In this document: piece by piece, positions 1 through 40,610 of the stretch
Layout of the letters: every line of letters begins with the position of its first letter
How positions within the stretch are numbered: position 1 is the stretch's first letter
Virus record (IMG/VR): IMGVR_UViG_3300020394_000578
Coordinates: 1-40,610 of that record
Source: a virus
Length of the DNA stretch: 40,610 nt
Strand: one strand, 5' to 3'
The notes under the pieces: model-generated
The model's database searches: none
Told to the model about the DNA's origin: nothing
What the model saw: only the letters and a program-made list of their open reading frames with translations
Program-made: the position numbers and the translations under genes

Positions 1-3000
1 CACTCTTTAGTGGTTAAATTAAAAGCAGGGAATTTAACAGGACATATTCCACTTAACTTAAGTGAACCTGTACCAAACTTCTGAATTGAAGTGTCAATAG
101 AAGCATTAGAAGGAGTATGTAATGCTGGAGTTACTAATTCTTGCTTTGTAGTATCTTCAACAGCATTAGCAACATTATTAAAACGATGTGATGCTAATTG
201 ATCAGATTGTCTACGATCTATTGCAATAATACAGTCACCAGAACTATCTACTGAATGTGACTTAGCTTGGAATCCAATCCTGTCAGTATCATCAACTTTA
301 GTCTCTTTGATAACTGATCCATCATACTTGAGATAATGAATAACAGCATATCTCTGATTCTCTGATTCTTGAACGTCAGATACAATTGTATAGTTACCAA
401 ATACGTCTACAGTAATACCTGCATGTTGAATATTCTCAACCTCTCCAGAAATATTAACTGTCTTACTCCAAGTCCACTGACTATTAGCAGTTGCTAATGG
501 GAACTTATTAACCTGAATCTTCTCAAACTTCTGAGTAGCACCGTTATATACATCCCAGATACAAACTACATCATCATAATCATCAATTATGAATTCTGGG
601 TTTCTTACATATCCACCAACTGTAGGAATCTGTCTGATATACTCAATCTCAAGGTTTGCACCGTCATACCAGAATACACCGAAGATACAGTCATCATTTT
701 GGTCATTAACACCAACAAAGAAGAATCTATCATCAGATATCCATTGGATCTGATTGATCATCTCAGAATCATTTGCAGATGCAATCTTTCTCTTCTCTAC
801 AAGGTCACCATCTAAATCACACTGAATGATCCACATATCGTTAGGATCAATAGAGTTACTATCTGTATAACCTGCAATGTAAATTCTCTTCTCTTGATCA
901 AGTGCAATACTTGTTACCCAGTCCCTTCTAGAAAGACCTGAGATACCTGCAATTGCCTTCTGCCACTGTAAAATACCATCAGGAGCATTAGCATTGTTGA
1001 ATCCAGACTTATACAGACCTAACCAAACATCAGGATTATACTGTGAATTGTTAGGATCATATGTATGACCAACAAGATAGATCTTGTCATCCTCTTCAGA
1101 TTCATCAATATACATCTTGACGAATTCTGCCTTCTTAACACCTGAATTAGTAGGTAGTAAGTTTCTCTCCCAAACCTTTTGGCCTAGGTCGTCAAACTTG
1201 GCAAGAAATGCTGCTTGATCACCATCTGGCTCAATGACACTACCACAGATATAAGTGTATCTGTCAGCAGTAGTTAATGTATGATGTATAGAGACTTGAC
1301 CTGTTGCTTCCTTATACTCAGTGATCCAATAACGAGTCTTCTTGTATTGCTGAGGATGAGATACCCTAATTTGAGGAGGATTGTCAGCATCGTATCCATT
1401 ACCAGAGTTAATGATATTAACAGTGTTAATCTGACCAGTACCTTCAAGGTTTAGAGATAACTCAGCATCTTTACCAGATGCAGTAATTAATTCAAATGTA
1501 GGTGGAATATCATTATTGTATCCAGTACCACCTTGGACTACGTTAATTCTTTCAACACCAGCAACAACCTTAACTCTATAGGTCTTATTAGTGTTATCAA
1601 TGACAGGACGTGAATTTACAATGATTTCATCCTGTTGACGTAATTCATGTCCAGATTCAGTTACAATCTTACCGTATGGACGGTCACCAATGATCTCTTT
1701 CTGATATGCTGTGATCTTCTGACCCTTAACAGAGTCAATAATAGCAGATGCACCAAATCCACCAGTACCTTCATTATTGAAGAATACAGTATCATTAACC
1801 TGATAAGAAACACCTGGGTTCTCAATAACGAATCCATCAATCTGAGCATTCTCAAATTGAGTAGTTGTCTCAACTTCAATATCAACTCTAGACTCTGGTG
1901 ATACTCTTGGGAAGTAATCATAGATTTGTAGAGTTGCCTCTTCGGACATCTCTAGAATCTCTTGTTGCTCATTAGCATCAATCAAACCATCATTGTTAGA
2001 GTCTTGTATTTCAAAGATGATAGGATATCCTTCTTTTTCAGTAGTAAGGACATCTGCCTCTTGGTTTGGTTGACGATCAACGTCAATATCAACATCAGTG
2101 TATGGATCTCTATAACGAACAACACCATCAGGAATATTCTCCTGTGTTGCTGCCTGAGAGAAGTTCCAGTTATCTGGTAATGAGTTAAACTGAGGTCCAA
2201 GGATATATGGGAATTCAGCAATACCTGCATCACTAGCATCGATAGTTACAAAGTAAGCATAGACTCCATCTGGGAAGTCAGGTGTCTTACAGAAACGACC
2301 ATTATAGTTGTCTAGGTCACCAGACTGGAAGTCATAATAGTAGTCATCAATGAATGTACCAGCAGCATAGGTATCGATAGGAGGACCATCTACCCTAGCA
2401 GGATTAGGATTGGTAGCAGCATCAAATACAACATTCTCCTTCAATTTGAAGGAAGTACGCATTCTTCTAATACCACTATTCTGATCAGTAGGATCAATGT
2501 ATCCATAAGGACCATATATTGGGTTACCATCAAATGCCCAACCAATAATAGGTGAGTGCTCAAAGTTAGCAGCAACTTCTTGGAATTGCTGTGTAACAGG
2601 ATTTAAGAATACGTTGTCACCAACAACATATCTTAATTCTTTAGGATCTGATAAGTGAGCATATTCACCACCAAACTGGTTGTTATATCCAGTGAATACA
2701 TAACCTCTTGCAAAGTCATACTGGTCTGCTAATTCATATTGAAGGTTTTTATTCCACTGATAGACTGTAGGTTGGAATGACGCTAATTGACCCACTGCTT
2801 CGAGTCTGACAGTCGTTAAACCTTGTGTATACCCAATACCCTTATTGATAATAGTTACACCTAAAACACGACCTTTATCTTCTCCAATTGTACCGATAGT
2901 TGCTTTAGCAATAGCACCAAATCCATCACCATTAATAATGATGTTAGGAGCAGTTGTATAGGATTCACCAGAGTTAATAATAGCGATAGATACGATTCTG

Positions 3001-6000
3001 CCATTAATAACGATTGGTTGTGCTAGAGCACCTTCACCAGAGTTAACCTTAACAGAAGGAAGTGAAGTATATCCACTACCAAAGTTAGTGATGTTTACAC
3101 TGGAAATTGGACCTCTAACGTTAGCAGTTGCAGTAGCACCAGTACCACCGCCACCTGTAATAGAAACTAGAGGTTGCGTTGTATAATTCTGACCTGGTTG
3201 CTCAACTAGAATTCTTGTTACTCTACCACCAGTAATAACTGCTTGTGCAGTAGCACCTGATCCACCACCTCCAACAATCGATACAAGAGGTGATTCTGTG
3301 TAACCAGTACCTTCGGTAACCATATCGAAGGATACTAGACTACCATTAACAACAACCTCTGCTTCAGCACCACTACCACCGCCACCAGTGATCTCTACGT
3401 TGGGTTTAGCACCAGCATCGTATGATTCACCAACATTGGTAACTGCGATGCTAGTAAGAGGTCCATACTGGATAAATTCTCTAGATTTGTAAGACCAGAT
3501 AGAAACACCGTTTACCCAAGCACCAATTGGTGTTCCTGGGTCAATTGTCTTTCTTTCGGAAATAGTTTGGACATTTCTAGGGAATCTGAGTAATTTCCTT
3601 TGGTTTCCTGGAATTAGAGCAGATCCTGTAAATGGACCTATTTTGTAGTTAGGAAGTCCAGATGCAGCGACATAAACGTAATTATCGTTAAAAAACGAGT
3701 TTTGGATGTTTGTAGTAAACTCAGATACAACAGAATTGATAGAAGCGATATCTGACTTACCTCTATTCAAATCAACCGATAAAAGGATGTTTCCTTGAGG
3801 TAAAATCTCAGTAGGAGTGTTTATCTGATATGAGAAGGTAAATTGGTCAATTCTCGATGTTACAGTAAATGTACCGTTGTAAACAACTGGGTTTGCACCA
3901 TATATCGTAACTTGGTCAGAAACTAGCAAACCATGAGGATTATTACAAACTACAGTCGCAGTCTGGTTATTAACACCACCAGGAGTGATAGTATCAACTT
4001 GAATCAGTTTCTTAACGTTATATAACCAAGATTGGAGTCTTAACTCCTCAGCAGTCGATCCAAGGTTTGCAACCTTCAGTTTATCCCCACCAAGGTAGTA
4101 ACTACCAGTATCGTTTAGTACTGTGGTACCTGCTTCAGCAATACCAAGAATCCTTAACTTACATTCCTGTGCAGTGCCTCTGTTGACATAAACGAAGATA
4201 TCGGACTGAATTATAGTACCAGGATCCCAATCTTCGACAATTCCATTCTTAGACCTAGTACACTCGATGAACTGGTTAAGGGACTTCTCCTTATACTGGA
4301 CTTGCTCTACATCATTGATTCTAATAGTACCATTTCTCTCGGGCCATCCAATTGTACTGTCAACCGTAATTATCTGCCCAGTAGTGGTTAAAGGCTCAAC
4401 TAGACGAGTCTTATAAGGAATAATGAAGTTACCAACTAAGGTTTCCTCAGATATTGCTAATTCATAGATTGTGTCAGTACCTTCAATGATAGTAATGACG
4501 TTTTCGATCAATGCAGACGCAGCAGTAACACTAGTGTCTACTTCATCAGCATATTGATTAACTTCGGAGTCAATTAGGTTTGCAGGGTCACCTTCAAGCA
4601 ATTCTGCTCTTAGAATGGTGTCTACAACCCAAGTTGCATGAGATGGACTTATAATTTCATCTTTAGGATAGTAAAGATCAACATCTTCACCAAATAGGAT
4701 TTTAAAGAGATATTGAGTTGCTAACTTCGTACCTTTTGAGATATAGAAGTCAGTAATGTTTTTAATAACCTGAACTGGGTTAACTTTACCGAAATCGATA
4801 TCTAAGGTTGGAAGATACTGTCTTCTAAACTTATCAAAGACTTCTTTAATGAATAAAGAGTCAAGGTTGATAACATCAGCACCAGCAACGTGATTTGACT
4901 GTCTTAGAGCTGCTTCTCCAGCATATATCTCATTATGGAGGTTATCATACCCTACAGGTCCAGAAACGCCTCTGGAGCACCCCAGGAAGGCACTGGAGGC
5001 ATATCCTGATCCATATTCAAGTATATCGAATCCTGTAACCTGATCAAACCCAACATCCACAGATGCCCTTGCTGCTTTTGGTTCAGCAATGTAAATCTTG
5101 GGTGGAAACTCTGTAGAGTAACCAGATCCAAAACTAGTAATATTAATATCTGTTATTTCACCGTTAAAGATGGTTGCTTCTGCTAAAGCACCAGTACCAC
5201 CTATTGGTTCTCCATATCCGTCTTTTCTGTCATCTACGATATAAACTGAAGGTGCATCGGTATAACCCATACCACCAGTCAACATTTCAATATTTGTGAC
5301 TGATCCAGATGCTACAGTAACGTCTAATACCTGAGCACCGATAGGATTGACAATTGCCACTCTAGGAGGTGTTGTATACCCTCTACCACGGTTGGTAATC
5401 TGGATTTCGTATACTTGACCATCCTGGTTGATTTTTGATATAGCAGCAGCATTGATTCCACCAATAGGAGCAGGATCAATGTAAACTACAGGTGCATTAC
5501 TATAACCACTACCCATTGTATCAACGGTAATGGTTCCTATGTTGATTCTACCTTCACCATCAATAGTAGGGGGTGAAATGGTTGCTCCACCTGGATTCTT
5601 GAAAGATATAGCAGGAATGAAGTCATATCCACTACCACTGTTAGTAATAGTGACAGAATCGACCATTCCAGTCTCATCATTAACTGTTAAACTCAATTGA
5701 GCAGGTGTACCGTTAGGATTAGACGGTGCTGCAACAACAGGGATTGGTGGGTTATATGAAGAGTATCCTTGACCACCATCAATCAAATTGATGTCTTTAA
5801 TACCAGCAATCAGGGATTTGGCAGTTGCATCCGATCCTGAAGTACTTGTAATAGCAACTTTAGGTGCAAAATCAAGTCTATACTTAGATCCACCAGTTTT
5901 AGGGATTAAACTGGTTATTGTGCCATTATCATCAACCTTAGCAATTGCTGTGGCTCCTGAACCATAAGAAGGAGGAGTATATTCGACAGACCTAATATGA

Positions 6001-6857
6001 ATAGCATCAGCAGCTCCAATTTCATTTTTGAAAACAACTTTATCTTCAAAAACGGTGAAATCGACGTAAGGTTCTTGTAAACGACCATTTTTATTAATTA
6101 TGAGTCCAATTTCGGAAGTTGGAGTATAAGATTGTTGATTAATTCTTAAAGGATAGAATTTTGTGCCTTGCCACTCCTCATAAGGAATAGAATCGCAAGT
6201 TTTGATCGGTTGATCCGAATATCCGACCAAATAAGTTACAGAAGTGAATTCTGAGTCATCAGATCCAATTTGATCTCTTGGAGGCTCCTGAAAACGTAAA
6301 TTAAGACCTTCAACGTAGTAATCTACGTTTGGTACCATCATTGTGTTGTAAGCAGTCACAATTAAGTGCTCTGCCGAAGGAGGAGCGACTGGAGTGCCTA
6401 AAAAGCTTAATGGAAAGACATTTTGGACTCCATCAAACAATGGAAATGGATTTTCTAGTTGTTGCTTCTTCTTATTAAACTGTGGATATGAAATACCTGG
6501 GGTAATGATAACATCAGGACCACGAGTGACCTTTTCATAGTAAATTACCTCATTATCAATCATTATGGAGCCATTTTGCTCCTGGAATCCATCGATGCCC
6601 TCAATTTCGATCTTCTCATCGTACAGACCAATATCCTTAAGCAAGTTCGTTGCAGAGTCGAGTTGATCTGAGGTATAACTGTCTAAATCAAGATATCTCA
6701 GTAAGTTATTGAGAATATCGTAAGGTCTACCTGTTTTCTCTTGAGATTTGTAGTATTCAAATAAGAAGTTGACTAATTGTCTATCTTCTTGGCGAATAAA
6801 CTCAGGTAACTGATTTTCGACCCTATCAGAGACGTTGATATTTTTTGTAATCGGCAT
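1..6857 (-). CDS. Giant baseplate/virion structural protein with YHYH domain (3' end beyond window)
   Basis: The frame is open from the ATG at 6857 to the window edge, giving 2285 codons with no stop; the C-terminus is missing. The N-terminus (residues 1-110, LVNFLFEYYK then PYDILNNLL) looks like a wedge-attachment region. Glycine-rich beta repeats of the type G-x-GY-x-x-P-x-V plus GGGGSGA occur at about residues 290-590, 1140-1340 and 1660-1830. A YHYH-type segment (GWAFDGNPIYGPYGY) lies near 1440. Residues about 1850-2190 resemble beta-propeller repeats (YIAGYT, YLVGHT). A LamG-like segment (FGTGSLKLSG) begins near 2265 at the edge. It follows gp6 by 5 bp, the position of T4 gene 7, so I infer a baseplate wedge or peripheral structural role. 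It is much longer than T4 gp7 (about 1030 aa), and sequence identity with gp7 is not evident to me. Confidence 0.85.
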   Translation of the reverse strand, partial: MPITKNINVSDRVENQLPEFIRQEDRQLVNFLFEYYKSQEKTGRPYDILNNLLRYLDLDSYTSDQLDSATNLLKDIGLYDEKIEIEGIDGFQEQNGSIMIDNEVIYYEKVTRGPDVIITPGISYPQFNKKKQQLENPFPLFDGVQNVFPLSFLGTPVAPPSAEHLIVTAYNTMMVPNVDYYVEGLNLRFQEPPRDQIGSDDSEFTSVTYLVGYSDQPIKTCDSIPYEEWQGTKFYPLRINQQSYTPTSEIGLIINKNGRLQEPYVDFTVFEDKVVFKNEIGAADAIHIRSVEYTPPSYGSGATAIAKVDDNGTITSLIPKTGGSKYRLDFAPKVAITSTSGSDATAKSLIAGIKDINLIDGGQGYSSYNPPIPVVAAPSNPNGTPAQLSLTVNDETGMVDSVTITNSGSGYDFIPAISFKNPGGATISPPTIDGEGRINIGTITVDTMGSGYSNAPVVYIDPAPIGGINAAAISKINQDGQVYEIQITNRGRGYTTPPRVAIVNPIGAQVLDVTVASGSVTNIEMLTGGMGYTDAPSVYIVDDRKDGYGEPIGGTGALAEATIFNGEITDINITSFGSGYSTEFPPKIYIAEPKAARASVDVGFDQVTGFDILEYGSGYASSAFLGCSRGVSGPVGYDNLHNEIYAGEAALRQSNHVAGADVINLDSLFIKEVFDKFRRQYLPTLDIDFGKVNPVQVIKNITDFYISKGTKLATQYLFKILFGEDVDLYYPKDEIISPSHATWVVDTILRAELLEGDPANLIDSEVNQYADEVDTSVTAASALIENVITIIEGTDTIYELAISEETLVGNFIIPYKTRLVEPLTTTGQIITVDSTIGWPERNGTIRINDVEQVQYKEKSLNQFIECTRSKNGIVEDWDPGTIIQSDIFVYVNRGTAQECKLRILGIAEAGTTVLNDTGSYYLGGDKLKVANLGSTAEELRLQSWLYNVKKLIQVDTITPGGVNNQTATVVCNNPHGLLVSDQVTIYGANPVVYNGTFTVTSRIDQFTFSYQINTPTEILPQGNILLSVDLNRGKSDIASINSVVSEFTTNIQNSFFNDNYVYVAASGLPNYKIGPFTGSALIPGNQRKLLRFPRNVQTISERKTIDPGTPIGAWVNGVSIWSYKSREFIQYGPLTSIAVTNVGESYDAGAKPNVEITGGGGSGAEAEVVVNGSLVSFDMVTEGTGYTESPLVSIVGGGGSGATAQAVITGGRVTRILVEQPGQNYTTQPLVSITGGGGTGATATANVRGPISSVNITNFGSGYTSLPSVKVNSGEGALAQPIVINGRIVSIAIINSGESYTTAPNIIINGDGFGAIAKATIGTIGEDKGRVLGVTIINKGIGYTQGLTTVRLEAVGQLASFQPTVYQWNKNLQYELADQYDFARGYVFTGYNNQFGGEYAHLSDPKELRYVVGDNVFLNPVTQQFQEVAANFEHSPIIGWAFDGNPIYGPYGYIDPTDQNSGIRRMRTSFKLKENVVFDAATNPNPARVDGPPIDTYAAGTFIDDYYYDFQSGDLDNYNGRFCKTPDFPDGVYAYFVTIDASDAGIAEFPYILGPQFNSLPDNWNFSQAATQENIPDGVVRYRDPYTDVDIDVDRQPNQEADVLTTEKEGYPIIFEIQDSNNDGLIDANEQQEILEMSEEATLQIYDYFPRVSPESRVDIEVETTTQFENAQIDGFVIENPGVSYQVNDTVFFNNEGTGGFGASAIIDSVKGQKITAYQKEIIGDRPYGKIVTESGHELRQQDEIIVNSRPVIDNTNKTYRVKVVAGVERINVVQGGTGYNNDIPPTFELITASGKDAELSLNLEGTGQINTVNIINSGNGYDADNPPQIRVSHPQQYKKTRYWITEYKEATGQVSIHHTLTTADRYTYICGSVIEPDGDQAAFLAKFDDLGQKVWERNLLPTNSGVKKAEFVKMYIDESEEDDKIYLVGHTYDPNNSQYNPDVWLGLYKSGFNNANAPDGILQWQKAIAGISGLSRRDWVTSIALDQEKRIYIAGYTDSNSIDPNDMWIIQCDLDGDLVEKRKIASANDSEMINQIQWISDDRFFFVGVNDQNDDCIFGVFWYDGANLEIEYIRQIPTVGGYVRNPEFIIDDYDDVVCIWDVYNGATQKFEKIQVNKFPLATANSQWTWSKTVNISGEVENIQHAGITVDVFGNYTIVSDVQESENQRYAVIHYLKYDGSVIKETKVDDTDRIGFQAKSHSVDSSGDCIIAIDRRQSDQLASHRFNNVANAVEDTTKQELVTPALHTPSNASIDTSIQKFGTGSLKLSGICPVKFPAFNLTTKE

Positions 6858-6862
6858 CTAAC

Positions 6863-8959
6863 TTAGAAACAGGATTCGCTGACTGGATACTCGAAAGTAT
6901 CACTTGGATAATCGATAATATTTATCCCACTTGTGTCACCGTAATTATAACCATTAAAGTTATTAGGATCGAAGGTGGGGATTGACACATCGTTGATTGT
7001 GTAGTCAATTGGATTGACTTGAGGATTAAAGATCGTAGGATCTACTCCAGGTGGAATTGAAATTGATCCACCAGCAGGTAATACTTGAATTGGCAGTCTA
7101 GTAGTGCCATCTGGGGTGCCTTGAATCGCTACAGGACCAACACAGACTTGACCAGAGCCATAATTGACGCTGCCTACTGAAGGATTGAGGGTTAACTCAG
7201 TCTCATCTCTCACGGTAACCAGAATTAGGTTTCCACGACCATCATCTCTTATATTGACAGGTACCAAGACTTGATTAGTGGTACTTGTGCTAATTCCAGG
7301 TGTTGAAACCTGTGCAGACGTAGATCCGTCGCTCAAAGTGAGATTTACAAGATCTTCAGTATATCCAGTGGCATAAAATGTCCCAGATTTGACTACAGAG
7401 AAAGATGGTTTACATTTTCCACCATCTCCGTTATCATCATCGTCTGGAGTGCCAGAATAACCAGATGGATCATAAAGTGGGTTACCAAAATCTAAACATT
7501 GTGTGAAAACTTGCCCAAAAGCAAATTCATCGAGATTTTGACCCAAAGTCATTTGAGTTACGTTACCAGAAATGGAATTATCGGCATTATCAATCATTGC
7601 ACCGAATTTAGATCCGTCTAAACGGTTTCCAAACCTATTTGTGGCACCATTTTTGTTAAATGCGTCAATTCCTTGTAAAATCTTAGTTCCAAGTTGTGCA
7701 CCAGTCAAACTAGTGTCATTTCCATTGTAATAAACGTAAGATTTCGGTAAAACATAGAAAATAGTTGGGTCAATGATGACTGGCTCAATAGAAGCGATGG
7801 AATACTTCAATAAATCCTTCTTAATCTTCTGTTTTGTAGTCGCATTGAGCTTAGTTCCTGTTTTTGGTCTAATTGCAACGTAAACTTTTCCATAAATCGG
7901 TGGATTTAACTTCTCACCACCAAATGCAGTCACTGATGCTGCTTGAGGATAGATTTCAGAGACAATATGCTCAAAATCATTCTCTGTAACTGCCCTATTT
8001 TGGGTTGCATACGCTCTAGGTGCTCTAAACTTGACTGAAAGTGATGTTTCACGATCTTCACCGTCTTGAGCAGCGTCTTTAGTGGTCAAACTGATGGAAT
8101 TTGGGCTAACTACACGATTATCGGAGTCAACTACGTTACCAATGAAGTTAAAACCCTTCGCACCGTTGGCTTCTACCCCATCTGTAGAGACATATGTGAT
8201 AGTAATGTATTCTCCATCGATTAATTTACGTCCAATTGACCCATCTCCGAAAACAAGACGGTATCTCATGTCATCAGTCTCTTCCAAATAGTAAATTCTG
8301 GAAGTTCCGTCAGCATTTGTGACATTTGCTGCTGGACTATAGGTATCTGTCTCTGAAGATTGCTCAGTTGGAGAAATATCTACTGTTAAAAGACCTGTAT
8401 CTACCTTTTCATCGGGAATAATGAAGTCTTGACGCTTTGTATAGTCAACTGTATAGTTATAAGTGAGTAAATTACCCTGATATACTAGTACATTATCAAA
8501 AGTTGCCAATCCTGTGCCACTATCTACAGGCACTTGGATGTCTTGAGTCAATGCAAAGGTATAAGAATCAAAATCATTGTCTGCAACAAAGACATCACCC
8601 TTCCTTAGAGTGGCAAATTCTGGAAAACTAGTCCCACTTAGTCCAACACTAGTCTGTGCAAGGAGTTTCACGCATGCTCTAGGTGCTTTAATTGACCTAG
8701 GAGTGTAATTTAACTGCTTTGCGATCCTTACAATGTTATCTCTGACCGTTGCAGTCTCTAAAAATGCTTCGTTTAACGCCATATTAGCGTTAAATGCTGT
8801 GTAATATGTGTTATACGCAAGAATGTCAATCAAATATGACGCAGAACTTCCCTCAAAATCGTAATCAGAGAACTCTTTCCTAGTTCTGAGATAAGATCTA
8901 ATGGATTCTTTGATCTCAAAGAAGTCTAACGACGTTAATTGTGATGGAATGGCTGCCAT
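6863..8959 (-). CDS. gp6: Baseplate wedge protein gp6 (baseplate J family)
   Basis: A 698-aa protein recognised as the T4 gp6-like wedge subunit. It has the N-terminal helical region (LDFFEIKESIRSYLRTR), then SYLIDILAYNTYYTAFNANM and LETATVRDNIVRIAKQLNY, which are hallmarks of the family, and a baseplate-J core around residues 230-400 (FRAPRAYATQNRAVTENDFE). In T4, gp6 dimers form the inner ring of the baseplate joining the wedges. The first 510 residues or so match the usual family length. The remainder, starting at an acidic linker (PDDDDNGDGG), is a C-terminal extension rich in beta-prone, proline-containing sequence. It begins 1 bp after the gp25 stop and is followed by the giant wedge protein, the normal T4-like order. 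Confidence 0.93.
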   Translation of the reverse strand: MAAIPSQLTSLDFFEIKESIRSYLRTRKEFSDYDFEGSSASYLIDILAYNTYYTAFNANMALNEAFLETATVRDNIVRIAKQLNYTPRSIKAPRACVKLLAQTSVGLSGTSFPEFATLRKGDVFVADNDFDSYTFALTQDIQVPVDSGTGLATFDNVLVYQGNLLTYNYTVDYTKRQDFIIPDEKVDTGLLTVDISPTEQSSETDTYSPAANVTNADGTSRIYYLEETDDMRYRLVFGDGSIGRKLIDGEYITITYVSTDGVEANGAKGFNFIGNVVDSDNRVVSPNSISLTTKDAAQDGEDRETSLSVKFRAPRAYATQNRAVTENDFEHIVSEIYPQAASVTAFGGEKLNPPIYGKVYVAIRPKTGTKLNATTKQKIKKDLLKYSIASIEPVIIDPTIFYVLPKSYVYYNGNDTSLTGAQLGTKILQGIDAFNKNGATNRFGNRLDGSKFGAMIDNADNSISGNVTQMTLGQNLDEFAFGQVFTQCLDFGNPLYDPSGYSGTPDDDDNGDGGKCKPSFSVVKSGTFYATGYTEDLVNLTLSDGSTSAQVSTPGISTSTTNQVLVPVNIRDDGRGNLILVTVRDETELTLNPSVGSVNYGSGQVCVGPVAIQGTPDGTTRLPIQVLPAGGSISIPPGVDPTIFNPQVNPIDYTINDVSIPTFDPNNFNGYNYGDTSGINIIDYPSDTFEYPVSESCF

Positions 8960-8960
8960 T

Positions 8961-9374
8961 TTATGCCTTTTCTAGTAGAAAATCGATATTTTGCACTTGT
9001 TGTTGACCAACAATGATGTAATCTATCGAAATGTGGACTGAATTTATATCAGATTCATCACGAAGTCCGACTCCAGTGCACCTGACACGTGGCTCTAGTC
9101 GTTTAATCACGTTAAATATCTCACTTTTGATGGTATCAATTGCGAATGGATCCCATGGTTCAAATAAAAGCATCTTAACTCTCGACCCAATCGAAGGTTG
9201 AAAGGGTCTTTCACCGAACATAGTTAAGATGAGGTTACGAACAGACTGCTTTATAGCATTCTCATTCTTAACCACACCGAAATCTCCAGTATTAGGGTTT
9301 GCTTTAAAGGAAATTGCTAAGTCCTTAAACCCTCTACTGACATATTTTTCTGATCTGAACCTATAAGCAGGCAT
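8961..9374 (-). CDS. gp25: Baseplate wedge protein gp25 (GPW/gp25 family)
   Basis: A 137-aa protein of the GPW/gp25 family, a conserved component of contractile-tail baseplates that helps join the wedges to the sheath. The family signatures are visible: NENAIKQSVRNLILTMFGERPF (residues about 37-58), SRVKMLLFEPWDP and EIFNVIKRLEPRV. Length and motif order are normal. It is first in a gp25-gp6-giant-protein cluster and is preceded by an exact late promoter TATAAATA 42-49 bp upstream of its ATG, so late expression is expected. Confidence 0.95.
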   Translation of the reverse strand: MPAYRFRSEKYVSRGFKDLAISFKANPNTGDFGVVKNENAIKQSVRNLILTMFGERPFQPSIGSRVKMLLFEPWDPFAIDTIKSEIFNVIKRLEPRVRCTGVGLRDESDINSVHISIDYIIVGQQQVQNIDFLLEKA

Positions 9375-9415
9375 TCTAGTCTACCTAATCAAAAGATATT
9401 TAGCGTTATATCTTT

Positions 9416-9423
9416 TATTTATA
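9416..9423 (-). promoter_or_regulatory. T4-type late promoter for gp25-gp6 cluster
   Basis: The minus strand reads CTATAAATAAAAG, an exact match to the T4 late promoter TATAAATA, used by RNA polymerase with the phage late sigma factor. It lies 42-49 bp upstream of the gp25 ATG and downstream of the small basic gene, in the only real gap of this cluster. Confidence 0.8.
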
Positions 9424-9434
9424 GGGTTTCCCGA

Positions 9435-9572
9435 CTATTTTCCTTGACCCCTATATCTTTTCTTTGCTCCGTTACGAGCTGTAGCAGATAATTTTGTGTT
9501 TTTTGATGATCCTTGTCTGGTTTTCTTAGGTTGAGGTGCAATATAACCACCTGTTGTTCCGTAAAGTGCCAT
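9435..9572 (-). CDS. Small basic phage protein, 45 aa
   Basis: A 45-aa, strongly basic protein (MALYGTTGGY at the start, ARNGAKKRYRGQGK at the end). The frame opens further upstream, but I take the internal ATG at 9572 because from there the protein has the length and Gly-rich start / Lys-Arg-rich end of a small conserved protein that T4-like marine phages carry beside gp25. The extra N-terminal residues would be unrelated and would overlap the PAAR gene. Function is unknown; the charge suggests nucleic acid or virion binding. Confidence 0.7.
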   Translation of the reverse strand: MALYGTTGGYIAPQPKKTRQGSSKNTKLSATARNGAKKRYRGQGK

Positions 9573-9588
9573 TTTATTGAATAAACTA

Positions 9589-10122
9589 CTAAGATGATAG
9601 CACAGTTGCATGCCCCCAGGCAACCACAGATGAACAAGGGTAACTAAATCCTGAAAAACCGACTCCTAGAGGGTCTAAAATACGAGCAATTGGTAATTTC
9701 AAAGCAAATACTGTTAAAGTTGTTGCCATAAGAATCCTAGTATGTCCTACACCACCTCCATCTTCGATTGTAAGGGTGCTACAAGGGATAGGAGTAGGGG
9801 TTGGACACAACGCTTTACCACAAGGACACATATAAACAACAATATTTGTACATACCGCTATATGTGGAGTAAAGGTATCCCCATGTAACATGATAGGAAT
9901 ACGGTTTACTAGCACAGTTGCCCTATAAGGAGTAACAGGGAATATAGGAATTAGGGGTTGAGGGGGCCACCAACACGTATATTCCTTAATGGTTATGCTG
10001 TAGGGGATTGGAGGGGTGCCACACGCTTGTACAGAGTGGATAGTGGACGGTATACACAGTCCATGACCACTACAAGGTAGTCCGTTTAGAGATGATACTG
10101 GTAATAGTGCTCCAAATGCCAT
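9589..10122 (-). CDS. PAAR-like tail spike tip protein
   Basis: A 177-aa protein rich in Pro, Cys and hydrophobic residues. The segment VLVNRIPIMLHGDTFTPH (residues 70-87) resembles the PAAR motif (V-x-V-N-G-x-P-A-x-x-x-G-D). It is followed by cysteine pairs (CPCGKALCP) that could bind a metal, and by DGGGVGHTRILM. PAAR proteins cap the membrane-piercing spike of contractile tails (T4 gp5.4). The start overlaps the stop of the 1233-aa gene by 1 nt (TAATG), implying coupled translation. The location just before gp25 fits a central baseplate role. The family call rests on motif recognition; the protein is longer than minimal PAAR proteins (about 100 aa). Confidence 0.7.
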   Translation of the reverse strand: MAFGALLPVSSLNGLPCSGHGLCIPSTIHSVQACGTPPIPYSITIKEYTCWWPPQPLIPIFPVTPYRATVLVNRIPIMLHGDTFTPHIAVCTNIVVYMCPCGKALCPTPTPIPCSTLTIEDGGGVGHTRILMATTLTVFALKLPIARILDPLGVGFSGFSYPCSSVVAWGHATVLSS

Positions 10123-13100
10123 TATAACCTCTTAGGGAAAATTATATCATTAAGTCCTTCACCATCCTTCCATGAATCCTCCTCATTACATTCATCGAAG
10201 AATGGGTTACCATAATTCCTCAGTGCTCTTCCTAGTGCTATAACTCCACCAGAAAGATAATTCCTAACTGCCATGACACCATTATAAGATCCCATATTCA
10301 TTCTGGCATCTGCACCAGAACCAGTTATACGTTGAGGATTAATAGCAATAGAAGCATCCATACATTTATCTAGTGCTAGACAAGGATTGTTATGCAATTC
10401 AGTAACACCACAATATGTGCTTCCTGATTGACCATTACCATTAGCATCATACCCACTATACACAGTAAGAGGTCCATCAGATGCATTGACTCCCCGCACA
10501 TATGTATCCCAACACTCATTAGGTGGCACACCGCTATTACAACTTGCCACAGTTAGTGCAGTATAATCCACAGAGTGCGGAGTACCTGCTGGGTCATTTG
10601 CGGTGGGGTGTCCTAACCATGTCTGCACTGCTGCACTACTGGTAATATTCTGACCAGCCCACATCTGTAACTGTTCCAGCTCTGTAAAGTTGGATCTATT
10701 GTAGTCGTAGGTATTCTCATCTAACCCGACGGGAACAAAGACCATGTTACCAGGATCTTGAGGATCACGGTAGCATCTACCATCTATACTACTCCTCTTA
10801 CATTTCCAAGTCTTCTCACCAGCATTAGTAGTTATAGGTCTCTTCTCCATTAAGTAGGGAGTTGGTAATCCCTTAAGGAAGTCCATAAATGCTGGACCTT
10901 GACTACCACCAACATATCCCTCTATCTCCATAGACACACGGAATGTTGCTTCCTTCTCCTTAGATGCACAATACTTATAGGGTAACCATCCGAATGCTTT
11001 ACGCTCCCCTTCCTCGTTAGTGTCTAAGTACGCACAAGGCATATCAAACCACCGTGTAATATTATACAGTTTTGGTTGAGATACAGTAATACACTGATCT
11101 CCTCCGAAAGGACCATATAGGTGCGACATGTTAGAACCAAAGGTATCTGCCTGAGATACACCCTGTAATGCATACCCTAGTGCACCATCTTGAAATTCAG
11201 TCACACCAGCATCATTAGCAGTAACGTATTCTAAATTCTTCGCATCTGGCATACCTGCCATCATATTAGCAGTACCATTGACCTCTACACACTCTGCTGG
11301 TAGGTTGAAGCACAGTTTAGTTACATCGTCATCTATACCGTCACCTGCTGCTCTTATGTAACTATCTGGGACTGTTACAGAAACCTGAGTAGCATTGTTA
11401 CTAGGCATATCAGCTGAGTGACTCATAGACTCCTTAACTATATCCCTAGTCATAGGATCCATACTAGAGGATAGAGGTTGCAGAGCGTAGTCATCCAGAG
11501 TTGCTTCATCTCTTACACCATACACCACATCCTTCTTCTCAAAGGTGTGATCCCATGCCTTATCCATTTGAGCTGCGGTTTCTTCCATCTCCTTACCGCC
11601 AGCTTGGAAGTTACCGTCCTTATCACGCACACCCTCATACTCTATTATCTCAGGATCTACTACATGTATTAATACAGTATTTGCCTGACTGTAACCCGCA
11701 CCAGGATCTACGATACGCACTGCTCTGATAATACCCATATCATCTAACTGCGATATCTCCACCTCTGCTCTCTTCAGTCTGTATACATCCTTATTCTTAT
11801 CCTCTGCATCTACTGCTTCCGTAGAGGACTGCCACACTCTTGTATGCGACTTCATATCCTGTGTAGACAAAGACTGGTCTTCCTTATCGGGGTCTGCTAT
11901 TGCTTTCTCCGCATCAGGATCCATTCCTAACTTATCTGCCATGAAGTCTGCACTATCATTAGGGGAGAAGTCATCCAATCCCTGCGGATCCATCACCTGT
12001 ATAGTCGGGTTTACGTACCCTCTACCACCGTTGATGATAATAACATCCTTAATTTCTCCGTCATCTCCTACTACTGCCTCTATTTTTGCCTCATCCATAG
12101 TGCGTCGTGGTATGAGTGCTTTAGGATCTATCTCTACTTTCCAGTAAGATATCTTCTTAGGGAATTCATAAGTCCCGCAGAATGCGGATTTATTGGGAAT
12201 TCCGTATCCAGCAAGCACTTCTACCTGACCACCGTCGGAAGAAGTGAAGTTTTGTTGATAAGAAAAGTCATTTGGAGTGCTAGTTGCAGGACTATCCCAC
12301 GTTAATTCCATTACTCCGCACTTAAGCTCATCACCAAAGTAATAGACAGACACTATATCCCAACCATTAATCTTCTCACCTGCACCATAGTCACCAGTCC
12401 TTGTGAGATAACGGAAGAATATAATAGGAGTATCCGTATCTATAGTCCAGAATGATTCGTCTACACCAACACTACTAGCATCATGAATGGATAGTTTAGT
12501 CTTAGTGGTATTCCATACATCTGAATTGATCTCATAGAAGTGACTATGATACGTCCATACAGGAGCACACTGAGGGCATCCTTCAGGGTCAGTAGTATTA
12601 GGACAACACTGAGCATTACTTAAGATATACTGTGTCGAGAATATAGGACCATTCCAAGGATAAGTCGTATCATATAGGTAAAATACAAACTGGGAGTCAT
12701 ACATGTCCTCGAATCCAAGGAAACGTGGTACAGCACCCTTTACAGCACCACTCAGACCGTATGACCACTCGAATAGTGCTTCGTTATCTAATATGTCTAC
12801 GTTATTGGGCCATCCCCAACCATTAACATTAGGTGGACCTTCTACATTGGCACCAGTAGCATCACGCATCTGACGATACATGAACTCAGTCCATGCACCC
12901 ATACCGTTTACAATGCCATTCCAAGTTGCCTGACTACCAAAAGTATAGTCATACCAACCACTCTTATTAATATTCTGTCCAGTAGGTCCAATCTTACCAA
13001 TATCAAGGATGAGATCAGTTGGACAATCCAAAGCACGATTTTTAAATCCCCATCCTATGATACCCAAGTAGGTGTATTCCTTTCCAAATGCTTCTGCTGG

Positions 13101-13823
13101 TGGAATAGGACTATTATCTGCTAGGTTTACTTCCTTAGAAGGGTCTATAGTATAGAAATGATCAGGGTCTGGGTGCAAATACTCATAGATGGGTGCTGGA
13201 GTCTCACCAGCAGAGCAATATGCCTGTGCGTCTGCCTCTGTAGCAAAGACATACCCTAAAGTATCTACTTCCTTATATAAGTTTCTACCACAACCTACCC
13301 CATTTAATCCAGTAGGGACGTTTGTACCAGCACAGAGTTGAGTATCATCGGGCCAATACGAATAAAATGCTTTAAGGGGTATACTATTAGGTACCTGTGC
13401 GATCATTATGTAGAAGACAGGTTTACCACTTCTAGGCTCTGGGTTATAACCTCTTGCTGCTCTACTCCATGATTCATTCTCACAACCGAAGTCTCTCCTC
13501 ATTAACTGAGGATCACGACTATACTTGTGATCATCCTTTGATGCTCTATAAAACCTGTATATACCTACTCTTTCGTTTCCAGAAGAATTTACATTAGTTG
13601 GCTCTTCATCACCAATGTAATGCACTACGTCCTTTCCCATAGGCAAACTACCAGGACCACCGTCCTCAAAGGTAATTGCGTACGACATGCCACTACCTAC
13701 ACCTGGATAATCAGATGAAGTCCTATAATTACCACTGCTAGGTCTTTTAAAGTCCTGATTGAAACCGCCACCCTTAATAGGATTAGGAAAGCTCCTACCA
13801 GTCTCCTGAATATAGGCTGGCAT
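10122..13823 (-). CDS. Large cysteine-rich virion structural protein, 1233 aa
   Basis: A 1233-aa protein with no single recognised fold. Two segments resemble the DUF5648 repeat seen in secreted or cell-wall proteins: GIYRFYRASKDDHKYS near residue 88, and PIYEYLHPDPDHFYTIDP at about 211-228 followed by YTYLGIIGWGF. The middle carries two copies of the G-x-GY-x-x-P repeat (INGGRGYVNPTIQVMDP and VDPGAGYSQANTVLIHVVDP) that is abundant in the giant protein at 1-6857. The C-terminal 500 residues are Cys- and Asn-rich. The gene is linked by TAATG overlaps to the coiled-coil gene before it and the PAAR gene after it, so a baseplate hub or spike-associated role is likely. Confidence 0.8.
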   Translation of the reverse strand: MPAYIQETGRSFPNPIKGGGFNQDFKRPSSGNYRTSSDYPGVGSGMSYAITFEDGGPGSLPMGKDVVHYIGDEEPTNVNSSGNERVGIYRFYRASKDDHKYSRDPQLMRRDFGCENESWSRAARGYNPEPRSGKPVFYIMIAQVPNSIPLKAFYSYWPDDTQLCAGTNVPTGLNGVGCGRNLYKEVDTLGYVFATEADAQAYCSAGETPAPIYEYLHPDPDHFYTIDPSKEVNLADNSPIPPAEAFGKEYTYLGIIGWGFKNRALDCPTDLILDIGKIGPTGQNINKSGWYDYTFGSQATWNGIVNGMGAWTEFMYRQMRDATGANVEGPPNVNGWGWPNNVDILDNEALFEWSYGLSGAVKGAVPRFLGFEDMYDSQFVFYLYDTTYPWNGPIFSTQYILSNAQCCPNTTDPEGCPQCAPVWTYHSHFYEINSDVWNTTKTKLSIHDASSVGVDESFWTIDTDTPIIFFRYLTRTGDYGAGEKINGWDIVSVYYFGDELKCGVMELTWDSPATSTPNDFSYQQNFTSSDGGQVEVLAGYGIPNKSAFCGTYEFPKKISYWKVEIDPKALIPRRTMDEAKIEAVVGDDGEIKDVIIINGGRGYVNPTIQVMDPQGLDDFSPNDSADFMADKLGMDPDAEKAIADPDKEDQSLSTQDMKSHTRVWQSSTEAVDAEDKNKDVYRLKRAEVEISQLDDMGIIRAVRIVDPGAGYSQANTVLIHVVDPEIIEYEGVRDKDGNFQAGGKEMEETAAQMDKAWDHTFEKKDVVYGVRDEATLDDYALQPLSSSMDPMTRDIVKESMSHSADMPSNNATQVSVTVPDSYIRAAGDGIDDDVTKLCFNLPAECVEVNGTANMMAGMPDAKNLEYVTANDAGVTEFQDGALGYALQGVSQADTFGSNMSHLYGPFGGDQCITVSQPKLYNITRWFDMPCAYLDTNEEGERKAFGWLPYKYCASKEKEATFRVSMEIEGYVGGSQGPAFMDFLKGLPTPYLMEKRPITTNAGEKTWKCKRSSIDGRCYRDPQDPGNMVFVPVGLDENTYDYNRSNFTELEQLQMWAGQNITSSAAVQTWLGHPTANDPAGTPHSVDYTALTVASCNSGVPPNECWDTYVRGVNASDGPLTVYSGYDANGNGQSGSTYCGVTELHNNPCLALDKCMDASIAINPQRITGSGADARMNMGSYNGVMAVRNYLSGGVIALGRALRNYGNPFFDECNEEDSWKDGEGLNDIIFPKRL

Positions 13824-14092
13824 TATTCACTTAATTTTTCTTCTATCTTATTTAGTCTATTCTCTAGATGGTTGATACTAGCAAACAAAGTATCCAATAA
13901 CTCCTTCATATTCAAGTAGGTTGGACTACCTGGAGGTTTATACTTCATCATATCAGCACCAGGGGGAGGGATTTTTTGTAATCCCCCTTCTACTTGCTCT
14001 AGTCTTTTGGTAAGATTAGTGATTGCCTCGCTAATTTTTTGAAATGTCCAAGCAAAGAATTCCTCATCACTATTAAACTTTGGAGTTTCCAC
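13823..14092 (-). CDS. Coiled-coil protein, 89 aa (GTG start)
   Basis: An 89-aa protein with two predicted coiled-coil helices (residues about 10-40, ISEAITNLTKRLEQVEGGLQ; and 62-88, LLDTLFASINHLENRLNKIE) separated by a proline-rich loop (IPPPGADMMKYKPPGSPTY). The start codon is GTG. No ATG exists before Met48, and the frame is closed by a TAA about 45 nt upstream. The stop overlaps the next ATG (TAATG). It probably forms a small helical trimer or dimer partnering the 1233-aa virion protein; function unknown. Confidence 0.72.
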   Translation of the reverse strand: METPKFNSDEEFFAWTFQKISEAITNLTKRLEQVEGGLQKIPPPGADMMKYKPPGSPTYLNMKELLDTLFASINHLENRLNKIEEKLSE

Positions 14093-14175
14093 GACGATTT
14101 TTTCGGATTTTTTTAACGCTAATTTTTTATGAGGTTAATGATATTACATATAACCAGTATAGTTAGCATTATTTG

Positions 14176-14181
14176 ATTATA
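14176..14181 (-). promoter_or_regulatory. Possible -10 box before the coiled-coil/structural operon
   Basis: TATAAT on the minus strand directly after the stop of the AbrB-like gene, about 84 bp before the GTG at 14092. No convincing -35 is visible, so this is a weak candidate. The leader between them is A-rich. Confidence 0.3.
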
Positions 14182-14183
14182 CC

Positions 14184-14381
14184 TCATTCTTCCACCTTAT
14201 GCAAGATGACAGACCCATCTGTCTCTTCCTCATACTCTAATACTGTGCCGATATCCCATCCACATTCTCTCATGACATCATCAGGGATGTGTATATAATT
14301 CTCCCCATAGTCATCCTCTTCTATTCTTAATACGAATCGTTTCATGTCATATGTAACTTGTATATCTGCTTTATGTAGCAT
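14184..14381 (-). CDS. AbrB/MazE-like small protein, 65 aa
   Basis: A 65-aa acidic protein. The segment IHIPDDVMRECGWDIGTVLEYEEETDGSVILHKVEE matches the swapped-hairpin AbrB pattern (I-P-x-x-V-R-x-x-x-G-W-x-x-G-x-x-L). Members are DNA-binding regulators or antitoxins. It overlaps the end of the NlpC/P60 gene by 11 nt and has a GAGGG ribosome-binding site just upstream. No toxin-like partner is next to it, so a transcription-factor or structural use of the fold is more likely than a toxin-antitoxin pair. The acidic composition is unusual for a DNA binder. Confidence 0.6.
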   Translation of the reverse strand: MLHKADIQVTYDMKRFVLRIEEDDYGENYIHIPDDVMRECGWDIGTVLEYEEETDGSVILHKVEE

Positions 14382-14985
14382 TTTCCCTCACTATACCTAC
14401 ACAGACTTTTCTGTAATGCTCATCTAGTTTCACAATTTCCGAGTCTTGTTGCCATAACTGGTGAAGCATCCACCCATCACCTAGGTAAATTGCTCCATGA
14501 TTGGGAGACCTTCCAGACTTATCTGCATACCCACCACCGAGTGCTTCTGTGTATATCTTAAACAAGAGTAGATCGCTCTTCTGTAAGATAGACATATCCC
14601 AATCTTCACCCCACTCTGGTTTGCTTATCCACAGTCCATCCTCTTCTGCGACTGCTTCATCGGTGAATGATGTATATAACCCTCCAAAGTCCTTCAGAGA
14701 CCTTCCAAGGCGACTCTGGACGTATTGCTGAATGATTCTATAGCAACCTGGATATCTTCTACCAACCCAAGGGAGACCGATGAGGTCTTTGTATTCTTCT
14801 TCTAACTTCTCTTGGGCGATCTCCGAGGGGGTTTGATTAAACTCTGACACTGAAAAACCTATGGGGGAATTTTTTATACTGGGAAATTTTTTTATTTTGC
14901 TCTCGATCCTATACTTTTGTAGGTTAGCAATATCGAAAATCTTAATTAACTGTTTATATGTTATTTTGTACATGCATATATGCAT
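14371..14985 (-). CDS. NlpC/P60-family peptidase (tail-associated cell wall hydrolase)
   Basis: A 204-aa protein. The C-terminal two thirds carry an NlpC/P60 papain-like domain: nucleophile Cys81 in RRYPGCYRIIQQYV, catalytic His163 in NHGAIYLGDGWMLHQ, and a third polar residue (His175 or a neighbour). In phage tails such domains (lambda tail protein K type) cleave peptidoglycan peptides during DNA entry or act in tail tip maturation. The N-terminal 45 residues are basic and low in similarity. The start could also be Met5 (14973). The start codon sits inside a 14-bp palindrome. It lies at the head of the structural cluster. Confidence 0.82.
   Translation of the reverse strand: MHICMYKITYKQLIKIFDIANLQKYRIESKIKKFPSIKNSPIGFSVSEFNQTPSEIAQEKLEEEYKDLIGLPWVGRRYPGCYRIIQQYVQSRLGRSLKDFGGLYTSFTDEAVAEEDGLWISKPEWGEDWDMSILQKSDLLLFKIYTEALGGGYADKSGRSPNHGAIYLGDGWMLHQLWQQDSEIVKLDEHYRKVCVGIVRENAT
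14972..14985. repeat. 14-bp perfect palindrome over the NlpC/P60 start
   Basis: ATGCATATATGCAT is its own reverse complement and ends exactly at the first ATG of the peptidase gene. It could be a repressor site, or form a weak hairpin masking the start; no function is shown by sequence alone. Confidence 0.6.
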
Positions 14986-15020
14986 ATGCTAATATACACA
15001 TAGTGCCTATACGGTTAGTG

Positions 15021-15115
15021 TTAATTAGTGCATGTACATCCTGGTGCTAAAATGTTAATTAGTCCACACACAGTTCTTATTAATTAGTGGTGTTAGTAGT
15101 TGTTGTTAATTAGTG
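15021..15115. repeat. Four copies of a TTAATTAGTG direct repeat
   Basis: TTAATTAGTG occurs at 15021-15030, 15055-15064 (last base C), 15080-15089 and 15106-15115. Further intergenic copies lie at 16155-16164, 5 bp before an ATG, and at 21802-21811, inside a dyad; a shortened copy is near 15348. On the transcribed strand it reads CACTAATTAA. This may be a regulator site or promoter element. Confidence 0.6.
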
Positions 15116-15157
15116 GGGTGTTTTATCCCCTTATGTGTTAAGAACTGTGTGTGGACT
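15061..15157. repeat. Perfect 19-bp inverted repeat with 59-nt loop
   Basis: The arms are at 15061-15079 and 15139-15157 (left arm AGTCCACACACAGTTCTTA) and are exact reverse complements. The right arm begins 5 bp after the 57-aa gene's stop. The loop contains a GGGG/CCCC mini-hairpin and two TTAATTAGTG repeats. In the minus-strand transcript it would form a long stem between the small genes and the NlpC/P60 gene; no U-tract follows, so it is not a classical terminator. Confidence 0.85.
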
Positions 15158-15162
15158 ATGTG

Positions 15163-15336
15163 TTAAGAATCGGATGAGAATTGCGTAGCGTCCAGTAATG
15201 CTAACTTCTCAGATTTGAATGGTCCGTTCTTACTATTACCAGGGTAATCGTATGCCCAATAGTACTTTTTACGTGTTTCCCATAGTTTAACATTAACTGG
15301 GGGATTTGTTTGAATTGTTGTTACTTTAGTGGACAT
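15163..15336 (-). CDS. Small phage protein, 57 aa
   Basis: A 57-aa ORF starting at ATG 15336 (MSTKVTTIQTNPPVN) and ending in ATQFSSDS. The centre, WETRKKYYWAYDYPGNSKNGPF, is aromatic-rich and resembles small proteins that recur in T4-like marine phages; function unknown. The real-gene call rests on codon use, an AT-rich leader with a CACTAATT copy before the ATG, and its fit between flanking elements. Confidence 0.6.
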   Translation of the reverse strand: MSTKVTTIQTNPPVNVKLWETRKKYYWAYDYPGNSKNGPFKSEKLALLDATQFSSDS

Positions 15337-15372
15337 AATAAGGATGAATTAGTGTTAGGCGGGAGGGGGCAA

Positions 15373-15525
15373 TTAAGGGCGGAATTGTTTATACTTTTCC
15401 ACATATTCTGTGGAATTCTTTACATCATCTCGCTTGTACTTTGGTTTGGATTGTTTACTCTTTGGACGCTCACTTTTCGCCTTATGTGATGAATAAGGGT
15501 CATTGCGTTTGTATGTCCTACCCAT
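15373..15525 (-). CDS. Small basic protein, 50 aa
   Basis: A 50-aa Lys/Arg/Ser-rich protein (MGRTYKRNDPYSSHKAKSER at the start). It is probably disordered and nucleic-acid binding by charge; function unknown. It is supported by a consensus sigma70 promoter (TTGACA-N17-TATAAT) whose -10 ends 23 bp upstream of the ATG. Confidence 0.65.
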   Translation of the reverse strand: MGRTYKRNDPYSSHKAKSERPKSKQSKPKYKRDDVKNSTEYVEKYKQFRP

Positions 15526-15547
15526 TGGTAATTGTGCTTACATTGTT

Positions 15548-15576
15548 ATTATATAGCAAGATCAAAGTGCTGTCAA
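15548..15576 (-). promoter_or_regulatory. Consensus sigma70 promoter
   Basis: The minus strand carries TTGACA (15576-15571), a 17-bp spacer and TATAAT (15553-15548), a perfect match to the bacterial housekeeping consensus. This suggests early transcription by unmodified host polymerase of the genes from 15525 downward. Three 10-bp-phased TGCC-type repeats lie immediately upstream. Confidence 0.85.
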
Positions 15577-15582
15577 TAGTTC

Positions 15583-15608
15583 TTGGCAAACTGTGGCAAT
15601 TCTTAGCA
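15583..15608 (-). promoter_or_regulatory. 10-bp-phased TGCC repeats upstream of promoter
   Basis: Read on the minus strand, TGCTAA (15608-15603), TGCCAC (15598-15593) and TGCCAA (15588-15583) are spaced exactly 10 bp. They end 6 bp before the -35 box at 15576. Sites on one face of the helix just upstream of -35 are typical of an activator array. The same arrangement recurs at seven other loci. Confidence 0.5.
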
Positions 15609-15663
15609 GATAGTTGACAAAAAAATCTCGCTATGTTACGCTCTAAGATAACACTTTGTCGTG

Positions 15664-15672
15664 CTATTTATG
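15664..15672 (-). promoter_or_regulatory. Late-promoter-like CATAAATAG
   Basis: The minus strand reads CATAAATAG, one mismatch from the T4 late consensus TATAAATA, about 140 bp before the 50-aa gene. With the sigma70 promoter at 15548 it would give the downstream structural block both early and late transcription. Confidence 0.45.
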
Positions 15673-15726
15673 GGGGTTTAAATAACACAAATGTATGTTT
15701 ATTTAACCATTTAAAATATACACTAG

Positions 15727-15779
15727 TTTCCACAAGTATGTCCGCTAATTGTGGAAAACTGTCTTGTAATTGTGGATAA
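15727..15779. other. Cluster of DnaA-box-like sites in AT-rich gap
   Basis: TGTGGATAA (15771-15779, complement TTATCCACA) is an exact DnaA box. TGTGGAAAA (15750-15758, complement TTTTCCACA) matches the form used in cyanobacteria as I recall it. A poorer match, TTTCCACAA, is at 15727-15735. An AT-rich stretch (15661-15725) adjoins. This could be a replication-initiation site or host DnaA titration; chance is possible. Confidence 0.35.
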
Positions 15780-15786
15780 TTGTTTA

Positions 15787-16149
15787 TCATCTAATGTATA
15801 AGTATCCTCCATTCCAATCACATTTAGAAAGGCATTCTTGGGCATTAATTAACAAATTAAACCTAGGAATAGGGGCAGGTTTATTCCAACTTGCTGCCTT
15901 AAATACATCCCCTGTTATTCTATCAACAAAGCAATGTACACTATTGTCAGTAATAACTTTCCAATACTTATTACCCTTCTTATATGATACATTGTAATCA
16001 CGATTATCCCATTTACGATGATAATCTTCTTTGATACATTTCATTAGTTTATTAACATTTTGCTCTATTACTTTGGCATCATAAGCAAAGTCTTTTCTTA
16101 CGTGATGCTCTTTGAATGCTGATACTTTGTCTTGATGATTTTGGGTCAT
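15787..16149 (-). CDS. Conserved phage protein, 120 aa
   Basis: A 120-aa protein whose C-terminal half (KYWKVITDNSVHCFVDRITG then DVFKAASWNKPAPIPRFNLL) matches a small-protein family common in tailed phages, in which a VHxFVD-TGDVYK-ASW core precedes P-A-x-x-x-R-x-N. The N-terminal half is helical and charged. Function is unknown. The ATG lies 5 bp after a CACTAATTAA element. Confidence 0.75.
   Translation of the reverse strand: MTQNHQDKVSAFKEHHVRKDFAYDAKVIEQNVNKLMKCIKEDYHRKWDNRDYNVSYKKGNKYWKVITDNSVHCFVDRITGDVFKAASWNKPAPIPRFNLLINAQECLSKCDWNGGYLYIR
15829..15844 (-). repeat. TGCC-type pair, 10-bp phase
   Basis: Minus-strand TGCCCA (15844-15839) and TGCCTT (15834-15829), 10 bp apart, near the 3' end of the 120-aa gene and 40 bp before its stop. 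A member of the phased repeat family (see 26867). Confidence 0.45.
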
Positions 16150-16170
16150 TTGTGTTAATTAGTGAATGAA

Positions 16171-16311
16171 TTAATAATCGTTAAGTATATTTACTTTTCT
16201 ACTTCTTGGGGGATTGTATACACTTTGTTTCTTTTGATTGTTAGTAACTGTGAGATAAATCTTTAGTAAAGTGTTACTATCTACTGTGCATGTTTGGGGA
16301 ATTGTTAACAT
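16171..16311 (-). CDS. Small hypothetical protein, 46 aa
   Basis: A 46-aa ORF from ATG 16311 (MLTIPQTCTVDSNTLLKIYL) to TAA 16171. It starts 1 bp after the preceding gene's stop and fills the gap to the 120-aa gene, which is the main support. It is basic in its second half (PPRSRKVNIL). Function unknown. Confidence 0.55.
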   Translation of the reverse strand: MLTIPQTCTVDSNTLLKIYLTVTNNQKKQSVYNPPRSRKVNILNDY

Positions 16312-16312
16312 T

Positions 16313-16552
16313 TTAGGGATTAATTGAGAAGTCATTTAATGATAGTGATCCAGCATGATTAACCTTATTAATTATACATGCGTGGTGAATATTTAACAAT
16401 TCAGATAGATTAACTCCCTCTAAATCTGTCCACTCTGATACATAATCAACTTGATCAAAATCACCTGTATTATCAACACATAAGGGGCATGATTTGAAAT
16501 CATTGTTATCATCTATCCAGAAAATACGTCCAAAAAAGTTAGATTTAAACAT
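16313..16552 (-). CDS. Hypothetical protein, 79 aa
   Basis: A 79-aa acidic protein (MFKSNFFGRIFWIDDNNDFK at the start) with a CPLC pair at residues 22-25 and a further Cys and His residues (NIHHACIIN). A small metal site is possible but not established. It begins 1 bp after the preceding gene and is followed 1 bp later by the next. No family recognised. Confidence 0.6.
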   Translation of the reverse strand: MFKSNFFGRIFWIDDNNDFKSCPLCVDNTGDFDQVDYVSEWTDLEGVNLSELLNIHHACIINKVNHAGSLSLNDFSINP

Positions 16553-16553
16553 G

Positions 16554-16769
16554 TTAATTTGCTCCTCTAAAGTTTAATTCTCTTACAGGATTGTCATCCT
16601 CTGTTGTTACATCATCAGGGAAATTAGTGTTAAGCATGTCCTGATACTCTCTAACTTGTGATGGTGATAAATCGTTTACAAATCCGTAAACTAACATATC
16701 AAGAATTCCATCATGCTTAGAAGCAATGTTATAAAGATCTGTTTGAAGTGTTTGTGAAGCGTTTGGCAT
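16554..16769 (-). CDS. Hypothetical protein, 71 aa
   Basis: A 71-aa acidic, mostly helical protein (TLQTDLYNIASKHDGILDML, then DLSPSQVREYQDMLNTNFPDD). It resembles small, acidic helical proteins of marine T4-like phages in composition only. No function assigned. Spacing to neighbours is 1 and 21 bp. Confidence 0.62.
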   Translation of the reverse strand: MPNASQTLQTDLYNIASKHDGILDMLVYGFVNDLSPSQVREYQDMLNTNFPDDVTTEDDNPVRELNFRGAN

Positions 16770-16790
16770 AATTACTGAGTTAATAAGAGT

Positions 16791-17045
16791 TTACTGAAGT
16801 GTGAAGTTAAATTGGTTAATTAAAATATCTCTTACTCTCTCTCTGTCTAGTGAATCACCACCGCCCCAAGTGTAAAAACTTCCTGCGGATGCTGTTTCTA
16901 ACTTTGCCTTATACACTTTAATTGCTGAATAGATTTCACCTTTTGTGACCATTCTGTTATCTTTAACTAAAGGATAAAGGACATCGTTAGGGCATCCATA
17001 AAATGAATAGATGTAATCAATGAAGTTTTTTAGGACTGGATTCAT
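16791..17045 (-). CDS. Hypothetical protein, 84 aa
   Basis: An 84-aa protein (MNPVLKNFIDYIYSFYGCPN) with mixed alpha/beta character, a basic centre (AIKVYKAKLETAS) and a glycine turn (YTWGGGDSLDRERVRDILI). Not recognised. It lies within the small-gene run with short intergenic gaps on both sides. Confidence 0.65.
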   Translation of the reverse strand: MNPVLKNFIDYIYSFYGCPNDVLYPLVKDNRMVTKGEIYSAIKVYKAKLETASAGSFYTWGGGDSLDRERVRDILINQFNFTLQ

Positions 17046-17081
17046 AAGATCTCCGTTTGTTTATATTAATATTATACATGA

Positions 17082-17375
17082 TTAATAACGCTCTGGTATC
17101 TTATCGTAGTCACTATTATTAGTGTCACAAAGGCGATTGACAATTTCATCTTCATTTCTATATGCTTTTAGTTTCTCTCTGATTAGTGCATAATGTTGAT
17201 AATATTGCCTTTCAAGTTTATCATCAATTAATTCAAAAATTGCATCCCAGTCGCTGTTTGTGAGTCTAGGTAATTTGTTTGTATTACTAACAATAACCTT
17301 TGCATCTAATTCACTACTAGTTGCGTGAGGATTTGCGTTTTGATGATAAACTGGACGTGGTTTTAATTGTGCCAT
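17082..17375 (-). CDS. Hypothetical protein, 97 aa
   Basis: I place the start at the internal ATG 17375 (MAQLKPRPVYHQNANPHATS), because CAGGAAAC 10-17 nt upstream gives a ribosome-binding site. The longer frame (to 17468) would overlap the previous gene and add low-complexity sequence. The C-terminal half is helical (SDWDAIFELIDDKLERQYYQ). Function unknown. Confidence 0.6.
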   Translation of the reverse strand: MAQLKPRPVYHQNANPHATSSELDAKVIVSNTNKLPRLTNSDWDAIFELIDDKLERQYYQHYALIREKLKAYRNEDEIVNRLCDTNNSDYDKIPERY

Positions 17376-17445
17376 TGTGTTAGTTTCCTGGAGATTTGTG
17401 TTTGTTAATGTTATGTAATCGGGTGTAATTATGACTTCCATACTA

Positions 17446-17634
17446 TTACTTAGCACACCCATATTCATCCAATTCCCTTACTTCATTAATATCCCATTCA
17501 CTTACCCATTCATCAATTACATCAAATTTATTGATATTTTCCTTTGCTAATTCTCTTGCTTCATTCTCATCACGTGCATCAACTTCAATGGTGAAGTAGT
17601 TAATCTCTGCACATTCAATTAAAAATGATTTCAT
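17446..17634 (-). CDS. Small hypothetical protein, 62 aa
   Basis: A 62-aa acidic protein (MKSFLIECAEINYFTIEVDA then RDENEARELAKENINKFDVI). The pattern of a beta strand, then DENEARELAKEN, resembles small alpha/beta phage proteins in which an AxDENEA helix follows two strands. The start at 17634 makes an ATGA overlap with the upstream stop, so I prefer it to the ATG 18 nt further upstream. Confidence 0.68.
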   Translation of the reverse strand: MKSFLIECAEINYFTIEVDARDENEARELAKENINKFDVIDEWVSEWDINEVRELDEYGCAK

Positions 17635-17819
17635 AATGCAACCTCGTAACATAGACCTTCAGCAATAAAATAGTCGCATAATTGTTGATACTGTTGCAAC
17701 TCATTGTATAAGTCACAATCTATCAAAAATTGTGCCATCTCTATTTGTAAATCAGGTGGTAGTAATCCACCATCGTAAGCATCTAATTGTAATGCTAATT
17801 TCTTTGGAATTGATGTCAT
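17631..17819 (-). CDS. Small hypothetical protein, 62 aa
   Basis: A 62-aa acidic helical protein (PPDLQIEMAQFLIDCDLYNE then LQQYQQLCDYFIAEGLCYEV). Similar short proteins (a helix around LIDxGLxxxLQ, then ADYFIxxGLC) are frequent in cyanophage genomes; function unknown. It starts directly after the upstream stop and overlaps the next gene by 4 nt. Confidence 0.68.
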   Translation of the reverse strand: MTSIPKKLALQLDAYDGGLLPPDLQIEMAQFLIDCDLYNELQQYQQLCDYFIAEGLCYEVAL

Positions 17820-18041
17820 TTAATCGTGAAGAGTAGGGATGAAAGTTTCTACATTATTGTTATTAATATTAATTTCAAAATCCTGTGTAGCGTCCCACAA
17901 TTCAATGTAATTGTGTAACCAATGACGTTGATCTTGTGTTAGTTTGTTATAATTTTGATAGAGCAAATCGTCAGCACTAATAAACTCAAATTGCTGTGAT
18001 TCACACCACTTTTCTAACAAGTCTGAAAGATGATCTAGCAT
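17820..18041 (-). CDS. Small conserved cyanophage-type protein, 73 aa
   Basis: A 73-aa acidic protein (MLDHLSDLLEKWCESQQFEF then LTQDQRHWLHNYIELWDATQ). The HLSDLLEKWCE...LTxxQRxWLxxYIxxWE pattern recurs in small proteins of marine T4-like phages. No biochemical function is known to me. It is the first gene after the hairpin at 18060. Confidence 0.7.
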   Translation of the reverse strand: MLDHLSDLLEKWCESQQFEFISADDLLYQNYNKLTQDQRHWLHNYIELWDATQDFEININNNNVETFIPTLHD

Positions 18042-18059
18042 GATTAAATGTTAGTAATT

Positions 18060-18080
18060 GTAGGGGAATTTCACCCCTAC
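18060..18080. terminator. GC-rich hairpin between small genes
   Basis: GTAGGGG-AATTTCA-CCCCTAC forms a perfect 7-bp stem with a 7-nt loop. It lies between the 33-aa and 73-aa genes. No U-run follows on the minus strand, so it may be an attenuator or RNA-processing/stability hairpin rather than a full intrinsic terminator. Confidence 0.5.
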
Positions 18081-18095
18081 TTGTTAGTTAATATC

Positions 18096-18197
18096 TTACT
18101 GATTAGCAAGATAATTGTCAATAATTGCGATCAATTCGTTACCAGTCTCTGCAAATGAGAGATCATTAAGTAAGAAAGTGACTGAGTTAACTGACAT
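18096..18197 (-). CDS. Small protein, 33 aa
   Basis: A 33-aa ORF from ATG 18197 (MSVNSVTFLLNDLSFAETGN) to TAA 18096. The ending ELIAIIDNYLANQ is an amphipathic helix. Support comes from its location 23 nt after a candidate structured leader RNA and before a hairpin, and from the lack of any other gene here. Function unknown. Confidence 0.55.
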   Translation of the reverse strand: MSVNSVTFLLNDLSFAETGNELIAIIDNYLANQ

Positions 18198-18219
18198 TGT
18201 TAATAAGCAAAGGGACAAA

Positions 18220-18306
18220 ATACTGGACTTACATTAATTGAGATTCAAATTAAAGAGCATTTTCCACTGGGGTCGCTCACTCTTGCCAATTAAATGCCAG
18301 TAAAAA
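18220..18306 (-). ncRNA. Candidate structured leader RNA (B)
   Basis: In the minus-strand transcript the ends pair as TACTGG/CCAGTA, then CATTTAATTG/CAATTAATG, with an unpaired TAAGT on the 3' side between the helices; an inner AAGAG/CTCTT helix is possible. It ends 23 nt before an ATG. It shares GGCAAG and GTAAGTCC, in the same order, with the element at 20355-20453. A riboswitch-like or protein-binding leader is an inference. Confidence 0.4.
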
Positions 18307-18323
18307 GTCAGGTGGGAAGAGGT

Positions 18324-18638
18324 TTAAACCGCTTCCATGCCTGACATAAATGGGACTGTGCCAACTTTGCTTGAGTTGTAATACCAAACATAATCCTTTT
18401 GAAAAACACTTCCATCAGGTGTTACATCACTTAGAAGTGCATTCAAACGTGATTTAGTAGTGACTGACTGCCAACCGCCATCCAAGATCTGCACAAATGT
18501 GTCACCAACTCTTGCGATAAGGTTGCCATGAAGTCTAACTTCAGCAATGCGGTCATTAATTGTGACTGAAGTGTTTGCTTTTGAGAAGTTGCGTCTTGTT
18601 AGGACTGCTGCATTCATTTCAGATTCAATTTTACGCAT
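18324..18638 (-). CDS. Conserved cyanophage-type protein, 104 aa
   Basis: A 104-aa basic protein. MRKIESEMNAAVLTRRNFSK and NLIARVGDTFVQILDGGWQS followed by VTTKSRLNALL match a small protein I recognise as widespread in marine T4-like phages (start MRKVE, core HGxLIA-DGGWxSxTTKSRLNA). Its function is unknown. It has its own promoter region (18692-18763) after the helicase, and its leader shares TTTTGTCCCTT with the region just after leader RNA B. Confidence 0.8.
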   Translation of the reverse strand: MRKIESEMNAAVLTRRNFSKANTSVTINDRIAEVRLHGNLIARVGDTFVQILDGGWQSVTTKSRLNALLSDVTPDGSVFQKDYVWYYNSSKVGTVPFMSGMEAV

Positions 18639-18691
18639 GTTTGAAAAATTAGTTAAGGGACAAAATCGGTTGCTTTGCTTCCGATATATTA

Positions 18692-18763
18692 ATTATAGCA
18701 GATCTCCGCACTCTGTCCGCAAGTAGTGGACACTTTCTCAACTGGTTGCGGACTGGTTGCGGA
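18692..18763 (-). promoter_or_regulatory. Promoter with four TCCGCA/TGCGGA hexamers
   Basis: The minus strand has TATAAT at 18697-18692 with TTGCGG 19 bp upstream as a possible -35. TCCGCA lies at 18705-18710 and 18716-18721 and its complement TGCGGA at 18747-18752 and 18758-18763. GTCCGCAA (18715-18722) and TTGCGGAC (18746-18753) form an 8-bp inverted repeat, and ACTGGTTGCGG is tandemly duplicated (18741-18762). This looks like an operator region for the 104-aa gene. Confidence 0.5.
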
Positions 18764-18773
18764 TTCATGCATT

Positions 18774-19994
18774 TTAACAATATGCTGTAGTGTGGTGACC
18801 TTCGGTGAAAATGTCATTGACTATTCTTTGAATTCTGTTAATAGTCTTTGTGCCATAATTCTTGTGAGTAGGAATAACGCAATGACCATAGGGTTTGCGA
18901 TACATATTAAGCACCCCACTAGGAATAACACTTTGCATAATGTTTTGTTTATCCTCTTTGTGTAACCTAATAACTCTACCGATAGTTTGCGACATCTCCA
19001 CGATGTTAAGATTTCGCAACAATAACGTATGAGATAATCCACTAACGTTGATACCTTCCGATAAAATAGAATAATGAAAGATAACAAATTTCTTTGCTGT
19101 GTCCTCTCCCCACTCTTTAAGAGTTTTAAAGAATTCCGTCCGATTGACTTTAGTCTTGTTAACATAAGCACCAAATTTACTTGTAATGTGTAATACGTCA
19201 TATCCCAATTTTTCAAGTTGAGATAGCAACTTAGTTTGTCCTAACATTTTATGCATACATTTAGATGATGGGACACTAATTAACACTTTCGCACCATCAT
19301 AGTCATTAATACTTTCAATGAAAGATTTAACTGTTAATGAGTGGTGAGCATGTGCATTATACTTTGAATAATGTAAATCAACTGGGAAACTTTCAATTTT
19401 TGGTGGAATAATAGATCCTCCATTTATCAAGTCTCTAGCATCAACATCCAGGAGAATTTCACCCCAAATGTTAACATTATTCATTCCCCTATCATGCTTA
19501 TATGATATTTTAGGTGTTGCTGTAAAATAATAACAACGTGATGCAATTTGACTACATGCACTAACACTAACAAAAAAACTTCTTGCTGTGCCGTTATGTG
19601 CTTCATCAAAATATATGGTATCAATATTAATACCACTATCAACAACTTTTGATAGAGAATGATAAGTAGTGAAGATAATTACGTTTGAATTGTTATCAAC
19701 GTAATCTGCAATTTCTTCTGGTTTAGTAGAACTATTAAACTTAGTCCTTCCACTATGTGCATGAAATACATTCAATTCTTCATCGATTGATGTAATAAAA
19801 TCATCACATAATTGCTGTGCTAATAGAATACGTGGTGCTACAATTACATTGACATTATTGTTAAGATTTGACTTCAAATCTTCGATCATAATGTATGTTT
19901 TTCCACCACCAGTAGGCACAATAATTTGACCTATATCATTCTGTTGCATAACATTTAGTGCTTCAGATTGATGTGGTCTTAGTGTAATGCTCAA
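18774..19994 (-). CDS. SF2 DEAH-box helicase (TTG start)
   Basis: A 406-aa superfamily 2 helicase/translocase. The start of the Q-like region is LRPHQSEALNVM; Walker A is PTGGGKT (residues about 27-33), motif II is DEAH, motif III TATP, and motif VI QTIGRVIRLHKED. The layout resembles T4 UvsW-type and restriction-subunit-type helicases but is shorter than T4 UvsW (about 500 aa), with no extra N-terminal domain visible. A likely role is DNA branch migration or replication fork processing. The start is TTG at 19994: an in-frame TAG lies 18 nt upstream, no ATG/GTG occurs between, and starting at the next ATG would remove the helicase's first conserved segment. Confidence 0.88.
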   Translation of the reverse strand: MSITLRPHQSEALNVMQQNDIGQIIVPTGGGKTYIMIEDLKSNLNNNVNVIVAPRILLAQQLCDDFITSIDEELNVFHAHSGRTKFNSSTKPEEIADYVDNNSNVIIFTTYHSLSKVVDSGINIDTIYFDEAHNGTARSFFVSVSACSQIASRCYYFTATPKISYKHDRGMNNVNIWGEILLDVDARDLINGGSIIPPKIESFPVDLHYSKYNAHAHHSLTVKSFIESINDYDGAKVLISVPSSKCMHKMLGQTKLLSQLEKLGYDVLHITSKFGAYVNKTKVNRTEFFKTLKEWGEDTAKKFVIFHYSILSEGINVSGLSHTLLLRNLNIVEMSQTIGRVIRLHKEDKQNIMQSVIPSGVLNMYRKPYGHCVIPTHKNYGTKTINRIQRIVNDIFTEGHHTTAYC

Positions 19995-20014
19995 GTGTGA
20001 TGTTTGTAACTATT

Positions 20015-20020
20015 ATTATA
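20015..20020 (-). promoter_or_regulatory. -10 box for helicase gene
   Basis: TATAAT on the minus strand, 20 bp before the helicase TTG start and just after the terminator at 20027-20050. No good -35 is seen, so an activator-dependent (middle-type) promoter is possible. Confidence 0.5.
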
Positions 20021-20026
20021 ATACAT

Positions 20027-20050
20027 GAAAAAGCACCCCAATGGGGTGCT
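20027..20050 (-). terminator. Intrinsic terminator
   Basis: On the minus strand AGCACCCC-ATT-GGGGTGCT is a perfect 8-bp stem with a 3-nt loop followed by TTTTT. It sits 23 bp after the stop of the 86-aa gene and before the helicase promoter, so it ends that transcript. Confidence 0.9.
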
Positions 20051-20073
20051 GAGTGGACACTATGTCAACTGGT

Positions 20074-20334
20074 TTACTTGGCAAACTCTTGCTGATAAAC
20101 CTTAACAACATAGTTAGAGACTTTATCGTAAGACCATTTAATGTCATTTACGAGTGCATTTATCTCGTAAGTGTGAATGCTCCATCTGATTTTAATGTCA
20201 TTAATATAATCAGTGGATTTGAGTAGAGTTGTTGGTCTTACATTTGTCTCAACTGTCTTAACTTGCTTTACTGGTGCTTTACGAGTCCTTCTCTTACGTG
20301 TAGTAGCAGAAGTGGTCTTTTTAGCAACTGGCAT
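20074..20334 (-). CDS. Basic N-terminal-tail protein, 86 aa
   Basis: An 86-aa protein with a very basic, Thr/Lys/Arg-rich N-terminal tail (residues 1-30, KKTTSATTRKRRTRKAPVKQ) like a histone tail, then a compact helical region (INALVNDIKWSYDKVSNYVV). This suggests a DNA- or RNA-binding role; no family recognised. It is a single-gene unit: promoter and structured leader upstream, intrinsic terminator downstream. Confidence 0.72.
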   Translation of the reverse strand: MPVAKKTTSATTRKRRTRKAPVKQVKTVETNVRPTTLLKSTDYINDIKIRWSIHTYEINALVNDIKWSYDKVSNYVVKVYQQEFAK

Positions 20335-20354
20335 AAGTTGAGTAGTTTAATGTA

Positions 20355-20453
20355 AATGGGTGAGCGAAAGAATCTGGGGACTTACAGGACGTAATTTCTC
20401 AACTGAATTGAGACAACCATAGATCCTTGCCTGATTGCTTTCGCATACCCATT
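20355..20453 (-). ncRNA. Candidate structured leader RNA (A)
   Basis: The 16-nt arms at 20355-20370 (AATGGGTGAGCGAAAG) and 20438-20453 pair with two mismatches. Inside the minus-strand transcript are AATC/GATT, AGGA/TCCT and the hairpin CTCAA-TTCAG-TTGAG, with GTAAGT left unpaired. The element begins at the -10 box and ends 20 nt before the ATG of the 86-aa gene, so it occupies its whole 5' leader. GGCAAG and GTAAGTCC recur in element B at 18220. Confidence 0.45.
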
Positions 20454-20480
20454 ATAAGCATTAATGGGCAAAGGTGGGCA
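20451..20480 (-). promoter_or_regulatory. Promoter with 10-bp-phased TGCCCA repeats
   Basis: On the minus strand TGCCCA (20480-20475), TGCCCA (20470-20465) and TGCTTA (20460-20455) are spaced exactly 10 bp; the last unit runs into TATAAT (20456-20451). The first unit lies where a -35 would be, but does not match TTGACA. This suggests activator-dependent transcription of leader RNA A and the 86-aa gene. Confidence 0.55.
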
Positions 20481-20517
20481 TAGTATAGGCAAATCGTTAC
20501 AAACTGTAATACTATGC
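20478..20517 (-). terminator. Hairpin overlapping the stop of the 131-aa gene
   Basis: GCATAGTAT (20478-20486) and ATACTATGC (20509-20517) are a perfect 9-bp inverted repeat, with a smaller inner TTAC/GTAA stem. It spans the TAG stop at 20512. No U-tract follows, so termination would be factor-dependent, or the hairpin may protect the 3' end. Confidence 0.45.
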
Positions 20518-20907
20518 TTGATTCATCTCCACTTGCTTATCCAATATTAATTGTGTCACATCCTCATTAATATATGTTTCAATGTATTCTTTACATGATG
20601 CAACAGTAGGGAATGCTGCGATTCTCTCGTATGTCCATAATATATTTTCCTGGAATACCATAGGATTTAATACTTTATCTGTTACTGATATGAATTGTTT
20701 CATACCTTCAGTATTACCTAATTGGCATCCAATACGAGCATTTACACGATATTCTTCATCAGTCTCATCACTATAATATGTGTTATCAACTATAGTAAAT
20801 GCTGCTAATTGTTTATCATTAACTACAATATTATCGTCAGTAATATATACTGACTCATAATATTTTAATTCATCGTTATCCCTAATTGCATTTGTTATTT
20901 GTTTCAT
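20512..20907 (-). CDS. Hypothetical protein, 131 aa
   Basis: A 131-aa acidic protein (MKQITNAIRDNDELKYYESV), likely alpha/beta: strands in the first half (VNDKQLAAFTIVDNTYYSDE) and helices in the second (CKEYIETYINEDVTQLILDK). No family recognised. It is the last gene of a packed small-gene operon, overlapping the upstream gene by 4 nt (ATGA). Confidence 0.7.
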   Translation of the reverse strand: MKQITNAIRDNDELKYYESVYITDDNIVVNDKQLAAFTIVDNTYYSDETDEEYRVNARIGCQLGNTEGMKQFISVTDKVLNPMVFQENILWTYERIAAFPTVASCKEYIETYINEDVTQLILDKQVEMNQA

Positions 20908-21119
20908 TCTTGCAACTCATCTAAACGATATTGATTGTATGCATTTTCCACCTTATCTAACAATGGAATTACATCAACTAAATTATCAATTTGTGCCAAC
21001 ATATCTGCAATATGCTTTGATACATAAGGTTTTTCAGTCCTTGCACTAAATGATAATGCTTCTCTTAAATGCTCCTGTGATGCTCTTAAACTTTCTTCTA
21101 CTTGTTTACTTAGTGCCAT
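20904..21119 (-). CDS. Small helical protein, 71 aa
   Basis: A 71-aa all-helical protein (MALSKQVEESLRASQEHLRE then HIADMLAQIDNLVDVIPLLD), amphipathic and coiled-coil-like. Function unknown. It starts 2 nt after the preceding stop and ends in an ATGA overlap with the next gene. Confidence 0.7.
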   Translation of the reverse strand: MALSKQVEESLRASQEHLREALSFSARTEKPYVSKHIADMLAQIDNLVDVIPLLDKVENAYNQYRLDELQE

Positions 21120-21121
21120 AA

Positions 21122-21289
21122 TTAATAACCATTAATGTAATCTGCTAGTGCATCGATGTATTCATCGTATGTAGCATATTTATGCTTAAATTGATCGGGG
21201 ACTTCCATAACTCTGATCGGTTTATAACACTCCCTAGTAGAGTATCCCTTCTCATTAGCATATCTTGTAATATAATTGTCCATTTGCAT
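21122..21289 (-). CDS. Small hypothetical protein, 55 aa
   Basis: A 55-aa ORF from ATG 21289 (MQMDNYITRYANEKGYSTRE) to TAA 21122, with an AGGAGG ribosome-binding site about 13 nt upstream. The ATG overlaps the upstream stop by 1 nt (TAATG). The C-terminus YDEYIDALADYINGY is a helix. Function unknown. Confidence 0.65.
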   Translation of the reverse strand: MQMDNYITRYANEKGYSTRECYKPIRVMEVPDQFKHKYATYDEYIDALADYINGY

Positions 21290-21438
21290 TACATTAAAAT
21301 CCTCCTTTGCTCTCTAAAATATAACTCTTTATCGATCATATCATGCTCTGTTACATTAGCAAATCCTTGCTTGATATAATCTTTTAATTGATCATCGGAC
21401 ATGCCAATAATTTCTCTTTGTGTTAATGGTAGATTCAT
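21289..21438 (-). CDS. Small hypothetical protein, 49 aa
   Basis: I take the internal ATG at 21438 (MNLPLTQREIIGMSDDQLKD), 4 nt after the previous stop. The longer frame (to 21492) would lie inside the neighbouring gene. The protein is helical, with a REIIGMSDDQLKDYI helix and a basic end (FREQRRILM). Function unknown. Confidence 0.58.
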   Translation of the reverse strand: MNLPLTQREIIGMSDDQLKDYIKQGFANVTEHDMIDKELYFREQRRILM

Positions 21439-21442
21439 AAAA

Positions 21443-21574
21443 TTAGTCCATAAGTTTTTCAAAAAAGGTTTCGATCTCTTTAGGTAGATCATCGATCATA
21501 CCAGTATCTCTCAAGAGATCATATAATTTAATGAGATGATATTGCTCATCCCATGTGATTTCATACTTATTCAT
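21443..21574 (-). CDS. Small hypothetical protein, 43 aa
   Basis: A 43-aa ORF (MNKYEITWDEQYHLIKLYDL then LRDTGMIDDLPKEIETFFEK). ATG 21574 makes an ATGA overlap with the upstream stop; an in-frame ATG at 21580 would add two residues. Tight packing on both sides supports it as a real gene. Function unknown. Confidence 0.58.
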   Translation of the reverse strand: MNKYEITWDEQYHLIKLYDLLRDTGMIDDLPKEIETFFEKLMD

Positions 21575-21750
21575 TGGCATAACTCCTCAAATCTCATTCT
21601 TGCTCTCTCTTCTAACATTGCTCTAGTCCCTCTAGAGAATGATAACAAATCATCCATCATTTTAGGTGTTAATTTGTTGTGATTAGCGAATGATTCGCAT
21701 ACTTCATCAAAGCATGTTTCTAGCAATGATTCATGATGTAAGACTGACAT
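21571..21750 (-). CDS. Small hypothetical protein, 59 aa
   Basis: A 59-aa helical protein (MSVLHHESLLETCFDEVCES then MMDDLLSFSRGTRAMLEERA). It has a strong AAGGAG ribosome-binding site 5 nt before the ATG at 21750 and follows a regulatory gap with TATAAT and two dyads, so it heads a small operon running to 20512. Function unknown. Confidence 0.68.
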   Translation of the reverse strand: MSVLHHESLLETCFDEVCESFANHNKLTPKMMDDLLSFSRGTRAMLEERARMRFEELCQ

Positions 21751-21771
21751 AATGCTCCTTTGTTTATAATA

Positions 21772-21821
21772 CTATTATAATAGATAATAGTTTGTTTATC
21801 TTTAATTAGTGGACACTAATT
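21772..21821 (-). promoter_or_regulatory. Promoter/operator region with two dyads
   Basis: CTATTATAATAG (21772-21783) is a 12-bp palindrome containing TATAAT. AATTAGTG-GA-CACTAATT (21804-21821) is an 18-bp dyad whose half-site is the TTAATTAGTG element found repeatedly near 15.0 kb. It lies between two operons and ends at the upstream gene's stop codon. Confidence 0.5.
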
Positions 21822-22015
21822 TAATAGGCACATCGCCAGAGTTGTTGAATAGTTTCAATAGTGGGTTTAATACCTTCATTATAAGGTGATTCATCATCAT
21901 CATCCTTAATATTATTTAATGATGTAATAATGAGATCCCATTGATCTTCTGAGAAGAATTCCCAGATCTTGTTTACTTCTTTGTGAGAATACTCTTTACC
22001 ATTGATATTAAACAT
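21821..22015 (-). CDS. Hypothetical acidic protein, 64 aa
   Basis: A 64-aa acidic protein (MFNINGKEYSHKEVNKIWEF then FSEDQWDLIITSLNNIKDDD), starting with a beta hairpin and followed by helices. No family recognised. It begins 2 nt after the preceding stop; its own stop lies in the dyad at 21804-21821. Confidence 0.68.
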   Translation of the reverse strand: MFNINGKEYSHKEVNKIWEFFSEDQWDLIITSLNNIKDDDDESPYNEGIKPTIETIQQLWRCAY

Positions 22016-22017
22016 GA

Positions 22018-22431
22018 TTAGTTACCTCTATCGATAACTTTATCCCAGACTGCTGAGAATTGATCATGAGTGGTGTCACCATCATCGACAAGTCTTGAAT
22101 CAATGTCTAATGATGCTGCATTTGAGAAGACTAGAGCGATTAAATCGAAGTCATCTTTAGTGAGTTGAGATTGAGACATTTTAAGGTTTAATTTCTTTGA
22201 CTCTTCTATTATAGTCGGAAATGACCCATATGGTGACCAAGGTGGACAGTTTGGTGACTGTCTTTGTATTGCTGCTTCAACTTGAATGAATAGATCTTCT
22301 AAATCATCATTCCATAAAACTCCCTTGGGGACGTTAGTATCTCCCCTTTCTTCATAAGGTTTATACATCCTTTTAAGGGATAATACACCTCTAATGAATT
22401 TCAGTTGATTCAGATTCAGATTGATGTCCAT
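22018..22431 (-). CDS. Hypothetical protein, 137 aa
   Basis: A 137-aa acidic protein (LNLNQLKFIRGVLSLKRMYK then LWNDDLEDLFIQVEAAIQRQ). The last 53 residues (MSQSQLTKDDFDLIALVFSN onward) resemble a separate small helical unit, so internal initiation at that Met is possible. It overlaps the upstream 63-aa gene by 41 nt, so its true start may be later. Function unknown. Confidence 0.6.
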   Translation of the reverse strand: MDINLNLNQLKFIRGVLSLKRMYKPYEERGDTNVPKGVLWNDDLEDLFIQVEAAIQRQSPNCPPWSPYGSFPTIIEESKKLNLKMSQSQLTKDDFDLIALVFSNAASLDIDSRLVDDGDTTHDQFSAVWDKVIDRGN

Positions 22432-22582
22432 TCATGCTCACGTTATTAATAATTATTCTATTATTATCATAATCAGGGATAAACTCTAATCTATCCTTAT
22501 GATGCCATAATAACTCTTCATAGAGTGCATTTAGTCTATCCATGTCATCCCATAGATCTTCGACAGTATCCTTATCTATCAT
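22391..22582 (-). CDS. Small hypothetical protein, 63 aa
   Basis: A 63-aa protein with an acidic helical start (DTVEDLWDDMDRLNALYEEL) and a short beta region (RLEFIPDYDNNRIIINNVSM). It begins 1 nt after the degenerate oxygenase gene. Its last 13 codons overlap the next gene. Function unknown. Confidence 0.6.
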   Translation of the reverse strand: MIDKDTVEDLWDDMDRLNALYEELLWHHKDRLEFIPDYDNNRIIINNVSMNGHQSESESTEIH

Positions 22583-22583
22583 A

Positions 22584-23219
22584 TTATCCTGGAACTATAT
22601 TGGCACTAAGTGTAATCAATTCATTACTAGGGTTACTGTCATAACCAAATGTTAGATTACTTGGGAATGTAATAATATCACCTTCTGCCATCTTAAATGT
22701 TGCTTCAGTCATATTATATTGGGTTAACTGTTTACTATTAATTTGCATAATAGGATAATGATTAGATCCCACATTCTTTCGCCATTTAATATAACTATGT
22801 GCCTCTGGGTTGTAGTTAATTAAGTAGATAGAATGATATAAACAATTACTCACCTCATGTGGTGCATAAATTGCATCTTTATTTGATAATTCTAAGTATG
22901 ATTCATTAACTTTAAGATCACAATTATAATGCATTGAGTTATCATTATGCTGACTAATTGCTGTTTTAAATGCATCAGCAACATCAGGTAAATCAGTTAA
23001 TAGTTTATTACTTTCACCAATTTGTACAACATTGTGAGTAATACTTTCTCTACCTGATTTCTTCAATATATCTTCATTACCCATCCAATTTAGGATTTGA
23101 GTTTTAAGATCTGCGTGATTTGGTAGTGTATATTTAGAGATAGGAATAGGAAATAAACCATATGTTTCATTGGTTATTTTATCTTCTAATTTATCACTTA
23201 GTGGATGCTTATCTGTCAT
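22584..23219 (-). CDS. Degenerate 2OG-oxygenase-fold protein, 211 aa
   Basis: A 211-aa protein with the layout of the phage 2OG-Fe(II) oxygenases in this window: an N-terminal FPIPISKY segment, a strand pair around NESYLELSNKDAIYAPHEVS, and a C-terminal MAEGDIITFPSNLTFGYDSN followed by NELITLSANIV. The canonical residues are missing. The HxD/H site is H121-E-V123, the second His is replaced (NLTFG where FPxxLxH is expected), and the 2OG-binding Arg (ERxSxxF in relatives) is Glu-Leu. It is therefore probably catalytically inactive with iron/2OG, perhaps a binding partner or repurposed double-stranded beta helix. It lies 5 bp after the intact oxygenase gene at 23225. Confidence 0.6.
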   Translation of the reverse strand: MTDKHPLSDKLEDKITNETYGLFPIPISKYTLPNHADLKTQILNWMGNEDILKKSGRESITHNVVQIGESNKLLTDLPDVADAFKTAISQHNDNSMHYNCDLKVNESYLELSNKDAIYAPHEVSNCLYHSIYLINYNPEAHSYIKWRKNVGSNHYPIMQINSKQLTQYNMTEATFKMAEGDIITFPSNLTFGYDSNPSNELITLSANIVPG

Positions 23220-23224
23220 TTTAA

Positions 23225-23905
23225 TTAATTAATTGGTGGGTCTTGTTGATACCATTTTTTAGATGTTGGTGCATCTGGGTCAAACATTGCATCATTTAAT
23301 CTTATACCAGTTGGATTAAATGTAGGGAAAACTAATCCCCAACTACATCTATATCCTTCAGTTGGTGCTTCACCTCTGTGCATAGTATATGAATTAAATA
23401 TAACTAATCTTCCCTCCTTAAATGATATTCTTTGCTCTTGATTGTCTTTATTAATTATAACACAATCTCCAGAATTACCATACCCCATGTATATAACTGA
23501 GATATAATTTTCTGTTGGATTATTTGCATCTGAATCACGATGATTAGTGCCTGACATACTATCATCTTTTAATGCAAATTGTCCATTATGTAAACATCTA
23601 ACAGTATTAGTTATGTTTAATTCTTTACATATATCATTCTTAATTGCATCTATTAAGTACCAAATAAACCAATGAGGTGACTCACTTAGTTGCCATTGAT
23701 CCTCAATGATTATCATATTACCCATGAAACGTGCATGAGCATTCTTCTTCCATGATGGGTCAACTAAACTACAATTATCCCACCTGACTGGTATCATTGC
23801 CATGTAATCACTTACATCCTTAACTAACCAATCAGGGAAATAATTATCTATTACTTTGTATTCACCTTCTTTCACGATCTTTCTTCGCCTGCGTTGCTTT
23901 AGCAA
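23225..23905 (-). CDS. 2OG-Fe(II) oxygenase, 226 aa
   Basis: A 226-aa non-haem iron dioxygenase. The facial triad is visible as H122-R-D124 (GTNHRDSDANNP) and H176 (NSYTMHRGEAP), with R186 (GYRCSWGLVF) as the 2OG-carboxylate ligand. The sequence resembles phage prolyl-4-hydroxylase-like proteins; the substrate cannot be told. The ATG at 23905 lies 44 nt inside the upstream coiled-coil gene; an in-frame GTG near residue 11 is an alternative start. The first residues (MLKQRRRRKIV) would be very basic. Confidence 0.85.
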   Translation of the reverse strand: MLKQRRRRKIVKEGEYKVIDNYFPDWLVKDVSDYMAMIPVRWDNCSLVDPSWKKNAHARFMGNMIIIEDQWQLSESPHWFIWYLIDAIKNDICKELNITNTVRCLHNGQFALKDDSMSGTNHRDSDANNPTENYISVIYMGYGNSGDCVIINKDNQEQRISFKEGRLVIFNSYTMHRGEAPTEGYRCSWGLVFPTFNPTGIRLNDAMFDPDAPTSKKWYQQDPPIN

Positions 23906-24053
23906 TAATTTCTTTCAACTCTTCAGTAGCATTTATCCTCTCAGATATTGACTGATTGAGTTGATCTGCATCCATTTCTAAATTAGCATACTTTGCAGTT
24001 AATTCTTGCAATTTGCGTAATGCTCTTGCTGCTTCTGTTCCTTGATCACTCAT
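23862..24053 (-). CDS. Coiled-coil protein, 63 aa
   Basis: A 63-aa, almost fully helical protein with heptad-like spacing (ARALRKLQELTAKYANLEMD then ADQLNQSISERINATEELKE) and a basic tail (KKDRERR). It overlaps its upstream neighbour by 4 nt (ATGA). Probably a small oligomer; function unknown. Confidence 0.68.
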   Translation of the reverse strand: MSDQGTEAARALRKLQELTAKYANLEMDADQLNQSISERINATEELKEIIAKATQAKKDRERR

Positions 24054-24316
24054 AATTTATAATCAACAAACTCTTTATTTGTGATGTTATTTGTTAACAA
24101 TTCTTGGGCATTTTTGAGCAATTCTGCCTTATTAGTGTGATGATTTAAACTATCACTTAGTGCTGTCCGAATACAATTAACAAACTCACCTGGTGTGAGA
24201 ATTTCACTCTCAACATATTCTACTACTGCATCACGAATGTGATGCACACATGCATTTATATCTTGTTTATGCATTGCTGCTGGATGCTCTGTCTCTGTTA
24301 CATTTATGTTAGTCAA
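24050..24316 (-). CDS. Hypothetical helical protein, 88 aa
   Basis: An 88-aa helical protein (DINACVHHIRDAVVEYVESE then FVNCIRTALSDSLNHHTNKA). No family recognised. Within it (24105-24120) lie two TGCC-type repeats 10 bp apart, not in codon phase with each other. Overlaps are 8 nt upstream and 4 nt downstream. Confidence 0.68.
   Translation of the reverse strand: MTNINVTETEHPAAMHKQDINACVHHIRDAVVEYVESEILTPGEFVNCIRTALSDSLNHHTNKAELLKNAQELLTNNITNKEFVDYKL
24105..24120 (-). repeat. TGCC-type pair, 10-bp phase
   Basis: Minus-strand TGCTCA (24120-24115) and TGCCCA (24110-24105), 10 bp apart, about 50 bp before the ATG at 24053. A member of the phased repeat family (see 26867). Confidence 0.45.
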
Positions 24317-24512
24317 TGATCTTGTACTCCCAATTAGTATCGTTTTCTTTGTTTATCCAAAACCAAAAGACTGGATTATCTAATGATGAGCAGAATAGTT
24401 TATCTGATCTATTATGCTCTAATCGTACAATATTCTTACTATTAAGATATGTACACCATGTGAGTTTTGATTGCTCACTTATGGGTGATACCCACACTTT
24501 TTGTCTAAGCAT
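24309..24512 (-). CDS. Hypothetical protein, 67 aa
   Basis: A 67-aa basic, aromatic-rich protein (LTWCTYLNSKNIVRLEHNRS then VFWFWINKENDTNWEYKIID), mostly beta. It overlaps the methyltransferase gene by 8 nt and may be co-translated. It could be an accessory to the methyltransferase pair, but no similarity is evident. Confidence 0.6.
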   Translation of the reverse strand: MLRQKVWVSPISEQSKLTWCTYLNSKNIVRLEHNRSDKLFCSSLDNPVFWFWINKENDTNWEYKIID

Positions 24513-25341
24513 CTAGTCTAGTTAATAGGTTGTCTTGTAATGGTTTGACTCTATCTACACACATTTTATGGTATGCTTCATCGATCTCAAAACCAATGAA
24601 ATTTCTGAGCATTTCTAGGCAAACTTGGGCAGTTGTACCACTACCCATGAAAGGATCTAAAACTAGATCACCTTCGTTACTCCATGTATGTATGTGACCA
24701 CGTGCTAATTCTTCTGGCATTGTAGCAGGATGTTTGTATGCACTCTTACTTGATTGCCCAAACCCTCCACTATTCTTAATCCTCCAGATATTAGTCCTCA
24801 CACCCCACTCTTTAATCTCTTTACTCTTCTTACCAGGATCATTTATAGATCCATCCTTCTTCCTAGTCTGTGCATTGCCCCATGACTGGTGACCTGCCCA
24901 CTTATTCTTTTTATCACATAATAAATTAACTGTCTTTGGTTTACCCTTAGATAATATAAAACAATACTCAAACTGTTGAGTATATCTTACTGAGTTAACA
25001 CCACTAGCAAATGCTGTGCCTGTCTTCTCATATATCATTGTATCATGTAACCTTAAACCAATGTCCATGAAATGTAATGCTTGTCTGAATGATGATCCAG
25101 ACTCACTCCCTTTAATGGTAGCATCATTTACATTCCACATAATAACACCACCAGGTTTCAGCACCCTATTTAATTGTGCTGCAACTGAATAGAATACATT
25201 CATATCCCATTTACTGCTGTCATTATATGTGCGTAGATCATCGTACGGTGGAGAAGTGACAACGAGATCAATAGTCTCATCATCTAACTTCTCCATACCT
25301 GCAATACAATTTAATTTGTATGTTTTATTAATGTCTAGCAT
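24505..25341 (-). CDS. DNA methyltransferase, SPPY type, 278 aa
   Basis: A 278-aa amino-methyltransferase of the N4-cytosine/N6-adenine class. The catalytic motif IV TSPPYDD is at residues 29-35 and the AdoMet-binding motif I DPFMGSGTT at 229-237. The catalytic motif preceding the AdoMet motif is the beta arrangement. The target-recognition region lies between (about 100-210). The upstream gene, encoding a PD-(D/E)XK-like protein, overlaps it by 7 nt. It could protect phage DNA from host restriction or form part of an R-M system. The SPPY motif does not decide between N4C and N6A. Confidence 0.9.
   Translation of the reverse strand: MLDINKTYKLNCIAGMEKLDDETIDLVVTSPPYDDLRTYNDSSKWDMNVFYSVAAQLNRVLKPGGVIMWNVNDATIKGSESGSSFRQALHFMDIGLRLHDTMIYEKTGTAFASGVNSVRYTQQFEYCFILSKGKPKTVNLLCDKKNKWAGHQSWGNAQTRKKDGSINDPGKKSKEIKEWGVRTNIWRIKNSGGFGQSSKSAYKHPATMPEELARGHIHTWSNEGDLVLDPFMGSGTTAQVCLEMLRNFIGFEIDEAYHKMCVDRVKPLQDNLLTRLDA
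24606..24631 (-). repeat. TGCC-type triplet, 10-bp phase
   Basis: Minus-strand TGCCCA (24631-24626), TGCCTA (24621-24616) and TGCTCA (24611-24606), each 10 bp apart, in the 3' part of the 278-aa methyltransferase gene, about 95 bp before the ATG at 24512. A member of the phased repeat family (see 26867). Confidence 0.5.
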
Positions 25342-25952
25342 ACTGCTTCTTTAATAAACTTCACCCACGTTGGATTTGATTTAATACTTCCACTATACAC
25401 CACAATATCATCAAAGTCAATGTCTGACTTGCACTTCAATGAACTGAAGTTAGAGGATCCAGACTGATCATTATACTCTGTCCACTTCCTTGCACTACCA
25501 TCAATGGTGACTGTCTGCCACTCTGTTACTCTATCCTTTTCAATAGTATATCTGAATACTAATGTTACCTCACATTTACTATCTAATACTTTAAGGTTAC
25601 CAATACATGCTGTTGCTCCATCCTTACCACCTGAGCATTTAACTTCTAATGGTATCTCTTGACCATTGCCAACATATTTGTAATCCATACCTTTACCAAT
25701 ACCTTCCTTAGTAATTGGTAGATCTTTAATAATATGTGTGATGCAGTTATTAATTGAGTTTTGAATTATCTTGGTTGCTGCCTGTGTTTGTTGATTGCTA
25801 TCATTCTCACTATCACCCACTAGATCTTCCCATGTTGAATGCTCACAATATGGTGCATTGATGTAGTGATTGATGCACTCATTTACCATTGCAGGTAATT
25901 GTTGATCAATGATCCTGATGCATTCTTCAAGTGTTTTGTCTCTGAGTTTCAT
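25335..25952 (-). CDS. PD-(D/E)XK nuclease-like protein, candidate restriction endonuclease
   Basis: A 205-aa protein between two methyltransferase genes. Asp90 (GKGMDYKYV) and E103-V-K105 (EIPLEVKCSGG) reproduce the D-x(10-20)-(E/D)xK metal site of type II restriction enzymes, and K105 is followed by a beta strand (KCEVTLVFRYTIE) as in that fold. The first 80 residues are helical and acidic. No further match to a named restriction enzyme is apparent, so the call rests on motif plus context. Alternatives are a repair nuclease or an inactive binding protein. Confidence 0.55.
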   Translation of the reverse strand: MKLRDKTLEECIRIIDQQLPAMVNECINHYINAPYCEHSTWEDLVGDSENDSNQQTQAATKIIQNSINNCITHIIKDLPITKEGIGKGMDYKYVGNGQEIPLEVKCSGGKDGATACIGNLKVLDSKCEVTLVFRYTIEKDRVTEWQTVTIDGSARKWTEYNDQSGSSNFSSLKCKSDIDFDDIVVYSGSIKSNPTWVKFIKEAVC

Positions 25953-25983
25953 AGGTCATTTAATTATATAGTACCATTATAAC

Positions 25984-26934
25984 TCAATCTGAGTCATCTG
26001 TGTCAGCAACACCACCACTTCCTAAACTGGCATATAGTCCTAGTCTCTTGTTAATTAAATTACCATAGTCCTCGTGCAACTCACATCCCAAATAAAATCT
26101 ACCCAACTCTTTAGATACCATTGCTGTAGTTCCTGATCCCATAAATGGATCTAGAATAACATCACCTCTCTTACTACCTGCTTTAATGCATGGTACTATA
26201 AGATCTCTAGGGAATGTAGCAAAATGTGATCCCTTGTAAGGTTTATTTGTTACTGACCAGACAGATCGTTTATTCTTTGTTGGATATGATTTCTCAAGAC
26301 CTGAATGTGGTGCCAACCCTGTCCCTTTGTTATGATATTTCCCTTTGGATCTATCTCTGGTACCCCAGTCTTGTGCTGGTTCTTTGATTGCTTCATTATC
26401 GTAATAATAGTTTTTACTTTTAGATAATAAAAAGATATACTCATGTGATTTAGTACATCTATCCTTCACACTCTCAGGCATTGGGTTAGGTTTATGCCAA
26501 ATAATATCTTGACGTAAGTACCAACCATCATTGCGTAGTGCAAATGCTAACATCCAAGGGATGCCAATCAAATCTTTTGATTTTAAATTCTTAAACTTAT
26601 TACCCCTGACTGGTGTCTTATCAGGTAGATCTTGTTTAGTCTTACTTACTGATTGTTTAGGATAATTACCATCGCTACGATAATTATAATAACTATCACC
26701 AATATTTAACCATAGGGTACCATCATCCTTCAATACATCACGTACCAATCTAAATGTGTTGACTAACTCTTGTACATAGTCCTCTGGTGTTTGCTCTAAT
26801 CCAATTTGTTGATCCTCTCCACCATAGTCTCTTAGACCATAATAAGGTGGGGATGTAACACACATTTGGGCACTTTTGGGCAGAAATGCACCTAGTGTCT
26901 TTCTGCAATCTCCATATAATATGGTATCCTTCAT
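25984..26934 (-). CDS. DNA methyltransferase, SPPY type, 316 aa
   Basis: A 316-aa methyltransferase related in layout to the 278-aa one. Motif IV TSPPYYG is at residues 27-33, the helix GTLWLNIGDSYY follows, and the AdoMet motif DPFMGSGTT lies at 262-270. The sequence between (about 80-230, IIWHKPNPMPESVKDRC then KNYYYDNEAIKEP) is typical of restriction-type DNA methylases. It is separated from the nuclease-like gene by 31 bp. A tandem TGCCCA repeat (26867-26882) lies in its 5' end. Two methylases may modify two strands of an asymmetric site or two different sites. Confidence 0.9.
   Translation of the reverse strand: MKDTILYGDCRKTLGAFLPKSAQMCVTSPPYYGLRDYGGEDQQIGLEQTPEDYVQELVNTFRLVRDVLKDDGTLWLNIGDSYYNYRSDGNYPKQSVSKTKQDLPDKTPVRGNKFKNLKSKDLIGIPWMLAFALRNDGWYLRQDIIWHKPNPMPESVKDRCTKSHEYIFLLSKSKNYYYDNEAIKEPAQDWGTRDRSKGKYHNKGTGLAPHSGLEKSYPTKNKRSVWSVTNKPYKGSHFATFPRDLIVPCIKAGSKRGDVILDPFMGSGTTAMVSKELGRFYLGCELHEDYGNLINKRLGLYASLGSGGVADTDDSD
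26867..26882 (-). repeat. TGCCCA tandem pair, 10-bp phase
   Basis: Two TGCCCA units (minus strand 26882-26877 and 26872-26867), exactly 10 bp apart, in the start region of the 316-aa methyltransferase gene. Equivalent pairs or triplets occur at 15583, 15829, 20455, 24105, 24606, 28756 and 32918, always in this orientation. Confidence 0.6.
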
Positions 26935-27143
26935 TCGTTCTTAGGATATGTTACATCATATTCTATCACGATTTTCTTGGACTGTCTACCCATTGAATTA
27001 CTTGTTTCAAGATATGTATACTCACCCTTGATTAATGCTTGCATAGTATTCTTATCTAATCCACATAAGAATTCAGCATTCTCTATTGCTCTTTTAACTG
27101 ACTCTAATGAATCAGGATAATTTTTTGCCCAACGATCTTTCAT
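26931..27143 (-). CDS. Hypothetical protein, 70 aa
   Basis: A 70-aa protein (MKDRWAKNYPDSLESVKRAI then ENAEFLCGLDKNTMQALIKG), helical first, then a short beta end (KKIVIEYDVTYPKNE). Not recognised. It makes ATGA overlaps with both neighbours, so it is co-translated with the methylase gene and the KOW-like gene. Confidence 0.68.
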   Translation of the reverse strand: MKDRWAKNYPDSLESVKRAIENAEFLCGLDKNTMQALIKGEYTYLETSNSMGRQSKKIVIEYDVTYPKNE

Positions 27144-27475
27144 TCTTTTCCTGTAATATCTGATGGTAGATCTTCATTACCTGGATGATCTCTGATCACA
27201 CCCTTATAATTCTTATGATTATAGAAATGCTCATCCTCTATCTCCATTTCATCCCACTCATTTGGATATACTAATACATTACTCTCTTTATATCCATGCA
27301 TAGTATTTGGATCTTCGATCCTATTCATACTAACTGTGATATAATCATCACTTATGAAATTGATGGTGCCTTCTTCCCCACTCTTGAGTCTAACAGGCAT
27401 GCCTTTCTTAAGGGACTTAAGGATGTTTCTCATTTCTATTGGAATTGCCTCCGCAATGAATAATGGAATAGTCAT
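27140..27475 (-). CDS. Conserved phage protein with KOW-like motif, 111 aa
   Basis: A 111-aa protein. GMPVRLKSGEEGTINFISDD then YITVSM reads as a small beta-barrel with a KOW-like V-x-L-x-S-G-x-x-G-x-I-x-F pattern, followed by SNVLVYPNEWDEMEIED. The pairing of a KOW-like strand with VLVYPxxWDEIE recurs in small proteins of marine T4-like phages; function is unknown, perhaps RNA or protein binding. ATGA overlaps on both sides. Confidence 0.72.
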   Translation of the reverse strand: MTIPLFIAEAIPIEMRNILKSLKKGMPVRLKSGEEGTINFISDDYITVSMNRIEDPNTMHGYKESNVLVYPNEWDEMEIEDEHFYNHKNYKGVIRDHPGNEDLPSDITGKE

Positions 27476-28089
27476 AAGATTAGACGATGGTCGTCATAAC
27501 CATATTCACCTCTTAATATGTAATTGAATGCCATAGAATACCTCTCCTGATTACTATTATTAATACCAATCGAGTGTGTTAAATGTGCAGGAAATATTAC
27601 TATCATACCATCTTTAACTGGTATTCTAGACTCCCTCATATTATGAATGTTGTACTCTTTAACCTCTGGATATAGAGTCTGAGTACACCATGTAGGTATC
27701 ATAGATGGGACATAGAATGTTATGTCCCCACTATTAGGTGGTACCTTGAAATACATAACACCACTAAACATGGCATTATTGTGAGCATGACCATGCCCAC
27801 TATCACCAGGATTATGTTTATTAACCCATGATGATGTATGTTCTAATTGATGTTTAGTCTCATCGACTTGCAATACATCATAGACATATTTTGATAGATT
27901 ATACTCAACAGTTGCCCTTACTTCTGGTTGTGATTTCAACCACTGAGTCTGACTCATCCAACCGTTGTTATGTCCTCCATTGTCTGATTGACATGGTGTA
28001 TCAATAACTGACTGGATCATCTGATCCGTCAGATCTGTTTTGTTAATATATAATGGTTGAGAAAATAATGGTACTATTTGAGGTTGCAT
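27472..28089 (-). CDS. 2OG-Fe(II) oxygenase-like protein, 205 aa
   Basis: A 205-aa member of the phage P4H-like family (the FSQPLYI start, then SGVMYFKVPPNSGDITFY and IVIFPAHLTHSIGINNS are typical). The metal site is H101-A-H103 rather than HxD, with H172 as the second histidine and R183 (QERYSMAF) for 2OG binding. An HxH pair occurs in this subfamily, so activity should not be ruled out. It is close to the paralogue at 30377. ATGA overlap with the KOW-like gene. Confidence 0.82.
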   Translation of the reverse strand: MQPQIVPLFSQPLYINKTDLTDQMIQSVIDTPCQSDNGGHNNGWMSQTQWLKSQPEVRATVEYNLSKYVYDVLQVDETKHQLEHTSSWVNKHNPGDSGHGHAHNNAMFSGVMYFKVPPNSGDITFYVPSMIPTWCTQTLYPEVKEYNIHNMRESRIPVKDGMIVIFPAHLTHSIGINNSNQERYSMAFNYILRGEYGYDDHRLIL

Positions 28090-28325
28090 CAGATATGCTT
28101 CATGTGCAGTTTGTCAATGATCGACTCAATAATTCCTTTATCCGTATCAGATACGGTACCGTGATGCTCGCAGGCATCCTTTTGATAAAAGAATAATGCT
28201 TTCTTTAGTAACTCTTTTTGATCGTGATCCAAGATAGCAGTTTTGAGTGACATGTACATAGTTGACCCCTTCCCCATTAGGTCTTGTGCGGAACTATTTA
28301 TTAGTCTATCCAGTCTATCACTCAT
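28089..28325 (-). CDS. Small hypothetical protein, 78 aa
   Basis: A 78-aa helical protein (MSDRLDRLINSSAQDLMGKG then HDQKELLKKALFFYQKDACE). Its C-terminus, KGIIESIIDKLHMKHI, is another helix. Between two oxygenase genes, sharing 1 nt with the next and 4 nt with the previous. It may be an accessory to them; no family recognised. Confidence 0.65.
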   Translation of the reverse strand: MSDRLDRLINSSAQDLMGKGSTMYMSLKTAILDHDQKELLKKALFFYQKDACEHHGTVSDTDKGIIESIIDKLHMKHI

Positions 28326-29035
28326 GTCAATAGAATGTCCTTGATTGTTTTGGAATCGAAACCAATCACTCCCATGTCCATTGGTGGTGCCTTACCTTCC
28401 CTGTTGTCCTTCTCTGCTTGAGAGAATAATCCTTGTCTTTGCTCTGGTTCCATATATTTGAATGACATAATATATCTATTTACTGGATACCTATTAGTTG
28501 GTGGTCTCCCTGTGTGTGGTACCCGACCATCAAATAATACTATCCTACCAGGTTTAGGTGATATTATTCTTTGAGCATTTAACTCATGATCATAGAATAT
28601 AGTTTCACCACCAAAATTAGGATGATCTAAATCTGGATTCAAATATAATAATACTGTCTTATTATCCTCCACCCAGTACGGTGCATCAACATGCACACCT
28701 GGTGTATCACCTGCCTTTAAACAATTAATATATGCACTATACAACCAGTCTCTTGGGGGCATTTCTGGGCAAACTGCTTCCAAATATGTGAGACATTCTA
28801 AGTATAGTGGATCATTACTTGCATCTAATCCTGTGTTATCAAAGTAACCAGGATCATCTATTGGTACAAAATTATATAATTGATGTGTCCAATAATTATT
28901 ACGAATATCTACCTCTGGTCTATCTGGACATGGTGGGTCATCAGTCCTCGTACACATGTAAGGTAGAAACATCACCTTATCAAATAGTTCTTGTGATGCT
29001 AAGTTAGTATCAAATACTTTAATGGGATAATTCAT
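28322..29035 (-). CDS. 2OG-Fe(II) oxygenase, 237 aa
   Basis: A prolyl-hydroxylase-type oxygenase. H115-V-D117 (PGVHVDAPYW), H174 (GRVPHTGRPP) and R182/R187 (NRYPVNRYIMSF) form the iron/2OG site, with the GGETIFYDH strand between. I use ATG 29035: the longer frame (to 29158) runs through the JmjC gene and adds a hydrophobic, non-family sequence. The overlap with the JmjC gene is then 17 nt. It contains a phased TGCC pair (28756-28771). Confidence 0.86.
   Translation of the reverse strand: MNYPIKVFDTNLASQELFDKVMFLPYMCTRTDDPPCPDRPEVDIRNNYWTHQLYNFVPIDDPGYFDNTGLDASNDPLYLECLTYLEAVCPEMPPRDWLYSAYINCLKAGDTPGVHVDAPYWVEDNKTVLLYLNPDLDHPNFGGETIFYDHELNAQRIISPKPGRIVLFDGRVPHTGRPPTNRYPVNRYIMSFKYMEPEQRQGLFSQAEKDNREGKAPPMDMGVIGFDSKTIKDILLT
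28756..28771 (-). repeat. TGCC-type pair, 10-bp phase
   Basis: Minus-strand TGCCCA (28771-28766) and TGCCCC (28761-28756), spaced 10 bp, inside the oxygenase gene and out of codon phase with each other. A member of the repeat family described under 26867. Confidence 0.5.
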
Positions 29036-29798
29036 ACCAAGTTCTATCAATAGGTTTAAGGTGTGGTAACATATGCTGCATAGGTATGCTAACAGACAAC
29101 CTCTTACCATCTGGTTGTGCTTGATGATAACAACGTGCAGGTATGTATAGCATATCACCTGGTTTTAATATGTGATCTATAACACACTCCATACCAGCAA
29201 CATTCTCTGCTTGTTCATTACTATCAATATCCATTGTTGAATAAGCATCTAGTGTGGTAGCATCAAAATCAAATTCCTCTTTTAATTGTGGTTGTTTCTT
29301 TACTAGATTACTACATCTATTCTTATATACTTTCCAATGTGTCTCTCCTTCTATCTGCATAATAAAATTATTTGCTGTGTCTTCATGCACTCTGAATGAA
29401 TTACATCTCTTTAGACCAGCATAGATATGAAATGATGTCTTACCATCAAAATATTTCTCAAACTCTCCTATTAATGCTTGCTTCTTAGGAAATCCTTGGT
29501 CAAAATTATTAATAATTAAATTATGTCCCTCCTCCCATGCTCTCATTAAATCTGATACCTCTGCACATGGTGATGACCAACAACGTTCATACTGTTTAAT
29601 ATCAAGAAACTGTATGATCTCTCTATTAATAAATGTAATAGAATAAAATTGTGGATTGTTTAAACAGTATTCAATATCATCCCACGTTGCAAATAATGGC
29701 AGTAGATCTTTATCCACAATACCTTCCCATAGATGTGGTTCATCATCTATAACCCATCTTTTACTGGAATGTAATTTAGTTAGAAGCGAAGATATCAT
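29019..29798 (-). CDS. JmjC/cupin-type oxygenase, 259 aa
   Basis: A 259-aa protein with a C-terminal JmjC-like domain. The iron site is H138-E-D140 (SFRVHEDTANNFIMQIEG) and H225 (LYIPARCYHQAQPDGKRLS), with the EGETHWKVY strand typical of ROXA/MINA-like ribosomal-oxygenase cupins. Those enzymes hydroxylate Arg or His side chains in proteins, so a protein substrate is plausible. The N-terminal 100 residues are helical and unassigned. It overlaps the 221-aa oxygenase gene by 23 nt and the next by 17 nt. Confidence 0.85.
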   Translation of the reverse strand: MISSLLTKLHSSKRWVIDDEPHLWEGIVDKDLLPLFATWDDIEYCLNNPQFYSITFINREIIQFLDIKQYERCWSSPCAEVSDLMRAWEEGHNLIINNFDQGFPKKQALIGEFEKYFDGKTSFHIYAGLKRCNSFRVHEDTANNFIMQIEGETHWKVYKNRCSNLVKKQPQLKEEFDFDATTLDAYSTMDIDSNEQAENVAGMECVIDHILKPGDMLYIPARCYHQAQPDGKRLSVSIPMQHMLPHLKPIDRTWYELSH

Positions 29799-30441
29799 GG
29801 TCGCATTTAAAATTAATATTTAATGTTACACGGTACTTATGTTCACCGTATGGATTGCTTGATGCATGGAATTGATGTCCATCAAATACAAATAAACTAT
29901 TTGCTTCAGGTGTTACCCTCTTCTGAATAGTATATTCTTGTGACCTTGCTTTATACCACCTCTGATCCACAGTACCAAATTTAGGATCATCATACTGATC
30001 AAAGAATGTAGTATCACCATTACTATCATGAAGATAGTATAGTGCTGCATAATGATCTTCCTCATGGTCTGTATGTGGTGCATTATGATGTCCATTCTTA
30101 CCTATATCTGTTATCAATGCTAATCTTAACCTAAAAAATTCTACAGGATGACCTATAGAATCTTGAATAGCATCTGTTAGTGGTAAAAAATAGGGTAACC
30201 AAGGACTCTCTACCCCACCCTGATCTAATAAAAGATGTACAAATCCAATGGATTGCTCTTTCTCAGGTATATTATGTCTTAGTTCCTCACCACCAAACTT
30301 ACAGTCAGTTGCATCATCATATGATATATCCTCTGATATAAAATACCAGGGAAATCCATTCATGCCATTAACTATTTTATTTAAGCGAGAGAGGTACGAC
30401 TTTCCTATTATATCTTTTTTGTGGATATACTTCATCTTCAC
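29776..30441 (-). CDS. 2OG-Fe(II) oxygenase, 221 aa
   Basis: A 221-aa prolyl-4-hydroxylase-like enzyme with H123-T-D125 (NAPHTDHEEDHY), the strand YAALYYLHDSNGDTTFFDQ, H192 (VFDGHQFHASSNP) and R204 (HKYRVTLNINF). The complete triad makes catalysis likely. It starts 65 nt inside the upstream oxygenase gene. A later start would be near residue 27, but the earlier helix fits the family. Substrate unknown. Confidence 0.86.
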   Translation of the reverse strand: MKMKYIHKKDIIGKSYLSRLNKIVNGMNGFPWYFISEDISYDDATDCKFGGEELRHNIPEKEQSIGFVHLLLDQGGVESPWLPYFLPLTDAIQDSIGHPVEFFRLRLALITDIGKNGHHNAPHTDHEEDHYAALYYLHDSNGDTTFFDQYDDPKFGTVDQRWYKARSQEYTIQKRVTPEANSLFVFDGHQFHASSNPYGEHKYRVTLNINFKCDHDIFASN

Positions 30442-31063
30442 GATAATAATCAGAGAATATATGCATATTGAATGAGAGTGAGATTCTCTCTAGTTCAGTA
30501 TTACTCTTGTCTACACTGTGCATCAACCATGATGGAAATATCACCATAGTACCAGGTTTTGGTTGAACATACCATTCAGTGAAGTTATGTTGTTTCTCGT
30601 ATCTATCAAAATTCTCATCACATCCCCAATATTCTTTGAGACATTGCTCATGTAATGGTCTGTGGAATTTTAATTCACCGCTACAACAATTTGGTACTTG
30701 TGCATAATATACACCAGCAAACATAGATCCAGAATGCGTATGTATTGCATTACTATGACCTTTAGTATTAATATTAGACCAGAGATTAATTAACTTAATA
30801 GTATAATCATTAAACCCATACTCATCACCAGCAGTATATGTATTTAATTCTATCTGCTTATGTAATTCTTTGAGTGGTGTCTTATCAATATATGGTGGTG
30901 TAAAATTATTAGATTGCCATCCTCCTTCATTAGATTTCTTCATCCCTACTGGATCTTCATCCCTTACCTTATGTACGAAATCAACTATGACATCGTTATC
31001 AATGGGGCAGTCTTCAAAGATCCAGATCGGTGTTGGAAATAATAACTCAGTCGTTAGATGCAT
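30377..31063 (-). CDS. 2OG-Fe(II) oxygenase-like protein, 228 aa
   Basis: A 228-aa protein of the same family as those at 27472 and 38282: an N-terminal LFPTPIWIFED, then WSNINTKGHSNAIHTHSGSM, AGVYYAQVPNCCSGELKFHR, and MVIFPSWLMHSVDKSNTELE. The iron-binding residues align as H108-T-H110 (HxH rather than HxD) and H182, with R193 (ERISLSF). The Cys pair after AQVPN is unusual. It overlaps the upstream 126-aa gene by 17 nt. Confidence 0.83.
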   Translation of the reverse strand: MHLTTELLFPTPIWIFEDCPIDNDVIVDFVHKVRDEDPVGMKKSNEGGWQSNNFTPPYIDKTPLKELHKQIELNTYTAGDEYGFNDYTIKLINLWSNINTKGHSNAIHTHSGSMFAGVYYAQVPNCCSGELKFHRPLHEQCLKEYWGCDENFDRYEKQHNFTEWYVQPKPGTMVIFPSWLMHSVDKSNTELERISLSFNMHIFSDYYREDEVYPQKRYNRKVVPLSLK

Positions 31064-31427
31064 CCTCTACTACCTCTTCAACTTCAGTTTCTTCATCACT
31101 ATTGAATACGAAATCACGTGTGGTCACATTAGGATCAACGTGCTTCTTATATAATGCTAGTGCCTCCACCGCACCACTTAATTTATTAAGTGTATCTTTC
31201 TTAGTCTGCAAATCTTCTAGTGAGATCTTAGTGATCGTACTAGTGTAGTGCATGTTGTCAAGTGCTTCCTGTAGTTTATGATATTCTTTCTTAGTATCTT
31301 CATACTGTTGTAGAAAGTTCATAACCAAATCATCAAAGGTAATAAGACCTTCAATCTCTTTAGGTTCAACTTTATCTGTTAAACCTGCTTCCTCGGCAAG
31401 ATTAACTTCTCTTACGTCTTCTGGCAT
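31047..31427 (-). CDS. Acidic coiled-coil protein, 126 aa
   Basis: A 126-aa acidic protein with a long central helix (residues about 30-95, FLQQYEDTKKEYHKLQEALD then LEDLQTKKDTLNKLSGAVEA) and a disordered acidic tail (SDEETEVEEVVEDASND). It resembles small scaffold or chaperone-like phage proteins only in composition. It lies between an oxygenase and the DUF6065-like gene. Function unknown. Confidence 0.68.
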   Translation of the reverse strand: MPEDVREVNLAEEAGLTDKVEPKEIEGLITFDDLVMNFLQQYEDTKKEYHKLQEALDNMHYTSTITKISLEDLQTKKDTLNKLSGAVEALALYKKHVDPNVTTRDFVFNSDEETEVEEVVEDASND

Positions 31428-32311
31428 TACTCAAACCTCTCTTTGTTTTTATTTAGGGAAAGAATTAACTTTTGTTTGTCGATGCGTCCTTTCAATGTAG
31501 TCATCTCAGGGAAACTCATGTACCTATGATAGTCCATGATTTCATTATTCTTGAGATCCTCTTCATTAGCATCTTCTACGATAACATCAAACTCATCATT
31601 ATGCAACCATTGTCTTGGAATAGGAATCCATTGACATAATGGGGTACCTGCCTTAACAAGATACTCACCAGGTTCAACAGCATGCCAAAACATTTGTAGA
31701 TTGACCTCATATGAATAAGATGGATCAACGATCCCTGTTGGTACGCTGAATCTATCTTCATCATAATATGGTACTGGTATCTGTAAGAATACCACATCCT
31801 TATGTGCTTGTACTCTCCAAGGTAGTTCTAATTTAACTACCATTTCATTAGTTTCTTTCTGCTGATTAACTAAGTGTGACATACCCTCAGTTTGCTCAGG
31901 TGCATGTGCTTTAACAAATGATTTACCACCTGCTTCAAACAATACCTGTGATATCCAGGAGAAATTCTTTTTCTCACCATCTTGTGATATAACAAAATCT
32001 GCTGGACATTGTAGTACCCAACCACTCTCAAATAATTGATGTAGTGCTGGACATGTTGCTGCATGTTGGAATAAACCATCATAGTCAGCATCACCAACAC
32101 CATAGTTGAGTAGATTAGTGTGATGTTTAAATAGTTTCTTGACCTTCATTACTGGACAAGCACTATCCTTACCATAATATTTCTTAAGTGCTTCAGTTAC
32201 CCACTTCCTCTTTACTTTCTTAGCAGGTATCCAAGGTTGCAATGCAGACACACCCTTTTGTACTGAGTAGAATCTTACCCACTTCCTTTTCTTTTTAAAC
32301 GGATTCCACAT
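31427..32311 (-). CDS. DUF6065-like protein, 294 aa
   Basis: A 294-aa protein with a basic N-terminus (MWNPFKKKRKWVRFYS). The core reads CPALHQLFESGWVLQCPADF, then LPWRVQAHKDVVFLQIPVPY, DEDRFSVPTGIVDPSYSYEV and KAGTPLCQWIPIPRQW. The order W-R-x-x-A-x-x, then P-x-x-x-x-x-x-R-F-x-x-x-x-G-I-V-D, then G-T-P-L-x-Q-x-x-P is the signature I recall for DUF6065. No function is known for that family. Its place between halogenase and oxygenase genes suggests it belongs to the same pathway. Confidence 0.65.
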   Translation of the reverse strand: MWNPFKKKRKWVRFYSVQKGVSALQPWIPAKKVKRKWVTEALKKYYGKDSACPVMKVKKLFKHHTNLLNYGVGDADYDGLFQHAATCPALHQLFESGWVLQCPADFVISQDGEKKNFSWISQVLFEAGGKSFVKAHAPEQTEGMSHLVNQQKETNEMVVKLELPWRVQAHKDVVFLQIPVPYYDEDRFSVPTGIVDPSYSYEVNLQMFWHAVEPGEYLVKAGTPLCQWIPIPRQWLHNDEFDVIVEDANEEDLKNNEIMDYHRYMSFPEMTTLKGRIDKQKLILSLNKNKERFE

Positions 32312-33872
32312 AGATATTATCCTTTAGATATTGATAATGTGATGGCAATTTATCGACCCATTCTAACATAGATTTCTTACTTTCGCAATAATCAATATCA
32401 TATTGTACGACATCATTCCATCGTTGTTCATCTGCTAAGTCATTAAATATAGTCTCAGTAAATGGTCTAATCCCCATGCCTGTAGCAATATAAATTGTAC
32501 CCTCACCTATCATATTGGGATCAAATGCTTTCTTATCGAGGTAATCAATAAATGCTCTGTAATCCTGCAATGCGTGTAGTGATGCTTCAGTAGAATCACC
32601 TGGTTTACCTAAGAACTCTACATTATTAGTAGCATCCTTCCAATACTTAGTGTCTTCTCTGATACTGAGAGTATAATGTAGAGTCACGAAATTCTTCATG
32701 CTCTCCAATAATTTCTCTGCACTATAATTATATATTGACCTGTCGTGATTTGTCACGTGTCTGTCACGAGTAGCAAGCACATCACTAAACTTTAATAGAT
32801 TCTCATGTGTAGTTAATAGTCCTGTTGATTCTAATGGTTCTAAGAATCCATATGATAAACCAATACCTATAACATTCTTAACCCATGCCTTCTCATGTTT
32901 ACCATGCTTAATTTTTATGGGCATTAATGGGCATTCTTGGTCATCTAGATACTCTCTAAATTCTATTTCTGCTTGCTCATCAGAGATATATTTACTGGAG
33001 TAAACATATCCTGTACCCATATTATTCCACATAGGAATATTATATACCCAACCATTACCAAGTGCAGTGCATTTGGTATAACAGTTCATCTGCGTATCTT
33101 TATCAGTATAATCAATATGTGTTGCCAATGCTCTATCATTGAACAACATATCTTTGAATGGTATAAACTTCACACCCATGTGCTGCTCTAATAACAGTGA
33201 TCTAAATCCTGTGCAGTCAATAAACAAATCAGCACTAATTGCTTGACCATCCTCTGTAGTAACAGCAGATATATCACCATTAATAGTTTTAATTACATTG
33301 TTTACATCACCATAGACATGATGTACGCCATTAGGTACAGCAATATTATCTCTTAGATACTCACCAAACTTATCAGCATTCAAATGATACGATAGATCAT
33401 CATTTGGTAGATACTGATTGCAGTCAGGTATCTCCATTGTCATCTTACCTGCATCAGCAACATAAGTTAGTTTGTTTACAAATCTAGCAAACTCTTCTGG
33501 TGGATATTTGTCCTTACCATATACACATTGCAACTCAAAGAATTTCTGTATGTGTGTAGCAATATGATCTGATGGTGGTCCAAATGCACCAAATGGATAT
33601 TGAAACTTTGTACCTTTTGCTCTGAAATTTTCAAATGCAATGGATGCTTTGTATGTAGCATTACATTGCTTCATCCAGTCTTCATCCTTAAGTCCTAACC
33701 TCTTAAGATACCTATTGAACCATGCCAATGTTGACTCACCCACACCAATAGGTTTGACGTTAGGTGATTCAATTAAACACATTTCAATATTTGGATGCTC
33801 CTTAGATAATAATGCTGCTGTCATCCATCCACTACTACCACCACCTACAATACAAATAGATTCAACTTGCAT
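32295..33872 (-). CDS. Tryptophan-halogenase-family flavoprotein, 525 aa
   Basis: A 525-aa flavin-dependent halogenase-like protein. The FAD-binding motif GGGSSG is at residues 10-15, and GVGEST (43-48) is typical of the family. Lys75 in ATYKAS corresponds to the catalytic Lys79 of PrnA. WVYNIP (275-280) is a slightly altered form of the WxWxIP halogenase signature, and FLEPLESTG (343-351) carries the catalytic Glu. Such enzymes use FADH2, O2 and halide to make Lys-bound hypohalous acid; here the substrate is unknown. It overlaps the second halogenase gene by 11 nt and the DUF6065-like gene by 17 nt. A reductase partner is not encoded here. Confidence 0.88.
   Translation of the reverse strand: MQVESICIVGGGSSGWMTAALLSKEHPNIEMCLIESPNVKPIGVGESTLAWFNRYLKRLGLKDEDWMKQCNATYKASIAFENFRAKGTKFQYPFGAFGPPSDHIATHIQKFFELQCVYGKDKYPPEEFARFVNKLTYVADAGKMTMEIPDCNQYLPNDDLSYHLNADKFGEYLRDNIAVPNGVHHVYGDVNNVIKTINGDISAVTTEDGQAISADLFIDCTGFRSLLLEQHMGVKFIPFKDMLFNDRALATHIDYTDKDTQMNCYTKCTALGNGWVYNIPMWNNMGTGYVYSSKYISDEQAEIEFREYLDDQECPLMPIKIKHGKHEKAWVKNVIGIGLSYGFLEPLESTGLLTTHENLLKFSDVLATRDRHVTNHDRSIYNYSAEKLLESMKNFVTLHYTLSIREDTKYWKDATNNVEFLGKPGDSTEASLHALQDYRAFIDYLDKKAFDPNMIGEGTIYIATGMGIRPFTETIFNDLADEQRWNDVVQYDIDYCESKKSMLEWVDKLPSHYQYLKDNIYVESV
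32918..32933 (-). repeat. TGCCCA tandem pair, 10-bp phase
   Basis: Two exact TGCCCA units (minus strand 32933-32928 and 32923-32918) in the halogenase gene, out of codon phase with each other. The same family as at 26867; the distance to the next gene start makes a promoter role uncertain. Confidence 0.55.
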
Positions 33873-35319
33873 AGATCGTATCCTTATAATAATCGTATGG
33901 ACATTGTAGTTTATCTATACCTTTCCACGGATCTCTCACGTGCTCAGGTACTCCACCACCTTGATAGTAATCTAGTTCTTTATAGATTAGATCACTAAAT
34001 GGATTCCACCCATGACCTGCTTGGACATAGAATGATCCTTCACCTGCTAGGTCTCCCCAACTATATGCGTCACCAAATACACTTGATGGTAATCCTAAAT
34101 TCCTCTGGAATTTAAACATAGAGAACTCATCAGGATAATGCTTATCACATATATGCTGCCAATATGGTGTGTCATTACGTTGTGTCAATGCAAAATGTAA
34201 TGCTACAAAATGAGCAAACTCATCAAAACTACCATTACAATTATTATTAAATGTATCTCTCATCACCTGTGTAATAGTATCTCTACCATCCATGACACGC
34301 AAGAACATCAGTAAGAAATTATGAATGGATAGAATACCATTAGACTCTAATGGTTCAAGGAAACCAGCAGATAATCCTATTGATATTACATTTCCATTCC
34401 ACATAGTTTCTCTTCTACCAGATGTCCACTTAATAACACGGAACATCTTGTCAGTATATGCTCCCACATCTGACTCTACATTCTCTGCTAGGTAATCTCT
34501 AAACTCATCTATTGCTTCTTGATCTGAGCAGAACTTATCACAATATACATATCCACTACCTATCCTAGTCCATGTTGGTACATTCCAACACCAACCATTA
34601 TTAAGAGCAACACAATCTGTGACTGGTTTCATTTGCTCTTCTTTATTATTATAGGCAAACCTGGTCACTACTGCACTATTATTTGGCAGTATGTCACTCA
34701 TATCCACCCAAGGTGAATCATTTAATAGTGATTTGAATCCTGTGCAGTCAAAATATAGATCTGCTTTAGGTAATCTCTTAGGGTTTATCTTCCTTATTAT
34801 ACGTTTAACACCACGTGGTAGTGCATAGTTATCTCTTAACCATTCACCAAACTTAACTGCATCGAAATGGAATCCACTATACTTGTGAAGATCCCAGTAA
34901 TCATTTGTTAGTGGTAGTTTATTCTGTGTGCAACATGCTGCTGCATAACTATAATCTTCAGCAAACTTAGAATTATTCCATCCATACTTCTTCTGATAAT
35001 ACCACCACTGTGCAGGTTCAAATAAATCACCCCTTGGAGGACCAAATGGGTACTGCCAAGGAGTGTCTCCTTTCTTATGAAAGTTATGAAATCTTACACT
35101 TGCTTTATATGTTGCATCACATGCCTCCATCCAATCCTCATCCTTAAGATCGAGGAAGTGACACCATAATCTAAAAAACTGTGTAGTTGACTCACCTACA
35201 CCAACTGAGGGAGTCTTATCATCTTCGTACAAAACAATATCCCAATCGGGATATGCCTTGACAAGCGTAGATGCAGTCATCCAACCAGCGGTACCACCGC
35301 CAACAATAACAATTTTCAT
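33862..35319 (-). CDS. Tryptophan-halogenase-family flavoprotein, 485 aa
   Basis: A 485-aa paralogue of the preceding halogenase. FAD motif GGGTAG is at residues 7-12, VGVGEST at 39-45, Lys72 in ATYKAS, WCWNVP at 243-248 (closer to the WxWxIP signature), and FLEPLESNG at 320-328 with the catalytic Glu. All residues needed for halogenation are present. It lacks an insertion near the PFG motif seen in its neighbour and is 40 residues shorter. It lies 24 bp after the 142-aa gene. Substrates may be free Trp, a Trp in a protein, or another indole or phenol. Confidence 0.88.
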   Translation of the reverse strand: MKIVIVGGGTAGWMTASTLVKAYPDWDIVLYEDDKTPSVGVGESTTQFFRLWCHFLDLKDEDWMEACDATYKASVRFHNFHKKGDTPWQYPFGPPRGDLFEPAQWWYYQKKYGWNNSKFAEDYSYAAACCTQNKLPLTNDYWDLHKYSGFHFDAVKFGEWLRDNYALPRGVKRIIRKINPKRLPKADLYFDCTGFKSLLNDSPWVDMSDILPNNSAVVTRFAYNNKEEQMKPVTDCVALNNGWCWNVPTWTRIGSGYVYCDKFCSDQEAIDEFRDYLAENVESDVGAYTDKMFRVIKWTSGRRETMWNGNVISIGLSAGFLEPLESNGILSIHNFLLMFLRVMDGRDTITQVMRDTFNNNCNGSFDEFAHFVALHFALTQRNDTPYWQHICDKHYPDEFSMFKFQRNLGLPSSVFGDAYSWGDLAGEGSFYVQAGHGWNPFSDLIYKELDYYQGGGVPEHVRDPWKGIDKLQCPYDYYKDTIYAS

Positions 35320-35343
35320 AACGAATCTGTTCTGTCTTTTATT

Positions 35344-35772
35344 TTAACTTGGGGGCACCCAGTTGTCAACCCAAGGATCCCAAGGATCTCTTCCAACTAA
35401 TTGAATCTTCTTAGGATCTTGTACAAATGGTGGAATATCAGATGGTTTAGTAACAGTTGCTTTCACGTTTGCTACGTGATCTTTCCAACGTGTACCACCG
35501 TCTAATGAGTCTTTGTACTGCATATCCAATTGTTCACCCACATCACCATACGCAATAATGCGATCAACAACTGCCTCTTCTCTAAGGTCTTCGTTGTCAT
35601 GGTGATCAACTAACACTCCATTGATCATTTGATGATCAAATGTAGCATCATCAGGCACTTCACACCATTTCATATTGGAATCAGCACCTTCATAGATTTC
35701 AAATTTGTCTGCTTCATCAACGATATCAGATAATGCACCTGTATCTCTAGAAACGATTGCCCATTTAGCCAT
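35344..35772 (-). CDS. Small virion/fibre-assembly-like protein, 142 aa
   Basis: A 142-aa acidic protein. Its C-terminal part (VVDRIIAYGDVGEQLDMQYK then DSLDGGTRWKDHVANVKA) matches a motif I associate with short phage tail proteins (YGxxGDQLDMLYxD, then a helix I-xx-VK). The N-terminal part reads as beta (MAKWAIVSRDTGALSDIVDE). It has AAGGAG about 12-17 nt upstream and follows the three glycine-rich genes, so it may be a chaperone or assembly factor for them. Confidence 0.65.
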   Translation of the reverse strand: MAKWAIVSRDTGALSDIVDEADKFEIYEGADSNMKWCEVPDDATFDHQMINGVLVDHHDNEDLREEAVVDRIIAYGDVGEQLDMQYKDSLDGGTRWKDHVANVKATVTKPSDIPPFVQDPKKIQLVGRDPWDPWVDNWVPPS

Positions 35773-35796
35773 GATAGATTAAATCTCCTTCAGTTT

Positions 35797-35804
35797 TATT
35801 TATT
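35797..35804 (-). promoter_or_regulatory. Late-promoter-like AATAAATA
   Basis: The minus strand reads TTAATAAATAAAAC, one change from TATAAATA, 25 bp before the 142-aa gene's ATG and overlapping the stop of the preceding fibre gene by 2 nt. It could give late expression of the 142-aa protein and the halogenases. Confidence 0.45.
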
Positions 35805-36627
35805 AACCGTAGTATTCATAAACTACAACCACACCTTCTCGACCTCTGGCACCTCTGTTACCCTCACGAGCACCGTTACCGCCAGCACCCCAGGCACAGT
35901 GTGATTGATGCCTATGGGAATAGTTTTCTTGTTGGTGACTAGCAGGTTGTGATCCACCCATATAGGATGCACCAGACGTGTAGTTACCATATTTAGACCA
36001 GTTACCGTAACCATTTCCACCGCCACCATAGGCGTTCATGTTACCACCTGATCCATTACCTCCATACCCACCAGCATGTTGCTGTGAGCAGTTGGCACCA
36101 ATACCTGCCGAAGCACTACAGTATCCACCAAAAGATGATCCGTTACCGTTACCACCACAACCAGCGTAACTAGTACCACCACCTGGGTTACCAACTGAAA
36201 CACTTACAGATGATACATTACTTACATCAATAACTCTTTCAGAGAATCCACCAGCACCACCAGATTCACATTTTCCTGATCCTCCACCACCTGCTCCAAC
36301 TACTTGGACTCTAATACTCTTTACATCAGATGGTCTATACCATGTGCCATTGGATGTCCACACTTGCATGGATCTAAATCCAGCACCACCACTACCTCCA
36401 CCTGAAATCTCTGATGACCAGATGAGGTTTGTACCATTGGTGCTTAAGAATTGTCCTGACTGACCTGAAAAACTAGGTATGTTGTAGTTAGAACTACCAG
36501 TAATGGTACCATTAATGTTTATATTTGTGACCCTGAGTGTCCCATTGCAGGTGATAGATCCACTCGAAAGAGTGAAACCACCGAGACCAGCGAGGTCAGT
36601 AACGCCTGTAACTTTAAGAACACTCAT
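35803..36627 (-). CDS. Glycine-rich tail protein paralogue 3, 274 aa
   Basis: A 274-aa protein in two parts. Residues 1-75 are beta-rich as in phage fibre stems (GGFTLSSGSITCNGTLRVTN). Then RSMQVWTSNGTWYRPSDVKS leads into a glycine-rich domain with GGAGGFSERV, SVGNPGGGTSYAGCGGNGNG, GGYCSASAGIGANCSQQHAG, a His-rich block (SHRHQSHCAWG) and the end RGAREGVVVVYE-like GARGREGVVVVYEYYG. This resembles receptor-binding glycine-rich adhesin tips of phages (T2/S16 gp38 type, three-layered polyglycine sandwich). It overlaps its upstream paralogue by 4 nt. Confidence 0.8.
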   Translation of the reverse strand: MSVLKVTGVTDLAGLGGFTLSSGSITCNGTLRVTNININGTITGSSNYNIPSFSGQSGQFLSTNGTNLIWSSEISGGGSGGAGFRSMQVWTSNGTWYRPSDVKSIRVQVVGAGGGGSGKCESGGAGGFSERVIDVSNVSSVSVSVGNPGGGTSYAGCGGNGNGSSFGGYCSASAGIGANCSQQHAGGYGGNGSGGNMNAYGGGGNGYGNWSKYGNYTSGASYMGGSQPASHQQENYSHRHQSHCAWGAGGNGAREGNRGARGREGVVVVYEYYG

Positions 36628-37433
36628 CCGTAAAACTCCTGAACGATAACGATACCTTCTCTTCCTCTAGCACCTCTGTTACCATGTTTTGCTCCATTTC
36701 CACCAGCACCCCATGCACAGTGTGATTGGTGTCTATGAGAGTAATTACCTTGGTTATGAGAGGAAGGTTGTGTGCCTCCTATGTATGACATACCAGCAGT
36801 GACGCAACCGAATGACCAGTGAGATCCATGTCCGTTACCTCCACCACCATAAACGTTCAGGTTACCACCTGAACCATTTCCACCAATTCCTCCAGCATGC
36901 TGTTGTCTACAGTTTGCACCGTATCCTCCACTAGCAGAGCAGTAACCACCGAATGAGGAAGTGTTTCCATTTCCACCACATCCAGAGTAGTTAGTACCAC
37001 CACCTGGGTTACCCACACTAACTGAAATAGAACTAGTATTCTCTACATTTATAACTCTTTCTGCCATTCCACCAGCACCACCAGATTCTGTATAACCTGA
37101 TCCACCTCCACCAGCACCAACCACCGTAACGATGATAGTACCTACATCATCGGGTCTATACCATGTACCATTACCAGTCCATACTTGCATGGATCTGATA
37201 CCAGTACCAGCACTAACTCCTGACCAAACATACTCAGAACCAGTGGATCTCAATGCTTTTCCTTCGTTACCACCCATAGGAGGTACAACGAATGTTGATC
37301 CACCTCGAATGTCACCATTAATGACAACATTAGAGCATGTCAAAGTTGTACTGGCAGTTATACCACCACCAGCAAGCATGAATCCCTGTGCTCCAGTTAA
37401 ATCTTTTAATGCTGATACTTTTAGTTTTGACAT
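36624..37433 (-). CDS. Glycine-rich tail protein paralogue 2, 269 aa
   Basis: A 269-aa protein with the same plan as its neighbours: an N-terminal fibre-like segment (GGGITASTTLTCSNVVINGD), then RSMQVWTGNGTWYRPDDVGT, SVGNPGGGTNYSGCGGNGNT, GGYCSASGGYGANCRQQHAG and SHRHQSHCAWGAGGNGAKHG. The three Cys of the glycine core are conserved among all three paralogues; the loop before the His block (HWSFGCVTAGMSYIGGTQPS) differs. It probably contributes to host recognition. ATGA overlap at its 3' end. Confidence 0.8.
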   Translation of the reverse strand: MSKLKVSALKDLTGAQGFMLAGGGITASTTLTCSNVVINGDIRGGSTFVVPPMGGNEGKALRSTGSEYVWSGVSAGTGIRSMQVWTGNGTWYRPDDVGTIIVTVVGAGGGGSGYTESGGAGGMAERVINVENTSSISVSVGNPGGGTNYSGCGGNGNTSSFGGYCSASGGYGANCRQQHAGGIGGNGSGGNLNVYGGGGNGHGSHWSFGCVTAGMSYIGGTQPSSHNQGNYSHRHQSHCAWGAGGNGAKHGNRGARGREGIVIVQEFYG

Positions 37434-38243
37434 TTATCCGTAGAACTCATGAACGACTACGACACCTTCACGACCTCTTGCACCACGTCCACCTTCTCTA
37501 CATCCATTACCACCTGATCCCCAGGCAGCATGTGATTGGTGTCTATGAGCATAGTTCTGCTGTTGATGAGATGCAGGTTGTCCTCCACCCCAGTATGATT
37601 TACCACATGTATGGTTACCATAAGTGTAGTGAGATCCGTGTCCTGATCCACCTCCACCGTATATATTTAGTGACCCACCTGAGCCATTACCACCGTATCC
37701 TCCAGCATGCTGCTGAGAACAGTTAGCACCAATTCCTGCGGATCCACTACAGTATCCACCGAATGAACTACCATTACCATTTCCTCCACAACCAGCATAG
37801 TTAGTACCACCACCTGGATTTCCAACTGTTACTGATACAGATGATACGTTAGTAACATCGATCTGTCTTTGTGCTGTACCTCCAGCACCACCTGATTCCA
37901 TAAATCCAGATCCACCGCCACCAGCACCAGTTACTGTAACCATAATGGTCTTAACGTCCGATGGTCTATACCATGTTCCGTTACCAGTCCAGACCTGCAT
38001 AGATCTGACACCTGAAGCAGATGATAAAGTACCCCAAGTGAGTGCTGACCCATTGGTTGAAATGTATTCATCAGCATGACCTGATGGGTTGGGAAGAATA
38101 TAAGCAGACGATCCTGCTAATGTACCACTGATCTCAATATCTTGCACATTAAGAGTACCATTGGCAGTGATACCCCCACTCGTGAAAGTAAAACCTCCAA
38201 TACCACCGATGTCTTTTATAGCTCCCAGGTTTAACTGTGCCAT
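37434..38243 (-). CDS. Glycine-rich tail protein paralogue 1, 269 aa
   Basis: A 269-aa protein, first of the tandem trio. Its parts are GGFTFTSGGITANGTLNVQD, RSMQVWTGNGTWYRPSDVKT, SVGNPGGGTNYAGCGGNGNG, GGYCSGSAGIGANCSQQHAG and AHRHQSHAAWGSGGNGCREG. It ends GRGARGREGVVVVHEFYG like its paralogues. The Cys in the His block is shifted to a later position. It lies 36 bp after an exact late promoter (38279). The next gene follows with no gap. Confidence 0.8.
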   Translation of the reverse strand: MAQLNLGAIKDIGGIGGFTFTSGGITANGTLNVQDIEISGTLAGSSAYILPNPSGHADEYISTNGSALTWGTLSSASGVRSMQVWTGNGTWYRPSDVKTIMVTVTGAGGGGSGFMESGGAGGTAQRQIDVTNVSSVSVTVGNPGGGTNYAGCGGNGNGSSFGGYCSGSAGIGANCSQQHAGGYGGNGSGGSLNIYGGGGSGHGSHYTYGNHTCGKSYWGGGQPASHQQQNYAHRHQSHAAWGSGGNGCREGGRGARGREGVVVVHEFYG

Positions 38244-38268
38244 ACTAAACTAACTACCTGTATGTTTC

Positions 38269-38286
38269 TATTTATCATTATTTATA
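38269..38286 (-). promoter_or_regulatory. T4-type late promoter(s) for glycine-rich trio
   Basis: TATAAATA (38286-38279, exact) and GATAAATA (38276-38269, one mismatch) on the minus strand. The TAA of the exact copy is the stop codon of the upstream oxygenase gene. Distance to the first glycine-rich gene's ATG is 36 bp. Confidence 0.75.
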
Positions 38287-38902
38287 CCAGATATCTTCCA
38301 CCATGTCCTTGATTCTGGGCAAAAGGGTTGTGCTCACTTATATCTAAGCAATTACTCTTACCATCAAAATCAGCAGACAAGTTGAATGCTATTGATATTC
38401 GGTCTTCATCACTCTCATTAACTGTTACATCATGCTCTAACCAACATGGAAAATATATTAATGTACCTGCCTCTGGTTCAACCGCCTGGTAACCTATACC
38501 ATCACCAAAATATTCATAATCTCGTTGAACATGGACTAAAGGACCACGAGGATCCCAAAATCTTATTGCTCCTGAGTATTTAGGCACCTTCACATAGTAT
38601 ACTCCTGACAGTAATATATTAGTATCAGCATGTAAATGTCTGCTGTTACTGGCACCTGTAGGATTTATATTACACCAAGAATATATCATAATATTCTTTA
38701 GTGGTTTGTCCTCCCTCATTGGGCAATTTGCAGCAACAAGGTCGATCCAATCTTTGTTATAAAACAAATCACCCTGATAACCTCCATTACTGGAGTAAGG
38801 GTGATTGGGTTCAGTCTTCTGGAAATTATATATTTCCTCTTCTAACTTATCATTGTCAAAATCCACATGCTTAACCCACAGTGGAGTATTAAATATATTC
38901 AT
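38282..38902 (-). CDS. 2OG-Fe(II) oxygenase, 206 aa
   Basis: A 206-aa prolyl-hydroxylase-like enzyme. MNIFNTPLWVKHV starts the family's typical N-terminus. The iron site is H91-A-D93 (SRHLHADTNILLSGVYYVK) and H157 (CWLEHDVTVNESDEDR), with R168 (DRISIAFNLSADF) for 2OG. It has an intact triad and is closely related in layout to the proteins at 27472 and 30377. Its position between two fibre-type genes suggests a virion protein substrate, which is inference. Confidence 0.86.
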   Translation of the reverse strand: MNIFNTPLWVKHVDFDNDKLEEEIYNFQKTEPNHPYSSNGGYQGDLFYNKDWIDLVAANCPMREDKPLKNIMIYSWCNINPTGASNSRHLHADTNILLSGVYYVKVPKYSGAIRFWDPRGPLVHVQRDYEYFGDGIGYQAVEPEAGTLIYFPCWLEHDVTVNESDEDRISIAFNLSADFDGKSNCLDISEHNPFAQNQGHGGRYLV

Positions 38903-38916
38903 AATAAAAATATCAA

Positions 38917-39792
38917 TTAACTATAGTTTCTATAATGTCCTAAGACTACAAACTCTTCGTTTCCTTGTTGTTGTTTAGGTACCTTATCTATGATAAGAAG
39001 ATCTACCATAGCATAGTCTTGACTCTGACCAGGTCCACCTCTAGTAGTGCACCATTCAATAGGACAATCTTGACCAAGTATAGTTACACTAGATGGCATT
39101 CCGTTGGCACCTGCATTCTCAGTTATAATTCTGAAATGATATAAACTACCATCACCATTGTGCTGATCCATATCATTTAGATATAATCTCCAGTTACCAC
39201 CACCATTTCTTGTAACATATATTGTATTACCATTGTTAATACTATGTGTTACGTTACCACTGTAATCAGCATAGAATTTACAATGCTCTTTACGACCACC
39301 TGAGAAGTGCATTCCAGTTGATCTAAAATCTTGAGTTATTATATCTACAACTTCAAGGTTTAACATGTCATCACCACCGAGGACATTCCACGTGGCATTA
39401 TTTTCAATCGTGACTGTATAACCGTTTGCAATAGTAATAGGACCTGCTGAGAAACCGTTGGTGAATTCAGCACCACCGTTAGCAACTGGACCTATAGTTA
39501 AATTCTCTTCAATAGTAGTACCGTTAGTCCTGATAATACTATTCTCACCAACACTGGGACCTCCACCACCTACGTCATCCCATCCTGGAACACCTTGGGC
39601 AGCATCTTGCTTATAGATCTGTGCCATGTCCTCGGTACTATTGTATATAATGGTACCATAGGCGGGTGTACCTAGAGCATTAACTGCGGTTTGGTTAAGA
39701 GCAGGCAGATTGAGTTGCTCTGTCAACTGTAGTGCCTCCATTATGGCACGAGTTGATGCATCAATCTGATTTCCAATTATCTTGGTGGACAT
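38917..39792 (-). CDS. Tail-fibre/virion protein, 291 aa
   Basis: A 291-aa protein. The first 90 residues (STKIIGNQIDASTRAIMEAL then AYGTIIYNSTEDMAQIYKQD) resemble phage structural proteins with a short helix and the YNSTxxxxQIYK turn. The rest is beta-rich (GGNWRLYLNDMDQHNGDGSL). It probably forms a trimeric fibre or whisker segment. AAAGGG 7 nt before the ATG is a good ribosome-binding site. It is followed by the oxygenase gene. Confidence 0.72.
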   Translation of the reverse strand: MSTKIIGNQIDASTRAIMEALQLTEQLNLPALNQTAVNALGTPAYGTIIYNSTEDMAQIYKQDAAQGVPGWDDVGGGGPSVGENSIIRTNGTTIEENLTIGPVANGGAEFTNGFSAGPITIANGYTVTIENNATWNVLGGDDMLNLEVVDIITQDFRSTGMHFSGGRKEHCKFYADYSGNVTHSINNGNTIYVTRNGGGNWRLYLNDMDQHNGDGSLYHFRIITENAGANGMPSSVTILGQDCPIEWCTTRGGPGQSQDYAMVDLLIIDKVPKQQQGNEEFVVLGHYRNYS

Positions 39793-39816
39793 GATTACCC
39801 TTTAATACTATTTAGA

Positions 39817-40610
39817 TTAAATAACGAGTTCACGTATCTGTATATTATCTCCTGTCTGTGGTGTAGTACCAATAGAGAAATCAACAGAGTTTGCAGTAAC
39901 AGTATAATCAGTACCAGGTCTCTGGCAAACACCATTTAGGAATACTAATAGTGAGTATGCTGTGTGTCCTGGAGATATAGCAAATGATGTAGCAACACCA
40001 TTTCCTGTATACATCACACCATTGTTATTGTTAGTAACACCTGTTGCGAGTGAATACTTATCTGCACATCCATATTTACCAGATACATCAATGTCACCTG
40101 TAATTGCTACATTACCTGTGATTCTCATTCTATTAAGTGCGTCTGGTGCTTCACCAATACCATAATGAGTCACACCTGAGAACCTATTAGATGTAATGGG
40201 TTCAGTGTCACTTAGACCAAACTTATACCAAGTACCTGAGTCATATATCCAACCCAAGTATGTTCCTGGAGTCCAGTCAACGTTATAACAAATATCACCA
40301 GTGTTGAATGCGGTACCAGCAGTAACACTTGGGTTACCAGTACCATCATCCTCTGCTAGGAATGTATTCTTCAAAACAGTACCATCATCGTTAGATAAGG
40401 TAAAGTTTAGTGTCTGCAATGTATCCTGAGAAGTTATCTTCTTCTGGAATGTAGCAGGACCAGAGAATACTGATTCCAACTGGTTAGATGCACCACCAAT
40501 AACAGTCAATTTATCGGTAAGCACAATCTCACTGAAGGTCTCAATAGATGTACCTTCTTCACCCAACACGTTAAGTTGAGCAATATCTTCGTTAGTGATC
40601 TGACCTGTAA
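39817..40610 (-). CDS. Tail-fibre/virion protein, C-terminal part (5' end beyond window)
   Basis: The frame is open to the right edge (264 residues visible), so the start lies outside; an internal GTG at 40569 is not needed. The sequence carries TLSNDDGTVLKNTFLAEDDG, the fibre repeats VAITGDIDVSGKYGC and the end VFLNGVCQRPGTDYTVTANS, DNIQIRELVI. The VFLNGxxQxPxxDY motif recurs in structural proteins of marine T4-like phages. It is probably a tail fibre or large structural protein. Confidence 0.78.
   Translation of the reverse strand, partial: TGQITNEDIAQLNVLGEEGTSIETFSEIVLTDKLTVIGGASNQLESVFSGPATFQKKITSQDTLQTLNFTLSNDDGTVLKNTFLAEDDGTGNPSVTAGTAFNTGDICYNVDWTPGTYLGWIYDSGTWYKFGLSDTEPITSNRFSGVTHYGIGEAPDALNRMRITGNVAITGDIDVSGKYGCADKYSLATGVTNNNNGVMYTGNGVATSFAISPGHTAYSLLVFLNGVCQRPGTDYTVTANSVDFSIGTTPQTGDNIQIRELVI

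Follow-up and report, generated by a model that had tools for sequence, protein, structure and literature searches.

Gene content of the window and its relatives

The window, i.e. the whole 40.6-kb stretch analysed here (G000, virus record IMGVR_UViG_3300020394_000578), covers part of a genome only. Its genes include those for a T4-type baseplate wedge, a UvsW-like helicase, tryptophan halogenases, 2OG-Fe(II) oxygenases and DNA methylases, and the closest annotated phages at the DNA level are Prochlorococcus myoviruses. All its long genes lie on the minus strand, which we call the sense strand. Contig G001 is collinear with the window at 93-94% DNA identity, and G002, G003 and L006 at about 70-90%. 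Two tryptophan-halogenase-like genes, with strong PF04820 and phrog_2928 matches, stand side by side in this cyanophage at 32295-35319. Three other genes, neighbours of one another (35803-36627, 36624-37433 and 37434-38243), are alike in DNA, with 68-75% cross-matches with the relatives' copies, and the first of them matches a glycine-rich domain. G001 also has a part (about 1-40000) without collinearity to the window, and there six sense-strand loci carry AGTGG repeated every 7 bp (p = 3e-9).

Non-random TGCCCA units every ten bases

Eight minus-strand loci had been described at which units close to TGCCCA follow one another every ten bases; all are present in the sequence, with the correction that the first unit at 24105-24120 reads TGCTCA. 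That no pair occurs in the opposite orientation proved only approximately right: the plus strand carries one, at 8954-8967 (TGCCATTTTATGCC), but its units match TGCCCA poorly. The structural region below 15 kb is indeed free of arrays, with 0 TGCCCA pairs at up to two mismatches in total.

Several independent counts bear on how unusual these arrays are. Dinucleotide shuffles predict 0.09 copies of TGCC-N6-TGCC, whereas the window has seven on its minus strand and one on its plus strand. When a TGCCCA pair in the early region may carry up to two mismatches altogether, a spacing of 10 gives 12 sense pairs and 1 antisense pair and other spacings give 0-3, so that 10 stands far above 8, 9, 11 and 12. 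An unbiased scan covered every 4-mer at spacings of up to 40, with multiples of 3 excluded, and TGCC at 10 bp came out on top (p = 7e-10, with the runner-up at 5e-3), as it also did in G001, G002 and G003. The best pairs of 33 40-kb windows from other T4-like cyanophages reached p values of 5e-5 to 6e-3, and a further test segment, from a different part of G001, gave 2e-7 with another word. The six genic loci span all three frames. Coding repeats are not the cause, as originally argued, since shuffling of synonymous codons fails to reproduce the count: five coding pairs were observed, about 0.7 are expected once the two fixed non-coding pairs are subtracted from the shuffled total of 2.7, and 0 of 500 shuffles attained the observed number. 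Leave-one-out scoring with a periodic matrix ranked every locus between 2 and 17 among about 40,000 window positions. Three exact TGCC units at ten-base spacing are found nowhere in the window; weaker units extend some arrays in register (TGACCA at 32943, TGTTAA at 15854 and TGCTTA at 20460). A chance origin is ruled out by the unbiased scan, the codon shuffles and the 33 comparison windows: the TGCCCA runs every ten bases are real, strongly non-random and lineage-specific.

Distribution in the clade and strand bias

Contigs G027-G033, newly fetched and excluded from the motif definition, hold 26 sense and 2 antisense TGCC-N6-TGCC pairs, several of these contigs being near-copies of each other. 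TGCC at 10 bp topped the unbiased scan in G027, G032 and G033, and in G027 (199 kb) four of the five exact pairs fall within 16 kb. Once ten clade contigs were mapped to the window, about 15 sense versus 2 antisense independent early-region positions could be counted (sign test, about 0.001), and outside promoters the bias persisted, at about 13 to 2. Within the clade, arrays are kept at orthologous places, as the original prediction would have it. In more distant T4-like cyanophages they occur at chance level, which rejects a general motif of these phages. Four Prochlorococcus genomes contain 4 TGCCC-N5-TGCCC sites in 6.2 Mb, versus 4 in the 40-kb window; the Prochlorococcus sites are few and lie inside genes, so that a host regulon, assuming Prochlorococcus to be the host, is unlikely, and any factor reading the arrays would probably be phage-specific.

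Two promoters with upstream arrays

The arrays near 15548 and 20451 had been assigned to promoters, and both promoters are recognisable, but the eight loci include six that are genic. At 15548-15576 (minus strand) there is a canonical sigma-70 promoter, TTGACA-N17-TATAAT, with 6/6 matches in both hexamers and a 17-bp spacer, conserved in about 25 homologues. The units upstream of it, TGCTAA-N4-TGCCAC-N4-TGCCAA (15583-15608, minus strand), are another matter: the third is not conserved and the first two are found only in the closest homologues, for which reason we consider this locus to be probably an ordinary promoter.

The promoter at 20451-20486 (minus strand) is a composite element, ATACTA-TGCCCA-CCTT-TGCCCA-TTAA-TGCT-TATAAT, conserved in six distinct versions. 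TGCT abuts the TATAAT -10 hexamer (20456-20451), and the two TGCCCA units (20480-20475 and 20470-20465) begin 24 and 14 bases before it; these units of the array initially placed at 20455-20480 flank the -35 position. No sigma-70 -35 hexamer is recognisable at 15-19 bp, where the best match is 3/6. The versions share the form ATACTA-TGCCCA-N4-TGCCCA-N4-TGCTTATAAT. Counting by eye over ATACTA, both TGCCCA units and TGCTTATAAT, 27 of 28 columns are invariant across the six versions, versus 0 of the 8 spacer columns (CCTT/TTAA, TTAA/TCTA, TTCT/TTAG, CTTT/TTAG with TGACCA, TTCT/CATG and AACT/CTTG). The more distant versions were fetched through homologues of the neighbouring gene with the array intact and then by scanning IMG/VR. 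An exact IMG/VR scan for one unit plus TGCTTATAAT returned 19 matches, eight of which, all from this locus, have a second TGCCCA (0-1 mismatch) exactly ten bases upstream; none of the 19 has an equally good second unit at any other spacing. G002 and G003 have other sequence in place of the array. A DNA-level function of this array is well supported by the comparison of versions. ATACTA also precedes the array at a start-codon site in G027 and G030, and TATACT in this context could itself be a -10. Elsewhere, the TGCCCA units lie at no fixed distance from -10-like sites, so that a fixed geometry common to all arrays was rejected.

Directly after this promoter begins a predicted structured leader RNA (20345-20452, minus strand; fold z-score -5.1), whose ends are kept and whose middle is variable in G001, G002, G003 and L006. 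Neither a tRNA nor an Rfam RNA was detected near the 20455 array, and the leader family itself had 0 matches in Rfam. Members of this family directly follow TATAAT promoters in many cyanophage contigs (L086, L087, L101-L128 and P-SSM5, HQ632825 31267-31427). Their outer stem, GAAAACAAACGAGG/CCTCMGTTTTGTTTTC, is GCGAAAG/CTTTCGC in the window and GCGAAAC/GTTTCGC or GGGAAAC/GTTTCTC in relatives, so that pairs change on both sides; the inner stems look nested, with seemingly interchangeable modules. The module at 20378-20435 is 98% identical to that of P-SSM5, though the outer stem differs. Four other members fold slightly better than shuffled sequences or no better. In L101-L128, a conserved dyad, TGTGCCA-GTTGAnGAAG-TGGCACA, lies about 50-75 bases upstream of TGGGAAAACAAACGAGG; its arms change together, as seen in the variant TGTGACA...TGTCACA, and a dyad-like sequence precedes the 20451-type promoter in L382, L384 and L255.

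Arrays inside genes and before start codons

The genic arrays, all on the minus strand, differ in how well they are kept. TGTTAA-N4-TGCCCA-N4-TGCCTT (15829-15854, in the ORF 15787-16149) is kept in G001, partly in L006, and lost in G002 and G003, and TGCCCA-N4-TGCCCA inside the second DNA methylase gene (26867-26882) is likewise kept in G001 and lost in G002 and G003. The pair TGCTCA-N4-TGCCCA (24105-24120), intragenic and 52-67 bases upstream of the ATG at 24053, retains its units with changed spacers in G001, G002 and G003. The triple TGCCCA-N4-TGCCTA-N4-TGCTCA at the 3' end of a DNA methylase gene (24606-24631) has unchanged units in G001, G002, G003 and G032, and TGCCCA-N4-TGCCCC inside a 2OG-Fe(II) oxygenase gene (28756-28771) occupies the same place in eight clade contigs. 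Inside a tryptophan-halogenase-like gene, TGACCA-N4-TGCCCA-N4-TGCCCA (32918-32943) recurs with few unit changes in G001, G002, G003, G027, G030 and G033 (one change each in G002 and G003). A weak ninth locus, TGACCA-N4-TGCCTATAAT, lies in the second halogenase gene (34648-34667) and is also present in G001, G002 and G003.

At 24606, 24105 and 28756, units are kept in both G002 and G003 and changes fall mostly in the spacers. For five of seven coding arrays, units are kept in these two contigs better than at most same-frame places of the same gene; the combined preference is weak (about p = 0.04, Fisher combination of percentiles), and extra synonymous conservation at the coding arrays is unexceptional, so we claim no strong constraint there. 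In relatives, arrays also stand directly before start codons, namely of homologues of gene 15163 (G002, G003, G027, L284, L285, L290 and others), with no -10 in between (G003, TTGCCCCTAATTGCCATG; G027, TGCCCCGCATTGCCCTTTTTTGCTATG), and, in G033, of a homologue of gene 24050.

A proposed directional cis-regulatory element and its alternatives

The arrays had been proposed to bind a transcription activator or a cooperative DNA-binding protein. A sequence-specific factor is well supported at 20451-20486, where six versions combine fixed units with free spacers. However, the 15583 array, next to its canonical sigma-70 promoter, is not conserved. Most arrays lie in genes or precede start codons without a following -10, and away from promoters they retain a sense bias for which a plain DNA operator would have no need. 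No activator was found. With most arrays in such places, a simple promoter-activator reading explains only part of them, and their start-codon positions and sense bias keep a reading at the level of RNA or elongation alive. Our preferred interpretation, to which we give a probability of roughly 0.5, sees in the arrays a cis-regulatory element that belongs to the early region, is specific to this clade of T4-like cyanophages and is directional with respect to strand. Its TGCCCA-like units, two or three in number and spaced by one helical turn, would be read by a putative factor, probably phage-encoded or brought in through a modified host polymerase. At 20451-20486, judging from conservation and geometry, this factor may recruit sigma-70 or, since there is no usable -35, stand in for the -35 contact, thereby activating the promoter. 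At intragenic and start-codon arrays we infer that the same factor might target either the polymerase during elongation or the transcript; indeed, everywhere but at 20451-20486 the reading may be of either DNA or RNA. That the arrays form a directional code of the clade's own, in which a phage factor with a MotA-like role would read TGCCCA units at promoters, start codons and genes alike, is a rather doubtful extension.

A somewhat unlikely alternative is that the transcript is read instead of the DNA: the ribosome, or an RNA-binding protein of phage or host that has repeated domains, would recognise UGCCC every ten nucleotides in early mRNAs and thereby control translation or stability. The sense bias of about 13 to 2 outside promoters would fit this, as would the relatives' arrays right before start codons, many of them at gene 15163 homologues and with no intervening -10. 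Against it, the 20451 array sits upstream of the -10, and therefore outside the transcript that would start there, at a fixed spacing in six versions.

It appears improbable that function is confined to the 20451 promoter element and that the other arrays arose by coincidence from protein sequence and codon choice and were then inherited. Such coincidences would suit three observations: the coding arrays barely exceed their genes in conservation, two (26867 and 15829) are lost in G002/G003, and two rest on the peptide pattern C-P-x-M-P, in which the cysteine requires no more than TGC. However, codon shuffles never attain the observed count, the sense bias is strong across clade positions, and in G032, where none of the mapped arrays falls at the 20451 position, TGCC at 10 bp heads the scan (1e-7) and there are array positions peculiar to this contig.

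No known DNA-binding family stands out among the window proteins as reader of the arrays. A regulator of known type, either the 65-aa protein encoded at 14184-14381 (minus strand), whose fold may be AbrB/MazE-like, or a response regulator of the host that uses tandem 10-11 bp half-sites, is highly improbable: AbrB sites (TGGNA-N5-TGGNA) have a 10-bp period too (PMC11497800), the units read TGGGCA on the opposite strand and the protein is 89-100% identical in G001, G002, G003 and L006, but TGGGCA differs from TGGNA, the host genomes lack sites, and the protein is acidic, has homologues in phages without arrays (including P-SSM7), matches PF04014 below the curated cut-off (E = 9.5e-4) and yields a model without significant PDB match (SpoVT and MazE among the Foldseek matches, E 0.5 or worse). 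With family and fold evidence too weak and the wrong core, we rejected this weak candidate as the binder.

Returning to the directional cis-regulatory element, the invariant units and free spacers at 20451 offer a concrete DNA target for fishing out the missing factor, and the sense bias outside promoters makes it conceivable that a directional element acts in elongation or on mRNA. To our knowledge, MotA and AsiA, the proteins of T4 middle promoters, are absent from marine T4-like cyanophages, which bears on how these phages switch on genes between the early and late phases.

Comparison with known systems

Promoters activated by lambda CII carry TTGC-N6-TTGC, and the window element resembles them in having tandem TGC-containing half-sites 10 bp apart that replace a good -35. 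However, the half-site at 20451 is TGCCCA rather than TTGC, with the invariant units preceded by A, T or G, the second half-site lies about 2 bp nearer the -10, and the cyanophage arrays, from a T4-like phage, also occur in genes and before start codons. In T4 middle promoters, MotA uses one TGCTT box near -30. The 20451 promoter similarly has a phage-specific upstream box that replaces the -35 and keeps a TATAAT -10, but it has tandem 10-bp units instead of a single box. Neither a CII-like nor a MotA-type family was found among the proteins scanned in the window, itself part of a genome.

Among bacterial operators, the bipartite Bacillus sites of AbrB, with the pseudo-consensus TGGNA-N5-TGGNA (PMC11497800, PMC11135676), share the 10-bp period of the cyanophage arrays but differ in their core, the reverse complement of the window unit being TGGGCA. 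The cyanobacterial Pho box, CTTA-N7-CTTA, which has been searched for and reported in cyanophage genomes (PMC3037559), likewise consists of tandem direct repeats, but its period is 11 bp, whereas the arrays described here have a period of 10 and the core TGCCCA.
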